Shown here: one piece after another, positions 1 through 64,000 of the stretch
Position numbering within the stretch: position 1 is the stretch's first letter
How the letters are laid out: every line of letters begins with the position of its first letter
Virus record (IMG/VR): IMGVR_UViG_3300034072_001021
Coordinates: 124,001-188,000 of that record
Source: a virus
DNA length: 64,000 nucleotides
Strand: one strand, 5' to 3'
The notes under the pieces: generated by a model
The model's input: the letters and a program-made list of their open reading frames with translations, nothing else
Told to the model about the DNA's origin: nothing
Databases searched by the model: none
Made by a program: the position numbers and the translations under genes

Positions 1-768
1 TGCACCTACTTGAGCAGCCGTCACTTGGTGAGGGTTGTCAAGATCGGACACGTGAGCGTTCGACATATCGCCAACAAGGGCGTTGATGGTACGGCGAGTA
101 GCCAGCGGAGTCATGTAACGGTTATCCAGTGTTGCATCTTCGGCTTCTGCCTGACTTGCAACCGGATAGTTCATTACGAACTCGAGACCTACCTGAGCTT
201 TGGTGGTGCCGTGTGGGTTCTGATCGTTGGCAATGTGGTCTGCCACACCATCGCCCAGCGTTTCGGTCATAACCAAAGCCAACAGTCGTGGCGTGATAAT
301 GCCGTTGTCGCCGACACCAGCGATCGCATCTTCGTCAGAAGCAATACCGATGTTTGGTACGTTACCCAAACCTACCTGTGCACGAGTCACGTTGTGCGGG
401 TTCGATGTATTCGCGGCGTGAGCCTGGAATGCGGTTTGCACAATGGCGACGATCGCTTCACGGGTACGAGCAGGTGTCATGAACCGAGCGTTGGATGCAC
501 CAGCTTCCGCTTCCGCTTGGCTAGCAACAGCATAGTTCTGGACGTTGCTCAACCCTACCTGAGCCTTGGTGGTCTGGTGAGGATTGTTGGTGTCGTCTTT
601 GTGCGCGTTCAGTGCATTGATCGCAATTGCTTCGATCGCCTGACGGGTGCGCAGCGGGGTCATGAACCGAGTGTTCAGAGTGCCTGACTCGGCTTCCGCA
701 GGAGCAGCTGTGGCGTAGTTATCAACCAAACCAAGACCCACTTGAAACTTGTTGACTTCGTGTGGGTT
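1..768 (-). repeat. Five 183-bp (61-codon) repeats in the tail fibre
   Basis: The conserved NPH triplet begins at complementary positions 768, 585, 402, 219 and 36, exactly 183 bp apart each time. Each copy continues with an AQVGL core, or FQVGL in the first copy. The DNA has diverged between copies while the protein core and the spacing are kept. Confidence 0.9.
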
Positions 769-1359
769 GTTCTTGTTGTTGACGTGATCGGTCATGCCAC
801 CTTCATTCTTCTGAATGATGGCACGTTCGATATCGCCCAGGCGATCCTCGACTTCCGACATACCGACGAAATCGTCGATATTGAAGTCATGGTTCACCAC
901 CGGGAACTGGTGAGGCAACTCAACCATTTGTTCCCAGGTAGCAATGCGTGGGTTCTGCGTGACGTTAGCCAGCAGCTCGGTCATTGCTTGGTGATCGAGG
1001 ACCCACTCGCCACCCAGAGTCTGGTACTCCATGCGGAGCTGACCAGCCAGAGCACGATCGTAGAACGAAATCGCACCGTAGACCGGCTTTCCAATGGTAT
1101 GCGAGGCGTGAGCGAAGTGATAACCGAAGTTAAAATGCTCGCCCTCTACCAAGAGGGTACCGCCCAGAGGATTGTTTACGTTCGCACCGGCCGGATAGAG
1201 GCGCAGACGAACGCTCTCTGCATAAAACGGACCGCTACGCGGAACGATGTAGTAGTGGTCAAACATCCCACGCGATTGGATCGCTTGGGTCTCCGTAACC
1301 TTGTTGGTCACCGCGACACCCGTCGGGTCAAAAGGGTACTGCGGAATAGTTGTACTCAT
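1..1359 (-). CDS. Tail fibre protein, 3' end outside the window
   Basis: The gene starts at the ATG complementary to 1357-1359, after a GGAGA ribosome site, and is still open at base 1 (453 codons visible). The N-terminal ~195 residues (MSTTIPQYPFDPTGV...) have no repeats and would be the particle-attachment end. After them come five copies of a 61-residue unit built on NPHxVTxAQVGLGNV, the repeat typical of phage tail fibres and receptor-binding proteins. The receptor-binding tip is outside the window. It is read divergently from the gene at 1501 and is near the spike and PAAR genes. Fibre identity is firm from the repeat type; the receptor is unknown. Confidence 0.85.
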   Translation of the reverse strand, partial: MSTTIPQYPFDPTGVAVTNKVTETQAIQSRGMFDHYYIVPRSGPFYAESVRLRLYPAGANVNNPLGGTLLVEGEHFNFGYHFAHASHTIGKPVYGAISFYDRALAGQLRMEYQTLGGEWVLDHQAMTELLANVTQNPRIATWEQMVELPHQFPVVNHDFNIDDFVGMSEVEDRLGDIERAIIQKNEGGMTDHVNNKNNPHEVNKFQVGLGLVDNYATAAPAEAESGTLNTRFMTPLRTRQAIEAIAINALNAHKDDTNNPHQTTKAQVGLSNVQNYAVASQAEAEAGASNARFMTPARTREAIVAIVQTAFQAHAANTSNPHNVTRAQVGLGNVPNIGIASDEDAIAGVGDNGIITPRLLALVMTETLGDGVADHIANDQNPHGTTKAQVGLEFVMNYPVASQAEAEDATLDNRYMTPLATRRTINALVGDMSNAHVSDLDNPHQVTAAQVGA

Positions 1360-1471
1360 TTCTCTTTCTCCGTTGGGATCTCCATCGATCTGAAGACCGA
1401 TTAACGGGGATCTTGGTGTACGGCACTTTTCTAAAAACAGACTGTGTCTAATATGGAATATCAAACAACTG

Positions 1472-1484
1472 GCATACCATTATC
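1472..1484 (+). promoter_or_regulatory. Putative phage promoter element (ATACCATTAT)
   Basis: GCATACCATTATC lies 17 bases upstream of the ATG at 1501, in the 141-bp region between divergent genes. It resembles the ATACATTAT elements at 15101, 57385 and 61554. The promoter role is inferred from position and recurrence. Confidence 0.3.
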
Positions 1485-1500
1485 GTGGGAGACGCGTTAA

Positions 1501-2757
1501 ATGTACCAATATGAAAGTGCTCTCGTGAAGCACCGCCTTCCAAACGTCCGTTTCGAGGAAAAAGATATCCGTGGCGTTTCCGTAAAGTCACTGATCAGCC
1601 TCTATGCCGAAGTGTATCTGGTACTGAGTCATCCATCGATCACTGGCAAAGTAACTCTGGTTCTTTCTGAAGCAGAAAACGAAACCACTGCTCTGGAAGA
1701 ATCGGTCACGGTTGCGCAATGGCTCACCGCAAACGGCAACAACACACTCCTGACCCATCCAGGCATCCCCAAGGTCAAGGAATCTGTTGCGCTCAGTCGA
1801 GATGCTTGGCAGGCCGGCTATACCGTAGATATCTGCGTGCCGTCAGGGTCACCGCACAACGATGCATCCGACTACGACAAGACCGATATCTGGTTGACGC
1901 GCAAAGATACCAACTACGCCGATGTCATGCATCACTGTCTTGGCACAGTCAACGGCATCGTGCATCGTCTGGACGCTGACGGTGACGGCATCTACATCAA
2001 GGACGGTACTGCATCGTTCCGTAAGACCGGCAACGCTCAAGTCGGTCTGATCAGTTTCAAGAATGTCGGTCGTATCCGTACTGCCAGCATTACTCCGGAA
2101 ATGATCTACAACCCAGACCCCACCAAACTGTATTCTGACAGCTTCTATCTGAAGGTACCGTTTGACACCAGCAACAAGGTCATGGGTATCGTGATCGGTG
2201 GTTACCTGCATTTGGCAACCAAAGACATCAAGGTCATTGGCCCGAATGCAATGCGTGTAAACATGAAACGTATTCCGTTCCTGGAGCGTTACATGGAATC
2301 CCGTTACCTCATTGATCTCTCCGCAATGGAGCGTTTCCACGATGTCTCTGAAGCCAACGAGGTCGACTACGATCTTCAAGGCTTCTACAGTAACGAGTGC
2401 ATGCTTGAACTTCTGACTCGCAGTCAGTCGTTCATTGTCTCTGTTGAAGTCGATCACATCAACACCGACATCCTGCAGACAGAACGTAGTCAGTTGCCTG
2501 GCCGTTACTACACCTACGACAAACCACTGCTTCCACTGAGGACTCAGCTCGGCCTATTGCCAGCGTATATCTCCAGCGAAGAAGTCGGTAAGTGGGTGTT
2601 GTGCACGAACAACAACCTGCGTCAGCATCGTTTCATGGAGACCACCAACTTCCGTTGGCAGGATAAAGTGAATGAACGTCGGATCTCTGCTGAGCCCGAA
2701 ACGTATCAGCGCGGTGCTTTGATCAAGTGGTTTACCAATCAGGTCGTTATTGAGTGA
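1501..2757 (+). CDS. Hypothetical protein, 418 aa, possibly virion structural
   Basis: I do not recognise a family. The protein is soluble and of mixed alpha/beta composition, without a signal peptide or membrane segment. It has a short acidic loop (DADGDGIYIKDG, about residue 160) and many aromatic residues near the C-terminus. The start is the only ATG near the 5' end; no strong ribosome site is visible. It is a single-gene unit, divergent from the tail fibre and convergent with the PAAR gene, with a long hairpin 4 bases after its stop. Placement among tail genes suggests a virion or fibre-associated role. Confidence 0.8.
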   Translation: MYQYESALVKHRLPNVRFEEKDIRGVSVKSLISLYAEVYLVLSHPSITGKVTLVLSEAENETTALEESVTVAQWLTANGNNTLLTHPGIPKVKESVALSRDAWQAGYTVDICVPSGSPHNDASDYDKTDIWLTRKDTNYADVMHHCLGTVNGIVHRLDADGDGIYIKDGTASFRKTGNAQVGLISFKNVGRIRTASITPEMIYNPDPTKLYSDSFYLKVPFDTSNKVMGIVIGGYLHLATKDIKVIGPNAMRVNMKRIPFLERYMESRYLIDLSAMERFHDVSEANEVDYDLQGFYSNECMLELLTRSQSFIVSVEVDHINTDILQTERSQLPGRYYTYDKPLLPLRTQLGLLPAYISSEEVGKWVLCTNNNLRQHRFMETTNFRWQDKVNERRISAEPETYQRGALIKWFTNQVVIE

Positions 2758-2760
2758 CGT

Positions 2761-2792
2761 CATAGAGGGAGGGCCGATGCCCTCCCTCTATG
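2761..2792. terminator. Bidirectional hairpin terminator
   Basis: A 13-bp stem (CATAGAGGGAGGG with its complement) and a 6-base loop fill the gap between converging genes ending at 2757 and 2795. No U-tract follows on either side. Confidence 0.8.
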
Positions 2793-2794
2793 CG

Positions 2795-3058
2795 CTATGG
2801 AATATCTACTGGCGGTGATCCAGTAGCACCATGACCACAAGTGGCCACACTACCAACCCGTGTAACTGGGATACCGTCGATCGACCACCACGGACTTCCA
2901 GTCGCAATAACTGGAGCGTTATGAGGTGCCTGACCGTGCGGAGCAATCTTGTCACCAAGCAGCGATATCTTCTTACCATCCCATGTCCACGTGGGTGCAC
3001 CTGGTCCTGTAATAGGCCCGCCTGCACTGTCTACACCCACTAGCGATAAAGTACCCAT
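2795..3058 (-). CDS. PAAR-repeat tail spike tip protein
   Basis: The 87-residue protein has the small PAAR layout: an N-terminal GxxSxxGxxTxGPGAPTW segment, APVIATGSPWWSIDGIPVTR, then VATCGHGATGS with Cys and His in the positions that bind the zinc or iron at the tip. PAAR proteins form the pointed cone that caps the central spike of contractile tails and type VI systems and pierces the outer membrane. The gene overlaps the stop of the spike gene (TAATG), so the two are translationally coupled and their products very likely bind each other. The length is normal for the family. Confidence 0.9.
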   Translation of the reverse strand: MGTLSLVGVDSAGGPITGPGAPTWTWDGKKISLLGDKIAPHGQAPHNAPVIATGSPWWSIDGIPVTRVGSVATCGHGATGSPPVDIP

Positions 3059-3858
3059 TACGACGAGATCCCTTTAAAGCTCGGAGTCCTGAGCGTGGTG
3101 CCAGATGCTTGCAGTGTCAACACAGAGCCACCTCCATCAAGCGTTGCTTTCTTACACTTGAGATTGAAGTTGTTACCAGCTTCCAGATCAATGTCTTTCG
3201 GGGCATACCCTTTCATGAACTGCTTGTTCATCTCGATGTAAGTCCCCAACATGTTCTCCATGCGGAAGTGGGTATTCTTACTATCTATGAACGAATAGTT
3301 GCCGAGGTCATCCTGAAGCACCACTTTGCCGTTGGCCATGTCAAACTGGAAGTCGTAGGTGCAGAATTCACCATTCATCTTACTGGTCGAGAAGGTGACC
3401 ATCTTGGTGTGACTACTGAACTCAACAAAATACATGTTGTCTGGATCGAACCCATCTTGCGATTCCGACGGATTGGCGTTAATCGCCCAGATAACGGTCT
3501 CCAGACGACGCAGGTCATCGTTGAGGCCCATGCTACGCCAATAGTACTTATCGTTGCTACCGAACTGCCAGAGGGAGATATACTCGCCTCGACGAATATC
3601 GGGGGCTGTCTTACGGTTAGTCTCCGGCAACCATGTTGCAGTAACGTCATTGGAGACGAACGATGTACCGCTGACTGTCTTGCCGTCCTTATCCTGAGCT
3701 TCATAGTCGAGCGTATCGACTTTATTGACCAATTCCCCATCTACAAACGGTAGTTTTTCATGGGGTGTGACGACCAGTTCTTTCGAACCAAGTTGTTTGT
3801 TCTCAGCGGCGATCCCGATAGCCACACATCGGAAGACACTGGCGGTATTATCGAACAT
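3058..3858 (-). CDS. Central tail spike protein (gp5/VgrG-like)
   Basis: The start is ATG at 3856-3858 behind AGAGGTG, rather than the GTG two codons upstream (266 aa). The first ~115 residues are compatible with an OB-fold (RRGEYISLWQFGS, then YYWRSMG). From about residue 150 the sequence becomes a series of short alternating beta strands (KVVLQDDLGNYSF, NTHFRMENMLG, YIEMNKQ, DIDLEAGNNFNLKCKK, SVLTLQASGTTL), the pattern of a trimeric beta-helical spike. The next gene encodes the PAAR tip, as expected for a spike-tip pair. No lysozyme domain is present, unlike T4 gp5. Confidence 0.8.
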   Translation of the reverse strand: MFDNTASVFRCVAIGIAAENKQLGSKELVVTPHEKLPFVDGELVNKVDTLDYEAQDKDGKTVSGTSFVSNDVTATWLPETNRKTAPDIRRGEYISLWQFGSNDKYYWRSMGLNDDLRRLETVIWAINANPSESQDGFDPDNMYFVEFSSHTKMVTFSTSKMNGEFCTYDFQFDMANGKVVLQDDLGNYSFIDSKNTHFRMENMLGTYIEMNKQFMKGYAPKDIDLEAGNNFNLKCKKATLDGGGSVLTLQASGTTLRTPSFKGISS

Positions 3859-3922
3859 GATCACCTCTTGTTAAATGAAACATTCAAAGCCTATCCTACA
3901 GAATTAGGGAAGGATAACCCAG

Positions 3923-6391
3923 ATGTTTATCACAAAGCTTATTCTTCATCGCTGTAAGCGATTCTACTTGAAAGGCATTGAGACCTTTGAAGTAAACCCA
4001 ACCATGAAAACCCAGATCATCTTGGGTACCAATGGTTCGGGCAAATCCAGTCTGCTGAAAATAGGGTTCACTGTCCTTCCAGCAGATGCTCGTGACTTCA
4101 TGAAAGGGGGTTATAAACTTGTCCATGTACTGAACAATGGCAAGTCTTACGAACTCACCACAGATTTCACCGGTAAAGCACCTACGCACTCCTTCATTTG
4201 TAATGGGGAGGAGCTTAACGAGGGCGGTACCGCAGCTGTCCAGCGTGAACTGGTACGCGAACACTTCAACATGACCAACGAACTGCATCAAGTTCTGACC
4301 GGTCAGTTGCGTTTCACCGACATGAATGCCCAACAACGGCGTGAATGGATCACGATGTTGTCGTCAGCTGACTTTGATTACGTCATTGGTCTGCACAATC
4401 GCATCAAACGAGCAGTGCGGGACACGTCGGCAGTCATCAAGCACCAATCTGGACGTCTGGTACAGGAGACATCCAAGCGTATTGACGATCAAACGTACAA
4501 CGCGCTGCGAAAACAGTCTCAGGAAGTCTGCGATAGGCTCATTGAGCTGCACCAGAACTCCAAACGTGAAATGGATTCTCGTTCATTCCACGATTACGAG
4601 CGTCAGTATCACGACGTACTGTCTTCAATTGATGAATTGTTGGCCAGAGCTAAGTATCTCAAGGTAGAAATACCACCTTCTGTCGGCACAACCGATGAAG
4701 ATGAGATCATTCAGCTCAAAGAAAGTCTGCGCAGTCGGGTTCAGATGCTCGACGCCGCTCTACATGAGGTGTCTGAGCAACATCAAGAGATCGACAAGCA
4801 GCTTCATCGTCTTGGTGAGCTTGAAGATATAGATCCAGAAGCATTGGAACGTGAAATTGAAGCCACTCAAAAACAAATCGATGAGTTGCATCTCAATTTT
4901 AGCACACCGTGTGACTACGATCGCATCCCTGGCCACGATTACTGCTATGTTGCAATCGACGAAGTGATCTCGTTGCTCCATTCGGTCAAGGCAGACTCTC
5001 CAGAGTACCTAGATCAGAGTACTCTGAACGCAAAACAGACCGAACTCAACGACCTTCAAGACAAGATGATGGCAGGTACTGCCAGAATCAGTGAGTTGGA
5101 GTATCGGTTTGAGCACATCTCTAACTGCACATCGATTGTTTGTCCGAATTGTTCCCATTCTTTTAAGGAAGGGGTTAATGCAGACGAAGAAGGCACCATC
5201 AAGAACCAGCTCAATAAAGGCTATGTGTTCAGAAACACGATGGAAGCAAAGATCACTGCAGTCAAAGAGTGGATTCAGGCTGCGCGTGAGAGTCTCAGTG
5301 TCATTTATGACATCGAACGCATCAAGAACACCAACCCAGACCTCATTGAGCTTTGGAACTACCTGAATGCTCAGGGTGGTTGGGTGCGTGGTCGCGAACT
5401 GGTGCAGTTCTGCGCTAAGTTCAAGCGTGATGTCGGACTCAAGATGCAGATTCAACAAATGTCTGCAGAGATTTCCCCTCTTGTCGAGAAACTCAAGAGC
5501 ATTCGTGCGCTTGATGGCAACCAACAATTACGTGAAGTGGCCAACTCGATGGGTGAACGGGTACTCAACCTGAAAGAGCTTCTTATGGAAGCCAAAGAGA
5601 CGCTTAAGGAAGTCGAGCGTTTCCATGATCGGGTCACTGAGTCCAAGAACATCACTCGGGCTGTCGAAATGGCTCGTGAAGAACTAGATCGTCTCATGGA
5701 CAGGATGATCAAGTTCGTGGTTGTCGAAGAAGTAGAAGCTCAGGTCAAGCGCCATCAGGTTACATTGGCGTCACTTGAGCAAGCTTTGGCTGAAGCTGAG
5801 ATTCAAATGGGAGTCATCCGTGACCTCACTCGTTCTCTGGAAGAAGCCAAGGATGAAGAGAAGGCTCTGATCTTCCTCGAGAAGCTACTGTCCCCAAAAG
5901 ACGGCGTTATCGCTGAACAGATCTTGGTTTTCATCAATACCTTCATCGGCAACATCAACGAAGTCATTGCTAAGGTTTGGGGTTATAACCTGGCACTAGA
6001 TGTCTGTAATCTGGCTGATGGTGAGTTGGATTATAAGTTCCCGATGTATGTCCACAACACTGACAACATGATTGACGACATTCGCTTTGGCTCCGATAGT
6101 CAGATCGACATTGTCAACCAGGCATTCCGCCTAGTCACGTATCGGTTCTTGGAATTACATGGGTACCCACTGTATCTGGACGAACTCGGCAGGACGTTCG
6201 ATGAAGTCCATCGACTCAACCTGACATTGGCGCTCAAAGAACTAATGGAAGATGAAACGTATTCCCAGATATTCTTCATCAGTCACTCGTTCGAGAGTCA
6301 GAACAGTTATCCCAATAGCCAAATCGTTGTGATTGATGACTCGCATGTTTCTCTGAAACGTGAATACAACGAGCACGTGACCATTACGTGA
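3923..6391 (+). CDS. SbcC/Rad50-like (T4 gp46-type) SMC-family ATPase
   Basis: This 822-residue protein has Walker A GTNGSGKSS (35-43), a long coiled coil from ~170 to ~690, a central IVCPNCSHSF zinc-hook-like CxxC (about residue 407), a signature-like segment FGSDSQIDIV (~722), Walker B YPLYLDELGRTFDE (~748) and an H-loop FISHS (~786). Rad50/SbcC proteins tether and open DNA ends, with a Mre11/SbcD/gp47 nuclease, for recombination-dependent replication and host DNA breakdown. At 822 residues it is longer than T4 gp46 and shorter than E. coli SbcC. No metallophosphatase partner gene is adjacent. The start has GGAAGGA upstream. Confidence 0.85.
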   Translation: MFITKLILHRCKRFYLKGIETFEVNPTMKTQIILGTNGSGKSSLLKIGFTVLPADARDFMKGGYKLVHVLNNGKSYELTTDFTGKAPTHSFICNGEELNEGGTAAVQRELVREHFNMTNELHQVLTGQLRFTDMNAQQRREWITMLSSADFDYVIGLHNRIKRAVRDTSAVIKHQSGRLVQETSKRIDDQTYNALRKQSQEVCDRLIELHQNSKREMDSRSFHDYERQYHDVLSSIDELLARAKYLKVEIPPSVGTTDEDEIIQLKESLRSRVQMLDAALHEVSEQHQEIDKQLHRLGELEDIDPEALEREIEATQKQIDELHLNFSTPCDYDRIPGHDYCYVAIDEVISLLHSVKADSPEYLDQSTLNAKQTELNDLQDKMMAGTARISELEYRFEHISNCTSIVCPNCSHSFKEGVNADEEGTIKNQLNKGYVFRNTMEAKITAVKEWIQAARESLSVIYDIERIKNTNPDLIELWNYLNAQGGWVRGRELVQFCAKFKRDVGLKMQIQQMSAEISPLVEKLKSIRALDGNQQLREVANSMGERVLNLKELLMEAKETLKEVERFHDRVTESKNITRAVEMAREELDRLMDRMIKFVVVEEVEAQVKRHQVTLASLEQALAEAEIQMGVIRDLTRSLEEAKDEEKALIFLEKLLSPKDGVIAEQILVFINTFIGNINEVIAKVWGYNLALDVCNLADGELDYKFPMYVHNTDNMIDDIRFGSDSQIDIVNQAFRLVTYRFLELHGYPLYLDELGRTFDEVHRLNLTLALKELMEDETYSQIFFISHSFESQNSYPNSQIVVIDDSHVSLKREYNEHVTIT

Positions 6392-6399
6392 GGTGTCAG

Positions 6400-6738
6400 A
6401 TGCAATTAGTGGAATCCAGTGTAGAGTTCTATCTGGGTGCTGCGACTACAGGTCAGCACAAAGACAAGTGGTCGTGGCCAGGTCGAGACCTACCGTACCT
6501 TTATCAGTGCAAGTGGGCTGCGTGCGAAAGCTCTCTTGACCCTGATATGGAAACATGGAAGAAGTACGGTCTGGTCAAAGCCTACGGTAAAGATTCCGGA
6601 TGGAGATTGATCAGCTTCAGTGACTTTGTCAACTACTTTGGTGAAGATCGCGTCAAGCGCATTCTGATCCACTGTCGATCGACATACCTCAAGGAGAGTA
6701 AGGACGCTATCCTTGATGAACTTGGTGCGCCAAAATAA
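6400..6738 (+). CDS. Hypothetical protein, 112 aa
   Basis: The start is ATG at 6400 behind GAGGTG, 8 bases after the SbcC-like stop, so the two are probably one operon. The protein is rich in Trp and Tyr (KWSWPGRDLPYLYQCKW near residue 30) and has a C-terminal helical part (VKRILIHCRSTYLKESK). I recognise no family. Coupling to a Rad50-like gene suggests, but does not show, a role in recombination. It is not a nuclease by any motif I can see. Confidence 0.75.
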   Translation: MQLVESSVEFYLGAATTGQHKDKWSWPGRDLPYLYQCKWAACESSLDPDMETWKKYGLVKAYGKDSGWRLISFSDFVNYFGEDRVKRILIHCRSTYLKESKDAILDELGAPK

Positions 6739-6740
6739 AA

Positions 6741-6764
6741 GGGAGAGGGCGTGAGCCCTCTCCC
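6741..6764. terminator. Bidirectional hairpin terminator
   Basis: A 10-bp stem GGGAGAGGGC/GCCCTCTCCC with a GTGA loop lies between convergent genes. On the minus strand it is followed by a T-rich run (complement of CAAAATAAAA); on the plus strand by TATGCCG. Confidence 0.8.
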
Positions 6765-6771
6765 TATGCCG

Positions 6772-8133
6772 TCACGGTGCCAATACAGGCTCGTCACCAC
6801 CAGTCCCTTCGGAAAGGGTCGGGTCGTTGTACGAGTACTTACTCAGGACGATCAGCTGGAAGCGATCCAACGTGTACGCCACGTAGAGAACACCATCACG
6901 TACCAGACGAGTGAACTTGACCGGCACTGCCGAGTCAGGAGTCATCTCTTCTGCGACACCCAGCATCTCGATCAACGCCAGCACGAAACGACGAGTCTCC
7001 GGAGACATGCGACTGTTGTCCAGAGACAGCGAATCTACGTTGATGTAGTCGGGGTAGCGTTCAGTGAATGTGTCGATACCGTCACGATTTTTAGGACCAC
7101 CAGTTACTGTAACAGTGATGGCCTTGAACGGTGCGCCAAACACCTCTGCAACCGATTCAACGAACTCGTCGGTGTAGTACTCACCACGGACGAAGTTTTT
7201 GAGTGTTTCCATCGCTTCGGTAATCGGTACAGTCGAACTGTACAGACCGGCTTCCAACTCACGGTTCTCGATCGAGTACTTGCCCCAGATCGGAACGAAG
7301 ATGTACTCGGTGGAAGTGAAGATCTCCGGGAAGATCTCAGCCCACTCATCTTTGGTGTGAGTGCTGTTCTCGAGGATGTAGTCACGCAGAGCTTCCTTGA
7401 TGGAGTCTACGTTGAGACCAGCGATACCGTAGATGATCGGTGTCCAGTACGTCGGGATGCGCAGTGACTTGTTGGTCGGATCGAGTGGGTTGAACCATTC
7501 GAACATCTCACCGCGAATGAATGTCTCTGGGTACTCTTCCTTGATAGCTTGGACGCGTTCCATGGTCAGGTCATGTGTCTGAGCAGCCAAGGCTACTTTG
7601 ACAGCAGCACTGCCTTCAAAGAAGACATCCAGATCGGCTACCGGCGGAACCACTTCGATTTGGTATTCGTCGAACTGTTGTTCGAAGACTTCGGTCGAAT
7701 ACCAGATACGATATTGCAGTTCGTCGTTGACGATATCGCGGACTTCGATGACACTAGGCATCCAGATGTTCGGTTGAGCTTCCACCATGGCGCCGATGGC
7801 CCAGATGGAGAACTGATCACCGAATTGTTGGATGAACGTGGTACGGAAGGACTCGGTGGCCGGAGTGAAGTCACCGGCAAGAGCACGTTCGTAAGCCCAC
7901 TTGTTGATCAGGAGGAGTTTGTTGGCGAGGACAGGATCTGTCTGCTCAACTTCACCGTCACGCTTGCTACTGAACACTACCAGAGTGTGGCCTGGTGTTG
8001 CAGCGCTGTTCAGGTACTCTTTCTCTCGAGCATAGGTAAGAGCACGAGGCGAAAGCTCACCGATCGGAGCAACGACTGCGCGAGTGTTGTCGATCAGCGT
8101 AGCAATAACGCCAAAGGCTTTTAGTTTGTACAT
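6772..8133 (-). CDS. Hypothetical protein, 453 aa, probable virion structural
   Basis: The start is ATG at 8131-8133 (MYKLKAFGV...) behind GGAGAA, not the GTG eight codons upstream, which lacks a ribosome site. The protein is acidic, alpha/beta, without membrane segments or enzyme motifs, and ends in a Gly/Glu-rich tail. It is a lone minus-strand gene among plus-strand metabolic genes, the same placement as other virion genes in this window. The virion assignment rests only on that and on the composition. Confidence 0.75.
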   Translation of the reverse strand: MYKLKAFGVIATLIDNTRAVVAPIGELSPRALTYAREKEYLNSAATPGHTLVVFSSKRDGEVEQTDPVLANKLLLINKWAYERALAGDFTPATESFRTTFIQQFGDQFSIWAIGAMVEAQPNIWMPSVIEVRDIVNDELQYRIWYSTEVFEQQFDEYQIEVVPPVADLDVFFEGSAAVKVALAAQTHDLTMERVQAIKEEYPETFIRGEMFEWFNPLDPTNKSLRIPTYWTPIIYGIAGLNVDSIKEALRDYILENSTHTKDEWAEIFPEIFTSTEYIFVPIWGKYSIENRELEAGLYSSTVPITEAMETLKNFVRGEYYTDEFVESVAEVFGAPFKAITVTVTGGPKNRDGIDTFTERYPDYINVDSLSLDNSRMSPETRRFVLALIEMLGVAEEMTPDSAVPVKFTRLVRDGVLYVAYTLDRFQLIVLSKYSYNDPTLSEGTGGDEPVLAP

Positions 8134-8194
8134 GTCGTTCTCCGGGAAGATTGCCACTTAACTTATGACAATCGTTAAAAAATACTTGAAACGT

Positions 8195-8207
8195 CCATAC
8201 CATTTTA
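8195..8207 (+). promoter_or_regulatory. Putative phage promoter element (ATACCATTTT)
   Basis: CCATACCATTTTA is 10 bases upstream of the ATG at 8217, in a divergent intergenic region. It resembles the element at 1472. Confidence 0.25.
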
Positions 8208-8216
8208 GGGATAACG

Positions 8217-8669
8217 ATGAATTTTCTTGCACTGGCTAAACTAGGCAAGGCCCTATTCCTGTTCATCAGGGAAATGTGGCTACGCGATCGTACGTTTAGA
8301 CAGTTTGTGCACGAGAACCTGGCTTTGGTTGTGTCTACAAGCGGTTTCCTCATCATGACCGTCTTGTTTACTCATGTCTATTTTATCGTGCTCGATCAAG
8401 AAAAAGAAATACACGAACACGAAGAAAAATACGCCAGGTTGCGAGAAGAGTATGATAACGAGATCCCGTTCCTAATTGAGAGGATGGGATGGTACCGTGA
8501 TCGCTATCTCGAACTTAAAGCACCTCCTGTCGAATCTGCTAGGAGTCATGGTCCTTCGAGACGAAGTGCCCAGGGCCTCGCAAAAGAAACTGAACCGACG
8601 CCAAAATCAACCGAACCAGTCCTTTCTGACGACGATGTCGTTGAACGATGGAATCGACTGGGCGAATAG
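8217..8669 (+). CDS. Single-TM coiled-coil protein, candidate inner-membrane spanin
   Basis: The 150-residue protein has a basic N-terminus, one membrane segment (about residues 35-60, LVVSTSGFLIMTVLF) and then a charged heptad-like helix (QEKEIHEHEEKYARLREEY, 61-80), ending in a Pro/Ser/Arg-rich tail. This is the layout of an Rz-type i-spanin: N-terminus inside, coiled coil in the periplasm. The next gene encodes a probable lipoprotein 8 bases downstream, as expected for an i-spanin/o-spanin pair that fuses the two membranes in lysis. No endolysin or holin gene is beside it, so other envelope functions remain possible. Confidence 0.7.
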   Translation: MNFLALAKLGKALFLFIREMWLRDRTFRQFVHENLALVVSTSGFLIMTVLFTHVYFIVLDQEKEIHEHEEKYARLREEYDNEIPFLIERMGWYRDRYLELKAPPVESARSHGPSRRSAQGLAKETEPTPKSTEPVLSDDDVVERWNRLGE

Positions 8670-8677
8670 GTAACGCC

Positions 8678-9046
8678 ATGAACCTTTACAACTTCTTCAG
8701 TGGGTCTCGAGTATTCCTGATGTTTTGGATAGCGATCTCCCTTGGATCGTGTTCGTTGACTCACATCGTGGATAATAGCGCCATCTACTACACCAACACA
8801 CTCAGTACAGACAGTGAAACCGTCACCTGTAAAGAGTTCACACGTATGGTGAGGATAGGGCATCATCGACCCACGCTACCTAAGGTGGACATTCGTAAGC
8901 TCTCTCAGGACGAGCGAGCCGACCTGCTGTTATCCTACATGGAAAAGTTGAAAACGTACCTTGACAACGAAGAACGATACCTTGCTGAAGACATCGTCAA
9001 GCATCGTGAAACCTGCACTAAACCTGATCTGGTTTTTCAGAAATAA
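8678..9046 (+). CDS. Probable lipoprotein, candidate outer-membrane spanin
   Basis: The start is ATG at 8678 behind AGGTAA. The 122-residue product begins with a hydrophobic signal (VFLMFWIAISLGSC) ending in a lipobox-like LGSC, which would place a lipidated Cys at about residue 25. The mature part is ~97 residues with a helical, charged C-terminal half (SQDERADLLLSYMEKLKTY) and two further Cys. Together with the upstream single-TM coiled-coil protein it could be a two-component spanin. It is longer than most Rz1 proteins and not Pro-rich, so the call is tentative. Confidence 0.65.
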   Translation: MNLYNFFSGSRVFLMFWIAISLGSCSLTHIVDNSAIYYTNTLSTDSETVTCKEFTRMVRIGHHRPTLPKVDIRKLSQDERADLLLSYMEKLKTYLDNEERYLAEDIVKHRETCTKPDLVFQK

Positions 9047-9102
9047 TCCGGAGTATGACATGAGCTTAGCCATTTCTCAATTCATCGAGCCAAGGTGTGG
9101 TA

Positions 9103-10596
9103 ATGTCAGATAACAAGGAGAATAGCCCGTCAGTTGAGTACAGTGCGGTCTTGTATTCCGACGGTGGCTATCACAGCAATGAACGAGCTGGTGGATGGGG
9201 TATCCACGGCTATGTATTCAGTGCCAATGATCTACCGACTAAAGGGAGTGGCAACCCCAAGGCCACTCCGACTGCCCAAGGATACATCGACACCAAGGAT
9301 GAATCCAAGGCAGTCAAGGTTGTCCATTATGTCGATCAGTTTGGTGGCGTGCCTCGTGCCCGCAGCAACAACCAGACCGAACTGCTGGCAACCAAAGAGG
9401 CGCTCAGCTATGTCCTGGATAAGGGCATCAAGAGCACCATCATTTATTCTGATTCCCAGTATGTAGTCGAAGGTATCAACAAGTACCTGGATCGCTGGAA
9501 GCAGACTGGCTACACCAAACAGACTGGCGAAGAGATCGCTAACAAAGACGACTGGCAAGCCGTTGATGCATTACTCAACGAGCTGAAGGGTCGCAATAGC
9601 GAAGTCCGTCTGGCTTGGATCAAAGGACACAATGGCCACGCTGGTAACGAAATGGCTGACCAGTGGGCCGGTAAAGGGAATTGCATTGCCATCAATGGCT
9701 ATGACTTCTCGTTCAAGCTCGAAGAAAAGCCTGAGGGCTATTGGAAAAGCAACCCGTCGCAGAACCGGATGCTCGACCAGCCGAAATGGTACTTCACATC
9801 TCTGGTAGATGATCGTCTGATGAGTGCATGTGGTCGTCACGTGTATTGGACAGGTGATCACGGCGATGACGAAGATACCGGCAAGCCTCAATCGGATTAC
9901 AGCAACGCTGTGATCTACATGAAAGAACGTGTTGAAGTAATGGAGAAGGTCCGTGACCACTTCATTGCCGAAGATAAACAACAACTCGGTCATCTGTTCG
10001 TAGGTATCCTGCGTAACATCCTGAGTGGTGCTATCTCCGAAGACATCAACCGGTTTGGCATGACGGTCTTCCGTAAAAGTAAGGCCAACATGAGCCTGGT
10101 CTCTGACAATAAGTTGCCGGTCATTCATCATCAAACGCCGACAGGCCTGTCGTATTACAACATCGACAACCTGCAGGTCATGATGGAACGTTTGAACGAC
10201 TACATGAATGGTGATAAGGCCATCATTGTCACGGATTTGACCGACCTACTATATGAAGCCTCGGAAAAGAAAGGCGTTGTGACACGTAAGCTCCGCAAGG
10301 AGATCACCAACACGGTGAAACACCTGGACGTGTCAGTGAATTACAACACCGGTCTTGCTCGTGAGCTGAGGGCGATGGATGTGGTTCCAGTGAAGACGAC
10401 GAAAGTCCGACTGATACTGGGCGCAGACATCATAAGTAGGAATGCGCTGTCGGCACTCGCGGAATCCGTTAAGCGAGTGGTTACGTTGACCTGGCGTGAA
10501 TCTGACACGGTCTTCCGTTATGCAACGGTGATCGAGACAGAACACGACATCGGAATCTGGGCCAACCCGTTCGGCAATTTCAAACTGGTGAAATGA
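9103..10596 (+). CDS. Ribonuclease HI with a long C-terminal extension
   Basis: The start is ATG at 9103 behind AAGGTG (497 aa). Residues 12-190 are an RNase HI domain with the catalytic acids visible: D20 in YSDGG, E93 in NNQTEL, D117 in YSDSQ and D186 in GNEMAD, plus the active-site His in KGHNGHAGN. It would cut the RNA strand of RNA:DNA hybrids, for example primers or R-loops. The other ~300 residues (MKERVEVMEKVRDHF..., IIVTDLTDLLYEASEKK..., VRLILGADIISRNALSAL) match nothing I know and are far more than a normal RNase H tail. phiKZ also has an RNase H near its RecA-like and RNAP genes, as I recall. Confidence 0.88.
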   Translation: MSDNKENSPSVEYSAVLYSDGGYHSNERAGGWGIHGYVFSANDLPTKGSGNPKATPTAQGYIDTKDESKAVKVVHYVDQFGGVPRARSNNQTELLATKEALSYVLDKGIKSTIIYSDSQYVVEGINKYLDRWKQTGYTKQTGEEIANKDDWQAVDALLNELKGRNSEVRLAWIKGHNGHAGNEMADQWAGKGNCIAINGYDFSFKLEEKPEGYWKSNPSQNRMLDQPKWYFTSLVDDRLMSACGRHVYWTGDHGDDEDTGKPQSDYSNAVIYMKERVEVMEKVRDHFIAEDKQQLGHLFVGILRNILSGAISEDINRFGMTVFRKSKANMSLVSDNKLPVIHHQTPTGLSYYNIDNLQVMMERLNDYMNGDKAIIVTDLTDLLYEASEKKGVVTRKLRKEITNTVKHLDVSVNYNTGLARELRAMDVVPVKTTKVRLILGADIISRNALSALAESVKRVVTLTWRESDTVFRYATVIETEHDIGIWANPFGNFKLVK

Positions 10597-10607
10597 CGGA
10601 CTAGCAT

Positions 10608-10988
10608 ATGTACCGATCTGTTGCGTTGAACCAATCGAACGGATTCTGGGACTGCTTCAAGCGGACATTGTTCGTGGCCAGTCTCTACTTCCGGTTGATT
10701 CGTAACTACAATCCTGACGATTCGATTCTCGCTGAATTTAATCGTCTGTTCTATCTGGTCAACGATGTACATAGTCTGTCCTTCCCGGCTATGGTCTGTC
10801 CGCTGCTGTGGAAAGATCAGATGGTCGATCAGATAGTACGTCATTGTGAACAGGGCGAGTTCAAGCAAGCGGTTGAACTGGTTTACGGTAAGGTGCCTAA
10901 ATGGCTCCGCTACCTCGACCGCGAAACCATGGTACGTGATGTAGAAAAGGTCTTGCGAAAATCCTACGACAAATGGGAGTTCGCTTGA
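10608..10988 (+). CDS. Hypothetical protein, 126 aa
   Basis: The start ATG at 10608 is 11 bases after the RNase H stop, so it is in the same transcription unit. The protein is mostly helical with aromatic clusters (FKRTLFVASLYFRLIRNY near residue 17) and a basic C-terminal helix (RETMVRDVEKVLRKSYDKW). There is no convincing membrane segment. I recognise no family. Confidence 0.7.
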   Translation: MYRSVALNQSNGFWDCFKRTLFVASLYFRLIRNYNPDDSILAEFNRLFYLVNDVHSLSFPAMVCPLLWKDQMVDQIVRHCEQGEFKQAVELVYGKVPKWLRYLDRETMVRDVEKVLRKSYDKWEFA

Positions 10989-11000
10989 GCCAGCGGCATA

Positions 11001-11027
11001 GATGGGAGGGACTCGTGCCCTCCCATC
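11001..11027. terminator. Bidirectional hairpin terminator
   Basis: GATGGGAGGG pairs with CCCTCCCATC between convergent genes ending at 10988 and 11044. Flanking GCATA (10996-11000) and TATGC (11032-11036) can extend the base of the stem. Confidence 0.8.
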
Positions 11028-11043
11028 CACTTATGCGGCACAA

Positions 11044-11868
11044 CTATTTTTTCAGCTCTGCAACGCTGTCTTTGACGGCTTCAGAGAACTGACGAATACG
11101 GAACAGAAGCACCCCATAAGACTCGACTTCTCGAGCAATCGTGAGGGTCAGTTCAACCAGTTCTTGGGTGGCTGTCTTGGATACGTTGGGGTTTTCCTCG
11201 ACCAGCGGGATCAGACTGCCAGACAGTTCCATGGTGCGAGCAATTGCCGCCTGGATCTTGGTGCTGGGATTGGCCTTATCCACTGCCATGATGTCGTTCA
11301 GGTTGCTCTTGGTAACCTTGACATCCTGCGCACGCTCGATAACCGAACCCAGTTGACGACGGATCTGTACCGAAGCAGGATCGAAGTAGGTCTTGCCGAT
11401 GGTGACCATGGCGTCAGTGAGACCAACGGTACGCGGGCCAGTGTGACCAACACCAGAAGCTGCACGCAGCACATCCGGGTTATGGATCACACGACCAATG
11501 GTCTCGTTGAACTGACGGATCATGTACTCGATCTTGACGGCCTTGGACATGGCGTCTTTCAGCGATTCGCTGTAAGGTACCCACTGACCAATAAAACCTT
11601 CAGGAACGATGATGTCCTTCGTGCTGGCATCAACGAAACCAACACGAGCAATGATCCCATCGAGATCATTTGACATCGGACGAAGAGCCGACAGGTTGCC
11701 GATGTTGATCTTGCTGAAGTAGGAGCTTACGCCGTTAAAGAACTGACTGAAGCGCTTCTTAGCGTCGAGCAGGAATGTGGGAGCTGCCATAGCTTCCATG
11801 GAGATATTGCGAGCAATGAACTCCAGCTGTTCGAGGCTCACTTCATCAAAAGAATCCGCGTGATGCAT
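11044..11868 (-). CDS. Probable internal virion protein with an S-x-E maturation site
   Basis: The start is ATG at 11866-11868 (MHHADSFDEV...) behind AAGGAGT; the longer frame starts inside the leader. The 274-residue protein is helical. Near its N-terminus it carries SLE (11-13) and SME (23-25, NISMEAMAAP), the S-x-E cleavage site of phiKZ-type prohead proteases; cutting after residue 25 would remove a short acidic propeptide. The rest (VKIEYMIRQFNETIGRVIHN..., TVGLTDAMVTIGKTY) matches no enzyme family I know. Its lone minus-strand placement fits a late gene. Confidence 0.75.
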   Translation of the reverse strand: MHHADSFDEVSLEQLEFIARNISMEAMAAPTFLLDAKKRFSQFFNGVSSYFSKINIGNLSALRPMSNDLDGIIARVGFVDASTKDIIVPEGFIGQWVPYSESLKDAMSKAVKIEYMIRQFNETIGRVIHNPDVLRAASGVGHTGPRTVGLTDAMVTIGKTYFDPASVQIRRQLGSVIERAQDVKVTKSNLNDIMAVDKANPSTKIQAAIARTMELSGSLIPLVEENPNVSKTATQELVELTLTIAREVESYGVLLFRIRQFSEAVKDSVAELKK

Positions 11869-11950
11869 TGAGAGACTCCTTGTTAAAAGAAAGTGGTTTT
11901 TCATATCGTTTGCGCTAACCGATTACCATCTCCTTCTGGAAATGTAACCT

Positions 11951-13537
11951 ATGTCGAACAACCCGTTTGCCAAATTCAAGAAAGCACCGTCCATCCGTCC
12001 CATGTGGAACATTGGTGCGCTCTTCGATATCCAGACCGGAAAGTACTACAAGGGTAAGCACGGTGAATCCATCCTGTGCGGTGGCCTCAACCATTTTACC
12101 GGCGTAGCTGGCCTTCCGAACATGTTCAAGACCGTGATCTCTCTGTACCAGCTTGGTGCAGTGATGAACCGGGTCTCCCTTGCCATTATGATGGCACATG
12201 ACTCAGAGAATACGTTGTCTCCGGGCCGTATCATGACGGTATTCCGTCAGTTCCCTGAGTTGTTCGGTCAAGACTTGATCGAGAACAACCGCCTGCTGTT
12301 CACTGATGCCAACACCTATACCGGTAATGGTTGGTGGAACGCCATGCGTGAATACGCTGACGATCGTCGTGCTGACAAGTCGATCCTGATCACCACTCCG
12401 TTTGTCGATGAGACCAGTGGCGAACTGATCAAGATCCCGACCCCAACCCTGTGTTTCCTTGACTCCCTGTCCGGTCTGCAGACCGAAGGCGTCATGGACA
12501 TGTACGAGAAGGGCGATGTCGGTGGTAAAGAACTGAACATGGTCGCCATGAAAGGCGCTGGTGCGAAGAGCCAGCTGATCGATCAGGTGACTGCCGTGAC
12601 CGGCGGTTCTGGTGTACACTTCCTGATGACTGCTCACGTCGGTCAGGAATACCAGCTTGACATGTACAAACCGAACGTCAAGAAGCTCAAGTTCCTCAAG
12701 GGTGACCTCAAGCTCAAGAAGGTACCGGAGAACTTCTCCTTCCTGACCGCCAACTGCTGGTACTGCGTAGCACTGGTTCCGATGATCGACGCGGACAAGC
12801 TGCCTGAGTTCCCGCGTGACGAAGAAGACGATCTGAAGGGCGATACCGACCTGATCTGCATCACGTTGGTCAACCTGCGTGGTAAATCTGGCCCGTCCGG
12901 TATTCCGTTCGAAGTAGTGGTGTCTCAGTCAGAAGGTGTCAAACCGTCTCTGACAGAGTTCGTTTACTGCAAGGGTTACGAGTACTATGGTATCAGTGAC
13001 AAGGACGGTAACAAGGCCAAAGGTAAGCCGAACTTCCGCCTGGATCTGTACCCGTCGGTCAACATGACCCGTAAGTCGATTCGCGGTCTGATGGAAACCG
13101 ATGCTCGTCTTCAACGTGCCATGAACATCACTGCCGAGATGTGCATGATGAACAACCTCTGGCACGATCTGCCAGAAGGCCTCCTGTGCACGCCTAAGGA
13201 GCTTTACGACGACATCAAGGCCATGGGCTATGATTGGGACCTGTTGCTCGATACGCGCGGTTTCTGGCTGCCTCTGGAAGAGGAAGGTGTCTACAAGGAC
13301 ACTCCGTTCCTTTCTACCATGGACCTGCTGAACATGCGTGCTGGCACTTATCGTCCTTACTGGTACGATGCCGCCGCCAAGGCCAAAGGCGTGGCAGTAG
13401 CAACAATTGCTACTGTGTCTGAAGCTACCGCTGGAACTGAATCCGAAAAGATAGTCAGCCCGGCAGCAGCCAAAGCATCATCGGCAGCAGAACTGATGAA
13501 AAAGATCACGGCTCGTCAAGCTGAGAAGACGGCCTAA
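11951..13537 (+). CDS. RecA-fold ATPase, UvsX/RecA-like recombinase or helicase
   Basis: The 528-residue protein has a RecA-type core. The P-loop region ILCGGLNHFTGVAGLPNMFK(T) (41-61) has the spacing of GxxxxxKT but Phe replaces the usual Gly before Lys. Walker B is TPTLCFLDSLSG (~166), followed by a Ser/Thr/Gly-rich segment (VTGGSGVHFLMTAHVGQ, ~217) like the RecA DNA-binding/switch region. The C-terminal ~60 residues are Ala-rich and low complexity. It could act in strand exchange during recombination-dependent replication, together with the SbcC-like ATPase. A DnaB-type role is less likely, since no primase-interacting N-domain is present. Confidence 0.75.
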   Translation: MSNNPFAKFKKAPSIRPMWNIGALFDIQTGKYYKGKHGESILCGGLNHFTGVAGLPNMFKTVISLYQLGAVMNRVSLAIMMAHDSENTLSPGRIMTVFRQFPELFGQDLIENNRLLFTDANTYTGNGWWNAMREYADDRRADKSILITTPFVDETSGELIKIPTPTLCFLDSLSGLQTEGVMDMYEKGDVGGKELNMVAMKGAGAKSQLIDQVTAVTGGSGVHFLMTAHVGQEYQLDMYKPNVKKLKFLKGDLKLKKVPENFSFLTANCWYCVALVPMIDADKLPEFPRDEEDDLKGDTDLICITLVNLRGKSGPSGIPFEVVVSQSEGVKPSLTEFVYCKGYEYYGISDKDGNKAKGKPNFRLDLYPSVNMTRKSIRGLMETDARLQRAMNITAEMCMMNNLWHDLPEGLLCTPKELYDDIKAMGYDWDLLLDTRGFWLPLEEEGVYKDTPFLSTMDLLNMRAGTYRPYWYDAAAKAKGVAVATIATVSEATAGTESEKIVSPAAAKASSAAELMKKITARQAEKTA

Positions 13538-13545
13538 TACTCTGA

Positions 13546-13573
13546 GGCTGGTGTGTCCCAGTGCACACCAGCC
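13546..13573 (+). terminator. Hairpin, possible attenuating terminator
   Basis: GGCTGGTGTG pairs with CACACCAGCC over an 8-base loop, 9 bases after the RecA-like stop. No U-tract follows, and the next gene in the same direction starts 30 bases later. Confidence 0.65.
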
Positions 13574-13603
13574 ACTTCAACGACCATTCTGGAGGACATA
13601 GTC

Positions 13604-13885
13604 ATGTCCGAAAACGTAGTTACTGCTGTCGTCGACATGATCGCACAGCGCAATCCCGGCGCGGCAAACCGTTTTGCTCGCAAGTTCCACTGCAACTCCA
13701 ATGACTCGAAGGTACAGGTGAGTGAACTGAATCGCTTCTGGCGTGATCAGCTCTCCCTCCTGCACGTCTCCACTATCTCGGCACGCACTTGCCTGGTGGA
13801 CGACATTGCTCCGAGTGATTGGCTCCGTCACTTCGAACAACTGGTACTGCCGATCGTCGTTCAGCACGACCTGCCAGCAGCCTGA
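13604..13885 (+). CDS. Hypothetical protein, 93 aa
   Basis: The start is ATG at 13604 behind a strong GGAGGA; in-frame codons upstream lie inside the hairpin. The small soluble protein (MSENVVTAVVDMIAQ...) has no motif I recognise. It sits between the RecA-like gene and the RNAP beta fragment, 9 bases ahead of the latter. Confidence 0.75.
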   Translation: MSENVVTAVVDMIAQRNPGAANRFARKFHCNSNDSKVQVSELNRFWRDQLSLLHVSTISARTCLVDDIAPSDWLRHFEQLVLPIVVQHDLPAA

Positions 13886-13894
13886 GGTAAGTAT

Positions 13895-14599
13895 ATGGCC
13901 AGCCGTAAAGAACTCACGGAATTTATTGTCAACGCTATTGCGGGCATTATTCCGGGTGACACGTACAACTCTGAGCTGACCAAGAAGCGTCTTGATGAGA
14001 TGTCGGATACTGAATTCGATCAGTACATCCGTTCCCTCGCTAAGCCTGAAACCGAAGAAAGGCGTACACAGCAGGAGATCCTGCCGTTCTATTCGCCTAA
14101 CCTGAAAGATCCCCGGATCACCATGGACAACCTGTTGAAAGTTGCTGAGGACATCGGCCATCCTTTCTTCGAGCAAATCTGGCTCACAGATCCTCAGACA
14201 GGTACTACGTTCCTGACTCCGCAGAAGTATCTCGTGATCGACATGACGGTTCGTCGTCAAGCGCAGACACTGACCAAGAAATCGTCGATCCCTGAGAACG
14301 CTCGTCATGTTGACGAGATGTCTGGTCAGGTAACGGGTAAATCCAAAGGCTCCAAGATTTCTTTCCCCGAACTTCAGTCTCAACTCGCACAGGGTCTTGA
14401 AAACACTCTGATCGAAGAGATCAAGGTTCGCGGTGGAGACCGTGTATCTCAGCTGGAATTCGATCGCCAGTTGATTGAAAACGGTGAAGCCAGTATCGAA
14501 GATGTCACCTCTCACGGTGGCGTGACCAGTTCCACGTCGACTGTCTCGATCCTGTATCGTGGCATGATGCTCGACAACAACCTGGATGAAGTTCCATGA
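13895..14599 (+). CDS. RNA polymerase beta subunit, C-terminal fragment (virion RNAP, phiKZ gp149-like)
   Basis: This 234-residue protein resembles the C-terminal clamp-connecting part of bacterial beta. The order is the expected one: a start like DPQTGTTFLTPQKYLVIDMT (compare the GKVTVGYMYMLKL strand), a short basic loop (QAQTLTKKSSIPENARHVDE), SGQVTGKSKGSKISFPELQS in place of the [20 protein letters not shown] block, then an acidic helix (GLENTLIEEIKVRGGD) in place of the WALEAYGAAYTL helix. Homology is therefore structural rather than strong in sequence. It would complete the beta protein at 29440, which stops just before this segment. Recalled synteny with phiKZ (RNase H, RecA-like, gp149) supports the call. 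Confidence 0.65.
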   Translation: MASRKELTEFIVNAIAGIIPGDTYNSELTKKRLDEMSDTEFDQYIRSLAKPETEERRTQQEILPFYSPNLKDPRITMDNLLKVAEDIGHPFFEQIWLTDPQTGTTFLTPQKYLVIDMTVRRQAQTLTKKSSIPENARHVDEMSGQVTGKSKGSKISFPELQSQLAQGLENTLIEEIKVRGGDRVSQLEFDRQLIENGEASIEDVTSHGGVTSSTSTVSILYRGMMLDNNLDEVP

Positions 14600-15084
14600 C
14601 CTACGCGGATAGTGATAAAGCTATTCTGCAGAACCACATCGCTGCGGTAGACGGTTGGATCAGCCTCTATCGTAGCGATGCTGTCAACGATGCTGTTGGC
14701 GCTGTAGAAATGGTGTTCAATGAACAGATTCCTGAAATCAGGCGTATTCGCTGGTTCAGTATCGCAAGTCCTGTAGAACTGCTCAACCTGTGGACTCGTT
14801 TCATTGAAACCGATGATGCGAACAAAGAGCGTAAAGAGAGTGTCTTCGACTTCTATGTCAATGGCACTGCCTATATGCAGCTGATGGCACCAATCGCATC
14901 CGCACAGGCGGATTCGTTTTATGCGCATGTTGCACATTCGCTCACATGGACTCAGCGTGCGGGTGTAGTACCGGACATTGTCCGTGAGAACAGCACCACC
15001 AAAGAAAATACAGTGAAAATGTTGAAGGACAACCCCTGGGCTCTCTTTCTTATTTTGCTATCCTTGATTCCACCGCGAGTCTGA
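14596..15084 (+). CDS. Hypothetical protein, 162 aa
   Basis: The start overlaps the stop of the beta fragment (ATGA), so translation is coupled. The protein is acidic and helical, with a short hydrophobic C-terminus (NPWALFLILLSLIPPRV) too short for a firm membrane call. I recognise no family. Coupling to an RNAP piece makes a polymerase-associated role possible but unproven. Confidence 0.75.
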   Translation: MTYADSDKAILQNHIAAVDGWISLYRSDAVNDAVGAVEMVFNEQIPEIRRIRWFSIASPVELLNLWTRFIETDDANKERKESVFDFYVNGTAYMQLMAPIASAQADSFYAHVAHSLTWTQRAGVVPDIVRENSTTKENTVKMLKDNPWALFLILLSLIPPRV

Positions 15085-15100
15085 TTGCTCTTTGGTTCAA

Positions 15101-15113
15101 CGATACATTATCA
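15101..15113 (+). promoter_or_regulatory. Putative phage promoter element (ATACATTATCA)
   Basis: CGATACATTATCA is 13 bases upstream of the GTG start at 15126. It matches the elements at 57385 and 61554. Confidence 0.35.
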
Positions 15114-15125
15114 AGAGGATAAATC

Positions 15126-15857
15126 GTGAGAACAGATCTTACGATGATGCTGCAAATCGATGCCCTCTTTGATACGAGGATGGGCACCCTGCTTAAGCTT
15201 GATCCCGACGTGATGAAACACATCGACATTGTAGAGTATCGCAACCGCAATATCGATGATTTCGAGAAAATCACAAAAGGGCGAGTGACCAATGATGCGT
15301 ACAAGGAAGCTTACGCCAAACGCGATAACGAGACTCTGAGTAAGAGTATCGTCACAGGCATCCTGCCAATCCTGGATACGTATCTCTCAAGCATCAGTGA
15401 ACGTTATACGCGCAAGATCGACATCACCTCGGTGAGGATCGACATCAACACGTATCCGTACATCCTGCCAGGCCCTACCATTCAGGACATCAGGTCAGTT
15501 ATGTCGGCTCTGCTGCCACATTACACGACCATTGGTGTAGTGCGTCTGAGTCCTCACGAACTCACCCCAGAATTCATGAAGCGCTGTTACAATGGCTGGG
15601 CGATCTATGACTTCAACGAATGGTTGGAGATTCATCATGAGCGCCTACTTGCCCACTCAATTAACAGCGTGTCGGCCATAATCCCCAGGGTCCATTTGAA
15701 GGACCCTGGGGAGTTCCAAGTCGATAACGAATTCTTCATGGAAGCAGATCGTCACGGCTTATTCGAAATGGTGATGGAAGACTTCATTCACCTGGAGTGT
15801 ATTCCGGCATCGGACTTTTCGTTCCTTATGCCTGGGACGTACAAGCCAGCGAATTAG
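15126..15857 (+). CDS. Hypothetical protein, 243 aa
   Basis: Translation starts at a GTG behind AAGAGGA (MRTDLTMMLQIDALFD...). The protein is alpha/beta and soluble; MLQIDALFDTRMGTLLKLD and a Pro/Ile-rich middle (INTYPYILPGPTIQD) are its clearest features. I recognise no family. The last 4 bases overlap the convergent gene on the other strand, and an 11-bp terminator-like hairpin is embedded in the coding sequence at 15683-15711. Confidence 0.75.
   Translation: MRTDLTMMLQIDALFDTRMGTLLKLDPDVMKHIDIVEYRNRNIDDFEKITKGRVTNDAYKEAYAKRDNETLSKSIVTGILPILDTYLSSISERYTRKIDITSVRIDINTYPYILPGPTIQDIRSVMSALLPHYTTIGVVRLSPHELTPEFMKRCYNGWAIYDFNEWLEIHHERLLAHSINSVSAIIPRVHLKDPGEFQVDNEFFMEADRHGLFEMVMEDFIHLECIPASDFSFLMPGTYKPAN
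15683..15711. terminator. Terminator-like hairpin inside a coding sequence
   Basis: CCCCAGGGTCC pairs perfectly with GGACCCTGGGG over a 7-base loop, within the gene at 15126. On the minus strand it lies ~140 bases beyond the stop of the gene at 15854-16372, so it may terminate that transcript. Confidence 0.45.
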
Positions 15858-16372
15858 TCGTCGTCACCTTCGCGCAGTTGTCGTTCAGATTCTTCAACCG
15901 AGGTCACGAAGTCGTCGTAGTTGACCGACTGCGTGCCTTGGGCAGTGATGTCCGGAACCAGAGTAGGTTCAGGCAGTGCTGCAGGATCTGGACGAGTCAC
16001 GCGTGGAGCTTGAGCACCTGCTGTGATATCCACAGCAAATGGGTTCTTGCCGCCCAGCATACGAAGCAGTTCGTTCTGGGCATTAGCCAGACGCTGCGAT
16101 TCATCGACTTGGCGTTCTTCCACATCGATCTTACGTGTGGTGAGTGCTGCGGTATCCAGATCACGAAGGAGCGACACAAAGTCCCGACTATCTTTATCGA
16201 TCTTCGGTACACCGTGTTGAAGCTCTTTCTTAACCATCGCAATACGAATGCTTTGCGTGGTTTTGATTACTTCAAGAGGGTCTGTTGAATCGCTGATTTG
16301 AAACGGGCCTTCCGAAAGATATTCGGCTTCGGCCGGCATCAGCTCACCCTCAATTGGGTTGAGTTCTGACAT
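15854..16372 (-). CDS. Hypothetical acidic helical protein, 172 aa
   Basis: The start is ATG at 16370-16372 (MSELNPIEGE...) behind AGGAG, nine codons inside the longest frame. There are three parts: an acidic N-terminus, a charged helix (about 35-110, with a likely coiled coil RKIDVEERQVDESQRLANAQ) and a Pro-rich linker ending in an acidic tail (EESERQLREGDDD). This resembles small DNA-packaging or scaffold-type proteins, but no motif proves it. A small terminase subunit is one possibility and has not yet been found elsewhere in the window. Confidence 0.7.
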   Translation of the reverse strand: MSELNPIEGELMPAEAEYLSEGPFQISDSTDPLEVIKTTQSIRIAMVKKELQHGVPKIDKDSRDFVSLLRDLDTAALTTRKIDVEERQVDESQRLANAQNELLRMLGGKNPFAVDITAGAQAPRVTRPDPAALPEPTLVPDITAQGTQSVNYDDFVTSVEESERQLREGDDD

Positions 16373-16429
16373 CGGAAAATCTCCTAAAAATAGTCGCACA
16401 TAGGATCAGCGTGTGATTTCGGAGTATTT

Positions 16430-16909
16430 ATGATCAAGTGGTTAACAGGATGGCTGTTCGGAGGCAGCGAAGAACCGCCAGAAACAGAAGACATCTATCA
16501 GAAAATCATCGAGGAAATAGGAGCAGACAATGAACTAAGCGACCTAAATTTCATCCCGGTAAAATCCCGTTCAGTCCTTATGACGTCTACCAGTAAAAGC
16601 TTGGTAGAGTTGCAAGAACTGTTAATCGAAAGTGCAGTGATTGTTTCAAAGCAGGATTACATCCCAACCAAATGGAAAGGGAAGTACGCCACTGTGATGA
16701 CACAACCACTAGACACGTATATCAGCGATGAAGATGACATCCTCCATCCGTTTGACTGGATCGAGAATCATCGTCATTATATCATTAAACTCGTCGACGC
16801 CGTCCTTAAAATGGATCGTGCGGAACGCGAGTACTATCAGCGTTTCATCAACTTCATTATCGTCGATATTCTTAACCTGCTTAATGCAAGTAAGGAATGT
16901 GTGCGGTAA
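16430..16909 (+). CDS. Hypothetical protein, 159 aa
   Basis: The ATG at 16430 follows CGGAG. The N-terminus (MIKWLTGWLFGGSEEPPETE) is a short amphipathic Trp-rich stretch before an acidic linker, and could attach to a membrane surface. The rest is helical (FINFIIVDILNLLNASKE at the end). No family is recognised. It is first in a run of three plus-strand genes. Confidence 0.7.
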   Translation: MIKWLTGWLFGGSEEPPETEDIYQKIIEEIGADNELSDLNFIPVKSRSVLMTSTSKSLVELQELLIESAVIVSKQDYIPTKWKGKYATVMTQPLDTYISDEDDILHPFDWIENHRHYIIKLVDAVLKMDRAEREYYQRFINFIIVDILNLLNASKECVR

Positions 16910-16926
16910 TTCATCGAGAATGAATC

Positions 16927-17487
16927 ATGAGCAAAGAACAACGCGAAATGATGGATTCCGAAGACAAGCTCATCAAGACTTCGGGAAACCCATTGACTTG
17001 GTTGTTTCGTATGGTCCTGGCTCTTCCAGAGCTTAAGGTGAACTCGGTAAGCTGGAACAGTCGTCTGACTCGCTTCCTGCAAAGCGAATGGTCGCGAGTA
17101 CCGAAGAACTCCAAGGACATCGGACAAGAGCGGAATAACTTCAACCGAGCCATCTCCAAGAACCACATCACGTTCAGAACTTTCCAGAAAGCCATCCAGA
17201 TTCTGGGACCTCTGCGGTATTCTATGAGTATCCGTATGGAAATGCGTGGTGGTAAGGTGTTGGAGGTGACCACACCCATGTTCGTAAACGACTTTGCGAA
17301 GATGGATGATCTCCAATCGAAGTACAAGACCTACGGGTCTGAAGCCGCTAACGCCGACATCATTGACTACAATGACGAAGACAACGAAGTAATCGCCACT
17401 AGCGATCAGTTCGATGAGACGATGGGCGAGATCCCCGGCGAGTTCTGGGCCGGTGAAGACGACCCGTGGGGCAAGTTCCCCAAATAA
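16927..17487 (+). CDS. Hypothetical protein, 186 aa
   Basis: The start is ATG at 16927 (MSKEQREMMDSEDK...), 17 bases after the previous stop. A basic middle (SRLTRFLQSEWSRVPKNSKD) is followed by strands (YSMSIRMEMRGGKVLEVTTP) and a very acidic C-terminus (IIDYNDEDNEVIATSDQFDE). Such a charge split is common in nucleic-acid-binding phage proteins, but I recognise no family. Confidence 0.75.
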   Translation: MSKEQREMMDSEDKLIKTSGNPLTWLFRMVLALPELKVNSVSWNSRLTRFLQSEWSRVPKNSKDIGQERNNFNRAISKNHITFRTFQKAIQILGPLRYSMSIRMEMRGGKVLEVTTPMFVNDFAKMDDLQSKYKTYGSEAANADIIDYNDEDNEVIATSDQFDETMGEIPGEFWAGEDDPWGKFPK

Positions 17488-17531
17488 CTCTGGTTATCCG
17501 TCTCAGATAAGCTCATAACAGGAATGACATC

Positions 17532-18095
17532 ATGTCCGAAGAAGTAAACGCACCGGGTAACCAGCCCAACGAGATCGATCCCAGTCAGGACGGCGTGACT
17601 CATGTCAACGTCTATTCTCGTGGTGCGACTAGCCTTGGTCGCGCTCTGAGCAACATTGCCGAGTGCAATATCGATCACCCTTTCTACGGTCATTTCCGCT
17701 CTCTGGAGGGACTCTGGTTCTTCATGCGTACGGGTCACAAGAACGATGACTTCCGTATCATGAAGGGCATGAACGCCCGCACAGTCGGAAAGGACATGGA
17801 GGTAGTGCACTTCCCGATGTTCAACAAGATGTTCAAGTTGGGCATGCTGGAGAAGCTGGATCGCAATCCTCACCTCCAAAAGCAGTTGGTTGAAAACGAA
17901 CTGCCTCTGCAGCACTATTACGTCTACGGTAAGAAGGTGCTGCCTCAGACCCATCACCAGTGGCAACTCGATTACTGGATGCTGCTGCGTTCCTCTCTGA
18001 AGAATACAGGGTCTTTGGAAATGATTCGCAAGGAACTGATGGACAGCATCCGTTATCACATGGATGAAACCGCCAAGTCCGACGAGTCGAAATAA
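17532..18095 (+). CDS. NADAR-like domain protein, 187 aa
   Basis: After a disordered N-terminus (MSEEVNAPGNQPNE...), residues ~28-90 contain GATSLGRALSN, then PFYGHFRSLEGLWFFM and later MNARTVGKD. This is the layout of NADAR/YbiA-type domains: an LSNF-like start, a G...SxE segment whose Glu sits on the active-site helix, then an aromatic helix and a K/R-G segment. NADAR proteins act on ADP-ribose derivatives and some reverse guanine ADP-ribosylation, so in a phage it could oppose a DarT-type toxin or work in NAD metabolism. The match is by pattern only and the C-terminal half is unassigned. Confidence 0.45.
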   Translation: MSEEVNAPGNQPNEIDPSQDGVTHVNVYSRGATSLGRALSNIAECNIDHPFYGHFRSLEGLWFFMRTGHKNDDFRIMKGMNARTVGKDMEVVHFPMFNKMFKLGMLEKLDRNPHLQKQLVENELPLQHYYVYGKKVLPQTHHQWQLDYWMLLRSSLKNTGSLEMIRKELMDSIRYHMDETAKSDESK

Positions 18096-18104
18096 GTGAT
18101 CAGT

Positions 18105-18151
18105 CAGTCGGGGATACGTCCCCGACTGATCTTACTTTTATTTTTTCTTTT
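18105..18151 (+). terminator. Intrinsic terminator
   Basis: CAGTCGGGGA pairs with TCCCCGACTG (18119-18128), followed by a long T-rich run (CTTACTTTTATTTTTTCTTT). It separates the NADAR-like gene from the gene at 18163. Confidence 0.9.
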
Positions 18152-18162
18152 CAGGTGAGCGC

Positions 18163-19161
18163 ATGTCACTCATTTCCAAACCGTTGTTCAGAACGAATAA
18201 CACAGAGAACCTTGAGGCTGCAGACGCCTACGACATCACGAACAATCGACCGATCAACAAGATCTACGAGTCGGCTAAGAGCGGTATTCGTGATCTAGTC
18301 GAAAGTGCGGGCGGTGCTCGAAACATCGGTAATAGCATCAGTGCTCTGGTGCAGATGAAACAAGCTGGCTATGGCGGTAAAGAGCTGCTTCAGGCCAGTC
18401 TTGGCATGTTTGGTACCAGTGTAGCGGGTCTACTCAAGACAACTGGAGGAGCTGTATTCGATAAGGCTGCAGCATTCATCGATCTTGATCCGAGTATCGT
18501 CGAAAAAGTCAAGATTGGCGGTAACTACGTTGCAGACGCACTTGAGTATGGCGATCCATCGCGCCTCGGTGACCTTCAGGGCTTAGTTGGCATCATGGGT
18601 GATATGGGACTCGATCCTGACACCCTAGAGATGATCAATATTGGTGTCGAGTCTGCCGTATGGGGTGCTGCTCTTGCTGGTGCATCGTCACTGAACTTGT
18701 TCGATTACTTCGATGCAGTGCGGGACAACACTGACCCAGATGTCTACTATCAGGCGGTTGTATTCGCATTGCCAACAGTAGCCGGCATGGGTTCATTGCA
18801 AGGTCTCGATGCCATGTTGTCTGCAGTTGGTGCTGAGAACATTCTAGTTAACCAACCAGACTTCATTCAGATCTTCATCAGCAATTTCACCATCCCTACT
18901 CCACAACCAGCTGACCTTAAAGCGTACGGTGTTGAGTTGGTAAACAAGTTGAAATTGATTGATCGGAACTGGTACACATATCAACGTGGCGAAGAGACCA
19001 TCATCGACTTCAAGTACATGTCGACTCCGTCTCGAGATGCAGTCCGTGTACTGGAGCTTCACGATGAGATCGGTCCTGCTATCCAGATTGCCCAAGGCTA
19101 TCCTGAGATCGCAGTGAGCGATTCCTTGCGGGAACAATTCCCACTGATGGTTGCACAATGA
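18163..19161 (+). CDS. Hypothetical protein, 332 aa, probable virion protein
   Basis: The start ATG at 18163 follows CAGGTGAGC. The protein is Gly/Ala-rich and helical, with hydrophobic but interrupted stretches (LLQASLGMFGTSVAGLLK, AVWGAALAGASSLNLFDY). A more ordered C-terminal ~90 residues follows (IDRNWYTYQRGEETIIDFK...). I recognise no enzyme motif. It converges on two giant virion genes and could be a tail-assembly or ejected protein; that is inference from position. Confidence 0.75.
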   Translation: MSLISKPLFRTNNTENLEAADAYDITNNRPINKIYESAKSGIRDLVESAGGARNIGNSISALVQMKQAGYGGKELLQASLGMFGTSVAGLLKTTGGAVFDKAAAFIDLDPSIVEKVKIGGNYVADALEYGDPSRLGDLQGLVGIMGDMGLDPDTLEMINIGVESAVWGAALAGASSLNLFDYFDAVRDNTDPDVYYQAVVFALPTVAGMGSLQGLDAMLSAVGAENILVNQPDFIQIFISNFTIPTPQPADLKAYGVELVNKLKLIDRNWYTYQRGEETIIDFKYMSTPSRDAVRVLELHDEIGPAIQIAQGYPEIAVSDSLREQFPLMVAQ

Positions 19162-19167
19162 CATAAA

Positions 19168-19190
19168 GGCCAGGGGTAGTTCCCCTGGCC
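19168..19190. terminator. Bidirectional hairpin terminator
   Basis: GGCCAGGGG pairs with CCCCTGGCC between convergent genes. ACATA (19161-19165) and TATGT (19193-19197) can extend the base. Confidence 0.8.
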
Positions 19191-19199
19191 GATATGTCG

Positions 19200-21278
19200 T
19201 TATTGACGTTCTGAAGCCATGCCGATTGCTCTGGCAAGTTCTCCAGGAATAGAGTCCATGGTCCACATAGCCATCCGGCTCGGCGATACCATGTCATCCA
19301 TTGCTGCTTGTTGGCGCGCCAGACGAACAGCCCACTTACGCAGACCATTGATTTCAGCTTCAAGCGGAAGACCAGCCAAAATGGACAGGTAATCCGTATA
19401 GTTGTTATCGTCGTCATACACACTGCCGGAGAACGCCGATGCAATTGCTTGACCGGTATCGCCACCACCTTCGTTACCTGTAGCAGCACCAACTACCGCA
19501 CCAAACGCGTAACCACCTGCTTGAGCAACCGCACTACCCAGATCGAACGTTGGGTTAATCGGCATGTTGATTGCATTGGATAGATCGATGAGACCGACCG
19601 TTACATCAACTCCCAAGAAACCACCTACGTTGTTCCAACCCACATCACCAACACCGCGAGTGAATGACAACGAGTCAATCATTGCCAGTCGACTATGCGC
19701 ACGACCTTGTGCAAAGTACTCCACCAAGAAAGGTGACGTGTGAGACTGCTTACCAGTAGCCAGAGGAACTGCCATGGCGAACAGACAGCACATCGGAAGA
19801 ATGATGTTCTGTAGACGTGACATCGGATCGCCGTAGGGAGAACGCAACGGAATGTTCAGCGTCAACTTGTTGAAGTCGCAACTAGAACTGTCCCAGACCT
19901 TTGGAATGTCGACGAATGCAGAACCGGCCAACTGAGCCAGACCTTGGATACCCAAGCCCGTCGACACACCTTGAGCGAAATCACGCATGGCGTTGAATGC
20001 ACCGCCAACGATACCAGTACCTTCCAAGTTACCATCGAACATGGTGAAGCGGGTTTCGCGAGCCGTGGCAGACATGCCATTGAGCGTGCCCTGGATACTC
20101 GGTTCTTTGGTGCTGTTGTTAAATGACTCGGATTGCGTACCAGTGTAGTCTACACGGAAACTGACAAACTCAGAACCCATTCGTGCCTCAGCAAGAACAG
20201 CTTCAGCATACTGTTCAATATACGACTCGTCACCACGAACAGCATACTCGACGGAGTCTTTGTTAGCCTCTGCGTCTGCGTCACTCTGGTTACCAAACCG
20301 CTCATACTTCATCCAGACATCGGAGTATGCTTTAAGGGTCGCTGACGTGCTGTTACTCAGCTCCTTATACGCTCCGTTGAGGTCCTGTCCGTACAGATAG
20401 CCCTGGAAGATCTTTTTGATCTCATTCTTATCCGTCTTTCCTTTGAGTTTACCGCGAAGGATGTCATGACGAGCGTTGATCAGGCGTTGACCACGCTGGG
20501 CAATCGCAAATACATCGAGACCACCGTCTTCACGATATACCGTAGGAATCATCTTGTGATAAGCTTTGACATCTGTTTCGTCAAGGAGGTCTTCCTTGTT
20601 GAACAGAGCTTTACCGCCTTCATACATGACTCGCGGGATGATACCCATGTTGGCAGCAATGCCATTGACCATGCCAGAAACAGCAGACCAATAAGGATAC
20701 ATGGTGGGCTTCATGAAGTAGTACTTGCTGGCAGGACGTCTCAAGAAGAAGCGGATTACCTTGCCAGCAAACACAAACGGGATCAACGGAATCGACGCAA
20801 TCGAACCCATGGCCCAACCGAGGTTGTAGAAAAATCCAGGGGCACGACCAGTACGTGCCATAGACGCGGCAGGTACAGAGTAATAGTTCGCGTAGAACGA
20901 TGTCATCGAGTTGAACTCAGGGACACCGCAACGGAAATGGACTATCTGAGTGTTCTCGTAGAACTTCTCATGATAGACGCGGCCCATGCCATTGCCTTTG
21001 ACGCCATCCGTCTTGTTAATCCTCGACACACGAGGGATCAGGATGTTGTTACCTTTTGGATCAGATGCGTTACTGAACACGTTGTGCTTCAGATCTGCAT
21101 ACCGAGTGAATTGAGCCAGAGGATTGATAATGAAACATCCGCCCGGCGTGGTATCGCCAGCTTGCTGCATAGAGGTCGAATAGATGCGGTTAACCACCGC
21201 TTCATCGCCTCCGATTGCAGCATCTGCTGGCAGCAGAAAAGCTGATTTTACCCAGCCACTGTCAAGAATGTTATTCAT
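19200..21278 (-). CDS. Large virion protein with hydrophobic segments, 692 aa
   Basis: The ATG at 21276-21278 starts MNNILDSGWVKSAFLL; the upstream sequence has CCTGAGGTAG. The N-terminal third has a probable membrane segment (SIASIPLIPFVFAGKVIRFF, about 165-185). A second hydrophobic run (IILPMCCLFAMAVPLATG) lies near 500, and the C-terminal ~120 residues are Gly/Ala-rich (GGYAFGAVVGAATGNEGGGD). It follows the giant transglycosylase gene on the same strand, beyond a terminator. A role in the tail or in the DNA-injection channel is plausible. No catalytic motif is visible. Confidence 0.8.
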   Translation of the reverse strand: MNNILDSGWVKSAFLLPADAAIGGDEAVVNRIYSTSMQQAGDTTPGGCFIINPLAQFTRYADLKHNVFSNASDPKGNNILIPRVSRINKTDGVKGNGMGRVYHEKFYENTQIVHFRCGVPEFNSMTSFYANYYSVPAASMARTGRAPGFFYNLGWAMGSIASIPLIPFVFAGKVIRFFLRRPASKYYFMKPTMYPYWSAVSGMVNGIAANMGIIPRVMYEGGKALFNKEDLLDETDVKAYHKMIPTVYREDGGLDVFAIAQRGQRLINARHDILRGKLKGKTDKNEIKKIFQGYLYGQDLNGAYKELSNSTSATLKAYSDVWMKYERFGNQSDADAEANKDSVEYAVRGDESYIEQYAEAVLAEARMGSEFVSFRVDYTGTQSESFNNSTKEPSIQGTLNGMSATARETRFTMFDGNLEGTGIVGGAFNAMRDFAQGVSTGLGIQGLAQLAGSAFVDIPKVWDSSSCDFNKLTLNIPLRSPYGDPMSRLQNIILPMCCLFAMAVPLATGKQSHTSPFLVEYFAQGRAHSRLAMIDSLSFTRGVGDVGWNNVGGFLGVDVTVGLIDLSNAINMPINPTFDLGSAVAQAGGYAFGAVVGAATGNEGGGDTGQAIASAFSGSVYDDDNNYTDYLSILAGLPLEAEINGLRKWAVRLARQQAAMDDMVSPSRMAMWTMDSIPGELARAIGMASERQ

Positions 21279-21298
21279 GAACTACCTCAGGAAAAAAG

Positions 21299-21324
21299 TA
21301 GGTGTGGGGTTTCCCCCACACCTA
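21299..21324 (-). terminator. Intrinsic terminator of the giant tail gene
   Basis: TAGGTGTGGGG pairs with CCCCACACCTA over a 4-base loop. Read on the minus strand it is followed by TTTTTTC. It lies 8 bases after the stop of the gene at 21332-27733. Confidence 0.9.
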
Positions 21325-21331
21325 TTTCGGT

Positions 21332-24300
21332 TTACCCTCGTCCTACAGACACCGTGCTTTTAGCCGCGGACTTCGGAATAGTTACCTGGTCGTTGACGGC
21401 ACCTTTACCACTGTTGGAAGCGGCTTGCGCTGCGCCAGCGGCTTCGCTAGCAGCTTTACCGCTCTGCATCAACGATACGAGAGCGACCAACTGCTCCAGC
21501 TGAGCTTCGTTGACACCAATCAGTCGATTCAACGACTTATCAGCACCACCGAAGTTATCGGCTTGGCGTACAGCTTGAGCTGCAGTCTGAGAGTCAGCTG
21601 TGGCTGCTGCCATGGACATCGTAGCAGTGGTGTTCTGCGTCTGTCGGGCATCAGCCGTCTCAGTAGCGGTTTCAACAGGTGTCGACGTCACCGGTGCATC
21701 ATTCACAGTATTTGTCGATGGCGGTGGTGTTGCCGTACCTTGTCCTTTAACCAGCGACACAGTATCCACCTTACCGACCAACTCTGGATTGGCTGCGTTT
21801 GCGGCTGCTACTTCGGTAGAAGCAGTTTGATCCGTTGCAGGTTGGGATTGTGTCCCGCCCTTCATCGCCGATGCTACTTGTGCTGCATCGGGCATCCGCC
21901 ACTTGGTGAGCTTCTTGTCGAAGTCTCTGTACACATCAGCTACCGTCCGAGGTCTTCCCCGACTATCCCAGAAGATGGACGGGTTGGAACTAGCTTGATC
22001 GGCACCTACGTGATTAACGGCCGGATCGGCAGGGTTTGCCGACAGGAAACGCTTAGCACCGCCTGGGCCCAGGAAGTGAGCCAGGTAAACGTCAGTATCA
22101 GTCACGCCACGACTGCCGACCGAGTCCTTGATTTTATCCATGTTCTCTCGGATATATTCCAATCCAAGGAGAGCGTTGGCTCGCGGATCTGTCTGTCGTG
22201 TACCTGGCGCAATACCGTACTTCGCTGCGTACTTGCCCATCAGCTCATCCCAGGTATCATCGATCACCTGGTAGTAACTTGCAGCCGAAGAAAGGTAACG
22301 CTGTTCTTTCTTCGACCATGGGCGAGCATTTGGATTGAACGACGATTCGACACCTGCCACAGATGCAGCCAACGCAGGATCTACACCAACCATGTTGGCA
22401 GCTGCCATCAACGTATCGCGGGAGTTCTCCCATCCGTCACCTTTCGGCTGAGGGATGTCGTTGATGTTACCGCCGGTACCACCACCAGGGTGGTTGATTG
22501 GTGTTCCAACAGGGAACGTGGTTTGCCCAACTGCTGTTTGAGGAGTAACGGACTGGCCGTTTGACGAGATTGCACCTTGTTGAGGCGTTTTCTTATCATC
22601 GGAACCAAACCATCCTTTTACAGTATCCCATGCACCGCTAGCAGCGTCGGCGATTGACGAACCAATGTTACTCAAGATACCTGGTTTAGAACCATCGGTA
22701 GCAGGACGATTTACCTGGTTTGGATCGACATCCTCCAGTTCACCATTCTTACCACGGATCTTACCAGCGTTTGCAACTTTTGGATCTTGCAGGACTTTGT
22801 CCTTGATCTTCTGCTGCAGCTGATATAACGGTTCTTTCACCGAGTTCATGTCGTCGTTCAACACATACCCGCGGAACGGAGACTCCGTAATATCCCAAAC
22901 AGAGATACCAGCATTGTCTCGGGCGTTCGATGTCTCTTTCAAGACATCTAGCAGTTGTGCTGGGTCAAGTTTGGTACCGGCATCCTTAGCGTCAATGTTT
23001 GCACGCATCCGTACTGCACTGCAGTACGTAAGGAACGTCGGAAGGAAACGACGATGGAACCAGACGTAGGTTTTCTCCACCTCTGCGTCGCCCACTGGAG
23101 ACAGGATAGCTTCAGCAATCAGGTAAGCTGCCGGGATATCATCTATCTTTGCCTGTTTGTCCTTGTCGTAAGAGACTTTAGGGTACAGGGCTTGTTCCAG
23201 TGTTTCCAACTTGTAGACGTAGTTAGCCAGCAGTTCAGTAAGACCATAGGTACGGTATCTGACAGCCATGCCGTCATCAACAACACCGGAACCCATCGTC
23301 CAGAACGGACTCAGTTCAGCTCTGGTAACTGATGCAGTTACAGCACCGGCACCAGCAGCTGCCGTAGTGGCAGCAACCACTTTACCCAGTGTAGATTTAT
23401 CCCCGCTTGCGGTTGGCATTGTGCCGGCACCACCACCACCGCCAGATCCACCCTGTGTCTTACCGCTTGCACCCGCAGCTGCGCCACGTTGCTGAGAAGT
23501 CACAGTGTTGGATGCGGCTGTAGATGCAATGCCTGCGGCAGCGCCTGCTTTCAATGCATCGGCGTGTTGTTGAGAAGCTGACTTCGGCGCGTCTTTCCCT
23601 TCTTTCTCAGCGGCCTCTTTAACATCATCCTTAATGTCGTCATACTCGTCTTCAACGTCACCAGCATCGTATTCGAGTTCGTCTTCGTCGGCGAAGGGGG
23701 CATCCATCTCGTCAAAGATGTTCTCCTTACCTTTCATCGAAACACCGTTAACAAACTTGACAGCTGCCTGACCAACCACTTTAGCATCGACCTGACCAAT
23801 ATCGGTAGATTTGGTCAGTACGTACATGTTGGACACGTGAGTCAGATACACCTCGCGGAAACGACCGTAGAGGAACTTGGTCATCCGCATGAAGTGTTCG
23901 TTCTCTTTCGGATCGGAGCCTTCTTCCAACTCGACACCAAAGATCTTGGTGAGTTGTTCGACAGGAATGCCGGCCAGATCCAACTCGGCTTTGCCATCCT
24001 CAGACACTTTAACGTGTTTGCCAGCAAGCTTCTCCATCTCTGCAAGAGCAAGAACCTGCTTACTTTCCGGATCAGGTTCTACACCGTACTGGATCATACG
24101 CAGTCTTGCGAGCAGAGGGAGCTTGTCCTTCATAGCACCGTAGATCAGCGAACCGATCGCCACGATACCTGTGACAACACCGACAGCTGCCAGAACAGGA
24201 GCACTGACCAGACCTGCAGCGCCAGCAACCGCACCTAACGCCATGCGACCTAGCCACATTGCACCTGTACGAACTGCTTGACTGCCGAGCATCCGTCCAG

Positions 24301-27300
24301 CGAACTTGGTAGCACCCCATGCTCCTTTACCGAGCATCTTGGTCGCCCACCAGGCACCCTTAGCAAGACCACTGGTTGCACGAGCCCCCAATCGAACAGC
24401 CTTACCAAAATTACCCATTTTGTCAAGGCCTTTATTGGCCAGTCGTTTTGTCCAGTCCCATGCGCGCCCTATCTTACCACGGGGTTTGGCATTAGGTGTC
24501 CGACCCCGACGACCGTTACGTCGTCTACGATCACGATCATCACCGTCACCATCGCCCATGTCGATATAGGTATCGCCGTCGCCACCGCCCTCTTCTTCGT
24601 CACCCATGCCGAACTTGTCAAGAAGGGACTGTAACATCCCGCCTTTAGCCATCATTCCTTTGGTGTCGGCGTATTTGCCTTTTACAGCATCTTTCGCTTT
24701 GTCGGCAAGTTCTTTACGACGTGACCAGATGTCCTGCATTGATCCTTTACGGACCTTCTCAGTGGTGACTTGCTTGAGCGTTTCATACTGCAGTTGCACG
24801 GAACGGATGGCGAGCGTGAGCATGTCTTGCTCTTGATCGCCTGTCAGTTCACTGGTGATATCTGCGCCAGCTTTGTTGCCGGTGAAGAAACTCATCAGTC
24901 GCTTAATACGAGGTTTGAACTTGCGTCCTTCTGCAGTTACCTTGTCCTTAGCGAGATTACCCGCTTTGTACATTTCGCTGCCGAGATTATCTGCAAACTC
25001 ACCCAACGTACCCGTACCGCGCATTTCATTGACTTTGTTACCAAGAGTTGTGATGTGACCCTTTCCGCCAGCAATCATGCCTGCCGTCCAAGCCCCTGCC
25101 TGCGATCCCTTGAACTTGTCAAGGAACTTGCCGACCTTTCCTTTTACACGACCCTTAGCATCGGCAAATACACCAGTCGACACCAGATCATTGTAACGAA
25201 CCACAGCCTTGGTCTTTATTTCTTCGACATCACCGCGGATATCTTCCCAGCGAGTCAGGATTTCGCCAGTGGCTTTGTCCCGGTATTCGCCAGCCTTCAA
25301 TTTCCATTCTTGAAGGACAGGGTGATCTTCACCCTGAATCCAGATGTCTTTACCTGTTTTCTTCAGCTCTTCGAACTTAGGAAGAAGGGTGTTCTTCGTG
25401 TACGATTTACCAGACTCCACAGCAGATGAAGCTTTACCTTTCATCTTCTGGAAGTACTCTGACATCCGTGCACTAGCCGTATTGAGCGTACCATCGCCAC
25501 GACCACCACCACAGCCACAGTTAGTCAACTGCTGGAGCAGATCAACTGTCTGTGCATGAAACTCACGCGATTCCTTGAGAATGGTAACGAGAGTACTCTT
25601 GTTACCTAGGTATCGCTCGAGTCCTCCGAGGCGGGAGGCAGGGGCTTGGGCAGCAGCGGACAAATCATCAGCTCGAGCAGCATCGCCGGCAAGAACAGAA
25701 TCGATTTTACCAGCGCCCATGAGGCGATCAGCAAGGCCGCGCACCCGATCAGCAGGAGTCGGCTTCCCTTTTTCAGTTCCCGAAGAGCCTGCGCTCTCAT
25801 CTTCATTGTCGAGTATGGCTTCCCAGAATTTGTTGAAGTTAACTCTGTCCTCTCGACCATCCTTATCGCGCTCGATGTAACCGAGCTTGCGCATGCTATC
25901 CTTACCGAGTACATCACTCAGGATACGAACACGATCACCGACAGCTGGGATCATGCTACTCATGCGACGGAATTGATCCGTGATGTTGTTTGTCCGATTC
26001 AGGGCGTCAGTACTATTGTCCAGACGTTTACCAGTTTCCGGATCGAGATTGAACGTGTCAGCAATCAACGATACAACTTCGTCGACAACCGCATAGTCCT
26101 CACCCGGATACTGTTCACGTTGAACCAAGCGAGACGGCACAAGATCACGGCCGTTGGCCAGCTCGTCAAGAAGCTTGCGCTTCAGAACACGCTGTGCTTT
26201 AGGCGACATTACATCGCCACCGATCTCTTTCAGGAACTCGTCTGTAGCCAGACGCAGAGACTCACGTTCTTGACGCGGCATGATCTGCCGGCCGACATCA
26301 CGCAGTTGTTCTTTCTCTGTAGTGAAACCACCACGAACAAGGTTGTAGACCTTCTTCTCGGAATCTTTCTCGCCTGTAACAGCGATACGGGACCAGTGAG
26401 CAATCTCGGAGAGATAACCCGGAATGATTTCAATCAGGGAACGACGTGCGATCTTGTCGAACGAAGCAACTTCATCGAGACGGTCTACAGAATCACCACC
26501 AGCCTTACTGTCGAGAATGAACTTCGGCAGGAAGTCCTTCAGCAACTGCATACCGGCAGCTTTATAACCAGTACCTTCTTCACGAGTGTTGGCCCACTCG
26601 TTTACCTTCTGCGGAAGACCGGAGAAGATACCGCGCAGTTTCTCACTGCCACGAGCGATGTGTTTGTTCTTGGCCAACAGGGGAGAGATCGCCATTGCGG
26701 CACGATCACGGATTTCACCGCCGATCATCGAACCGACGACTTCACCACCCATACCGACTTTGTCGATATCCTCACCACCCATACCACCCATCATCGCCAT
26801 TGGCGATACAATGCCTTGGACCAGTCCAGAGACGTTGTCCATGACTTGCTTGGTGTAGTTCTGGGCCCAGTTGGAAATGGTGTTGAGGCCATTGCCCATC
26901 AGTTTCTGTCTGGCCAGCTGACCAAACATTTCACTGCCACGGATCTTCACTGCCTCAGGGAGCGCGGTGTTTTTCCGAATGTTCTCAAGGATAGCTTCGT
27001 GCTTCTGAGAACTAACAGTGAAAGCGTCAAGCAATTGTTTCGTTGTTGCAGCCTGACGATAATTCAGTTCCAGCATCTTCTGCTGGTACTTGACAGTAAT
27101 CTTGTCTTGATAACCTACAAGACGAGACATACTCCGGTTGATAGCAGTCAGAGCCTGGATGCTGGATTTGAACCGAGCTTGTTCCAGAGCCTTGTTTTCT
27201 ACTTTTTCAACCGCTTCTTGCTTTTGTTTTTCGCCATCAGCTTCGACACGGGCTTTGAAGATTTCAGCCAGCGCAGCCAGATCACCATCTTCTTGCTCTT

Positions 27301-27733
27301 TGCGATAATCGGCATCCGACTTTACAGACGAACGCTCAATCTCTTCGAGAGAATTGTTGATCCTGTTGGCGAGTTTCTTGGGGAGAACTTTATCCCCAAT
27401 GAGACCCATGGCCCTACGGCCAAACTTTTTGCTTCCGGAAACCAGCTCCGGCGACTCTCCGGTTATCCTATCGTATAGTGATCGGGTGTCGGTAGCAATG
27501 TTTTCGAGAGTGTCTGCAGCAAGGCCGTAGCCTTCAGGAAGAGCAAGAGTCAGAGCCTTCCGAACTGCACTGGGACTCGTGAATTCTTGCTTGACGCCTC
27601 GTACAGCACCTTTGACAGCCCGAGTGACAGGTTTCCTCGAATCACCACTGTCTTCTTCGGCCTGAAATTCAGGCACGTCGAAGTCGAAATCATCGAGGTT
27701 AATACCGTCCAAGTCGATGTCGTCTTTAGCCAT
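21332..27733 (-). CDS. Giant tail protein with lytic transglycosylase domain (phiKZ gp181-like; tape-measure-like)
   Basis: The start is ATG at 27731-27733 (MAKDDIDLDG) behind GGAGA, giving 2133 residues. After an acidic N-terminus come long charged helices, a CGCGGGRGDG turn (~740), a Gly/Ala/Trp-rich hydrophobic region (about 1115-1200, ending APVLAAVGVVTGIVAIGSLI), a Gly-rich linker, and near 1785-1950 a soluble lytic transglycosylase domain: AASVAGVESSFNPNA with the catalytic Glu (~1796), SSAASYYQVIDDTW, then LAHFLGPGGAKRFL. The C-terminal ~180 residues are Thr/Gln/Ala-rich. Such proteins cut peptidoglycan during DNA entry. Length and domain match what I recall of phiKZ gp181 (about 2237 aa). 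Confidence 0.88.
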   Translation of the reverse strand: MAKDDIDLDGINLDDFDFDVPEFQAEEDSGDSRKPVTRAVKGAVRGVKQEFTSPSAVRKALTLALPEGYGLAADTLENIATDTRSLYDRITGESPELVSGSKKFGRRAMGLIGDKVLPKKLANRINNSLEEIERSSVKSDADYRKEQEDGDLAALAEIFKARVEADGEKQKQEAVEKVENKALEQARFKSSIQALTAINRSMSRLVGYQDKITVKYQQKMLELNYRQAATTKQLLDAFTVSSQKHEAILENIRKNTALPEAVKIRGSEMFGQLARQKLMGNGLNTISNWAQNYTKQVMDNVSGLVQGIVSPMAMMGGMGGEDIDKVGMGGEVVGSMIGGEIRDRAAMAISPLLAKNKHIARGSEKLRGIFSGLPQKVNEWANTREEGTGYKAAGMQLLKDFLPKFILDSKAGGDSVDRLDEVASFDKIARRSLIEIIPGYLSEIAHWSRIAVTGEKDSEKKVYNLVRGGFTTEKEQLRDVGRQIMPRQERESLRLATDEFLKEIGGDVMSPKAQRVLKRKLLDELANGRDLVPSRLVQREQYPGEDYAVVDEVVSLIADTFNLDPETGKRLDNSTDALNRTNNITDQFRRMSSMIPAVGDRVRILSDVLGKDSMRKLGYIERDKDGREDRVNFNKFWEAILDNEDESAGSSGTEKGKPTPADRVRGLADRLMGAGKIDSVLAGDAARADDLSAAAQAPASRLGGLERYLGNKSTLVTILKESREFHAQTVDLLQQLTNCGCGGGRGDGTLNTASARMSEYFQKMKGKASSAVESGKSYTKNTLLPKFEELKKTGKDIWIQGEDHPVLQEWKLKAGEYRDKATGEILTRWEDIRGDVEEIKTKAVVRYNDLVSTGVFADAKGRVKGKVGKFLDKFKGSQAGAWTAGMIAGGKGHITTLGNKVNEMRGTGTLGEFADNLGSEMYKAGNLAKDKVTAEGRKFKPRIKRLMSFFTGNKAGADITSELTGDQEQDMLTLAIRSVQLQYETLKQVTTEKVRKGSMQDIWSRRKELADKAKDAVKGKYADTKGMMAKGGMLQSLLDKFGMGDEEEGGGDGDTYIDMGDGDGDDRDRRRRNGRRGRTPNAKPRGKIGRAWDWTKRLANKGLDKMGNFGKAVRLGARATSGLAKGAWWATKMLGKGAWGATKFAGRMLGSQAVRTGAMWLGRMALGAVAGAAGLVSAPVLAAVGVVTGIVAIGSLIYGAMKDKLPLLARLRMIQYGVEPDPESKQVLALAEMEKLAGKHVKVSEDGKAELDLAGIPVEQLTKIFGVELEEGSDPKENEHFMRMTKFLYGRFREVYLTHVSNMYVLTKSTDIGQVDAKVVGQAAVKFVNGVSMKGKENIFDEMDAPFADEDELEYDAGDVEDEYDDIKDDVKEAAEKEGKDAPKSASQQHADALKAGAAAGIASTAASNTVTSQQRGAAAGASGKTQGGSGGGGGAGTMPTASGDKSTLGKVVAATTAAAGAGAVTASVTRAELSPFWTMGSGVVDDGMAVRYRTYGLTELLANYVYKLETLEQALYPKVSYDKDKQAKIDDIPAAYLIAEAILSPVGDAEVEKTYVWFHRRFLPTFLTYCSAVRMRANIDAKDAGTKLDPAQLLDVLKETSNARDNAGISVWDITESPFRGYVLNDDMNSVKEPLYQLQQKIKDKVLQDPKVANAGKIRGKNGELEDVDPNQVNRPATDGSKPGILSNIGSSIADAASGAWDTVKGWFGSDDKKTPQQGAISSNGQSVTPQTAVGQTTFPVGTPINHPGGGTGGNINDIPQPKGDGWENSRDTLMAAANMVGVDPALAASVAGVESSFNPNARPWSKKEQRYLSSAASYYQVIDDTWDELMGKYAAKYGIAPGTRQTDPRANALLGLEYIRENMDKIKDSVGSRGVTDTDVYLAHFLGPGGAKRFLSANPADPAVNHVGADQASSNPSIFWDSRGRPRTVADVYRDFDKKLTKWRMPDAAQVASAMKGGTQSQPATDQTASTEVAAANAANPELVGKVDTVSLVKGQGTATPPPSTNTVNDAPVTSTPVETATETADARQTQNTTATMSMAAATADSQTAAQAVRQADNFGGADKSLNRLIGVNEAQLEQLVALVSLMQSGKAASEAAGAAQAASNSGKGAVNDQVTIPKSAAKSTVSVGRG

Positions 27734-27812
27734 CGATAGCTCTCCATTTCGGCTTAATATAGCAAGCCTTCTCATACCAACTGTCGATTTGTGACTATAA
27801 GTAGGTACTTAA

Positions 27813-29462
27813 ATGAACTACGCCGAAGTCCCTGCCAAGATCTGGCCAATGGTACTGACCAAAGAAAGGGTCGGTAGGATGACCCCGGTAACCAGTCTGG
27901 ACATCACAGACGGTGCCAGCAGTGAGTTCCACGATGAAGGTCTTTATTCGACCAAGATCTTTGGTCGAGTGGGATCTGAAGAACGTGATTACATCTTCTC
28001 ATACATCGATCTGAAAGTTCAGATTCTGCATCCCAAATTCTTCCGCGACCTCATGAGCCTCAAGTCGATTTACCGAGGCATTATTAGTGGTCGTGAGACT
28101 GCTATTTTTGACCCTGTGACAAAAGACTTTGTTGCAGATGTGTCCGAGAAGGCAGAGACTGGGTATAGTTTCTTTATCCGTCATCTGAAAGATCTGGAAG
28201 TGCGCAAGAGCAAGTCCCCAACTCGTGCCATTCGGGTTGAGTTCATCGAGAAGTACAAAAAAGATGCACTGACGCGTTACATCCCTGTGCTTCCGGCAGG
28301 CGTACGTGACATCGAGATCAGTGAATCTGGCATGGTGACCAAGAACGAGATCCATGACCTTTATTACCGAGCCCTGTCAATCTCCAACACCATCCCGGTT
28401 ACCAGTGACATGGAATCTCCTGCATTGGACATTGCCCGCATGGCACTGACCAATACGCTCATGGAGATCTACGAACTGATTGAAGGTATGTTGGCCGGTA
28501 AGAACGGTTTTATCATGGATAAGTGGGCTGCTCGTCGAGTGACCTACGGTACTCGAAATGTACTGACCGTGATGGACACCTCCATCGCTCATCTCGATGA
28601 TGCCAACGCACCTGGTTTCGATGCAACGACGTTGGGATTGTTCCAAGTTATTAAAGGCATGACCCCACTGACCATTCACTACCTGCGTAACATGATCGCT
28701 CCTCTTGTTCAGGCAGGTGAGGGTCAAGCACGTCTGATCGATCCCAAGACACTGAAACCAAAATGGGTAGCGCTGTCTCCAGAGGCCCGCGATACCTGGA
28801 GTACTCGTGATGGCTTAACGTCCGTTATCGATCGCTACCAGATGCTGGATGCGCGTAATCGTCCAGTCGAGATCGAAGGTCATTATCTGGCCCTCATCTA
28901 TAAAGGTCCTGACAAGACGTTCAAGATCTTTTACGACATCGACGAAATGCCTGCTCATCTGGATCGCAGTCACGTCAGTCCGATCAATCTGGTCGAGCTG
29001 CTGTATCTCTGCGGCTACCAGAAGTGGAACAAGTACTTCTCCCAGATCACCCGTTATCCGATCTCCGGTAAGCGTTCTATTTACGCCAGCCGCATTTACG
29101 TGAAAACGACCGTGGTGGGCGAGAAACGCACCGAGCTGAATGACATGTGGGAACCTCATGAAGATCCCGAATATGTTGCGCTCGAGTTTCCGATGACGGG
29201 TTCGACATCCTTTATGGATACGCAGTCTCCACACAGTACTAAGCTCGCAGGTCTTGCGGCTGACTTCGACGGTGACACCGGTTCTGCCACAATGGTCATG
29301 TCTAACGAGGCATGTGCTGAGAACGATCGTGTTCTGCGCTCTCGCAACTATTGGGTCGATACCGACGGTAGCCTCATGTCGTCGTATGACTACGATACCA
29401 TCAAGTACGTAACTACGAACCTTACAGGACGATTTAAACATGGCCGTAATGCTTCAATATGA
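27813..29462 (+). CDS. RNA polymerase beta-prime subunit, N-terminal part (virion RNAP, phiKZ gp180-like)
   Basis: The 549-residue protein carries AADFDGDTGS (about residue 488), the Mg-binding NADFDGD motif of beta-prime, whose three Asp hold the catalytic metal. The residues before it (ASRIYVKTTV...EFPMTGSTSFMDTQSPHSTK) match the double-psi barrel region leading to it. It stops ~55 residues after the motif, roughly where other phiKZ-type beta-primes are split; the bridge helix and trigger loop must be in another gene outside the window. It overlaps the beta gene by 23 bases, so the two are translationally coupled. Confidence 0.88.
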   Translation: MNYAEVPAKIWPMVLTKERVGRMTPVTSLDITDGASSEFHDEGLYSTKIFGRVGSEERDYIFSYIDLKVQILHPKFFRDLMSLKSIYRGIISGRETAIFDPVTKDFVADVSEKAETGYSFFIRHLKDLEVRKSKSPTRAIRVEFIEKYKKDALTRYIPVLPAGVRDIEISESGMVTKNEIHDLYYRALSISNTIPVTSDMESPALDIARMALTNTLMEIYELIEGMLAGKNGFIMDKWAARRVTYGTRNVLTVMDTSIAHLDDANAPGFDATTLGLFQVIKGMTPLTIHYLRNMIAPLVQAGEGQARLIDPKTLKPKWVALSPEARDTWSTRDGLTSVIDRYQMLDARNRPVEIEGHYLALIYKGPDKTFKIFYDIDEMPAHLDRSHVSPINLVELLYLCGYQKWNKYFSQITRYPISGKRSIYASRIYVKTTVVGEKRTELNDMWEPHEDPEYVALEFPMTGSTSFMDTQSPHSTKLAGLAADFDGDTGSATMVMSNEACAENDRVLRSRNYWVDTDGSLMSSYDYDTIKYVTTNLTGRFKHGRNASI

Positions 29463-32400
29463 CCGCTATGTGAAGTTGTTCGGTGTGCGTCGATTGGGAG
29501 AACTCGAGAATCCTCGGGTTCGTCCCATTGCTCGCTTCGGTCTTCCGAGGGGCGCCACAGTTCACTACATGCCTGTTTCTGAGACCGAACTCGGTCCTAG
29601 CAACGACCATCCGATCATTGCTGCTGCGCAGCGACTGGTCTACATCGACCATGTATCCGATCTGCTGTCTAAGGAAGGTAACCCACGCCCAACCTTTAAG
29701 CTGATCGGTCCGATGATGCAACAATATCGTCGCGACAACATGATGATTCGTCCTGTCCGGGATTATGAGGCCACTACTCGTGACATCCTGAATATGGTCG
29801 TGGTCAACTATTCCATGGTTGCCCAGATGTACAAATACCAGCGCTCGGCACTGAGTCGTTGGTGGTTCTGGAAGAACATTCGTTCGACCATGTGGGAAAA
29901 GTGTAACCAGCTTCAGTCTCCGCACGAACGCCATCAGGTAATCGTGTTCGATGTCCCTCAATCGTTGCCTGCCCTGGCAGATCTGCGTAAAGCAGAACGC
30001 AACATGACCCCGATGCTCATGAAAGTGTTCAACTCTCGTGAACGTCTGGATCTGCTGGACATCTTCACTTGGTTGGGCGAACATCGCGAACGTTCTCCGA
30101 TGTCTCGTTTGGATGAAAGTCGTCTGAACGAGATCGATCTGATGATCCGTCGTGATACCGGTTTCATCACCATCAACCTCGGCCTGCTGAACAGCTGGCG
30201 TAAAGAAGGCAAGGTTCCGTCAATGGAATCTCTGGCCATTCTTCCGGAAGACAATTTCGATTTCGAATCTAAGTACATGGAGTATATCTCCATGGAAATG
30301 AACGACGATCGCACTCCGGTGGACGACGGCTACGATGTGTCGATGGAAGCCGCGCAAGGTTTCGATCCGAAGATCCTGCAAATGCGCTTCCTGAAAATGC
30401 TGGTCAAGATCATTCATCAGACCAGTCCGGTCGTTGAAATGACCGACGAGCAATCTGAAGAAGGCCAGACCGAAACCACGGCTGAGAAAGAAGAAGAACT
30501 GATCGAAGAAAACCAACAGATTCTTGAGGCTACTGGTGCTCTGGATGAATTGGTAGCTGACGAGGAAGAAGAGCTGGCGGAATCGCTCGATGCTCCTGCT
30601 GAAGCTGATGAATCGATCATGACTGACGAAGATGGCGAACTCATCATCGAGACGTCACAGCCGGTCGAAGTCAATGTTCAAGCCGTGGGTAACTACGGTG
30701 TCGAGAACACACTGACCAGCGCGATTGTCAGTAAGGCCGACGAGCTGGTGGATAAGCAGATTTACACCGCTGCCCAATACCGCCGTATGCTTCGCTTGGC
30801 TGAATCGTTCAAATCCATCCAGAACCCCTGGGGTGGTAACGAAACGATCGAACAATACATGGAGATCAAGCAAGAAGATCTCGTGATGACTGAGGTGGAC
30901 AACTATCCGAAGCTCGATGCCGTTCGAGACGAATCTATGCTGCAATCCAGTGTAGAGAAAATGGATAGTCAGTATGTTGAGAAAGTCATGAAGAAAGACA
31001 TTCTCAACGCTGTGATGTCGGTACAGAAAGCCGGCGTGGCAGTTACTGGTTACGAAGTGGAGGTTGTCCGCAACGCGGTCAGCAACTACGAAGTCCATTC
31101 AGTTCAACTCACCCCGGTAACGGGCAAACCGTCGACTATTCGTTTCCGTGTACCGGTTGTTGACAAGCGTGGCGTTTACACCTCCAACGGTCAGCGTTAT
31201 CGGATGCGTACCCAGAAGGGCGATATCCCAATCCGTAAAGTCAGTCCGAGTCGTGTGGCACTGACCTCTTACTACAGCAAGGTCTTCGTTGACCGTTCTC
31301 AGCGTAGCGTGTTTAACTACGATAACTGGATCGGCAAACAGATCAAGGCTAAAGGATTGAATCCCGACGACACCACCATCACTAACTTGAAGATTGCTAA
31401 CGTTGCAGACTTCGAGCTGGACGTACCGACCATCTATACGGTGATTGGTAGTCAGGTGATGAGTTTCGAATCCAGCGGTAGCTACTGGTTCGATTACAAG
31501 AACCGTGAACGTAGCCGTCTGTTCGACATGGCTGTGGTGGAAGAGCTGGAAGCCAAGCACAAGGGCATGGTGGTCGTTGGTCGTCGTGATCAGCGTTACA
31601 TCATGGTTGGGCGCGACGATGCGTTTTACCTGATGGATGCTAAGACAGACCGTGTCACCGAACTGGGTCATATCGAGGACATCCTCGGTCTTGAGAAAGA
31701 CAAGGCTCCGATCAGCATGGCTGAGATGAGCATATTCGGCAAAATCATGCCTGTCGGTATCGCTCTGGCGTATCTGATCGGTTTCGATAACTTGCTGGAA
31801 ATGACCAAGGTCAAGTACCGTGCAGTTCCGGTGGGCACTCGGGCTCAGATTGCAGACGATGAGTTTGCAGTTAAGTTCCTCGATGAAACTCTGATCTTTG
31901 ATAAGAGCGACGTCAAGAACAGCCTGATCTTCGGCGGCTTCGTCCACTATCAGAAACAAATCCGCAACTACAGTCGTCACAGCTTCAAGACCAAAGACGT
32001 GTACTTCACGGTTCTGGAAGCAAACGGCATCGGCCTGCGCTACTTGCGTGAGCTGGATCTGATGAACGCCATGTGGGTCGACCCGATCACCAAAGGCGTG
32101 TTGGAATGGATGAAGGAACCGACTGAATACGTGCCATTGCTGATGCGTGCGTGTGAACTGCTGGTGACTCGTTACGTTCCCAACAAGATCGAAACGACTG
32201 ACGGCCTGGTGGAAGGCATGGAACGTGCTAAGGGCTACGAACGTATTCCTGGTGCTGTCTACGCTGAATTGGTTCGTTCCATCCGAGTGTACAACTCTCG
32301 GTCGGCCTCGAGTTCTTCTCAGGTCACGATGAAGCCGCACGATGTCTGGACTGCTATTGTTCAAGACCCTGCTGCTGCGCTGGTGGACGATATCAACCCA

Positions 32401-33816
32401 ATCCAGAACCTCAAGCAAAAAGAAATCATCACGTACGGTGGCCGTGGCGGCCGCAGTGGGCGTTCGATGACTGCTGAAGCCCGTCTCTATAAGGAAGGAG
32501 ACATTGGCTTCATTTCGGAGAGTACTGTTGACTCGGGTGACGTGGCAGTAATCACGTACATGACACCCAACGCGAACATCACCAGTGTGCGCGGTACGGT
32601 CAGGTCGTTCGATAAAGAGAAAGACGGTTCTGCGTCGCTGGTTTCGACCTCGGCTCTGATTTCGCCTTTCGCTGACCGAGACGACCCTAAGCGGGTAAAC
32701 TTCATCGGTATCCAACAATCGCACGTAATCAGTGCGAAGGGCTACCGTGAGTCTCCGATCTGTACGGGTTATGATCATGTACTGGCACACCGCGTGGATG
32801 ACATCTTCGCCCTGCCAGCTGAAAAGGACGGTGAGGTGGTTGGACTCTCCGATACTCACATGGTCGTGGCTTATGATGACGGTACGTTTGAGCACGTTGA
32901 CCTTGAAACGCAGTACGGTATCTCTGCAGGTTCCGTATATCCGCAACATCAGGCAACGACGTTCACTCTGGGCGAGAAGGTTAAGAAGGGCGATATCCTG
33001 AAGTACAACGCAGGGTTCTTCAAACCGAGCCGATTCCATCGTCATCAAGTACAGTGGATGGCAGGCGTCATTGCACGCACAGCTCTGATGGAAGCCAGCT
33101 ACACGCTGGAAGACTCCTCAGCTATCGACGACTGGTTGTCTGACCAGCTGGGATCGGAAATCACCAAAGTGAAAACCATCACAGTACGGTTCGACCAGAC
33201 CATTCGGAATCTCGTAAAAGTGGGAGACCACACGGACATCTCGAGTATTCTATGCACGATAGAAGATGCTGTAACAGCTGATTCAGGTCTGTTCAACGAT
33301 GATGATCTCGACACACTGCGTCTGATGTCATCCGCCACTCCGTTGGCTGGTGCTGTGGGTGTAGTGAGTAACATCGAGGTCTTCTATCATGGTGATCCCG
33401 ACGACATGTCCGACTCGTTGCTCGAACTGGTAACAGCCAGCGACAAACGTCGTCGTAAGAAAGCCAAGGCCTTGGGTCAACCTGCTGTCACTGGTCAGGT
33501 CGATCAGTCACTCCGCATCGAAGGTGATGGTCTCGAACTCGATCACGTTGCCATTAAGATCTACATCACTCACCATGAAGGGATGGGTGTCGGCGACAAG
33601 GCCGTGTTCTGTAATCAGATGAAAACGGTTGTTGGTCATCGCTTGAGCGGTGTCAACGAAACGATCTCTGGTCGTCAGATCAATGCCATCTTCGGCGCTA
33701 AGTCCGTCATGGACCGCATCGTTCTATCACCAATGCTGATCGGCATGTCCATCTCGCTGATGACAGCTATTGGTGAGAAAGCCGCAGAGATGTGGATGAG
33801 TAATGACACCAAGTAA
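29440..33816 (+). CDS. RNA polymerase beta subunit, N-terminal part (virion RNAP, phiKZ gp178-like)
   Basis: The 1458-residue protein ends with GVGDKAVFCNQMKTVVG (1383-1399), which keeps the two active-site Lys of beta (E. coli K1065 and K1073) exactly 8 residues apart, then IVLSPMLIGMSISLMTAIG, the counterpart of LNPLGVPSRMNIGQ. TSNGQRYRMRTQKGDIP (near 585) matches the NGxERV region. The first ~330 residues are not obviously beta; 330-405 is a strongly acidic Glu-rich linker. Three SME motifs (261-263, 284-286, 301-303) match prohead-protease sites, suggesting a packaged, processed enzyme that transcribes early genes after injection. The beta C-terminus is encoded at 13895. Confidence 0.88.
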   Translation: MAVMLQYDRYVKLFGVRRLGELENPRVRPIARFGLPRGATVHYMPVSETELGPSNDHPIIAAAQRLVYIDHVSDLLSKEGNPRPTFKLIGPMMQQYRRDNMMIRPVRDYEATTRDILNMVVVNYSMVAQMYKYQRSALSRWWFWKNIRSTMWEKCNQLQSPHERHQVIVFDVPQSLPALADLRKAERNMTPMLMKVFNSRERLDLLDIFTWLGEHRERSPMSRLDESRLNEIDLMIRRDTGFITINLGLLNSWRKEGKVPSMESLAILPEDNFDFESKYMEYISMEMNDDRTPVDDGYDVSMEAAQGFDPKILQMRFLKMLVKIIHQTSPVVEMTDEQSEEGQTETTAEKEEELIEENQQILEATGALDELVADEEEELAESLDAPAEADESIMTDEDGELIIETSQPVEVNVQAVGNYGVENTLTSAIVSKADELVDKQIYTAAQYRRMLRLAESFKSIQNPWGGNETIEQYMEIKQEDLVMTEVDNYPKLDAVRDESMLQSSVEKMDSQYVEKVMKKDILNAVMSVQKAGVAVTGYEVEVVRNAVSNYEVHSVQLTPVTGKPSTIRFRVPVVDKRGVYTSNGQRYRMRTQKGDIPIRKVSPSRVALTSYYSKVFVDRSQRSVFNYDNWIGKQIKAKGLNPDDTTITNLKIANVADFELDVPTIYTVIGSQVMSFESSGSYWFDYKNRERSRLFDMAVVEELEAKHKGMVVVGRRDQRYIMVGRDDAFYLMDAKTDRVTELGHIEDILGLEKDKAPISMAEMSIFGKIMPVGIALAYLIGFDNLLEMTKVKYRAVPVGTRAQIADDEFAVKFLDETLIFDKSDVKNSLIFGGFVHYQKQIRNYSRHSFKTKDVYFTVLEANGIGLRYLRELDLMNAMWVDPITKGVLEWMKEPTEYVPLLMRACELLVTRYVPNKIETTDGLVEGMERAKGYERIPGAVYAELVRSIRVYNSRSASSSSQVTMKPHDVWTAIVQDPAAALVDDINPIQNLKQKEIITYGGRGGRSGRSMTAEARLYKEGDIGFISESTVDSGDVAVITYMTPNANITSVRGTVRSFDKEKDGSASLVSTSALISPFADRDDPKRVNFIGIQQSHVISAKGYRESPICTGYDHVLAHRVDDIFALPAEKDGEVVGLSDTHMVVAYDDGTFEHVDLETQYGISAGSVYPQHQATTFTLGEKVKKGDILKYNAGFFKPSRFHRHQVQWMAGVIARTALMEASYTLEDSSAIDDWLSDQLGSEITKVKTITVRFDQTIRNLVKVGDHTDISSILCTIEDAVTADSGLFNDDDLDTLRLMSSATPLAGAVGVVSNIEVFYHGDPDDMSDSLLELVTASDKRRRKKAKALGQPAVTGQVDQSLRIEGDGLELDHVAIKIYITHHEGMGVGDKAVFCNQMKTVVGHRLSGVNETISGRQINAIFGAKSVMDRIVLSPMLIGMSISLMTAIGEKAAEMWMSNDTK

Positions 33817-33818
33817 AG

Positions 33819-33840
33819 TCTGGGGGCTTCGGCCCCCAGA
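33819..33840 (+). terminator. Hairpin terminator after RNAP beta
   Basis: TCTGGGGGC pairs with GCCCCCAGA closed by a TTCG tetraloop, followed by TCTCCTTT. It lies 2 bases past the beta stop. Confidence 0.85.
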
Positions 33841-33880
33841 TCTCCTTTACAGCGCCTCGTAGTTTCACAGGAACTTGCTC

Positions 33881-34075
33881 ATGAACAACGCTACCACTTT
33901 TGGCAACCTCGCAGTTCTTGCGAACGCTGTCAACATCGCTACCGAGATCGTCTCCAACGTGTCGGGTAATGAAGTATCCAACCATCTGGAAGGTACTCCG
34001 GTAAACGACCGTACCATCGGCGCTATCTGCGCTGCTGATATCAACAACCTGATTGAGGGCCGCGATAATGCTTAA
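33881..34075 (+). CDS. Hypothetical small protein, 64 aa
   Basis: The start is ATG at 33881 behind CAGGAA; the stop overlaps the next gene by 8 bases, indicating coupling. The protein is Asn/Ala-rich with an amphipathic N-terminal helix (TTFGNLAVLANAVNIATEIV). No family is recognised. It could be a structural companion of the 452-residue protein that follows. Confidence 0.7.
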   Translation: MNNATTFGNLAVLANAVNIATEIVSNVSGNEVSNHLEGTPVNDRTIGAICAADINNLIEGRDNA

Positions 34076-35426
34076 TCGCCTGGCAATCGAGGCCGCACTG
34101 CCCATCGTTCAGCGACTGGATGAGCGCAAGCTGCGCATCCTGCCGAACGAGAACACACCGCTGATGTCTCTGACTCTGGCGGTGGACAACACCTTCATCG
34201 AGAATAGCCTCGGTGAAAACGTAGACATCGTCGCTGTGCTTCAGGAGCGTTCCAGCTCCGATATGCACCGCGTTGCCACTGCCGACGTTATCAAACTGGC
34301 ATCGGCTTCGATCTCCCGTCTGCATCAGATGGTGCGTGGCACCATCCTCCCCCACATCAAGCGTGTGGCGGGTGAAGTTCAGGACTTCGTCAATGCTCGT
34401 CGTGTAGAGGCAATCCTGCCCTACTCGGTAGAGATGAAAGAAATCCCGGCTGTCTATTCCAACCCAGCCATTCGTCAACTGGTCGATCGTTATCCGGCAA
34501 ATCCGGGTGGCGAGTTCGCTCTGCGTGCTTGTGCACCTCAAGCCGACATCGACGCGGTCAAGGAACTGTGCAAGACTGGCATGGCCGGTGTTGACAGTGA
34601 ACTGGAAGCCATCCTGTCGATGAAGAACGACGAAGGCTACGCTGCCATCCAGGCCGTCCTGCACGGTCAGATCGGCCCGCGTCAAGTCCATGACGATTAC
34701 CTGCCTGGTCTGCTGGTCGCTGCTCAAGCGATCTACGAAGAGCCGGGTGCAGGTGTCAGCATGAGCCTGAGCGAGTACAAGGACTACATCAACCATCTGC
34801 TGGGCTTTACTGCTTTCCTGGCCAACGCTGCCTGGATTCGTTATGACAGCCAAGAGAAGATGGGTCTGCTGTACAGTCCGGAACCGCGCAGCTCGATGAC
34901 CTCGATCAAGGTCATGGGCAAGGTCTACCGCAAGATGCTGGAAGAAGGTCTGACTCCCGAAGCCCTGATCGCCAATGAGATGGCAGGTCGTCGTTTCAGC
35001 CAGGGTCAACTGATCGAGAACAAAGCTGCACTCGAGCAGATCTACCTGCGCGAAATGAACCTGCGTTCCCTCAAGGCACAGGCCGAGATCGCCGGTAACG
35101 TCCGTGCTGCGGTACGTCAGATCGTTGGTGGGGAGCTGGCCCAGGCTGACATGGAAGGCGATGCTCGTGAAGCAGCTAGCAAAGTGCTGGCTGAACTGAT
35201 CGATCGCATCCATGAGCGTAACTGTGAAGACATCAATTCGGTTGTCACCGAAGTGGTCTGCAATGTGTTCTATCCGAAGACCGACGCACTGAGCTTCATC
35301 GTTCTGATGAACCGTGTTGGTAAGTCGATGGGTGACGATGCAGATCCGCGTGAAATCGCGCTGATGGCTACCATCCGTTACGTCAACCGCTGGCTGTGTC
35401 GCCAGATGGGTCTGATCGAAGCGTGA
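34068..35426 (+). CDS. Hypothetical protein, 452 aa, probable virion protein
   Basis: The start is ATG at 34068 (MLNRLAIEAALPIVQ...) behind GAGGG; the longer frame begins at a TTG without support. The protein is soluble and highly helical, with regular codon bias suggesting strong expression. No enzyme motif is visible. It lies between the virion RNAP genes and the prohead protease, the position I recall for phiKZ gp177, so a head or RNAP-associated role is likely. Confidence 0.75.
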   Translation: MLNRLAIEAALPIVQRLDERKLRILPNENTPLMSLTLAVDNTFIENSLGENVDIVAVLQERSSSDMHRVATADVIKLASASISRLHQMVRGTILPHIKRVAGEVQDFVNARRVEAILPYSVEMKEIPAVYSNPAIRQLVDRYPANPGGEFALRACAPQADIDAVKELCKTGMAGVDSELEAILSMKNDEGYAAIQAVLHGQIGPRQVHDDYLPGLLVAAQAIYEEPGAGVSMSLSEYKDYINHLLGFTAFLANAAWIRYDSQEKMGLLYSPEPRSSMTSIKVMGKVYRKMLEEGLTPEALIANEMAGRRFSQGQLIENKAALEQIYLREMNLRSLKAQAEIAGNVRAAVRQIVGGELAQADMEGDAREAASKVLAELIDRIHERNCEDINSVVTEVVCNVFYPKTDALSFIVLMNRVGKSMGDDADPREIALMATIRYVNRWLCRQMGLIEA

Positions 35427-35434
35427 CGTCAAAT

Positions 35435-35458
35435 AGCCGGAGGGTAATCCCTCCGGCT
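35435..35458 (+). terminator. Hairpin terminator
   Basis: AGCCGGAGGG pairs with CCCTCCGGCT over a 4-base loop, followed by TTTAAT, 8 bases after the 452-residue gene. Confidence 0.85.
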
Positions 35459-35475
35459 TTAATCGAGATTCCAGT

Positions 35476-36207
35476 ATGAGCATCAAGTCGAATAAGTTCA
35501 TCCGTGACGCAGCTCGTGTTCTGAAGGCAATCGAGAAAACAGAAGAAGGTTCCTTTGTGGCACTGAAGCCTCTTAAGGTGTACATTCCGGCTCGATTCCC
35601 TCAACGCGATCTGGCAGTCTTTGAAAACGAAATCACGTTTGTCGGCATCTGTGCCATCGTCCTCGATGACAAGTATTACGCCGCATCTCGAATCTGCGCT
35701 CCGCTGCGCAGTGAACCTTCTCTGGTTACCTCAGCGGTAATCGATGAAGTTGAATACATCGAGATGAGCTACGAACCCGGTGATCGGGTGATCTGTAGCA
35801 AAGACCTCGTGGTGATCGACAACCTGCTGTACCGTATCTACGATGAAATCATCGCTAAGGGACGAGTGCCGTGGTATCTGTCCTATCACGAGATCGGTAG
35901 CATCTTTGAGACCTCTCGGAAACATGCCGGCGTACGGATCGGGAAAACACCGACCGTTATGGAGATCATTGCCAGTGCGATTGCGCGGGACGAAAATGAT
36001 CTACGCCGCTACTACCGTCAGGTCGTAGAAACTTACGAAGACATTTCTCTGTCTCCGCCCACCATTATTCCGCTTCGTAACATCAGTTACGGTGCGACCA
36101 ATACCATTGCCAAAATCACGGGTTCGCGGTTCGACGAAGGTATGACCAGTGCTATCGTTAACCCTGGTGACCGTGTCGAACGGACTGAGAGAATACTTCG
36201 AACGTAA
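35476..36207 (+). CDS. Hypothetical protein, 243 aa
   Basis: The protein starts MSIKSNKFIRDAARVLKAIE and is alpha/beta. A strand-rich N-terminal half precedes helices (TVMEIIASAIARDENDLRRY). I recognise no family. It ends 10 bases before the prohead protease start, so it is in the same unit; by position it could be the counterpart of phiKZ gp176 (recalled, not checked). Confidence 0.75.
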   Translation: MSIKSNKFIRDAARVLKAIEKTEEGSFVALKPLKVYIPARFPQRDLAVFENEITFVGICAIVLDDKYYAASRICAPLRSEPSLVTSAVIDEVEYIEMSYEPGDRVICSKDLVVIDNLLYRIYDEIIAKGRVPWYLSYHEIGSIFETSRKHAGVRIGKTPTVMEIIASAIARDENDLRRYYRQVVETYEDISLSPPTIIPLRNISYGATNTIAKITGSRFDEGMTSAIVNPGDRVERTERILRT

Positions 36208-36217
36208 GGGTTCCATT

Positions 36218-37000
36218 ATGGATCAGCGAATTGTTTACCAGTGCAGCGTGCTGCAGGGTATGAACAAAGTAGGCGATCTCAAGAAGCTGGATAACGGCTA
36301 CTACGAGGTACGTCTGGGTGCTCTGGGTGCTTTCAACTCTCAGGGCTGGTTGTACAGCGAAGCCGAAGGTCGTCGACTGATCGAAGGATCGGGTGGCCTG
36401 ATGCGTCAACTCGAGACTGCTCGCCTGCGTGGCGAATGCGGCCATCCGCGTTTCCAGCCTGGCATGAGTCAGCTGGCCTGGTTCAGTCGTGTCAATGACA
36501 TCTACGAACCGAACGTCTGCTTCCACATCCGTCGTATCTACCTGGCTCCGGGTGTCGACGAGAAAGGCCGTCCCGTGACCATGGTGATCGGTGAAGTCAA
36601 GTCTTCCGGTAAGGAAAGTGCTTGGTTCGATCGTCAGCTGGAAAACCGCGACGAAGATGTCTGCTTCTCCATTCGTTCCTTCACCGAGGATCGGGTGGTC
36701 GGCGGCATCAAGACCAAGTATCTCAAGAAGATCGTGACCTGGGATACCGTCAACGAGCCTGGCATCGCCAAATCCTCCAAGTACGGCACTGCTTCGCTGG
36801 AGTCCCTTGTGGGCGATATCAGTGAAGGCGCTGAACTGGAAACGGCGTTCTACACCGACGTGCTGCGGAACGAAATGAAGTCTCTGCCGATTGGTGTCGG
36901 CGAAGGCATCGGCTTCGAACACAACAGTAACCTCATGTCGGTTATTGCCGAAATCGAACGTCCGATCCGTTCCGTGGTTCCCTCTTCCTGGAGGTGGTAA
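36218..37000 (+). CDS. Prohead maturation protease (T4 gp21/phiKZ gp175-like)
   Basis: The start is ATG at 36218 after TAAGGG; the longer frame would overlap the preceding gene. The 260-residue protein has the two segments of this serine protease family: RLRGECGHPRF with catalytic His76, and DVCFSIRSFTED with the likely nucleophile Ser151 inside the conserved F-S-x-R-x-F strand. The family cuts scaffold, internal and capsid proteins inside the prohead. Near its own C-terminus is ASLES (192-196), an S-x-E site consistent with self-cleavage that releases a ~65-residue tail. It is coupled (TAATG) to the first of two internal head protein genes. Confidence 0.88.
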   Translation: MDQRIVYQCSVLQGMNKVGDLKKLDNGYYEVRLGALGAFNSQGWLYSEAEGRRLIEGSGGLMRQLETARLRGECGHPRFQPGMSQLAWFSRVNDIYEPNVCFHIRRIYLAPGVDEKGRPVTMVIGEVKSSGKESAWFDRQLENRDEDVCFSIRSFTEDRVVGGIKTKYLKKIVTWDTVNEPGIAKSSKYGTASLESLVGDISEGAELETAFYTDVLRNEMKSLPIGVGEGIGFEHNSNLMSVIAEIERPIRSVVPSSWRW

Positions 37001-38286
37001 TGAGCAGCACCATCAGTCAAGCACTGGTGGGTGCGACCGAAGAACTGGAGTCAGAGGTATCTCTGGCTCCGGCTATTGACGTCATCCCTGAGATGGCCGA
37101 TATTGAACTCAGTCGCATTACGTTGGATTCATGCATCGAGAAAGTACTGATCTCCGACGGATCAGTGGTCGATGTGCTGGAAGCTGAGCAGACTTACAAG
37201 GAATGGCGAGCTGAACACTCGACTATTGCTACGGGTCGTGCACAGACAGGTGAGCCGCTCTTGAAAGAGATGCAGGCTACCTTGGAGATGATGAATTCTC
37301 CTTCCATGGAATCCGATGCCATCCAGATGTTTAAGCGCACGTTCAACAAAGTGTCGCTGGCACTCAAGACGTTTGGTCGTAACCTGAGCGATATCCGCAA
37401 CAAGGTGAACAACTCCAAAGGTCAGCTGGAATCGTCTCCCGCACTGATCACCTCTCCAGTGGTCTACAACTTCTTCACTCGCAGTAACAAGCCTGTGAAG
37501 CTGGCGCCGGGTTCGATTGATGACGACATCAAGTTCATCAACGAATGCGAGAACCGCTATAACGAAATCTTCAGCCTGACCACCGAGTTGGGTAAACGGT
37601 TTCGTGAGGCATGTAACAGCGATTCCAACGAAGCGATCCGTGACGCCATCGAATACTTTGAAGGTGTTATTCCGGAGCGTCAAGAGTTTGCTGGCCTGAC
37701 CAAGTTTCATCTGTTGGGTAATCGCGGCATCGACATCGACGACAAGGGCTTCCCTCACTTCACTAAGAATCCAGCACCTTGGAATCTGAAAGAGCCGGGT
37801 GGTATCCTTGGTCTGCTCGCCCGTAAGAAGATCCATGGATTTTCTGTGGGTGGCGAGCCTACGTCTGTACCGGCTATCGACGGTATCAACGGTGTAGTCG
37901 CCAAGCGTCAAGTGAAGGCCTCCCTTCAGGCGTCTGGTGGTGTGGTATCGGCTGACTCTTTTGTGAAGCTGCTGGATAAAGCCAACGTGCTCAACAGCAA
38001 AGCAATGAAGTTCGCCTCCATGGCCAACACGATGGGTGAACGCATCCAGCGTCTGTCGGCCGACATGGACGATGCATGGAACCATGTCAATACGGAAAAG
38101 AGTCTTGAGGAAAACTCTGCTCGTGTCCGTGAGCTGCGTGCTCTTCGGGTAGCTGCTCGTAAGAGTGTTGCAACCTACATGTTCATGGCCAAGTCTCTGG
38201 CGACGATGATGGAAGACCATACTTCCTTTGTCTACCGGAACGTAACCATCCTCGCCAACGAAGTCCTCAAGAAAACAGGAAAGTGA
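37000..38286 (+). CDS. Probable internal head protein with an S-x-E propeptide site
   Basis: The start is ATG at 37000, overlapping the protease stop, with CTGGAGGTG upstream (428 aa). The N-terminal ~104 residues are acidic and end in PSMES (SME at 102-104); cleavage there would leave a basic, helical mature protein of ~324 residues. This fits the propeptide arrangement of phiKZ inner-body proteins, which are packaged with the DNA. The segment YNFFTRSNKPVK and the helices around it resemble LNYITVNNKPSA in the next gene, so the two are probably distant paralogues. Confidence 0.75.
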   Translation: MSSTISQALVGATEELESEVSLAPAIDVIPEMADIELSRITLDSCIEKVLISDGSVVDVLEAEQTYKEWRAEHSTIATGRAQTGEPLLKEMQATLEMMNSPSMESDAIQMFKRTFNKVSLALKTFGRNLSDIRNKVNNSKGQLESSPALITSPVVYNFFTRSNKPVKLAPGSIDDDIKFINECENRYNEIFSLTTELGKRFREACNSDSNEAIRDAIEYFEGVIPERQEFAGLTKFHLLGNRGIDIDDKGFPHFTKNPAPWNLKEPGGILGLLARKKIHGFSVGGEPTSVPAIDGINGVVAKRQVKASLQASGGVVSADSFVKLLDKANVLNSKAMKFASMANTMGERIQRLSADMDDAWNHVNTEKSLEENSARVRELRALRVAARKSVATYMFMAKSLATMMEDHTSFVYRNVTILANEVLKKTGK

Positions 38287-38287
38287 A

Positions 38288-39709
38288 ATGAAGAACCATC
38301 TTCTGACCCAGGCACTGAAAGTATCTCAGGAAGAACTGGAAGACGTGATTCCCGCCGATCAGGCTGAAGAAGTATTCAGCGAATTGAGCGAAGCAAGCTC
38401 GCCCAACACCATCGAGCAGGTAATGGCCGACGAAAACGAAGTCGGTCAGGCTGTCGAGCAGATTGAGGCCGTGCGTGACATGGTCACTGGTGCTCAAGAA
38501 GACGACGCATCCATGGAATCTCTGAATCGTCTCGTCGATGTCATCGGCATGCGCTATGGTCAGGTCGAGACGACCTCGCTGGAAAGCCTCACCCCCGGCG
38601 AAGCCAAGCAGAATATCCTGGCCCGTCTGGATAACATCCAGACCAGTCTGGAATCTGCACTGGTTGTTTCTCAGGAATCCTGGTCTGTAAAAGATCTGTG
38701 GAATTCTGCTGGTGCGGTCGAGCGCAACACCGAACAACTGAACGCTCATCTGCAAGAGCTGCGCGGTCGTAAAGAGTGGTTCAGTGAGCATGGTCTGGTG
38801 ATCAACTCCGTGCGCGTGCTGAACTACATCACCGTGAACAACAAGCCCTCGGCCAATCTGGTTAGCGACACCAACAAGCTCACCACGGCTGTCAAGGACA
38901 TGATCGCTATCGCCGATACGGCACGTGAACTGACCGAGAAGATTGCCAAACAGGTAAGTACCGGCAGTTTCGAATCCGGTGAAGGTGTCGAGAAGGTGTT
39001 GTCATCCATCACCTCCGGCAAGAACCCAGCTGCCGCCGTTCGCCAAAAGCTCGACGGCCTGCAGCTGCTGGGCAACACACACTACACCGTGTCGATGAAA
39101 GAAACCAAATCCAGTGCTCCCGGCGAGTGGAATAAGGTGGTTTCTACCAACATGGAGCTGAATGACAAATGGCATGGCGGTGCTCGCACTAGCAAAGCCA
39201 GTCTCGGTCTGCGGATTCCGGCATGGTTGGTAGGTTATACCGCCGGCACCAAGGTGGGTGGTGTCGTGGCCAGTAGTGTTGGCATGGGTGTCGGCGGTAT
39301 TCCGCTGGTCATTGGTTATGGTCTGCTCTACGGGTATGTCGCTGCTGACGCACTCAATGCCCACAAGACTGCCAAGGACGCCAAGCACTCTCTCAAATTC
39401 GAAGAAGTTGAGAAGAGCTTCCGTGAAGTGGTCGATCTTGCCAACAAGACCTCTCAGATCCGTCGTGGTCTGCCGGGTGCGTTCAAGCGTGCTGTATCTG
39501 GTCGCGACGAAGTGGCCAAGAGCATTGGCAAGGCTGCTGGCGCTCTGGCTGGTACCGATCGTCAAAATGCCCAAGCCATCCGTGACATCTACATGAACAT
39601 GGATCGTCTGGCCTGGAAACTCTACGACGACGCGTTCCGTCTGATGCTCATGGCAATCACGAATTCTGAGGTTGTTGCTCGGAAGATGGTCAAAGCTTCC
39701 AAGAAGTAA
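38288..39709 (+). CDS. Probable internal head protein with S-x-E propeptide sites
   Basis: The 473-residue protein begins with an acidic ~100-residue leader holding two possible protease sites: ASMES (SME 75-77) and TSLES (SLE 97-99). The mature part is basic and has a Gly/Val-rich hydrophobic hairpin (AGTKVGGVVASSVGMGVGGI, then PLVIGYGLLYGYVAAD, about 318-355) that could cross or bind a membrane, perhaps when the protein is injected. The start ATG is one base after the previous stop region, with a GGAAAGTGA upstream. It is the last gene of the unit, closed by a terminator. Confidence 0.75.
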   Translation: MKNHLLTQALKVSQEELEDVIPADQAEEVFSELSEASSPNTIEQVMADENEVGQAVEQIEAVRDMVTGAQEDDASMESLNRLVDVIGMRYGQVETTSLESLTPGEAKQNILARLDNIQTSLESALVVSQESWSVKDLWNSAGAVERNTEQLNAHLQELRGRKEWFSEHGLVINSVRVLNYITVNNKPSANLVSDTNKLTTAVKDMIAIADTARELTEKIAKQVSTGSFESGEGVEKVLSSITSGKNPAAAVRQKLDGLQLLGNTHYTVSMKETKSSAPGEWNKVVSTNMELNDKWHGGARTSKASLGLRIPAWLVGYTAGTKVGGVVASSVGMGVGGIPLVIGYGLLYGYVAADALNAHKTAKDAKHSLKFEEVEKSFREVVDLANKTSQIRRGLPGAFKRAVSGRDEVAKSIGKAAGALAGTDRQNAQAIRDIYMNMDRLAWKLYDDAFRLMLMAITNSEVVARKMVKASKK

Positions 39710-39718
39710 TGCGACATA

Positions 39719-39745
39719 TACAGGGGAGCCTAAGGCTCCCCTGTA
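39719..39745 (+). terminator. Hairpin terminator
   Basis: TACAGGGGAGCC pairs with GGCTCCCCTGTA over a 3-base loop, followed by TGCCGTTTTG. It closes the head-protein unit. Confidence 0.85.
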
Positions 39746-39778
39746 TGCCGTTTTGATTCGATTCGAAATATTTTCAAC

Positions 39779-39789
39779 AATACATAGTA
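39779..39789 (+). promoter_or_regulatory. Putative phage promoter element (AATACATAGTA)
   Basis: It lies between a terminator and the two-hairpin leader of the gene at 39845. Similar to the element at 43049 (ACAATACATAATAGCG), including the CAACAATACATA-TA-GCGTTGA context seen at both. Confidence 0.4.
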
Positions 39790-39799
39790 ACGTTGAATA

Positions 39800-39841
39800 G
39801 GAAGAATGATCTTCCAATAACCAAGTGTTCTCAGGAGAACA
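39800..39841 (+). promoter_or_regulatory. Two-hairpin leader with the ribosome site in hairpin 2
   Basis: Hairpin 1 is GGAAGA-ATGA-TCTTCC (39800-39815). Hairpin 2 is TGTTCT-CAGG-AGAACA (39826-39841), which holds the Shine-Dalgarno AGGAGA. The same design appears at 59678-59716 upstream of another small membrane-protein operon. Confidence 0.5.
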
Positions 39842-39844
39842 ACC

Positions 39845-40219
39845 ATGAACAATGTACAAACTCTGAAAGCCAAGTTCCAAGCTGTAATTGCCAAGAACAT
39901 GGTGGGTCTGAAACTGGCTGACGTAACTGTCGACCGCACCAAACGCATGATGGCTCTGGCCGCGCCGTTCGCTAACGATGATCTGATCGTGCCTGAGTGC
40001 ATCGAAATGCTCATTAACCAAGTGACTGATCCGAGCTACCTGTTCAAGGATTCGGTAATCAAAGACGGCGTCGTCTATCCGGAGATCATGGATGAGTCGC
40101 TGTGCGATGAGGTGTTGCAAGGCTTCGTACAACAACTGGAATGGCTGCCGGCTGATGGCAGTGCTACCGTAGTCGCCATCACCCTGTGGTGTGGCGAAGA
40201 GATGCTGAAAAGCGCATAA
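39845..40219 (+). CDS. Hypothetical protein, 124 aa
   Basis: The protein (MNNVQTLKAKFQAVIAKN...) is soluble and helical, without known motifs. A two-hairpin leader precedes it and three tiny membrane-protein genes follow within 330 bases on the same strand. Strong ribosome sites throughout suggest an early, well-expressed operon. Function unknown. Confidence 0.8.
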   Translation: MNNVQTLKAKFQAVIAKNMVGLKLADVTVDRTKRMMALAAPFANDDLIVPECIEMLINQVTDPSYLFKDSVIKDGVVYPEIMDESLCDEVLQGFVQQLEWLPADGSATVVAITLWCGEEMLKSA

Positions 40220-40244
40220 CCCAACGTCCTGAGGAGGACACATC

Positions 40245-40370
40245 ATGAAAGAGTTTTCGTTCTTCGTACTCGGTGCCGTCATCGGCGGTCTCTGGGTGAA
40301 ACGCAGCATGGACAATGCCGCGCTCAAGAAAGAAAACGAGGCCCTCAAGGCTCGTTCTGCAACTGCTTAA
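40245..40370 (+). CDS. Small single-TM protein, 41 aa
   Basis: ATG at 40245 follows GAGGAGGA. The N-terminal membrane segment (FSFFVLGAVIGGLWV) is followed by KRS and a short charged helix (ALKKENEALKARSA). The predicted topology is N-terminus out or short-in with a positive C-terminal flank. Too small for family recognition; the clean start, stop and spacing make it a likely gene. Confidence 0.7.
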   Translation: MKEFSFFVLGAVIGGLWVKRSMDNAALKKENEALKARSATA

Positions 40371-40380
40371 GGAGATCAGC

Positions 40381-40515
40381 ATGACTGGCTTCAATCCCTG
40401 GATCGACGTGGCTATCATCGCAGCTATCTGGGTGCCGATAGCCGGTGCCCTGCTGTTCTGCGAATGGCGTAAATCCAAAACCCAAAAGGCGCTCCGCGGC
40501 GCCACCCGCGTGTAA
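40381..40515 (+). CDS. Small single-TM protein, 44 aa
   Basis: ATG at 40381 follows AAGGAG; the stop of the previous gene overlaps this site. A hydrophobic segment (WIDVAIIAAIWVPIAGALLF) precedes a basic tail (EWRKSKTQKALRGATRV). The layout is like its neighbour: one membrane helix and a positive C-terminus. Function unknown. Confidence 0.7.
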   Translation: MTGFNPWIDVAIIAAIWVPIAGALLFCEWRKSKTQKALRGATRV

Positions 40516-40547
40516 TACACAACTCAACTGCAATAGGAGCAACAAAC

Positions 40548-40796
40548 ATGTCCTTCATCGAAACCATGAAAGAAATCGGCGGTTCCATCGTGGAAGCCAT
40601 CCAGGAAAACCCCGTAGCCGCCGGCGTCGGCGCTGCTGTGGTCGCTGCTGGTGTCGGTGGTACCATCTGGTACCGTCGCCGTAAGGCTGCCAAGAACGTC
40701 GACGTCAAGGGCACCATCGCCCACCTGGAGCAAGTCGCCGCAGCCGGTAACGAAACCGTTGCCAAGGCTGTCGATGCCGCCCAAGCTTCTGCGTAA
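40548..40796 (+). CDS. Small single-TM protein, 82 aa
   Basis: ATG at 40548 follows AGGAG. An amphipathic N-terminus (MSFIETMKEIGGSIVEAIQE) precedes a Gly/Ala/Val membrane segment (AAGVGAAVVAAGVGGTIW), then YRRRK and an Ala-rich helix. The GxxxG-like spacing suggests helix-helix packing. Third of three consecutive one-TM genes, closed by a strong terminator. A holin-like or membrane-modifying role is possible but unsupported. Confidence 0.8.
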   Translation: MSFIETMKEIGGSIVEAIQENPVAAGVGAAVVAAGVGGTIWYRRRKAAKNVDVKGTIAHLEQVAAAGNETVAKAVDAAQASA

Positions 40797-40811
40797 GCAG
40801 GAGCCGGCTAG

Positions 40812-40848
40812 AGAAAGGGGCCTTCGGGCTCCTTTCTTTTTCTTTGTT
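40812..40848 (+). terminator. Intrinsic terminator with UUCG loop
   Basis: An 11-bp stem (AGAAAGGGGCC with its complement, one G-T pair) closes on TTCG and is followed by TTTTCTTTG. Confidence 0.92.
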
Positions 40849-40872
40849 TCCGTTCAATTCAACTAAAATTCA

Positions 40873-40987
40873 GATACACATTATCAACCTGCTTAACACT
40901 AGCATTGGTAAAATAAAACCATGCGAGCTATTGTTGTGCGTTAAACACGTGTTCATAAAACCGCAATACATCCTAGGAGTTACACCA
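40873..40987 (+). promoter_or_regulatory. Promoter-like elements and leader of the 159-aa gene
   Basis: GATACACATTATCAA (40873-40887) and GCAATACATCCTAG (40963-40976) resemble the recurrent ATACAT element. The second is directly followed by the ribosome site, so the first is the likelier promoter, giving a leader of ~100 bases. Nothing else is visible in this 150-base gap. Confidence 0.35.
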
Positions 40988-41467
40988 ATGTCCGAAGCAC
41001 TGGCCAAAGTCAACCAGGCTGCACAAGCCGTTGCTGCCAACATCCAAGCCGCCATCACCTTCGACGACGACGGCGCCGGCGTCCTGCCCGAGACCTTCGT
41101 GGCCGACAACCTGGCCCTGGCCTCCGGCAACGAAGAGCTGACCATCGAGCAAGTCAAGCTGGTTCAGACCACCTCCTCCAACTTCGCCGTCGGCCTGGCC
41201 CTGGGCCTGGGCAACAGCTCCCTCGAGCTGATGTCCAAGAACAAGAACCTGGACCGCACCAACGCCGCCCTCGAGTTCGGCAACGACCTGATCCGTGCCA
41301 GCGTCGATCGCGAAATGACCGTGCGTGTGCCCGGCACCAACGAAGAGAAGAAGAAGTACGGCAACACCAGCGTCAAGCTGGAAAGCGGCGCTGTCGCCAA
41401 GCGCGGCGAACTGAAGCGTGTTCTGACCCACGTGTCGGACAACTTCGCTGCTGCGTTCGCCAAGTAA
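40988..41467 (+). CDS. Hypothetical protein, 159 aa, extreme codon bias
   Basis: The true start is ATG at 40988 (MSEALAKVNQAAQAVAANIQ) behind TAGGAG; the longer frame runs through the leader. Codons are nearly all C/G-ending optimal ones (GCC, AAC, CTG, AAG), far stronger than in neighbouring genes, a mark of very high expression. The protein is Ala/Leu-rich, helical and acidic, with no membrane segment, and ends in FAAAFAK. No family is recognised. Abundance would suit a DNA-mimic, host-shut-off or structural role; none is shown. Confidence 0.85.
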   Translation: MSEALAKVNQAAQAVAANIQAAITFDDDGAGVLPETFVADNLALASGNEELTIEQVKLVQTTSSNFAVGLALGLGNSSLELMSKNKNLDRTNAALEFGNDLIRASVDREMTVRVPGTNEEKKKYGNTSVKLESGAVAKRGELKRVLTHVSDNFAAAFAK

Positions 41468-41486
41468 CTACTTCTCGGCCTGGCCA

Positions 41487-41514
41487 GATAGCCTGGGGGT
41501 GTCCCCAGGCTATC
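41487..41514 (+). terminator. Intrinsic terminator
   Basis: GATAGCCTGGGG pairs with CCCCAGGCTATC and is followed by GTCCTTTATTTTTG. Confidence 0.9.
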
Positions 41515-41529
41515 GTCCTTTATTTTTGT

Positions 41530-41548
41530 TGACGATGTCTTATCGTCA
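41530..41548 (+). promoter_or_regulatory. Leader hairpin abutting the ribosome site
   Basis: TGACGAT pairs with ATCGTCA over GTCTT, directly followed by TTAGGAG, the ribosome site of the gene at 41563. It could modulate translation or protect the 5' end. Confidence 0.4.
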
Positions 41549-41562
41549 TTAGGAGTTTACCG

Positions 41563-42063
41563 ATGGAAGACGTCATCGTGCTGGATACTCGCGAACAAGC
41601 GTTCCGTGACAAGATCGCTGTACTCGCTTCCGAATTCCTGAAGGGTGGTTACTACACGCGCTTGGTGATGACCGATGACATCATCAGCGTAAAAGATGTC
41701 CATGCTCGCGCCAAGGAGAACAAAGACGAGTTCTTCTACGGTATCGCGCTGCCTGCTGAGATGCAGGAGACGGTGGACAACTTCGTCCGTGTGGACAAGA
41801 AGGTTGTACTGGGACTGATCGAGAAAGGCGAAGAACACCTCAAGTTGGTGGGCCTGGAAGCCGAGTTCGACAAGACTCAGAAAGCTTACCTGGTGAAGAT
41901 CTCCAGCTGCGGCATGGGTTTCTACATCAGCAAGCAGGTACACACTCCTCGTCACCAGCGTCAGAAGCGTATCACTTTGAGTAAGCTCAGCGAAAAACTG
42001 AATTCGACCGAGCATACCAGTGGGCGCCGTAAGATCGTCCTCGGTCAAGACGCCGTGGTCTAA
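41563..42063 (+). CDS. Hypothetical protein, 166 aa
   Basis: ATG at 41563 follows TTAGGAG. Charged alpha/beta protein (MEDVIVLDTREQAFRDK...) with a basic C-terminus (TPRHQRQKRITLSKLSEKLN, then SGRRKIVLGQ), possibly nucleic-acid binding. One Cys-containing turn (KISSCGMGFYISK) near 128. No family recognised. It stands between two hairpins. Confidence 0.8.
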   Translation: MEDVIVLDTREQAFRDKIAVLASEFLKGGYYTRLVMTDDIISVKDVHARAKENKDEFFYGIALPAEMQETVDNFVRVDKKVVLGLIEKGEEHLKLVGLEAEFDKTQKAYLVKISSCGMGFYISKQVHTPRHQRQKRITLSKLSEKLNSTEHTSGRRKIVLGQDAVV

Positions 42064-42070
42064 GCGAAAT

Positions 42071-42100
42071 ATAGATCCCAGGGATATCCCTGGGATCTAT
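42071..42100 (+). terminator. Perfect 30-bp palindrome, hairpin
   Basis: ATAGATCCCAGGGAT is followed by its exact complement, giving a 12-13 bp stem. It starts 8 bases after one gene and ends right at the GGGGAG ribosome site of the next. It has no U-tract. Confidence 0.75.
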
Positions 42101-42111
42101 GGGGAGTGGAA

Positions 42112-42603
42112 ATGAAGCCAACAGTAATGCAAGCTGCTTTGATTGCCGGCATCGAAGTGATGCGTGAGCGTATTGAGAAAGCGGTAGCTCGCAACGAGAC
42201 ATGGATTTATACCCTTGAGAGCAATCTGATTGATGGGGTGGCTGTCGAAGACACTATTCGACTGACATTCGATAAATCTAGCTTCACGGGTTATTGGCTT
42301 TGCATAAACGCCCATTACTGTGAAGGCGGTGTCGGTCCTCTGGATTCCTTCACGCTACACATTTCGACCAAGTCATTGTTAGTGGTTCTTAACCACAGCA
42401 ATAACGTCAATGGCGTAGAGTCATTCTTCGATCCGATTGATGACGTGGCCATTGTCTTGGATGCGGTAGCTCACTTCCATGCCATGCCGGATAAACTCGA
42501 AGAAATTGTCCAGAAGGCAGAAGCGGAGAAGGCTAAGGCGATCGAGTATCAGCAGCGCCGTTCTCGTTTCACCGTCATCGACAACCCGTCTGTGGTGAAG
42601 TGA
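42112..42603 (+). CDS. Hypothetical protein, 163 aa
   Basis: The start is ATG at 42112 behind GGGGAG, not the in-frame GTG two codons earlier. The protein (MKPTVMQAALIAGIEVMRER) has a helical N-terminus, a strand-rich middle (SFTGYWLCINAHYCEGGVGP) and a C-terminal Lys/Glu helix (EEIVQKAEAEKAKAIEYQQR). No family is recognised. It is read with the next gene, 1 base away. Confidence 0.78.
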   Translation: MKPTVMQAALIAGIEVMRERIEKAVARNETWIYTLESNLIDGVAVEDTIRLTFDKSSFTGYWLCINAHYCEGGVGPLDSFTLHISTKSLLVVLNHSNNVNGVESFFDPIDDVAIVLDAVAHFHAMPDKLEEIVQKAEAEKAKAIEYQQRRSRFTVIDNPSVVK

Positions 42604-42604
42604 A

Positions 42605-43000
42605 ATGACACAGTTAATCAGTTTGCTGGAGTATATCAACGAACATGACGTTGTACTTGACTCCTGCTATAACTACATGGCTCTAGAAGCCGCTATAAGG
42701 GCCATAGAGGACGATCCGGAGTTTCCCCCGTATCATCCAACCAAGTTGACTGACATACGTCAATATGGCCATCTGGAGAGCGTTAATCGACTCCGGGAAT
42801 TGATCAGGAAAGCTGAGTTCAGTTTAGACCTGATTAACGTACCTGCTTTGGTTCAAGGCGGGTACGTGTTTAAGACCCTTTACGGTCGAGAAGCCAAACG
42901 AGGTTTCATGGATAATCGCCAGGTCATCCAGACAAGTAAGGGACGGCTCGTGTTAGACGAGTATGTGACGATTACGTATCATCCTGATCCGGGGCCTTAG
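42605..43000 (+). CDS. Hypothetical protein, 131 aa
   Basis: The ATG is one base after the upstream stop, with GTGAAGTGAA before it, so translation is coupled. Small helical protein (MTQLISLLEYINEHDVVLDS) with a Pro-rich turn (DDPEFPPYHPTKLTD). Its stop codon lies in the loop of the terminator hairpin at 42987-43010. Function unknown. Confidence 0.75.
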   Translation: MTQLISLLEYINEHDVVLDSCYNYMALEAAIRAIEDDPEFPPYHPTKLTDIRQYGHLESVNRLRELIRKAEFSLDLINVPALVQGGYVFKTLYGREAKRGFMDNRQVIQTSKGRLVLDEYVTITYHPDPGP

Positions 43001-43020
43001 GGCTCCGGATTTTATTTCTT
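42987..43020 (+). terminator. Intrinsic terminator overlapping a stop codon
   Basis: ATCCGGGGCC pairs with GGCTCCGGAT (one G-T pair) over a TTAG loop containing the TAG stop of the preceding gene; TTTATTTCTT follows. Confidence 0.9.
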
Positions 43021-43047
43021 TTTTTGTTTCGATTGGACTTAAAGACA

Positions 43048-43063
43048 ACAATACATAATAGCG
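43048..43063 (+). promoter_or_regulatory. Putative phage promoter element (ATACATAATA)
   Basis: ACAATACATAATAGCG is 32 bases upstream of the ATG at 43095 and directly after a terminator. It is closest to the element at 39779. Confidence 0.4.
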
Positions 43064-43094
43064 TTGACTTAACCAAATAGCTGAGGCGCTAATT

Positions 43095-44492
43095 ATGTCG
43101 TTTATGCTGGATATGGAATTTAGCAGAATCAATCGCAACAACTCTGCCTGGGTCGTCATCATGATGCTAAATGATCAGCAGGGTGTCATTAAAGACTTCG
43201 ACGGAGAGAAGACTGAAATAGTCCTTAACGTGGGCGACGAAGTTCTGGTTAATTCGACTCCTGTTAAGGGTAGTCGAGGTGTATATGTGAAAATCAATAC
43301 GGAAGGTTATCTTCCAAAAGGGATCTATCACATCTACATCAGGGGCGGGACGTTGATAACTGACGGTATTCCGGTGAGGATGATGTCACCACTCCGCGCA
43401 AAATTCGTCTGTACACAATCAATCAATACCAAGGAAACCACTACCATGATCGATTCCTGCTTCAAACTCATCGAAGGCGAACTCAAAACCACCAACCAGG
43501 CGTATGCTGTCATCAAGCGCCTGGGTGAAACTCGCCGTGTCCAAAGTCACGTCAGTGGGACGATGGACATCCTCCGCATCATCCCCGGCACCAAGTTCCA
43601 CGTCGTGGTGCGTGGTGACAGTAAGGCCATGCTGGTGTTCATGGAAGGTCGCTTCGGCGGCAACTCCACGTTTCGTCAACTGACCCTCGATGGCGAGAAG
43701 AATGTCATGACCACCGGTGACATCCTCCAGTCGCTCGATCTGGTCAAGAAACACGTGGCTGTACTGGAATGGGTCTGCAAAGATCCGGCTGAAGAGGAGA
43801 ACAAGGAACAGGTTAACAAACAACCCGTTCTCAAGGCACCGCAGACGATGACAGATCATGGATACCAATCCATGAGCCAGATGATCTATACCGACAAACT
43901 CACCCTCGGCAACGTGATGTACCGCATCGGCTTTGCCAACAATGGCATGGAGGTGCGTATCGGTAACGTCGACGATGGTCGTTGGTTGATGGCAGTGGTC
44001 AACTACCTGGGTCGTCTCTCCAACCTGAAGGATGCATCTGTCATCGTCGTCGCACGTATCCTCTACGAGGACAATACGGTCGGTGCAATGATGATGGGTA
44101 TTCCCGGCCACAGCGCTCTCGTCAATCACTTCTACGTGATGTCCAACGTAGATGGTGAGTTGCGTTCCTGCGGCACTCCTGACAAGTACTATCCTACTGG
44201 CATGGAGATGCACGTCATCATCGAGGGGACTGTGGAACAGAAGCCTATGGAAGCCAAGAAGAAAGAGCCTCAGGAATGGATTCCCCACAACGGTCAATTC
44301 GTCGTCGTCAAAGACGATCCGAAGAAAACCATGTACATCCTGGGCGACTACGATCAGGCCGAACGCAAGTTCATCCTGACTCTGGCTGACTCGGCTCGTC
44401 GTGAACGTCTGGAATCGCTCCAGATCCGTGGTGAGCCGCCGGTCATCCTGGTCGAGCCGTCCAAGGTACGTCCGTTCGTCCTGACCTACTGA
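43095..44492 (+). CDS. Hypothetical multidomain protein, 465 aa
   Basis: The frame opens at ATG 43095 behind GAGG. Three strand-rich parts are visible: 1-115 (VIKDFDGEKTEIVLNVGDEV...), 118-250 (FKLIEGELKTTNQAYAVIKR...), and 260-465 (TLGNVMYRIGFANNGMEVRI...). A linker EEENKEQVNKQPVL separates the second and third. Codon use changes near 43446, where an internal ATG (MIDSCFKLIE) has AAGGA upstream, so a shorter 348-residue form may also be made. I recognise no family. Confidence 0.75.
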   Translation: MSFMLDMEFSRINRNNSAWVVIMMLNDQQGVIKDFDGEKTEIVLNVGDEVLVNSTPVKGSRGVYVKINTEGYLPKGIYHIYIRGGTLITDGIPVRMMSPLRAKFVCTQSINTKETTTMIDSCFKLIEGELKTTNQAYAVIKRLGETRRVQSHVSGTMDILRIIPGTKFHVVVRGDSKAMLVFMEGRFGGNSTFRQLTLDGEKNVMTTGDILQSLDLVKKHVAVLEWVCKDPAEEENKEQVNKQPVLKAPQTMTDHGYQSMSQMIYTDKLTLGNVMYRIGFANNGMEVRIGNVDDGRWLMAVVNYLGRLSNLKDASVIVVARILYEDNTVGAMMMGIPGHSALVNHFYVMSNVDGELRSCGTPDKYYPTGMEMHVIIEGTVEQKPMEAKKKEPQEWIPHNGQFVVVKDDPKKTMYILGDYDQAERKFILTLADSARRERLESLQIRGEPPVILVEPSKVRPFVLTY

Positions 44493-44507
44493 TCCATCGA
44501 GACGGCA

Positions 44508-44542
44508 TATACGGGGGCAACTGCCCCCGTATACCGTTCTTT
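44508..44542. terminator. Bidirectional intrinsic terminator
   Basis: TATACGGGGGCA pairs with TGCCCCCGTATA, then CCG and TTCTTTTTTT. The flanking CGG and CCG can extend the stem. It lies between converging genes. Confidence 0.9.
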
Positions 44543-44558
44543 TTTTCTTCGTCCAGCT

Positions 44559-45425
44559 TTACAGCTTGATGAAGGTACGGTTGAACTCCGTAACTTGCTC
44601 GGTGAAACCAACGTTGTGCTTGGACACGTTCGCCTCGACGCCGGTCATGAAGGCAGGCTTCAGGTTCGGCGAGGTACCGGTCTTCGGCATGGCATCCAGC
44701 AGCTGCTGAGCGAAGCGATCGACCGCGATACCAACCTGTTGCAGCCCGGTGAACGGGATGGTCAGTACCAGCTCTTCGCCATCGGCGGTCTTGTCGCGAC
44801 GACCGGTGAAATCACCGGCAGTAGTCGGATACATGTTGGTGATCAGCCAAGCGGCATTGACCTTACTGAAGCTCGGGTCGGGCTCGAAGGCGATGATGCT
44901 CATCGAGTACACGTCCGGCAGCAGGTCGGTCGGGCGGTTCATCCGAGTGGCGATGCCCGGAACTTTCGAATCCGGGTCCATGATCAGTTCGGTGATCCAG
45001 GATTCGAAGAACCGCTGGACCGGACGACCGTACTTCTCACGGATGGTCATCGAGGGGTCGGAACGCTGACGCGTCACGTTACTCGGGGTGTGCTGGATCT
45101 CACCGGCACCGGACACCGGAGCTTCCACGCTGTTGACAGTCAGGGTACGGTTGAAGCCGTCCCAGGTCTGAGCGTGCATTTCCACAATGCCCTTCAGGGC
45201 CTTGTAGTAAGCGTCCGGGTTGTCCAGGAATTGGAAGCCGGTGGGGGCCTGCAGAACCTTGATGATCAGATTACGACGAACGTAATCCGTGTTGGCATGG
45301 AAGTAACGCAGGTCGGATTGGTAGGCGTTCTGCCCACCTACCGCCAGGTTGACCATGGGCGAGTTGACGAATTCGCCATATCCCAGGCCGTTGCCCAGGA
45401 GGGTGTCACGATGACGAATAGTCAT
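44559..45425 (-). CDS. Tail tube protein
   Basis: The 288-residue protein follows the sheath gene directly (TAATG overlap), the usual sheath-tube order in contractile tails. It is strand-rich, starts MTIRHRDTLLGNGLGYGEFV, and has the long middle loops and helix (NAWLITNMYPTTAGDFTGR-like segment near 200) seen in jumbo-phage tubes. Codon bias is strong, as expected for a protein with many copies per virion. From memory phiKZ gp30 has a similar length and position after the sheath gp29. Assignment rests mainly on context. Confidence 0.78.
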   Translation of the reverse strand: MTIRHRDTLLGNGLGYGEFVNSPMVNLAVGGQNAYQSDLRYFHANTDYVRRNLIIKVLQAPTGFQFLDNPDAYYKALKGIVEMHAQTWDGFNRTLTVNSVEAPVSGAGEIQHTPSNVTRQRSDPSMTIREKYGRPVQRFFESWITELIMDPDSKVPGIATRMNRPTDLLPDVYSMSIIAFEPDPSFSKVNAAWLITNMYPTTAGDFTGRRDKTADGEELVLTIPFTGLQQVGIAVDRFAQQLLDAMPKTGTSPNLKPAFMTGVEANVSKHNVGFTEQVTEFNRTFIKL

Positions 45426-47479
45426 TATTCAGCCTCCGTACCGGTCCGGCGGCCTGCAACAACGGTCAGAACCTCTACCGTCTTCATGCCGTCGAACAGA
45501 CCTTCGATGTCCGTGTGCCAGCTATAACCACGCTGAGTGTCAGCCGGGGTGTAGTAGGAACGCGGGGTGATGTCGGCACGACCGTCGTACTTGTCCTTGA
45601 TCTGACCTTCGATGAAGCGATCGACGTTCACGGCGTACTCATTCGCAGTCATGCGGCTGTCGCCAGTGAACATACGCCATGCCAACTCACCGATACGGTT
45701 GAGGTGACAGCAGATAGCCATCGGGAAGAACGAGTTGAGGACCGACGTGTTGTCGTGGTAGACAGTCTGGATGCCAGGGAAGAACACTTGACCGCGATGG
45801 TCGAAGGGCTCGGCCGAGGAGATGCCAGCTTGCCAGTCGGTGTTACGCGGCTTGACATGACGGAACTTCGCGTTGTGATCGACGAAGCGAGTCACGACAC
45901 GATAGAACGAGTTGTCAGGCGCGAAGCCAGTGCGCATGCGCTCGCCACCCATGTAGGTAGCGACCTTGACGGCGAAGTCGATGGTGAACGGCAGGATACC
46001 GTTGTATTCGCTGTCAAGGTAAGTACCGGCGTGTTTCATCACGACAGCACGGCAGGCACCGGTGTTGTAGAACTCGGATTCCGGGATCAGGGACAGAGCG
46101 TTACGCAGAGTAGCGCCGATGCTGGAATCTTCTTCCGGCTTGTTCAGCGGCTCGAGTACGTCCTGAGTAGAAGCCAGAATCCAGACGTCCGGACGGACGG
46201 CCATGATGTTACCCATCAGGCGCTTGGTTTCCAGAGTGAAGCCGGTGTCGATGAACGCCGACATCGGATAGCTGGCGCGATCAGCGTAAGGGATTTCGCC
46301 CTCACCGAACACGTTCAGCTCTTCTGCAACCATCTGGTCGTAGGCAACCGGAGTCACGGTACCATCGGCACCGCCCAGCAGCCAGTGAGTGGAGTTCTCA
46401 CCGAACAGTACGCCGCCAGCAGCCGGGCCTTCCAGCTTGACGCTGTAGTACGGCACGCCGTTGATGTTGGTGGCACCGAAGATGTTGATGGTGTGTTCCG
46501 GAGTCACTTCACCATCGATCAGACCGTAGTCTTGCTCGGTGGAGTACAGCAACTCAGCCACTGCCTTGACTTCCGCGTCGTAGACATGGAAGGACTTGAG
46601 CGGACCGTAGCCCGAGAACACTTCAGGATCGTTGTTCTCGAAAGCCTTCAGGATGCGCTTGTCGTAGGAGTAGTTGATGTTGGTCTTCGGATCGACCACA
46701 CCGGTCTTCAGGGTGAACTCAACGAAGGGTTCACCATTCAGGTTCATCAGAACCTGGCCAGTGGAATTCTTGTTGGCACGCTCAACGAGGGCCAGGCGGT
46801 ACGGGTACGCGCCTTGTTCTTCGCTCAGCTCAGCGTCGGCCGGGGTCGACGACAGAGTAGTCGGAGATACCAGACGCAGACCGATGTTGGAACCCTTGGC
46901 GCCGAAGAAGCGAGCTTCCACGTCGATCAGCGGGTACATGGTCGAGGTCTGGCCGTCGGCGTTGACCAGGGTGCCAGTAGTGCGGGAAGCTTGACGCAGG
47001 TTGTCTTCGCCCGGCTCGTCCACATGGAAACGAACACGGAAGCCATCCAGCTTCTCGCCAGTCGGAACCAGCTCACCATTGGTGCGCTTGAAGGTACCGT
47101 CGACGTTACGCTCGTACTGGTCGATCTTGTCGGCAACGATGTCAGCCCAGATACGCAGGGTAGCTGTTTTGGCATCGGCCGGTTTCATACGGCGCACCAG
47201 CGCCATAGCGCCGGTCTGCAGGACTTTCTGCAGCATGGCGGCTTGGTGGCTCAGGAACGGAGAACCCGGATAGAAGTTGTCGGCACCATAAATGGTGGAG
47301 AAGCCTTCACCGCTAACCAGGTTAGCAGCATCCGACGGGCCCCAGGAAGTGAGCAGTGGGCAGAACGGCAGGAAGATCGGAAGGTTAACGATCTCCAGCG
47401 GCTGACCTCGGCCACTCACATCCTTGAAACCGAGGACTTCTGTCCGCGGCAAAGAGGAAGCCATTGATACAGACGACAT
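45425..47479 (-). CDS. Contractile tail sheath protein
   Basis: The start is ATG at 47477-47479 (MSSVSMASSLPRTEVLGFKD) behind GGGAGA, five codons inside the longest frame (684 aa). The N-terminal part (VNLPIFLPFCPLLTSWGPSD, then ALVRRMKPADAKTATLRIWA) and the C-terminal domain (NREGELAWRM...-like NRIGELAWRMFTGDSRMTAN followed by a helix and DKYDGRADITPRSYYTP) follow the sheath pattern of phiKZ-type phages. Strong codon bias fits a major structural protein. Contraction drives the tube and spike through the envelope. Confidence 0.85.
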   Translation of the reverse strand: MSSVSMASSLPRTEVLGFKDVSGRGQPLEIVNLPIFLPFCPLLTSWGPSDAANLVSGEGFSTIYGADNFYPGSPFLSHQAAMLQKVLQTGAMALVRRMKPADAKTATLRIWADIVADKIDQYERNVDGTFKRTNGELVPTGEKLDGFRVRFHVDEPGEDNLRQASRTTGTLVNADGQTSTMYPLIDVEARFFGAKGSNIGLRLVSPTTLSSTPADAELSEEQGAYPYRLALVERANKNSTGQVLMNLNGEPFVEFTLKTGVVDPKTNINYSYDKRILKAFENNDPEVFSGYGPLKSFHVYDAEVKAVAELLYSTEQDYGLIDGEVTPEHTINIFGATNINGVPYYSVKLEGPAAGGVLFGENSTHWLLGGADGTVTPVAYDQMVAEELNVFGEGEIPYADRASYPMSAFIDTGFTLETKRLMGNIMAVRPDVWILASTQDVLEPLNKPEEDSSIGATLRNALSLIPESEFYNTGACRAVVMKHAGTYLDSEYNGILPFTIDFAVKVATYMGGERMRTGFAPDNSFYRVVTRFVDHNAKFRHVKPRNTDWQAGISSAEPFDHRGQVFFPGIQTVYHDNTSVLNSFFPMAICCHLNRIGELAWRMFTGDSRMTANEYAVNVDRFIEGQIKDKYDGRADITPRSYYTPADTQRGYSWHTDIEGLFDGMKTVEVLTVVAGRRTGTEAE

Positions 47480-47639
47480 TGTGTTGTCTCCCATGGGAAA
47501 AAATCAACTTCGCGCGTGAAGTTACGAATGGTATGGCCCTTGCCCTACTAACAGTAGGATTCGGTAATCGATGAATTCGATACCACCACCACATACTATT
47601 TTGTAATTTTTTACAAGGTACGCTCGGAGAAGAAGGAAA

Positions 47640-48575
47640 ATGATCAATAGCCCTTGGAACGCCACTGTGCTTCGACAGCACCGAGTAGGTGGCATCATTA
47701 GCGAGTTGGCAGTTGCTAAGGCTGTAGGTGGTCTGGTTAAAGACAGTAATTCTGTCATCCTGGTCACACCGCTCAATGAGAAGATCCCGGCATTCGTCAT
47801 GCCGATCACCTCTCACGAATATGCTGATCGCAAACTCGACGAGAACGGTGCTGTATTCGTAGACGGTCGTTCGTACATGCGTGCTGAACGCCGTAATAAT
47901 GCTGGATACGTTGTGGCTAACCAGATGCAAGCCGATTTCGTCAATCGTCTTGGTGAGCTGACTGCTCTCTGGGTAAAGGCACCCACTCAGCGTATGGACT
48001 TCCTCAGAACCGGTGACATTGCTGCCCAGGTTTACATCAACTGGCTCAGCACTGCGATCGCGTCGAAACTGGGTCTCGAACTCGATGTTGCACGCGAGCT
48101 TCAAATCATTACCGGGCTATTCTACATCCATCAGTTCATGCCGGTGGATGAAGCGCTCAGCCAAAGCGGTAAAGAACGTGCTGTCAAGCTGATCCAGCGC
48201 TGGACCAAAGCACCCGTTGAGATGATCAATTCGATCGTCAGCGACGCTCAGTACATGAACCTCATGGAAGACTACGTTGCTGTCGTTCAAGGTCATTTCT
48301 CTGCCAGCACTCGCATCGCCCAGATCAACGTCGGCTTCATGGTCATGGCTCTGAACCGTTCTTGGTTCGGTTATGGTGCTCAGGAAATGTCTGCCGTAGC
48401 CATCGAGTATCCGCCGGCTTTCCTGGCTCTGGTCGAAGCGGCCTGCAATGCCAAGGTATGGCGTAAGACCTACCTGGGCCGCCTGGTTGAACGGTTCAGT
48501 ACTGGTCGTGCTAGCGACGAGTTCACCAAGTCCATGGAAATCCTGGCCGGTCGTGCCCGCGGCACTCTCAACTGA
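47640..48575 (+). CDS. Probable virion protein, 311 aa (phiKZ gp28 position)
   Basis: The ATG at 47640 follows GGAGAAGAAGGA. The protein is largely helical (MINSPWNATVLRQHRVGGII, later VYINWLSTAIASKLGLELDV), without enzyme motifs. It is divergent from the sheath gene across a 160-bp gap and is followed 24 bases later by the 855-residue protein. I recall structural proteins gp26-gp28 between terminase and sheath in phiKZ, so a tail or neck role is likely. Confidence 0.78.
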   Translation: MINSPWNATVLRQHRVGGIISELAVAKAVGGLVKDSNSVILVTPLNEKIPAFVMPITSHEYADRKLDENGAVFVDGRSYMRAERRNNAGYVVANQMQADFVNRLGELTALWVKAPTQRMDFLRTGDIAAQVYINWLSTAIASKLGLELDVARELQIITGLFYIHQFMPVDEALSQSGKERAVKLIQRWTKAPVEMINSIVSDAQYMNLMEDYVAVVQGHFSASTRIAQINVGFMVMALNRSWFGYGAQEMSAVAIEYPPAFLALVEAACNAKVWRKTYLGRLVERFSTGRASDEFTKSMEILAGRARGTLN

Positions 48576-48599
48576 ACATAAATCCAACAGGTGGATGTC

Positions 48600-51167
48600 A
48601 TGACCTCTGATGATTTCCTGATCAACCACGCATACCGCAATGTCTGGTGTGCGCCGGAGCAAGATCGGCAACACATCCTGAGGCCGGCACGTATCACTCC
48701 TAAAGTAGGGGCACGTGGAAGTGTGACCATTCTCTGGTCGACTTTCAATCTCCCTACTGAAGGGGATCGCTATCACGTTTTCCAATTCGGTAATCTGGCT
48801 CAGGTTAATCTGGGCCTGAATCTGAAGCGTGAAGTGTGGACAAGTGCAAGTAGCCAGATGGTCGATGAGAAGATGCTCGTCGACGTCTATGGTGAACGAG
48901 GCTTGATGGTACCCCGGCAGCACGTTTTCTTTCTTCGTACCAACGACGATAACCTGACCGTGGCGGTAAAACACGTTCCGGTTATTGGTGACTTTGGTTA
49001 CGACGATGTTTATTTCCGTTTCTACACCAACGTCTTCTTCAACCGCCTTGGCATCGACGATCCCGAAGAAGGGATCGAATATGTTCTCTCGGCACCGACT
49101 AACACATCGCAGATCAACGCACTGATGTACAACCTACGTCAGATGCAGGCACGGTCTGGTTACGTGTTCTGTTTTGTCAATGGCTGGCGTGTTAATGATG
49201 TCAACACCGCCACTGTCGTTCGTGGTGACATTGTTGAGCTGGTACGTGACAGCTCTGTCGATCGGGTCGAGGAATTCGAGGTTGCGGATCTTCCAGTATT
49301 CTTGTCCGAGCTGGACGAGGTACAAAAGTACCTGATCCATCCTGCACGTGAAGCCGATGAGTTCATTGCTTATCGTGACGACCAGGACATCTTCCTGATG
49401 CGGAAGCTGACCCCCTTCATCCATAAGGGTGTCTACTACCACAAGAACCTGGAAGACTCGTTGCGGATGGTGACTCATCGCGATTACTCGATCCCGACGC
49501 CATACGTGGATCGGATGTGCACGCTCAATGAAGGATGGGCTACCAACAACCAGCTGACCCTTCAACTGGTATTGCGTAAGTCTGGGATGGATAAGTCCCT
49601 GATGAACGAGGCACACCACATCAAGGAACTGTACAAGCTGGATGAGACTGATTGGCATGCCGCTGTCATTGGCTCTGAGGCTGTCGTGGACGTGTGGCGG
49701 ATTGAGGAGCTGGAGAAGTCCGCTTACCCTGCAATCATGCGGGCTAAGAGCGGGCAGATCACTCGTGAGATGGTTGAAGCGGCGTATGGTTACAACACCA
49801 TCACTCGCATCATTGCCGATACTCCTCAGAAGGTGGAGACCACCAAGGCCTGGGTCGAACTACCGTTTGGTCTGCGGGGTGAAAGCACTGTCTACGAGTA
49901 CAACGATCAAGGCCATCTGATCGACTGGCATCGAAACACCAACGTACAGTGGTATGTCCCTCGTTCGCCCGAATGTGCGTATGTGGAAGCTATCTCTGGT
50001 CGTGGATCGGATGTTCTGTCTACCGTGTATGGTGAAGACGCTGTTGTTGAGAAGGGTCTCACTTATCGTTGCTATGTCTGTAACATCATGAACGGTTACC
50101 CTGTAGGTGACTGGCGAGATGTGACTGATGACGAAGATTACTACGACGTGGTCGGTAACACGATCATGTGGAAAGTCAATCGGGCATCGACATACACAGC
50201 AGTCAAGTTCGATGACACGTTCCTGACCTACAACCTGGTTCTGGATTATGAAGACGCTTTGCTGCGCTTCAGTCTTAACGTGAAGGAGATTCGTGTAAAC
50301 GGTATCCTTTACAATGGCCTGGTTGAAATCCCCACTGGTCTTCTGGAATTGTGGTTGAATGGGCGCTCGATCATCGAGGGTCTGGACTGGTTCATGGTTG
50401 ATAAAGAGATCGTCATCGTCAACCGCAGCTTCCGTAACCAGGAAGGTACTCATAACGTCATCACTGTGAGGTCGACTGGTTTCTGTAACCCTGACATGTC
50501 GCGTGTTAAGGAAGCAGAGTACGGTTGGGTTGAGAACGGCCTGCTGAGTCGTAACAACCGCTGGAATCTGCGTGATGACAAGGTATTCCGTGTCATTGCT
50601 GACGGCCGGATCTTTTCTCGTGATGAATTAAACTGGGCTGAAGATAAGCCAGCAGTTCTTCTTGAGAACGTCCGTAACGGCGCGCCGTATCAGGTTACTG
50701 AACCGTTGATTCCTCTGCGAGGCATTACCTACCAGTCCGCTTACGAGATGCGTCGGTTGGCAGAAGCCACCGATAAGCAGATTGAAGACTACATGACTAC
50801 TCGGGTGCCGGAGATTCCTCCGGAAGAGGTCAACCTCATTCCGAAACGTCATTCGCTCTACAGTCCGTTCGTAGGTAAGATCATGCACGACCTGATCTCG
50901 GGGTTCTTCAATCAGCATCCGCTGACGGAATACTACAGTGACCAGGACGTCAGGACGTGGTGCGAACCCTACATGTGGTTGCTCAAATACGAGCCTACTC
51001 GTAAAGGGTTTGATGACAGGTACGTCACCATTGATGCACACGAGCGGATGGAGCCGTTCAAACTGAGCATCTACCACTACAACTTCCTGGCTCGTGCCAT
51101 TCGGGTCATCCTCGAAGACAAGATCGATATCACCCACTCTGTGCTGATCGATCATCTGCCCATTTAA
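48600..51167 (+). CDS. Large virion structural protein, 855 aa, probable tail/baseplate
   Basis: The start is ATG at 48600 (MTSDDFLINHAYRNVWCAPE) behind AGGTGG. The protein is rich in aromatic residues and strands, with repeated short motifs of the type NGxxVxDVNT and GRSIIEGLDWFMVDKEIVIV (near 600), a beta-structured pattern common in fibre or baseplate proteins that read user-defined loops. No catalytic site is seen. It sits between the sheath region and a second strand-rich protein that leads to TerL. Confidence 0.8.
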   Translation: MTSDDFLINHAYRNVWCAPEQDRQHILRPARITPKVGARGSVTILWSTFNLPTEGDRYHVFQFGNLAQVNLGLNLKREVWTSASSQMVDEKMLVDVYGERGLMVPRQHVFFLRTNDDNLTVAVKHVPVIGDFGYDDVYFRFYTNVFFNRLGIDDPEEGIEYVLSAPTNTSQINALMYNLRQMQARSGYVFCFVNGWRVNDVNTATVVRGDIVELVRDSSVDRVEEFEVADLPVFLSELDEVQKYLIHPAREADEFIAYRDDQDIFLMRKLTPFIHKGVYYHKNLEDSLRMVTHRDYSIPTPYVDRMCTLNEGWATNNQLTLQLVLRKSGMDKSLMNEAHHIKELYKLDETDWHAAVIGSEAVVDVWRIEELEKSAYPAIMRAKSGQITREMVEAAYGYNTITRIIADTPQKVETTKAWVELPFGLRGESTVYEYNDQGHLIDWHRNTNVQWYVPRSPECAYVEAISGRGSDVLSTVYGEDAVVEKGLTYRCYVCNIMNGYPVGDWRDVTDDEDYYDVVGNTIMWKVNRASTYTAVKFDDTFLTYNLVLDYEDALLRFSLNVKEIRVNGILYNGLVEIPTGLLELWLNGRSIIEGLDWFMVDKEIVIVNRSFRNQEGTHNVITVRSTGFCNPDMSRVKEAEYGWVENGLLSRNNRWNLRDDKVFRVIADGRIFSRDELNWAEDKPAVLLENVRNGAPYQVTEPLIPLRGITYQSAYEMRRLAEATDKQIEDYMTTRVPEIPPEEVNLIPKRHSLYSPFVGKIMHDLISGFFNQHPLTEYYSDQDVRTWCEPYMWLLKYEPTRKGFDDRYVTIDAHERMEPFKLSIYHYNFLARAIRVILEDKIDITHSVLIDHLPI

Positions 51168-51177
51168 ACCCACGGAG

Positions 51178-51199
51178 CACGGGGGTAAAAGCCCCCGTG
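51178..51199 (+). terminator. Hairpin between two structural genes
   Basis: CACGGGGG pairs with CCCCCGTG over TAAAAG. It ends 7 bases before the ATG at 51207, whose own ribosome site is weak. Confidence 0.65.
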
Positions 51200-51206
51200 A
51201 TAATAC

Positions 51207-52883
51207 ATGAGTGATGTAAACGACATCCCCCAGGTGGGACTCGTAGACCTCAACCGAGGCTGGAAGATCTGGGAGATGAGTCAGATCTTTACTGGTCAGG
51301 TTGGCACTGGTCTCTACTGTCCCAACGTGAATGACCTGATCATCGATCTGGAATCTGGCTGGTATCTGGTCACCACGATCGACATCACCACCGGTAAGTG
51401 CACCTACATCCCGTGGAAACTGCCGGCGGTATCGCAGAACAACATCATCATCGACCAGCTCCTCGGTGTAGGGACTGGTATGCAGAGCGAAACCTGGCGT
51501 GTCTACATCGACACTCGCCAGATGCCGTTCTCCATGCAGATCGATGGTCGCCTGCACATGTACCGTTCCGATGCCGATCACTACAAAGTGTTCTTGGGCA
51601 CCGACATCACCGACAACGGTACTGTCATCAGCGCCTCCTACAATGCCTCTGGTGAGTTCGTAGGTGAGAACATTGGTCTGGAGCACGTCGGTACCGACAA
51701 CATCAACAACTGGGCTATCTGGGCGCCTAAAGCAGGCAACACCAATCGTCGTCTGAATGACGGTGAAGTGGTGACCGTTGTGATGTACAACGCCGTTGGC
51801 AATAAGCTTAGTCACTCGACGATGCTGATCCAGAACACTGCGCTGGTGCGTCGTACTGCAGCCGGTCGTAAGCAGATCAAGGCTATCGGTATCGAAAGCC
51901 CGTACCTGTCTGATGCCGACCCGAACCAGCTGATCGTTCCGATCAACGTGGATCTGCGCACCGTTGGTGTGCAGGGCGTCGTCACCTACAACACCGGTGA
52001 GAAGCTGGAGATCCCGATCCAGTTGGACGGTACCGGCAAGATGAGTCTGCACGGTCTGCAATGGTATTCACCGACCATCCAAGCTTACCCGCACAAGCTC
52101 ACGCTGAGTTATCGGCTGAGTGAAGACGAGTACAGCCTGGAACACGGTATCAACGAGAACGGTTACATCACCGAGGCGTTCACCATCAAGGCTGTCGCTG
52201 CAGACAACGCTTATAGTGTGCGTCTGTACGCCTTCCCGACCTGGAACACTCCAGCGTCGCGGTATGACCTCGATTTCTGGCTCTTCAACATCGATCGCGA
52301 TACGTGGTATCGCGTGCCGCGCAGTGTTGTGGAAATCCCGGACAATGAGGTGGCGTTCGATGGTTCCGACTACGTATCTCGTCAGCGTCTGAAGTTCGGC
52401 GTCCTGCTGTCCAATGTCGATCCGGCATTTGCTCAGCATCGCTTCGTCCAGTCGACCGAAATCGCACTGAACAAAGCAGGTACCGAGCCGGGCGACAAGT
52501 GGCAGGTCAAGTGTGATCCGATGCAAGCGTCCTTCTTCGGAAGCGGCGTCATTGCGAAGAACCGCTTGGTCAACGTCAACCTGTCGTACCTCGACCTGAG
52601 CAACGATCTGTTGGACATGGATGCTTGGCTTGCCAAGCTCTACTGGCCGCTCAACCATCTGTTCGATGACACCACTGAAGTGAAAGCTCCAGAACCGACC
52701 CATTTCGTGATTCACACCAAGACTCGCGAATACCGGTTCCCGATCACTCAGTGGAACCAAGAGTTCCCGATCCTGAACGATGTTCGGATTGGCGAAACCA
52801 TCTATCTGCGGTGGATTCGCGAGACCGCGACCGCCCAGCTTCAGCTGGGTGTGACTGGTCTGGCTGTCGAACAGAGCAACTGA
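51207..52883 (+). CDS. Virion structural protein, 558 aa
   Basis: The protein (MSDVNDIPQVGLVDLNRGWK) is almost entirely short beta strands, with domain-like blocks (DLIIDLESGWYLVTTIDITT, KVFLGTDITDNGTVISASYN, YTITL-type segments), typical of a baseplate or tail-decoration protein. Codon bias is strong. No ribosome site of the usual quality precedes the start; the hairpin at 51178 is directly upstream. Function within the particle is inferred from neighbours and composition. Confidence 0.78.
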   Translation: MSDVNDIPQVGLVDLNRGWKIWEMSQIFTGQVGTGLYCPNVNDLIIDLESGWYLVTTIDITTGKCTYIPWKLPAVSQNNIIIDQLLGVGTGMQSETWRVYIDTRQMPFSMQIDGRLHMYRSDADHYKVFLGTDITDNGTVISASYNASGEFVGENIGLEHVGTDNINNWAIWAPKAGNTNRRLNDGEVVTVVMYNAVGNKLSHSTMLIQNTALVRRTAAGRKQIKAIGIESPYLSDADPNQLIVPINVDLRTVGVQGVVTYNTGEKLEIPIQLDGTGKMSLHGLQWYSPTIQAYPHKLTLSYRLSEDEYSLEHGINENGYITEAFTIKAVAADNAYSVRLYAFPTWNTPASRYDLDFWLFNIDRDTWYRVPRSVVEIPDNEVAFDGSDYVSRQRLKFGVLLSNVDPAFAQHRFVQSTEIALNKAGTEPGDKWQVKCDPMQASFFGSGVIAKNRLVNVNLSYLDLSNDLLDMDAWLAKLYWPLNHLFDDTTEVKAPEPTHFVIHTKTREYRFPITQWNQEFPILNDVRIGETIYLRWIRETATAQLQLGVTGLAVEQSN

Positions 52884-52887
52884 TATA

Positions 52888-52919
52888 TCAGCACCGGAGG
52901 GACATCCCTCCGGTGCTGA
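52888..52919 (+). terminator. Hairpin terminator
   Basis: CAGCACCGGAGGG pairs with CCCTCCGGTGCTG (13 bp, extendable by T-A), 4 bases after the structural gene and 15 bases before the TerL start. No U-tract. Confidence 0.75.
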
Positions 52920-52934
52920 GTATTTGGAGTTCTT

Positions 52935-55151
52935 ATGCAGACTATTCTTTTTGAGCGCGATTGGGATTATTACCCGACTGCGATCTGGGATACCAAGACT
53001 ACCAACAAGTCTTTCCTTGAATTCTCAGCGCTTCTTAAGCACATGGGGGTCAAGAACCATTTGTTCCCTCTGGCTCTTATGCAGCCGGAGCTTCAGGGGG
53101 TTGATCCGTACGATCCCTCCTTGTCAGACGACATAAAACTGAAGATCAAAATCGAGTGTACGTTTAACCCATGGTACTTCATCCGTGAGGTTATGCGTGT
53201 ACCTCCAGCGGCAGGTGATACACCTGTTAAGCTGGAAGCTAACCGGGGCAACATTTCTCTATGGTGGTCGTTCCTTAACCACATCGACTATTTCCTCGTC
53301 CAGATTCGTCAGACTGGTAAGTCGCTGAACTCTGACGGTATCTCGGTTTGGTATCAAATCTTCGGCGCACGTAACTCCCGTGCTAACCTGTTCACCAAAG
53401 GTGACTTGTTTAAAGAACACATTGCACGTCTGAAGAAACTACGTGCTCTGTTGCCGAAGTACTTAGTCAACATCGTCAAGAAAGATACCGACAACCAGAA
53501 AGAATTCACCAACATGTCTCAGGGCAACCGCATGGTGGTGTACATCCCGCAAAAGGATGAAGAAGCAGCAAACAACCTGGGTCGTGGTCTGACCACCCCC
53601 TACAACCACGTGGACGAAATTGCGTTCCTTAAGAACGTACACATCTCCCTCGGTGTTATGCTGGCGGGCGGTGGTGCTGCTCGTGAAGAAGCGGCACGTA
53701 ACGGCCTGCCGTACGGCAACATCTTCACTACTACTGCTGGCGAACTGGATACTCCGGAAGGCGCTTACGCGTACGACCTGATGACCGGTGGTGCAGAGTG
53801 GAACGATGCGTTCTATGACTGTGCCAATACCGACGAGCTGTATGAGGTGGTGCGGAAGCAATGCCGTAACAAAGATGCAATCCTCATCAACGGTACGTTC
53901 AACCATCGTCAATTAGGTAAGACTGATGCATGGTTGAGGAAGAAGATCGCGGAATCTCGTCAGACCGGTGACGGTGTACGTCGAGACTACATGAACGAGT
54001 GGACGACGGGTAATGCCCGAAACCCGCTCAGCAAAGATACGCTGCGTAAGATCCATGCCAGTGTAACTAAGCCTTCTTACCTTGAGATCGACAAACAAGA
54101 CCACTACTCCATCCGCTGGTACATCACGCGAGAAGAAGTAGAGACAGGAATCTCTCGTCGTCAAATGGTCATGGGCATCGATACCTCCAACGCCGTAGGG
54201 CGAGACAACATCACAGGTGTCATTGTCGACATCAGTACACTTGAGGTGGTGGGTGCATGGACTGTCAACGACTCTAACCTGACCGCATTTGCAATGTGGT
54301 TGGCAAAGATCATTGTCAGATTCCAGAACATCACCATTGTACCTGAATCGAAATCGACGTGGATTGGCATCCTCGATACCTTGCTGCTCACGTTGCCGAA
54401 CTATAAGGTCGATCCGGCTAAACGTATCTATTCGACACTGGTGGATGCTAAGGACGAATCACCTGAGGCTAAACGGCGCTATAACGAGTATGTGGGCGAT
54501 CGCGACAACTACCGCTCCTACCGTAAGTTCTTCGGCTTCCCAACGAACAGCCAGCTCCGTGAGATCATTTACGGGCCTGTTCTGCAAGAGGCTGCGAAGA
54601 AGTCTGGTGCTGTGGTGCGTGACGCTAAGCTGCAAAGCGAACTGGGTCGTCTGGTTGAGCGTAACGGACGTATTGACCACGATGCATCCGGGCACGATGA
54701 CCACGTCATCAGCTGGCTGCTTTGCCATTGGTTCCTTACCTACGGTAAGAACCTCGATCACTACGGAATCACTGTCAGTGAAATCAAACGTCGTGTCTAT
54801 GAAGCAGAGCACAAGCTCTCGTGGAGTGAACAACGTCGTTATGATGACCAACAGAGTATCCGTGATGAGATTGGTCGCCTGAGTGAAACGCTTGGTAACG
54901 AGCGTAACACTTACGAACGAATCAAGCTACAACAACGACTGGATCTGCTCATCAGCAAGGTTGATGATGAGTTTGATATGGAGGGTATCACTTCCATTGA
55001 CCAGATCAAAGAGAATAGCCGCGAGAAGAAGATGATTGAAACTCGCTCGTTCGGTCCAGGTAAACCGTTGGAAATCGAGAAGCCCCTGAACACCAGTTTC
55101 AACAGACGTCGTGAGATGTTCAAGAATCAAAATGTGATGGTGGTGGTATGA
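52935..55151 (+). CDS. Terminase large subunit (TerL)
   Basis: The 738-residue protein has the two TerL domains. The ATPase has Walker A IRQTGKSLN (about 123-131; Gln-Thr precede the GKS) and Walker B/Glu in NHVDEIAFLKN (~221). The nuclease has the RNase H-like strand MGIDTSNAVGRDN (~414) with the first metal Asp, VPESKSTW (~472) with Glu, and HDASGHDDHVISW (~583) with the last Asp. It cuts concatemers and pumps DNA into the prohead. A coiled-coil C-terminal tail (~660-738) is extra. phiKZ TerL is gp25 as I recall. The small subunit is not obvious nearby. Confidence 0.92.
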   Translation: MQTILFERDWDYYPTAIWDTKTTNKSFLEFSALLKHMGVKNHLFPLALMQPELQGVDPYDPSLSDDIKLKIKIECTFNPWYFIREVMRVPPAAGDTPVKLEANRGNISLWWSFLNHIDYFLVQIRQTGKSLNSDGISVWYQIFGARNSRANLFTKGDLFKEHIARLKKLRALLPKYLVNIVKKDTDNQKEFTNMSQGNRMVVYIPQKDEEAANNLGRGLTTPYNHVDEIAFLKNVHISLGVMLAGGGAAREEAARNGLPYGNIFTTTAGELDTPEGAYAYDLMTGGAEWNDAFYDCANTDELYEVVRKQCRNKDAILINGTFNHRQLGKTDAWLRKKIAESRQTGDGVRRDYMNEWTTGNARNPLSKDTLRKIHASVTKPSYLEIDKQDHYSIRWYITREEVETGISRRQMVMGIDTSNAVGRDNITGVIVDISTLEVVGAWTVNDSNLTAFAMWLAKIIVRFQNITIVPESKSTWIGILDTLLLTLPNYKVDPAKRIYSTLVDAKDESPEAKRRYNEYVGDRDNYRSYRKFFGFPTNSQLREIIYGPVLQEAAKKSGAVVRDAKLQSELGRLVERNGRIDHDASGHDDHVISWLLCHWFLTYGKNLDHYGITVSEIKRRVYEAEHKLSWSEQRRYDDQQSIRDEIGRLSETLGNERNTYERIKLQQRLDLLISKVDDEFDMEGITSIDQIKENSREKKMIETRSFGPGKPLEIEKPLNTSFNRRREMFKNQNVMVVV

Positions 55152-55187
55152 CGGCATAGAGGGAGGCTCAGGCCTCCCTCTATGCCG
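55152..55187. terminator. Bidirectional hairpin terminator, conserved base
   Basis: CGGCATAGAGGGAGG pairs with CCTCCCTCTATGCCG (15 bp, extendable) between convergent genes. It is the clearest copy of the CGGCATA/TATGCCG-based design. No U-tract. Confidence 0.85.
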
Positions 55188-55189
55188 GA

Positions 55190-56059
55190 TCACTTAAAGT
55201 TCGAGTAGACGACCATCCGAAGATAGTCGGCCAGATCCCTCGAACGGTAGAACAGTGCCGCATGCAGAGCAGTGTTGTATGGATGCATCATTTCACGATC
55301 CAAGTACTTGATCAGCGGGTGCGGGTCATCCACACCACCTGCCAGTTCACGGAATGAAAGCAATTTACCCATTCGTTCTTCGAGATCATCGAAGATCTTT
55401 TCCAACTGATCTGCAAACTCATCGAACTTGTCTGCCCAGCGACAGAAGATGATTGCCTTTTCGGCAGTCATTGATCCAATAGGGATCGGCATGTTCGTAT
55501 CAGGGCGCACTGGTACCTTGAGGACTACCAACATCTCATCACGGAAGGGCTTAGCTTCCACGATGACACGGGAGGACTTCATACCAAGTAAACGGACGGT
55601 TGACTTAGCGAGATGTTCTGCCACTGTTTGAGGACGGCTGGACAATGCATCATTCATGCTTATTTTGGCAAGCATGGAAGTGACACGACCAGCCCATTCG
55701 AGATATCGCATACTACGATCGTAGGCGATACTCGATAAGACAGTGTACATATTGAATTCACGGTTGAGGAACTCATCAGTCATCGAATCGATCGATGATC
55801 CACAAACAACCAGCCATGCAGGATGGACAGTTGGTGAACCATTCGATGGGCCTTTGAAAACCTGTTCGTTAAGACTGACATCGGTGAACTTATCCATGTT
55901 CGCCGGATCATTCCAAGGTGCACGAGGCAGTTTCCTAACGGTGTATTCGTCGGGGAGTTTGAATTCCCCGAATATCTCACTTAACCTACCTTCCATAGAC
56001 ACGGTCTGGACTCCTTCTGCGGAGTGCTGTGCTCTCAAATACTCGAGCAACTTTTCCAT
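55190..56059 (-). CDS. Probable internal virion protein with S-x-E site, 289 aa
   Basis: The ATG at 56057-56059 (MEKLLEYLRA) follows AGGAAG and overlaps the previous stop. SME at 21-23 (QTVSMEGRLS) would release a ~23-residue N-terminal peptide if the prohead protease acts on it. The rest is mixed alpha/beta with a basic C-terminal part (YNTALHAALFYRSRDLADYL). No enzyme family is recognised. It is coupled to the 419-residue gene upstream and converges on TerL. Confidence 0.75.
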   Translation of the reverse strand: MEKLLEYLRAQHSAEGVQTVSMEGRLSEIFGEFKLPDEYTVRKLPRAPWNDPANMDKFTDVSLNEQVFKGPSNGSPTVHPAWLVVCGSSIDSMTDEFLNREFNMYTVLSSIAYDRSMRYLEWAGRVTSMLAKISMNDALSSRPQTVAEHLAKSTVRLLGMKSSRVIVEAKPFRDEMLVVLKVPVRPDTNMPIPIGSMTAEKAIIFCRWADKFDEFADQLEKIFDDLEERMGKLLSFRELAGGVDDPHPLIKYLDREMMHPYNTALHAALFYRSRDLADYLRMVVYSNFK

Positions 56060-57318
56060 CACGACTTCCTGTAATGCTTCATGGTGACCGTCCGAATGAC
56101 AAGATACAGGATAGCCCCCGTCCTGATCGAAGCCACCAAAGCGTCGTTCTTCGTCTTCACTGACTTGCGCACTACTTTCTCGCCCACGTCACGCATCTGC
56201 AGAAGCAGATCGTTATTGGCACGAGAGGCAGTATAGAGGTTGCGCAGTTTGGTCAGCACCGTAGCAATATCATTCACATTGATCGACGAACGGTTAGACG
56301 CAATGAAATCGAACAGATGCTCGAGAGTGAGGTCTGCCAGTTTCACGACGTTCGGATCGCCTTTCAGCTTAGACGAATGACGAGCCATGTATTCGAGACA
56401 TTCCATCATGTTGTGGTATGGAAGCTTGGGCATGCAACCAGCTACGATCTCCGCGAGTTCACGGACGATGAAGCTGTTGCGGTCGGCCATTACTTCCTCA
56501 AGGTAACGGCGATAAGTCGAATACATGTTCTTACGGTTTTTCACCACGATCTCACCGTCAATGTTGACCGATGTGTTCGAGGTGGTACGGATGACAGCAG
56601 TCGGATCTCTCCGGACGATTTCGAATTCGTCACGAATGTTACGCAGGTATCCCTTGATTCGACTTTGGATGTCGTTCACCATGTAGATGATGTCGTAATC
56701 GTCGTCGAATTGTTGGAACGTCTTGTTGAGGAAGTGGGGAGAACGTTTGTCGATGGTCTGCTCAGCGCGATACTGAAGCAGAGCACCCCACGAGCCCAAT
56801 TCCTTGAGCTTGTACTTCTTGGGCAAACGAGCATAGGTAGCTACAGCCACTGCTTCGTCTGCACGGTTCGGGAACCAGTACGTCAGGATCGAGGTGATGA
56901 ACTTGTATTGTAGTACCAGCAGTGCGTCGATCATGCCCGAGTGTTTCTCGGTCTCGGTCAGCTTGGAGCGAGAAATAGCGTGCACGACCCACAGACACGA
57001 CAGGTTCATGACGTCAGTGGAGACGTAACGTGGTTTCTTGGGATCGGGTACCAGTGTCTTGAGCTTCAGCAGGTCGTCTTGCAGAGCTGCATCGTCGATG
57101 TCAAGGATGCTGGTGAACCATTCGATTCGGTCGGCTTTGGTGAAGCGGACATCCTGCACACCCATCAGGTGACCGCCGAAGAAAGCAACGTGATCGTCGT
57201 TCTTGTTGGCGAAGTTCTGGCGATAGGTTTGCAGGCGACGGAGGAAATTCTTGTCGATAGCGATGTCTTTGCACGCTTCGTCAAACAAGGACTTCACAGT
57301 AGGTGTAGTGCCTGACAT
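56059..57318 (-). CDS. Hypothetical helical protein, 419 aa, probable virion protein
   Basis: ATG at 57316-57318 (MSGTTPTVKSLFDEACKDIA). Almost wholly helical with charged heptads (RSRIKGYLRNIRDEFEIVR-like) and basic C-terminus (TRTVTMKHYRKS region, VIRTVTMKHYRKS). No signature motif. It forms a two-gene minus-strand unit with the S-x-E protein and lies beside TerL, so a structural or packaging-related role is likely. Function unknown. Confidence 0.78.
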   Translation of the reverse strand: MSGTTPTVKSLFDEACKDIAIDKNFLRRLQTYRQNFANKNDDHVAFFGGHLMGVQDVRFTKADRIEWFTSILDIDDAALQDDLLKLKTLVPDPKKPRYVSTDVMNLSCLWVVHAISRSKLTETEKHSGMIDALLVLQYKFITSILTYWFPNRADEAVAVATYARLPKKYKLKELGSWGALLQYRAEQTIDKRSPHFLNKTFQQFDDDYDIIYMVNDIQSRIKGYLRNIRDEFEIVRRDPTAVIRTTSNTSVNIDGEIVVKNRKNMYSTYRRYLEEVMADRNSFIVRELAEIVAGCMPKLPYHNMMECLEYMARHSSKLKGDPNVVKLADLTLEHLFDFIASNRSSINVNDIATVLTKLRNLYTASRANNDLLLQMRDVGEKVVRKSVKTKNDALVASIRTGAILYLVIRTVTMKHYRKS

Positions 57319-57384
57319 GGGTCTTATCCTGTTGAGAAACAGTTACCGGGATTCATAGCGATAGGTCGATTCAAAAATAATTCA

Positions 57385-57400
57385 ACCATACATTGTAAAG
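57385..57400 (+). promoter_or_regulatory. Putative phage promoter element (ATACATTGTAA)
   Basis: ACCATACATTGTAAAG is ~63 bases upstream of the ATG at 57463, in a divergent 144-bp region. Confidence 0.4.
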
Positions 57401-57462
57401 GGGAAGAAAGCGAATACAAACGCGATCATCAAGACATAACCAGCACCAATGGAGTGACAGCA

Positions 57463-58044
57463 ATGCAACAGCAATCCGTACTTCCAGCTATTGTTACCCG
57501 TCATCTCGCTGACAGCGAAGCTGACTTCATCGACCTGTCCAATCTGGAACTGGTCATGGATCAAGAAGAACAAAGCAACAAGGGGATCACCGTGAAGCAA
57601 GAAAGGACGCTGTCTGGCGCAAACATCACCGATCATGGCAAGGGTACTCTGAGTAGTCGTATCTGCCAGATCGCCCACGACTGTCTGCATGTTGATCTTC
57701 AGACCGAGTTCCGTGAAATGGCTATGAGTCATCCGGCGTTCGTGAAGATCTGCGACGAGATCCGTCAGGAGATCGAAGAAGGTCGGATGATCCAGATCAT
57801 GGATCGTCTCGAAGCTATCGGCTGCGAGGTCTTCTATGACCGCAAAGAAAAGAAACTGACCCTGGGGCTGAACAAGAAGAACCTGTTCAAGCATTTCAAC
57901 GAACACTCGCGGGTCATCGACCTGCGTAACCGTCAAGGCATCAGCATCGTTAATGGGATTAACCCCATGTACGACAAAGAGCCGAAACATCAAGTACCTG
58001 AATTGGTGACCAAGTCTTACTACTTGATCATCGATCTGAAATAA
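57463..58044 (+). CDS. Hypothetical protein, 193 aa
   Basis: The start is ATG at 57463 (MQQQSVLPAIVTRHLADSEA) behind GGAGTG. Acidic N-terminal half, then a helical middle (KICDEIRQEIEEGRMIQIMD) and a basic strand-turn segment (YDRKEKKLTLGLNKKNLFKH). Family unknown. It is followed by an elaborate terminator. Confidence 0.78.
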   Translation: MQQQSVLPAIVTRHLADSEADFIDLSNLELVMDQEEQSNKGITVKQERTLSGANITDHGKGTLSSRICQIAHDCLHVDLQTEFREMAMSHPAFVKICDEIRQEIEEGRMIQIMDRLEAIGCEVFYDRKEKKLTLGLNKKNLFKHFNEHSRVIDLRNRQGISIVNGINPMYDKEPKHQVPELVTKSYYLIIDLK

Positions 58045-58053
58045 CCCCCTTTC

Positions 58054-58127
58054 AAGATCTCTGCTGAGCCTGAGCCGGTTAGCAGCACCCCCTTGCTTTC
58101 GCAACCGGTGCCCAGAGATCTTTTTTT
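58054..58127 (+). terminator. Complex intrinsic terminator with nested stems
   Basis: The outer stem AAGATCTCTG/CAGAGATCTT encloses an inner stem CCGGTT/AACCGG (58075-58108), and TTTTTTT follows. It lies after the 193-residue gene. Confidence 0.85.
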
Positions 58128-58145
58128 GTTTAAGGAGCTAGGAGC

Positions 58146-58550
58146 ATGCTAGAGGAGATTGTGAAGGACTTCAAAAGCATCGTTACCGACTATCAGTCCT
58201 ATCCTTCAGAAGACGTCATTCCTAAAGATGTCCATGAACGACATTCCAAACTAGCAGCCAAGTGTGTCCTTGAGACTATGCGGTTGTTAGTGGGGTATGA
58301 CGAGACTGTGATGAATCTTCCAATGTCTGCGTTCCTGAAGTACCTTGAACACATTCGCATGGATGTCTTCGAGGAATTGGCTAAGGAAGGTATCGCATTC
58401 CACTACTACTACCACAATGGCCTGCTCTACGGCAGACTGGTGGATCAGACTCAAGTCATGGTCATGTACCCTGTGACCACTACACAGCAGACTCCTCTGG
58501 TCCGTCAGTTCATTGATGGGTTTGAGATTAAGGAATCAACGATCCATTAA
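58146..58550 (+). CDS. Hypothetical protein, 134 aa
   Basis: ATG at 58146 follows AAGGAGCTAGGAG. A helical soluble protein (MLEEIVKDFKSIVTDYQSYP), with an aromatic stretch (AFHYYYHNGLLYGRLVDQTQ) near 80. Nothing is recognised. It is closed by its own terminator. Confidence 0.75.
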   Translation: MLEEIVKDFKSIVTDYQSYPSEDVIPKDVHERHSKLAAKCVLETMRLLVGYDETVMNLPMSAFLKYLEHIRMDVFEELAKEGIAFHYYYHNGLLYGRLVDQTQVMVMYPVTTTQQTPLVRQFIDGFEIKESTIH

Positions 58551-58558
58551 ACCGATAC

Positions 58559-58598
58559 GATCACTGCTCTTAACGGGGCAGTGATCTATTCTTTTTTG
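58559..58598 (+). terminator. Intrinsic terminator
   Basis: GATCACTGC pairs with GCAGTGATC over a 10-base loop and is followed by TATTCTTTTTTG. Confidence 0.9.
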
Positions 58599-58599
58599 T

Positions 58600-58794
58600 T
58601 TAATGGGGAGTTCTGTATAGTATGATCAGTCTTGCTACTTTTCTTGGGAAGGAAGGGAAAGGGGGTAAGATTGATGACGAACGGAGTGAGGAATCAATCT
58701 GGGGGATAGGGTAGGTAGGGTATATCTGCGTGGTTGGTGGATAGCCGTAGCGTAGCGTAGGGTAGACAACAGACACCATGCCTTATTCTCTTCT
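58600..58794 (+). ncRNA. G-rich non-coding stretch, possible structured RNA
   Basis: No reading frame with a ribosome site is visible. It contains AGATTGAT (58668-58675) pairing with ATCAATCT (58693-58700) over a 17-base loop, flanked by GGGGG runs. A run of G-tracts (GGGGGATAGGGTAGGTAGGG, 58701-58720) and tandem CGTAG units (58748-58764) follow. It lies between two terminators, so a short independent transcript is possible. No promoter motif of the ATACAT type is present, although GTATAGTATGATCAG occurs at 58614. Confidence 0.3.
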
Positions 58795-58813
58795 GAGGGG
58801 GCATAGCCCCCTC
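58795..58813 (+). terminator. Hairpin terminator
   Basis: GAGGGGGC pairs with GCCCCCTC over ATA, followed by TATATATAG. It closes the G-rich non-coding stretch. Confidence 0.7.
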
Positions 58814-58887
58814 TATATATAGACCGGCCTGACGTACCAAACTATATCAGGTTTTCCGTAAAAGAAAAAAAGTTTAAGAGTGCCGCC

Positions 58888-59304
58888 ATGAATCCTTTTG
58901 CATCGTTGGAAAGTATCCTCTCCCCTCAAGGTGAACCGGAAGCTCCGTCTATCGGTCTGCTGGTAGAGGACTGGGATGAGAACCTGAGACATGATGTCCA
59001 ACAGATCGTGGACACTGGGTATCAGGTGGTGGTGATTCCTACTGGCTCAACTTCGATGGAAGTCAAGAGTGCAGATGAAGAACAAATGGGTACGGGTGAT
59101 CCTGTCTCCATGATAGAACTGGATCATCACGAGCCTCGTGTCCTGTTCTACTACAAAGGTAAGCCCGAGAATGCTGCTGAAGGCATCCCTGTGCTGATCG
59201 TGGAAGAAGGCAAGGTGAAAGTGGACATGGAGGGTCGGGTCAAGGAGTTGGCTGAGCATTTAGGACTGCTTGATGAGGAATTCGACTATGTGGATCGTTG
59301 TTGA
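58888..59304 (+). CDS. Hypothetical acidic protein, 138 aa
   Basis: ATG at 58888, with AAGAGTGCCGCC upstream (moderate ribosome site). Strongly acidic protein (MNPFASLESILSPQGEPEAP, LLVEDWDENLRHDVQQIVDT), mixed alpha/beta, without membrane segment. It overlaps the following membrane-protein gene by 17 bases. No family is recognised. Confidence 0.75.
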   Translation: MNPFASLESILSPQGEPEAPSIGLLVEDWDENLRHDVQQIVDTGYQVVVIPTGSTSMEVKSADEEQMGTGDPVSMIELDHHEPRVLFYYKGKPENAAEGIPVLIVEEGKVKVDMEGRVKELAEHLGLLDEEFDYVDRC

Positions 59305-59605
59305 AGCAATACTGATCACAATTGTCGTAGCGCTGTCTCTCTGGCCCTACATCACCCACTTCATCCGTGAGAAGAAATTCCACGGAGCTTGTTACGAGAT
59401 GGGTGTGGCGTACATTGAAGTGTTCTACCAGACGATCAGACATCGTTTCGTAGATGCGATAGGTACGCTGGCATTGTTGTTCTTGCTGTGTGCCGTATTC
59501 AGTAACTTTGCCATCGCTATGGCCATCTATTTCATCCACATCATGATCGTGGGTAAGATAGCTATCCATTACGGACATGAGCCTGGTAGTGTCGAGTGGA
59601 AATAG
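59288..59605 (+). CDS. Small multi-TM protein, 105 aa
   Basis: The preferred start is ATG at 59288 (MWIVVEAILITIVVALSLWP) behind GAGGAA; ATG at 59273 is an alternative. There are probably three membrane segments: 2-20, about 57-75 (AIGTLALLFLLCAVFSNF) and 76-92 (AIAMAIYFIHIMIVGKI), with a cytoplasmic-type basic loop (REKKFHGACYEMG) between the first and second. It resembles the next protein in layout. Function unknown. Confidence 0.72.
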   Translation: MWIVVEAILITIVVALSLWPYITHFIREKKFHGACYEMGVAYIEVFYQTIRHRFVDAIGTLALLFLLCAVFSNFAIAMAIYFIHIMIVGKIAIHYGHEPGSVEWK

Positions 59606-59629
59606 TAGGGAGGGCATTTGCCCTCCCTA
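59606..59629 (+). terminator. Hairpin terminator
   Basis: TAGGGAGGGCA pairs with TGCCCTCCCTA, followed by TGCCGAG. It includes the last base of the stop region of the upstream gene. Confidence 0.75.
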
Positions 59630-59655
59630 TGCCGAGTGGATTGAACCAATACTGA

Positions 59656-59670
59656 AAGATACATTACAGA
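59656..59670 (+). promoter_or_regulatory. Putative phage promoter element (ATACATTACA)
   Basis: AAGATACATTACAGA is ~50 bases upstream of the ATG at 59720, directly after a hairpin terminator. Confidence 0.4.
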
Positions 59671-59677
59671 GGGGATA

Positions 59678-59716
59678 TGGAGAATGACTCTCCATCACCT
59701 ATGGTCTCAGGAGACT
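59678..59716 (+). promoter_or_regulatory. Two-hairpin leader, second copy
   Basis: Hairpin 1 is TGGAGA-ATGAC-TCTCCA (59678-59694). Hairpin 2 is GGTCT-CAGG-AGACT (59704-59716), holding the AGGAGA ribosome site. It shares AGAATGA and TCTCAGGAGA with the leader at 39800, while the paired bases differ in a compensated way. Confidence 0.5.
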
Positions 59717-59719
59717 TAC

Positions 59720-60052
59720 ATGTCCATCATTCAGATGTTCGATTATTCCATCAGTGCTCTGACGGTAGTGTGCTACCTGCTCAGTGTGATCATGACCGTC
59801 AAATACGGTAATGAGTCCTGGAAGGGCTATTGCATCATGACTCACAAGGTCATGGCTCAGTCTTTCTTCAGCAAGACCTGGATCGCTGCGGTGAATATCA
59901 TCGCCCTGGCGTCCTTGTTCTCTGCCTTGTTTTATTTCAAGGTCTACGCCTTTGTTGTGGTGAATGTCATTCTGCTACTGGTCACGATTGTGGTGTCTGT
60001 GATCGGTGAAGAGGTGATCGACCGCGAATCCAACCATGCCGAAGATCAATAG
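59720..60052 (+). CDS. Small multi-TM protein, 110 aa
   Basis: The start is ATG at 59720 (MSIIQMFDYSISALTVVCYL) behind AGGAGA; the longer frame runs into the leader. Three membrane segments are likely: 10-30, 62-80 (AAVNIIALASLFSALFYF) and 81-98 (VYAFVVVNVILLLVTIVV). A loop ESWKGYCIMTHKVM lies between the first two, and a short acidic C-terminus follows. The layout and the [KW]xGxC loop are shared with the protein at 59288, suggesting a tandem duplication. Function unknown. Confidence 0.75.
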   Translation: MSIIQMFDYSISALTVVCYLLSVIMTVKYGNESWKGYCIMTHKVMAQSFFSKTWIAAVNIIALASLFSALFYFKVYAFVVVNVILLLVTIVVSVIGEEVIDRESNHAEDQ

Positions 60053-60060
60053 GAGATCTC

Positions 60061-60549
60061 ATGCACCTCAATCAAGCCATCGACAGTTTCAATGATGCTG
60101 TCCATTACGTAGGTAAGTACTACGGCTGGATCGCTGATGCCACTCTCTACCTACCGTTTACCTTCTTGCTTCTACGGCAAGGCCATCAGGCAGCAACAGC
60201 TTATCCGGAAACGATATCGCATGCGAAGTACTTATTCGGTCCCGCGTGCATCAATCGTCTCTTGGTAGTATCAGACGACAACATGCCTCAGATGGATCGT
60301 CAACTGCGCATGGACATCGAAGAGGTGTTCAAGGTGGTCGCGTTTGAACTGAACTACCTGATGGATAAGGTCAGGAGAGTCGAAAACAAGATGCCGTGCG
60401 TCAATGAGATGGGCCGTTTGATCATGGCATTCAAGGACACGTTCAGTGGCATGCATATGCGACAAGTGGAATCTGAACTGGCGATCAATTACCTGCGCGA
60501 GTGCCAGAACAGTTACTTGGAAGCACGACTCACCTGGTTCACTAAGTGA
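60061..60549 (+). CDS. Hypothetical protein, 162 aa
   Basis: ATG at 60061 follows AGGAGATCTC, 8 bases after the previous stop. The N-terminal half has a hydrophobic stretch (DATLYLPFTFLLLRQG, about 27-42) and the rest is helical (VEDVFKVVAFELNYLMDKVR-like, near 95). One membrane contact is possible. Last gene of a small operon. Confidence 0.75.
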   Translation: MHLNQAIDSFNDAVHYVGKYYGWIADATLYLPFTFLLLRQGHQAATAYPETISHAKYLFGPACINRLLVVSDDNMPQMDRQLRMDIEEVFKVVAFELNYLMDKVRRVENKMPCVNEMGRLIMAFKDTFSGMHMRQVESELAINYLRECQNSYLEARLTWFTK

Positions 60550-60554
60550 CGCGA

Positions 60555-60590
60555 CATAGGTAGGGGCACTGGCCCCTACCTATGCTTTTT
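60555..60590. terminator. Bidirectional hairpin terminator
   Basis: CATAGGTAGGGGC pairs with GCCCCTACCTATG over ACTG, followed by CTTTTTC. It lies between convergent genes. Confidence 0.9.
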
Positions 60591-60602
60591 CTTTGGTTAA
60601 AA

Positions 60603-61427
60603 TTAACGCTTAGGGCCAACGATATAGCGAAGCAGTCTGCGATGCTGCTCTTTGTTTGCCATGACCGATGCCTTTCTCCATTTGTCACGGAGATGCTCTT
60701 TGTACATGGTGTTGGCATCGGCGTACGAATCAACGATCTCACGAATACGGCCTAGCGAGGCACCACCACGGATAGCACCTTCATCGAGTTCGATGATAGC
60801 GCGGTTGTAGATGAATGCTTTCGTAGCCAGAATAACCAATTCGGTGAACGGATCTGCAAAACTGGACGGGATGTTCTGCAGGTTCGGATCGTGACTGACC
60901 AGACAACGCAGATAGGCAATGCCGGGGATGCGTGCCATGTTGGTAACCATGACAGTGTTGTCGGCTACCAGTGTGCAGTAGGCAGTCTGGAGTTGAGTCC
61001 ACGGGATGTTGGACTGAATGACCCCCTGAACAGCTTCCAGAACAGCTGAACGATCTTCAGAGATCACACCGGTATGACCTAGTGCATGACCTTGACCATA
61101 ACCCACGCCGTAGACTTCAGTGATACTGCGACCTTGAGTCAGATCTTTAGGGATACGGTAGATCATCGTCCAGTTGTCGACACGCTCAACCTCAGCGTTG
61201 TTCAATGGGACGAAGATCTCGACACCGGAACTGAGATCCAGGTCAACCAGCACACGGGCTTCAATGACCTGACGACGAATCACTGTGTCAGTGCTGATGC
61301 CGGTGCTGTAATCACGTACGAGGCCGTCTTTGGTCGGATCGTAACGCGTCGGTGAAAAGGTGTAACGAAGCACTTCACGAGGGATTTCGAACTTAACCCT
61401 GTCCAGTGCAACCGTGATAAGATCCAT
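60603..61427 (-). CDS. Hypothetical protein, 274 aa, probable virion structural
   Basis: ATG at 61425-61427 (MDLITVALDRVKFEIPREVL). A strand-rich N-terminal half (EIFVPLNNAEVERVDNWTMI) precedes a helical C-terminal third (DEGAIRGGASLGRIREIVDS) that ends basic (KEQHRRLLRYIVGPKR). Lone minus-strand gene among small plus-strand genes, a placement shared by virion genes here. It may be a neck or head-tail connector type protein, but there is no motif to decide. Confidence 0.72.
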   Translation of the reverse strand: MDLITVALDRVKFEIPREVLRYTFSPTRYDPTKDGLVRDYSTGISTDTVIRRQVIEARVLVDLDLSSGVEIFVPLNNAEVERVDNWTMIYRIPKDLTQGRSITEVYGVGYGQGHALGHTGVISEDRSAVLEAVQGVIQSNIPWTQLQTAYCTLVADNTVMVTNMARIPGIAYLRCLVSHDPNLQNIPSSFADPFTELVILATKAFIYNRAIIELDEGAIRGGASLGRIREIVDSYADANTMYKEHLRDKWRKASVMANKEQHRRLLRYIVGPKR

Positions 61428-61454
61428 GGATGCAAACCTCTATAAACAAAAGTA

Positions 61455-61480
61455 CACATGATTGGTTTCCAATCTATGTG
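61455..61480. promoter_or_regulatory. Imperfect 26-bp inverted repeat
   Basis: CACAT-GATTGG-TTT-CCAATC-T-ATGTG, with one unpaired base, lies in the divergent gap upstream of the tubulin-like gene. A second small palindrome, TGACCT-TCAT-AGGTCA, is at 61500-61515. Either could be an operator or RNA hairpin. Confidence 0.45.
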
Positions 61481-61553
61481 CTAAATGGCTATCTTTGTTT
61501 GACCTTCATAGGTCATGACCCATTTCGATCTGAAGGATAATCGAATATTCTAC

Positions 61554-61569
61554 GGGAATACATTATCCA
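61554..61569 (+). promoter_or_regulatory. Putative phage promoter element (ATACATTATCCA)
   Basis: GGGAATACATTATCCA is ~62 bases upstream of the ATG at 61632 of the tubulin-like gene. Confidence 0.45.
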
Positions 61570-61631
61570 TGTACAGAGACATACGAATTTCTGTTTTACA
61601 ACCCGCAACATCATCCATTGAGGAGATACAC

Positions 61632-62621
61632 ATGCAACAAGGTCTTTCTACCCGTCCTGTTGGTAAAGTGAGGATCTATGGGTGCGGCGGAGGTGGCGTA
61701 AACATCGGTAAAGAGTACATCGAAAACGGTCACTCTGCCGATCTCGCCAACATCGAAGTCGCCTTCATCGACACCTCCGACTCGAACCTCGAAGACCGCC
61801 TGGTCGATCGCACCTGGCTCTTCGATCAACTCGACGGCTCCGGCGCTATCCGCAACAGCAACGACAAGACCATCGCCAAGCACATCCCCGACATCCTGCG
61901 CAAGTTCGAGCCGGGCGACGTCAACATCGTGATCTTCACCCTGGCCGGTGGTACTGGTTCGGTAGCTGGTCCGCTGATCCTGAAGCAACTGCTGGAAGAC
62001 GGCCACATGGCCATGGCCGTGGTCATCGGTGCCAAGCAATCCCTGCGCAACGCCGAGAACACCATCGCTTCGGTCAAGACCCTCGACGCCATCGCTCGTG
62101 CCTCCGGTAAGCCGGTCATCATGCACCTGGGCTTCAACGCCAGCAAGTCCGTCTCCGACGCCGATGTCGACCGTGAAGCTCACGGCATGATCTCTGCTCT
62201 GTCGGTACTGTGCTCGCGTCGTAACCACGGCCTGGACACCGCAGACCTGCGTTCGTTCTTCGACTTCACCAAGTCGACCGGCGCTCCTGCTCAACTGGCT
62301 CGCATCCATGTGACCGACAACGTCGACTTCTTCGATCGCACCATGAACAACGGCGGCCTGTCGGCTGCTTACCTGTTGCGTGAGCAGAACGACGAGACCC
62401 CCGGCACCTTCGTACCCTACTGCACCTACGGCACCATGCCGTCGATCGCGCAGTTCAACAGCAGCCTGTTCTTCGGTATCGAGAACGGTACGCTGGCGGA
62501 CTTCCGTGAGCACGTGCAGCAACTGCAGAAGGAAATCGACATGCAGAAGCGCACCACCAGCGAGGCCGTTGGCTTCCTCGGCGCTGATGACAAGCTGTCC
62601 GACACCGGTCTGGTGTTGTAA
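61632..62621 (+). CDS. FtsZ/tubulin-superfamily GTPase (PhuZ-type phage cytoskeleton candidate)
   Basis: The start is ATG at 61632 behind GAGGAGAT (329 aa); the longer frame begins inside the leader. N-terminal IYGCGGGGVNIG (15-26) matches the FtsZ GxGGGGxN nucleotide loop. AGGTGSVAG (105-113) is a variant of the tubulin signature GGGTG[ST]G. NHGLDTADLRSFF (199-211) matches the T7 synergy loop, with D203 and D206 in place of the catalytic FtsZ acids. These residues support GTP binding, polymerisation and hydrolysis. Codon bias is very strong. phiKZ-group PhuZ forms the filaments that centre the phage nucleus and carry capsids. Confidence 0.85.
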   Translation: MQQGLSTRPVGKVRIYGCGGGGVNIGKEYIENGHSADLANIEVAFIDTSDSNLEDRLVDRTWLFDQLDGSGAIRNSNDKTIAKHIPDILRKFEPGDVNIVIFTLAGGTGSVAGPLILKQLLEDGHMAMAVVIGAKQSLRNAENTIASVKTLDAIARASGKPVIMHLGFNASKSVSDADVDREAHGMISALSVLCSRRNHGLDTADLRSFFDFTKSTGAPAQLARIHVTDNVDFFDRTMNNGGLSAAYLLREQNDETPGTFVPYCTYGTMPSIAQFNSSLFFGIENGTLADFREHVQQLQKEIDMQKRTTSEAVGFLGADDKLSDTGLVL

Positions 62622-62632
62622 GTAGCATTGAG

Positions 62633-62658
62633 GACTGTGGGAGGAAACTCCCACAGTC
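62633..62658 (+). terminator. Hairpin terminator
   Basis: GACTGTGGGAG pairs with CTCCCACAGTC over a GAAA tetraloop, followed by TTTATGCCG. It closes the tubulin-like gene. Confidence 0.9.
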
Positions 62659-62695
62659 TTTATGCCGTCTCTGATTAAACCGATAAGGACACGCA

Positions 62696-63157
62696 ATGAG
62701 TAACAGTAAAGCTCCAAATGCAGTAGTCGTCTCTGCACAACGCTTGCAAGATCTGCGTGATCTTTGCCAACCTTCGAATTTCAATACCACTGAGCAAGCA
62801 CACAATGCCTTGCACGACGGTATCAGCAAACTGCTGAATGAGCGCAACGGTGTTGAGATCGTTCCTCATCGACTGATGATCGCCGATCGTTTCAAAGTAA
62901 ACAAAGATTCTGAAGAAGTCTGGATCGTCACTGATCGCATTCGTGAATCTACGATCAACTTTAGTTCGTCCATCGTCCATGGCCTTGAGATCAATTCGTT
63001 CATAACGTCGAAGCCAGATAGGCTAATCGTGGTAACTGACACCGGTAGTAAAGACGGATACCTGAATCTTGATACGGGTATTCTGTACGAAACTATCGAC
63101 GGCATTGACATGACAATCGATCATGTCAATAAAGTCTATCTCATCAGCCAGCTTTAA
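62696..63157 (+). CDS. Hypothetical protein, 153 aa
   Basis: ATG at 62696 follows ATAAGGACACGCA. Soluble alpha/beta protein (MSNSKAPNAVVVSAQRLQDL) with a strand-rich C-terminal half (SFITSKPDRLIVVTDTGSKD). Family unknown. First of at least three plus-strand genes running off the window. Confidence 0.78.
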   Translation: MSNSKAPNAVVVSAQRLQDLRDLCQPSNFNTTEQAHNALHDGISKLLNERNGVEIVPHRLMIADRFKVNKDSEEVWIVTDRIRESTINFSSSIVHGLEINSFITSKPDRLIVVTDTGSKDGYLNLDTGILYETIDGIDMTIDHVNKVYLISQL

Positions 63158-63171
63158 CCAGGAGCATCATC

Positions 63172-63891
63172 ATGCAAGTTACCGTAACCGATAAAGGCAC
63201 CATCCTCGACGCCGATGGCAAGCCGATGTATCAGCTGATCACTGAACCACATCGCACCGATGCGTTCATGTACGAAGATACCTTCGGCGGTGCCATCCTG
63301 ATGCGCGTAGGCTTCATCTCTCCGATCCCGCCGCGCCATCTCGATAACGGCGATTACGTCCATGACTCGCGCCCGATCGCATGGCCGCTCATCCATCCGT
63401 ACTGGGTAGTGCGCATGTCCGAAGACGCGAACATGATGATGGCCTACGTCGAGTCCGTCGATGATCTCAAAGTCTACTGGCCCGAAGCTACCGAGATCAC
63501 TGTGTTCGAAGAGAACGTCACCAAGTACCGTTTCAACAGTAACTTCCAGAAGCCGTCCTGGCTGGCCGAAGTACATCATCCGGACTTCAAGGTACTGCCG
63601 CACCGTCTGGGCGCATTCCGCATCTTCAATCCGAACGATGCAGATCTGAACATCATCGGCTTCGGTCCGGACGTCGACTACGCCGTCCAGCTGAACAACC
63701 ACAAGCTGGAATACGGCGTCCATGACAACGCCGAGTTCCAGGAAATGTACGATGGTCTCGAGAACGGCTGGCGCGATCTGCAGATCGAATACTACCCGGC
63801 CGAAACCATCGAGCTGGCCGAGAAGAAAGCCAAAGAACTGATCGCGTTCCACACCCCGATGGCCGAGATCCCGACCGAACTCCACATCTAA
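63172..63891 (+). CDS. Hypothetical protein, 239 aa
   Basis: ATG at 63172 follows CAGGAGCATCATC. Strong codon bias. The protein is strand-rich with many Pro, Tyr and Trp (PIPPRHLDNGDYVHDSRPIA, SWLAEVHHPDFKVLPHRLGA) and a C-terminal Lys/Glu helix (AETIELAEKKAKELIAFHTP). No enzyme motif I recognise. It is read with the previous gene. Confidence 0.8.
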   Translation: MQVTVTDKGTILDADGKPMYQLITEPHRTDAFMYEDTFGGAILMRVGFISPIPPRHLDNGDYVHDSRPIAWPLIHPYWVVRMSEDANMMMAYVESVDDLKVYWPEATEITVFEENVTKYRFNSNFQKPSWLAEVHHPDFKVLPHRLGAFRIFNPNDADLNIIGFGPDVDYAVQLNNHKLEYGVHDNAEFQEMYDGLENGWRDLQIEYYPAETIELAEKKAKELIAFHTPMAEIPTELHI

Positions 63892-63901
63892 GGAAAACCA
63901 C

Positions 63902-64000
63902 ATGGCGCAGGTAATCATTGCAACCGTACGTGTCGACAACCTTGACGATCACTATGATCTCTATGCTTACCTGCGTGACTCATGTATCCCGGATGTCAGA
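63902..64000 (+). CDS. Hypothetical protein, 5' fragment
   Basis: ATG at 63902 follows AAGGAAAACC, 10 bases after the preceding stop. The 33 residues visible (MAQVIIATVRVDNLDDHYDL...) continue past the end of the window. Too short for assignment. Confidence 0.75.
   Translation, partial: MAQVIIATVRVDNLDDHYDLYAYLRDSCIPDVR

Follow-up and report, generated by a model that had tools for sequence, protein, structure and literature searches.

Paired hairpins in the 5' leaders of early genes in a lineage of phiKZ-like jumbo phages

Descriptions of how nucleus-forming jumbo phages control their genes have so far centred on their two RNA polymerases. In phiKZ, phiR1-37 and AR9, transcription from the mapped early promoters begins at a G located 6 nt past the promoter motif (PMC5312081). 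In E. coli, the protection of mRNA by 5' stem-loops is established (PMC3997798), and the leaders described here resemble the stabilising stem-loops of the ompA/papA type in carrying a stem-loop at, or a few nt from, the 5' end; they differ in that the hairpin is common to many phage genes, that its inner stem and loop are conserved and that stabilisation is predicted. As described in papers citing them, the promoter early stem-loops (PeSLs) of T4, cassettes of stem-loop and early promoter repeated before variable small genes, resemble the unit of terminator-like hairpin and early promoter seen here, to which transcribed, structured 5' UTR hairpins are added downstream of the promoter and which is used by a multisubunit phage polymerase instead of the host polymerase. 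The RegB sites and RegA/gp43 operators of T4 are also structured or marked initiation regions on phage mRNAs with GGAG in the Shine-Dalgarno sequence (SD), but for our leaders no RegB-family gene was found in the seven genomes searched, there is no defined protein, and the hairpin over the SD has no loop consensus beyond the SD itself. RsmA/CsrA sites, too, are short hairpins over the SD with GGA in the loop, but their ANGGA core is not conserved here (35/82). In the open-licence literature searched, no case was found of a vRNAP promoter combined with both a covarying 5' hairpin and an SD-presenting hairpin over dozens of early genes.

The window, i.e. the whole 64,000-nucleotide stretch analysed, comprises bases 124001-188000 of a 259,140-bp (259-kb) virus genome. 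The nearest named relative of its phage in the phage collection is the 265-kb, phiKZ-like Pseudomonas phage pPa_SNUABM_DT01 (DT01), which carries virion and non-virion RNA polymerases, PhuZ and phiKZ-type internal head proteins and was placed by its genome's authors in a novel genus with Noxifer nearest (PMC8541153); the window's phage is a phiKZ-like jumbo phage related to DT01. A sequence-only reading of the window had described two leaders, upstream of the genes at 39845 and 59720, with the same order of an ATACAT element, a first hairpin (HP1) and a second hairpin (HP2). Both leaders are present, with all their features on the plus strand and with gene starts assigned from SD and reading frame.

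In leader 1, a terminator-like perfect hairpin, ATACAGGGGAGCC..GGCTCCCCTGTAT, followed by GCC (39718..39749), lies directly 5' of a vRNAP-type early promoter motif, GATTCGAAATATTTTCAACAATACATAGT (39760..39788; position weight matrix (PWM) score 37.5), which contains the ATACAT core (39780-39785) and places the +1 by homology at G39795. HP1, GGAAGA-AUGA-UCUUCC (39800..39815; fold -7.3 kcal/mol), is supported by covariation and begins after 5 unpaired nt counted from this inferred 5' end; the HP1 covariance model matches 39797-39818 with 31.6 bits and E 1.9e-5, this sequence also being in the training set. An unpaired UAACC linker motif (39818..39822), identified by motif statistics, connects it to HP2, UGUUCU-CAGG-AGAACA (39826..39841; -3.8 kcal/mol), which is backed by shuffle and covariation tests and contains the SD AGGAG with GG in the loop and AG in the stem. 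The first gene behind leader 1 (39845..40219, ATG 39845) encodes 124 aa with no predicted TM segment and no Pfam/PHROG match; in the orthologous leaders of its family of seven members the pairing is kept, with a clear HP2 in most.

Leader 2 shows the same arrangement, i.e. a terminator-like hairpin, GGGAGGGC-ATTT-GCCCTCCC, followed by TATGCCG (59608..59634), and an early promoter motif ending in ...AAAGATACATTAC (59639..59667) with the ATACAT core at 59659-59664 and an inferred +1 at G59674. This promoter is among the weakest matches to the motif (PWM score 18.9-22.2). Its HP1, AUGGAGA-AUGAC-UCUCCAU (59677..59695; -7.7 kcal/mol, z -3.35), starts 3 nt from the inferred 5' end and, with 7 bp, has a longer stem than the GGAGA/TCTCC given in the sequence-only reading, which was right about the hairpin itself; with the tetraloop covariance model it is only marginal (E 5). 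An unpaired ACC linker (59697..59699) precedes HP2, GGUCU-CAGG-AGACU (59703..59716; -2.9 kcal/mol), which contains one G-U pair, carries the SD AGGAG across loop and 3' arm and is included in alignment A3. The gene (59720..60052, ATG 59720) encodes 110 aa with three predicted TM segments and no Pfam/PHROG match. The two window sites alone are weak evidence, because the window contains TCTCAGGAGA, at most one mismatch allowed, no more often than by chance (5 seen, 5.9 expected) and leader 2 as a whole folds no better than its own shuffles (z -0.05). The significance of the two-hairpin leader rests on the wider leader family and its covariation, and the window's own genome, DT01 and jumbo-phage contigs of IMG/VR contribute many further leaders. 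An exact 24-mer scan of IMG/VR with the HP1 of the window's genome gave no match, BLAST of the leader against phages returned DT01 and otherwise noise, and no leader element matched an Rfam family at gathering score.

The ATACAT element turned out to lie at the core of a 29-bp motif, gATTcgAatttttTtcAaCgATACATtAT, revealed by a PWM seeded on the promoter part. The motif occurs in about 25 copies per complete genome on a single strand within each genome, with zero matches in reversed control genomes, and in an independent search an exact pattern matched 104 times in 16 records, always on a single strand of a given record, whereas its reversed form matched nowhere. It thereby shows the features of phiKZ-type vRNAP early promoters, i.e. 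an extended AT-rich motif in many copies and one orientation, and its layout matches that of phiKZ early promoters (TATATTAC...TGA). With the early promoters of phiKZ, AR9 and phiR1-37 it shares the extended AT-rich motif, the G start 6 nt downstream and the position before early operons (PMC5312081, PMC7598289), whereas its core, ATACATnrT, differs from the TATATTAC of phiKZ. The conserved reading ATACATNRT-NNNNKT-G places the start G 6 nt after the motif and therefore gives the inferred starts 39795 and 59674; as these lie downstream of ATACAT, the element is DNA upstream of the RNA. We assign the motif by sequence as a vRNAP-type early promoter, with its start site set by homology with phiKZ/AR9. 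That the genes behind these leaders are early, as had been proposed, is supported by this promoter class (PMC5312081, PMC7598289). A terminator-like hairpin with TATGCC lies upstream of 33/70 strong promoters compared to 9% of random 75-mers, strong and weak early promoters being divided at an arbitrary PWM score of 31-32. A specificity for membrane proteins, as initially suggested, is not supported, as judged by the 39845 product and by the occurrence of predicted TM segments in 27/70 strong-promoter compared to 26/109 weak-promoter genes.

HP1 was found in 29/46 long strong leaders compared to 8 in shuffles (maximum 15), with an arm-swap score of 15.4 versus 9.6 (maximum 11.3) and a covariation score of 0.261 reached by 0/500 shuffles; as for all counts given here, these are not counts of independent events since leaders are related within and between genomes. 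Its loop is equally far from the promoter in most leaders, and its inner stem and loop are conserved as GA-AURA-UC with five invariant columns. Taking the inferred start, 0-5 nt at the 5' end are unpaired in most of the leaders whose hairpin is 5'-proximal, which puts a stable hairpin no more than a few nt from this end, in a subset of leaders only. The 5'-proximal folding z is -1.89 for strong and -0.52 for weak promoters, -1.46 for Noxifer and about 0 for phiKZ and 201phi2-1. The covariance model matches leaders of the window's own genome and of DT01, one Noxifer leader (E 0.005; E 0.002 in another search) and leaders in four further contigs. The early promoters of Noxifer, 21 and all on one strand, are followed by hairpins at the HP1 position with different stems, some of which pair the inferred 5' nucleotide. 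HP1 is optional, many HP2 leaders being devoid of it, and the two hairpins occur independently. A short upstream ORF starting at the AUG in the HP1 loop was rejected, the AUG not being conserved (ATAA, ACGA and ACAA loops). HP1 as a stand-in for Dip, the RNase E inhibitor of phiKZ, was likewise rejected: tblastn matched Dip in none of these genomes, and there is no clean correlation because 201phi2-1 has neither a convincing Dip match nor HP1.

HP2 is present in 57/84 leaders versus 6.3 after shuffling (maximum 13) and 11 with arms swapped (maximum 22). In the free-register test, 48.5% of the strong leaders exceed the threshold compared to 4.1% with a shuffled upstream arm and 8% with arms swapped, and the corresponding values are 4.7% versus 3.1% in the control for weak early leaders and 7.3% versus 4.4% for other genes; weak early promoters show no enrichment of HP2 and other genes hardly any. 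Covariation in the tetraloop subset, in which GG lies in the loop, AG in the stem and an A closes the loop with U, amounts to 0.475 versus 0.141 (0/500 shuffles; slid controls at most 0.152). The full-leader MAFFT alignment A4 misaligned HP2, which is why helices were counted on separate short alignments; since A2 and A3 among these alignments were picked with pairing in mind, we take the free-register shuffle and arm-swap tests as primary evidence. In held-out genomes HP2 occurs in 10/18 leaders compared to 1.6 after shuffling, but most of these resemble leaders already used, which leaves the test largely non-independent, and only one of four clearly new leaders passes it (0.3 expected). Most tellingly, six orthologous small proteins, the majority of which have a predicted TM segment, are preceded by HP2 stems that are all paired though different (AGTCT/AGACT, AGTTCT/AGAACT, AAGCT/AGCTT, TGTATT/AATGCG, TAAGCT/AGCTTA and GTCCT/AGGAC). 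Families vary in this respect, and HP2 is weak in most members of another one with seven genes. Between the hairpins an unpaired [AU]ACC occurs in 76/84 leaders, 30 being expected by shuffling. Early leaders of Noxifer have no SD-presenting HP2, and those of phiKZ and 201phi2-1 have neither hairpin.

From gene to gene and from phage to phage the bases of the stems differ but still pair, therefore the phage selects the RNA shape. Compensatory changes, the arm-swap and shuffle controls and the orthologous stems bear out the original proposal of selection on RNA structure, and further copies, in the genome and in relatives that keep the pairing, are clearly present; chance or recent duplication is rejected by the many diverged copies with compensatory changes. 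That the RNA structure of the early leaders is under selection is strongly supported.

HP2 is marginally stable (median about -3 kcal/mol), and its computed energetics suggest how it acts on the SD. Opening the GG of the SD costs 1.08 kcal/mol with HP2 and 2.80 kcal/mol with the 5' arm shuffled (64/69 leaders, p 2.5e-12), a saving of about 1.7 kcal/mol on GG exposure, whereas opening GGAG costs 3.73 versus 3.72 kcal/mol and the start codon is unaffected. The GG effect is small in other genes (2.39 versus 2.75) and absent at weak early leaders, Noxifer, phiKZ and 201phi2-1. As GG is cheaper to open at the same cost for GGAG, HP2 does not lock the SD core but presents it, and static sequestration of the SD is rejected, the GGAG opening cost being equal to that of the shuffled controls. 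The suggested translational control is possible, but its ATACAT part is promoter DNA outside the RNA, the position of HP1 fits decay protection better, and HP2 exposes the SD core.

The reading we favour, tentatively, is that early mRNAs of one phiKZ-like lineage carry a modular 5' leader in which HP1 would shield the 5' end from decay and HP2 would present the SD. Lying at or beside the inferred 5' end, HP1 is built as expected of a stabilising 5' stem-loop; it may hinder the access of RppH/RNase E and thereby delay the decay of the early transcripts that the virion polymerase makes. HP2 might act as a local fold keeping the SD core from pairing elsewhere and could open as the 30S subunit takes the remainder of GGAG. 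Together, the hairpins would provide strong and reliable early expression of fast-evolving takeover genes behind the strongest early promoters. Some observations speak against this decay/presentation model. Several HP1 leaders, site 1 included, keep 5 unpaired 5' nt, maybe enough for RppH; the conserved loop and inner stem of HP1 exceed the needs of a pure stabiliser; and the (A/U)ACC motif has no part in the model. A gain in translation through HP2 is not certain because the whole GGAG is no cheaper to open with it.

Less probably, the leader might be a lineage-specific RNA switch. A dedicated factor of the phage or the host, a repressor or nuclease, would then recognise HP1, the ACC linker and the SD-loop hairpin and, at a defined stage, turn the early mRNA set off or mark these mRNAs for ribosomes. 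A similarly doubtful reading is a translational operator, according to which HP1 and/or HP2 are bound by an RNA-binding protein of phage or host origin, be it RsmA/CsrA-like or a phage repressor comparable to T4 RegA/gp43 or a coat protein, which represses the early mRNAs later in infection, like T4 RegA. The GGA-containing loops over the SD do look like Rsm/Csr sites, and both the invariant columns in the HP1 inner stem and loop and the widely conserved unpaired (A/U)ACC would suit a binding protein; against this, the HP2 loop has no consensus beyond the SD, each hairpin occurs without the other, and a CsrA-family gene is absent from the seven genomes searched, though the host has its own. 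RsmA/CsrA sites proper are rejected, ANGGA in the hairpin loop being found in only 35/82 leaders.

It is unlikely that the palindromes function at the level of DNA or transcription, as protein-binding sites, signals for vRNAP pausing or escape, or homology arms for gene shuffling, with RNA folding being incidental. Four near-identical leaders in the phage's own genome (54890, 105213, 163760 and 252561) suggest copied cassettes, the unit of terminator-like hairpin and promoter looks like the T4 PeSLs as described in citing papers, and HP1 is fixed relative to the promoter. HP2, however, is anchored to the SD and not to the promoter, and its stems vary freely with only the pairing kept, including G-U pairs, unlike DNA sites or homology arms; a role of the cassette in shuffling could coexist with an RNA function. 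Quite improbable is a nuclease target, in which a RegB-like endoribonuclease would cut the GGAG offered by HP2 at GG^AG and thereby switch early mRNAs off. The restriction of the leader element to early mRNAs would fit, and T4 RegB prefers a GGA that is unpaired and followed by a constrained G in fourth position (PMC3014915), but some leaders have GGAU or GAGG in place of GGAG, and genes of the RegB or ParE/RelE family (PF10715, PF05016) are absent in seven genomes, though such enzymes diverge fast. Both the operator and the nuclease readings predict a stage-specific shut-off. A riboswitch-like exclusion, in which the pyrimidine-rich 3' arm of HP1 (UCUUCC/UCUCC, similar to an anti-SD) pairs with the SD instead of forming HP1, is already disfavoured and very improbable, since exchanging the HP1 arms leaves SD opening unchanged (3.15 versus 3.10 kcal/mol without HP2; 1.20 versus 1.43 with HP2) and HP2 is also present without HP1.

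A post-transcriptional switch layer in nucleus-forming phages was not described in the open-licence literature searched. The structured 5' UTR common to dozens of early genes points to an extra layer of control after transcription. The leader is a marker for the strongest early genes, which are mostly uncharacterised takeover candidates, and the leaders form a clean natural series of SD-in-loop hairpins for studying their effect on initiation.

Between HP1, the optional hairpin by the inferred mRNA 5' end, and HP2, the hairpin presenting the GG of the Shine-Dalgarno (SD) sequence in its loop, an unpaired (A/U)ACC linker is conserved in the leaders of strong early genes, i.e. those behind high-scoring early promoters (76 of 84 leaders). 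In the leader of gene 59720, the HP1 loop holds an in-frame ATG (59684) extending the open reading frame to 122 amino acids (window 59684-60052), which is probably not used as a start because the SD precedes 59720. Early leaders of the more distantly related phage Noxifer frequently carry CCTTTTAAGG or a similar sequence as SD, a context possibly forming a different SD hairpin with the GG being paired; this hairpin does not reach significance with 18 leaders.

Two further leaders show conservation among the genomes compared. A long leader at window 40856-40991, containing GTAAATAAAAAC, GATGTGCG and AACACGTGTTGA in this order, is found in nearly all of them and precedes a gene encoding 154-159 amino acids with a weak match to phrog_9746. 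Across the complete genomes, the palindrome TTCACTAGGCCTAGTAAC is conserved downstream of the early promoter in the leader of a chimallin (ChmA)-like gene (own genome 197285, outside the window; 136817 in the nearest named relative, Pseudomonas phage pPa_SNUABM_DT01), the product of which comprises 631-643 amino acids and which shows 23-25% identity to phiKZ gp54 (tblastn).

Perfect terminator-like hairpins at window 39718-39749 and 59608-59634 are followed by TATGCCG instead of a U run. The own genome has 43 copies of this motif, distributed over the two strands and usually preceded by a C-rich arm. Hairpin and TATGCCG together are possibly a terminator used by a phage RNA polymerase. The promoter-HP1 cassette is present in four nearly identical copies (own genome 54890, 105213, 163760 and 252561) ahead of unrelated genes, their near-identity in sequence suggesting that the cassette has been copied.
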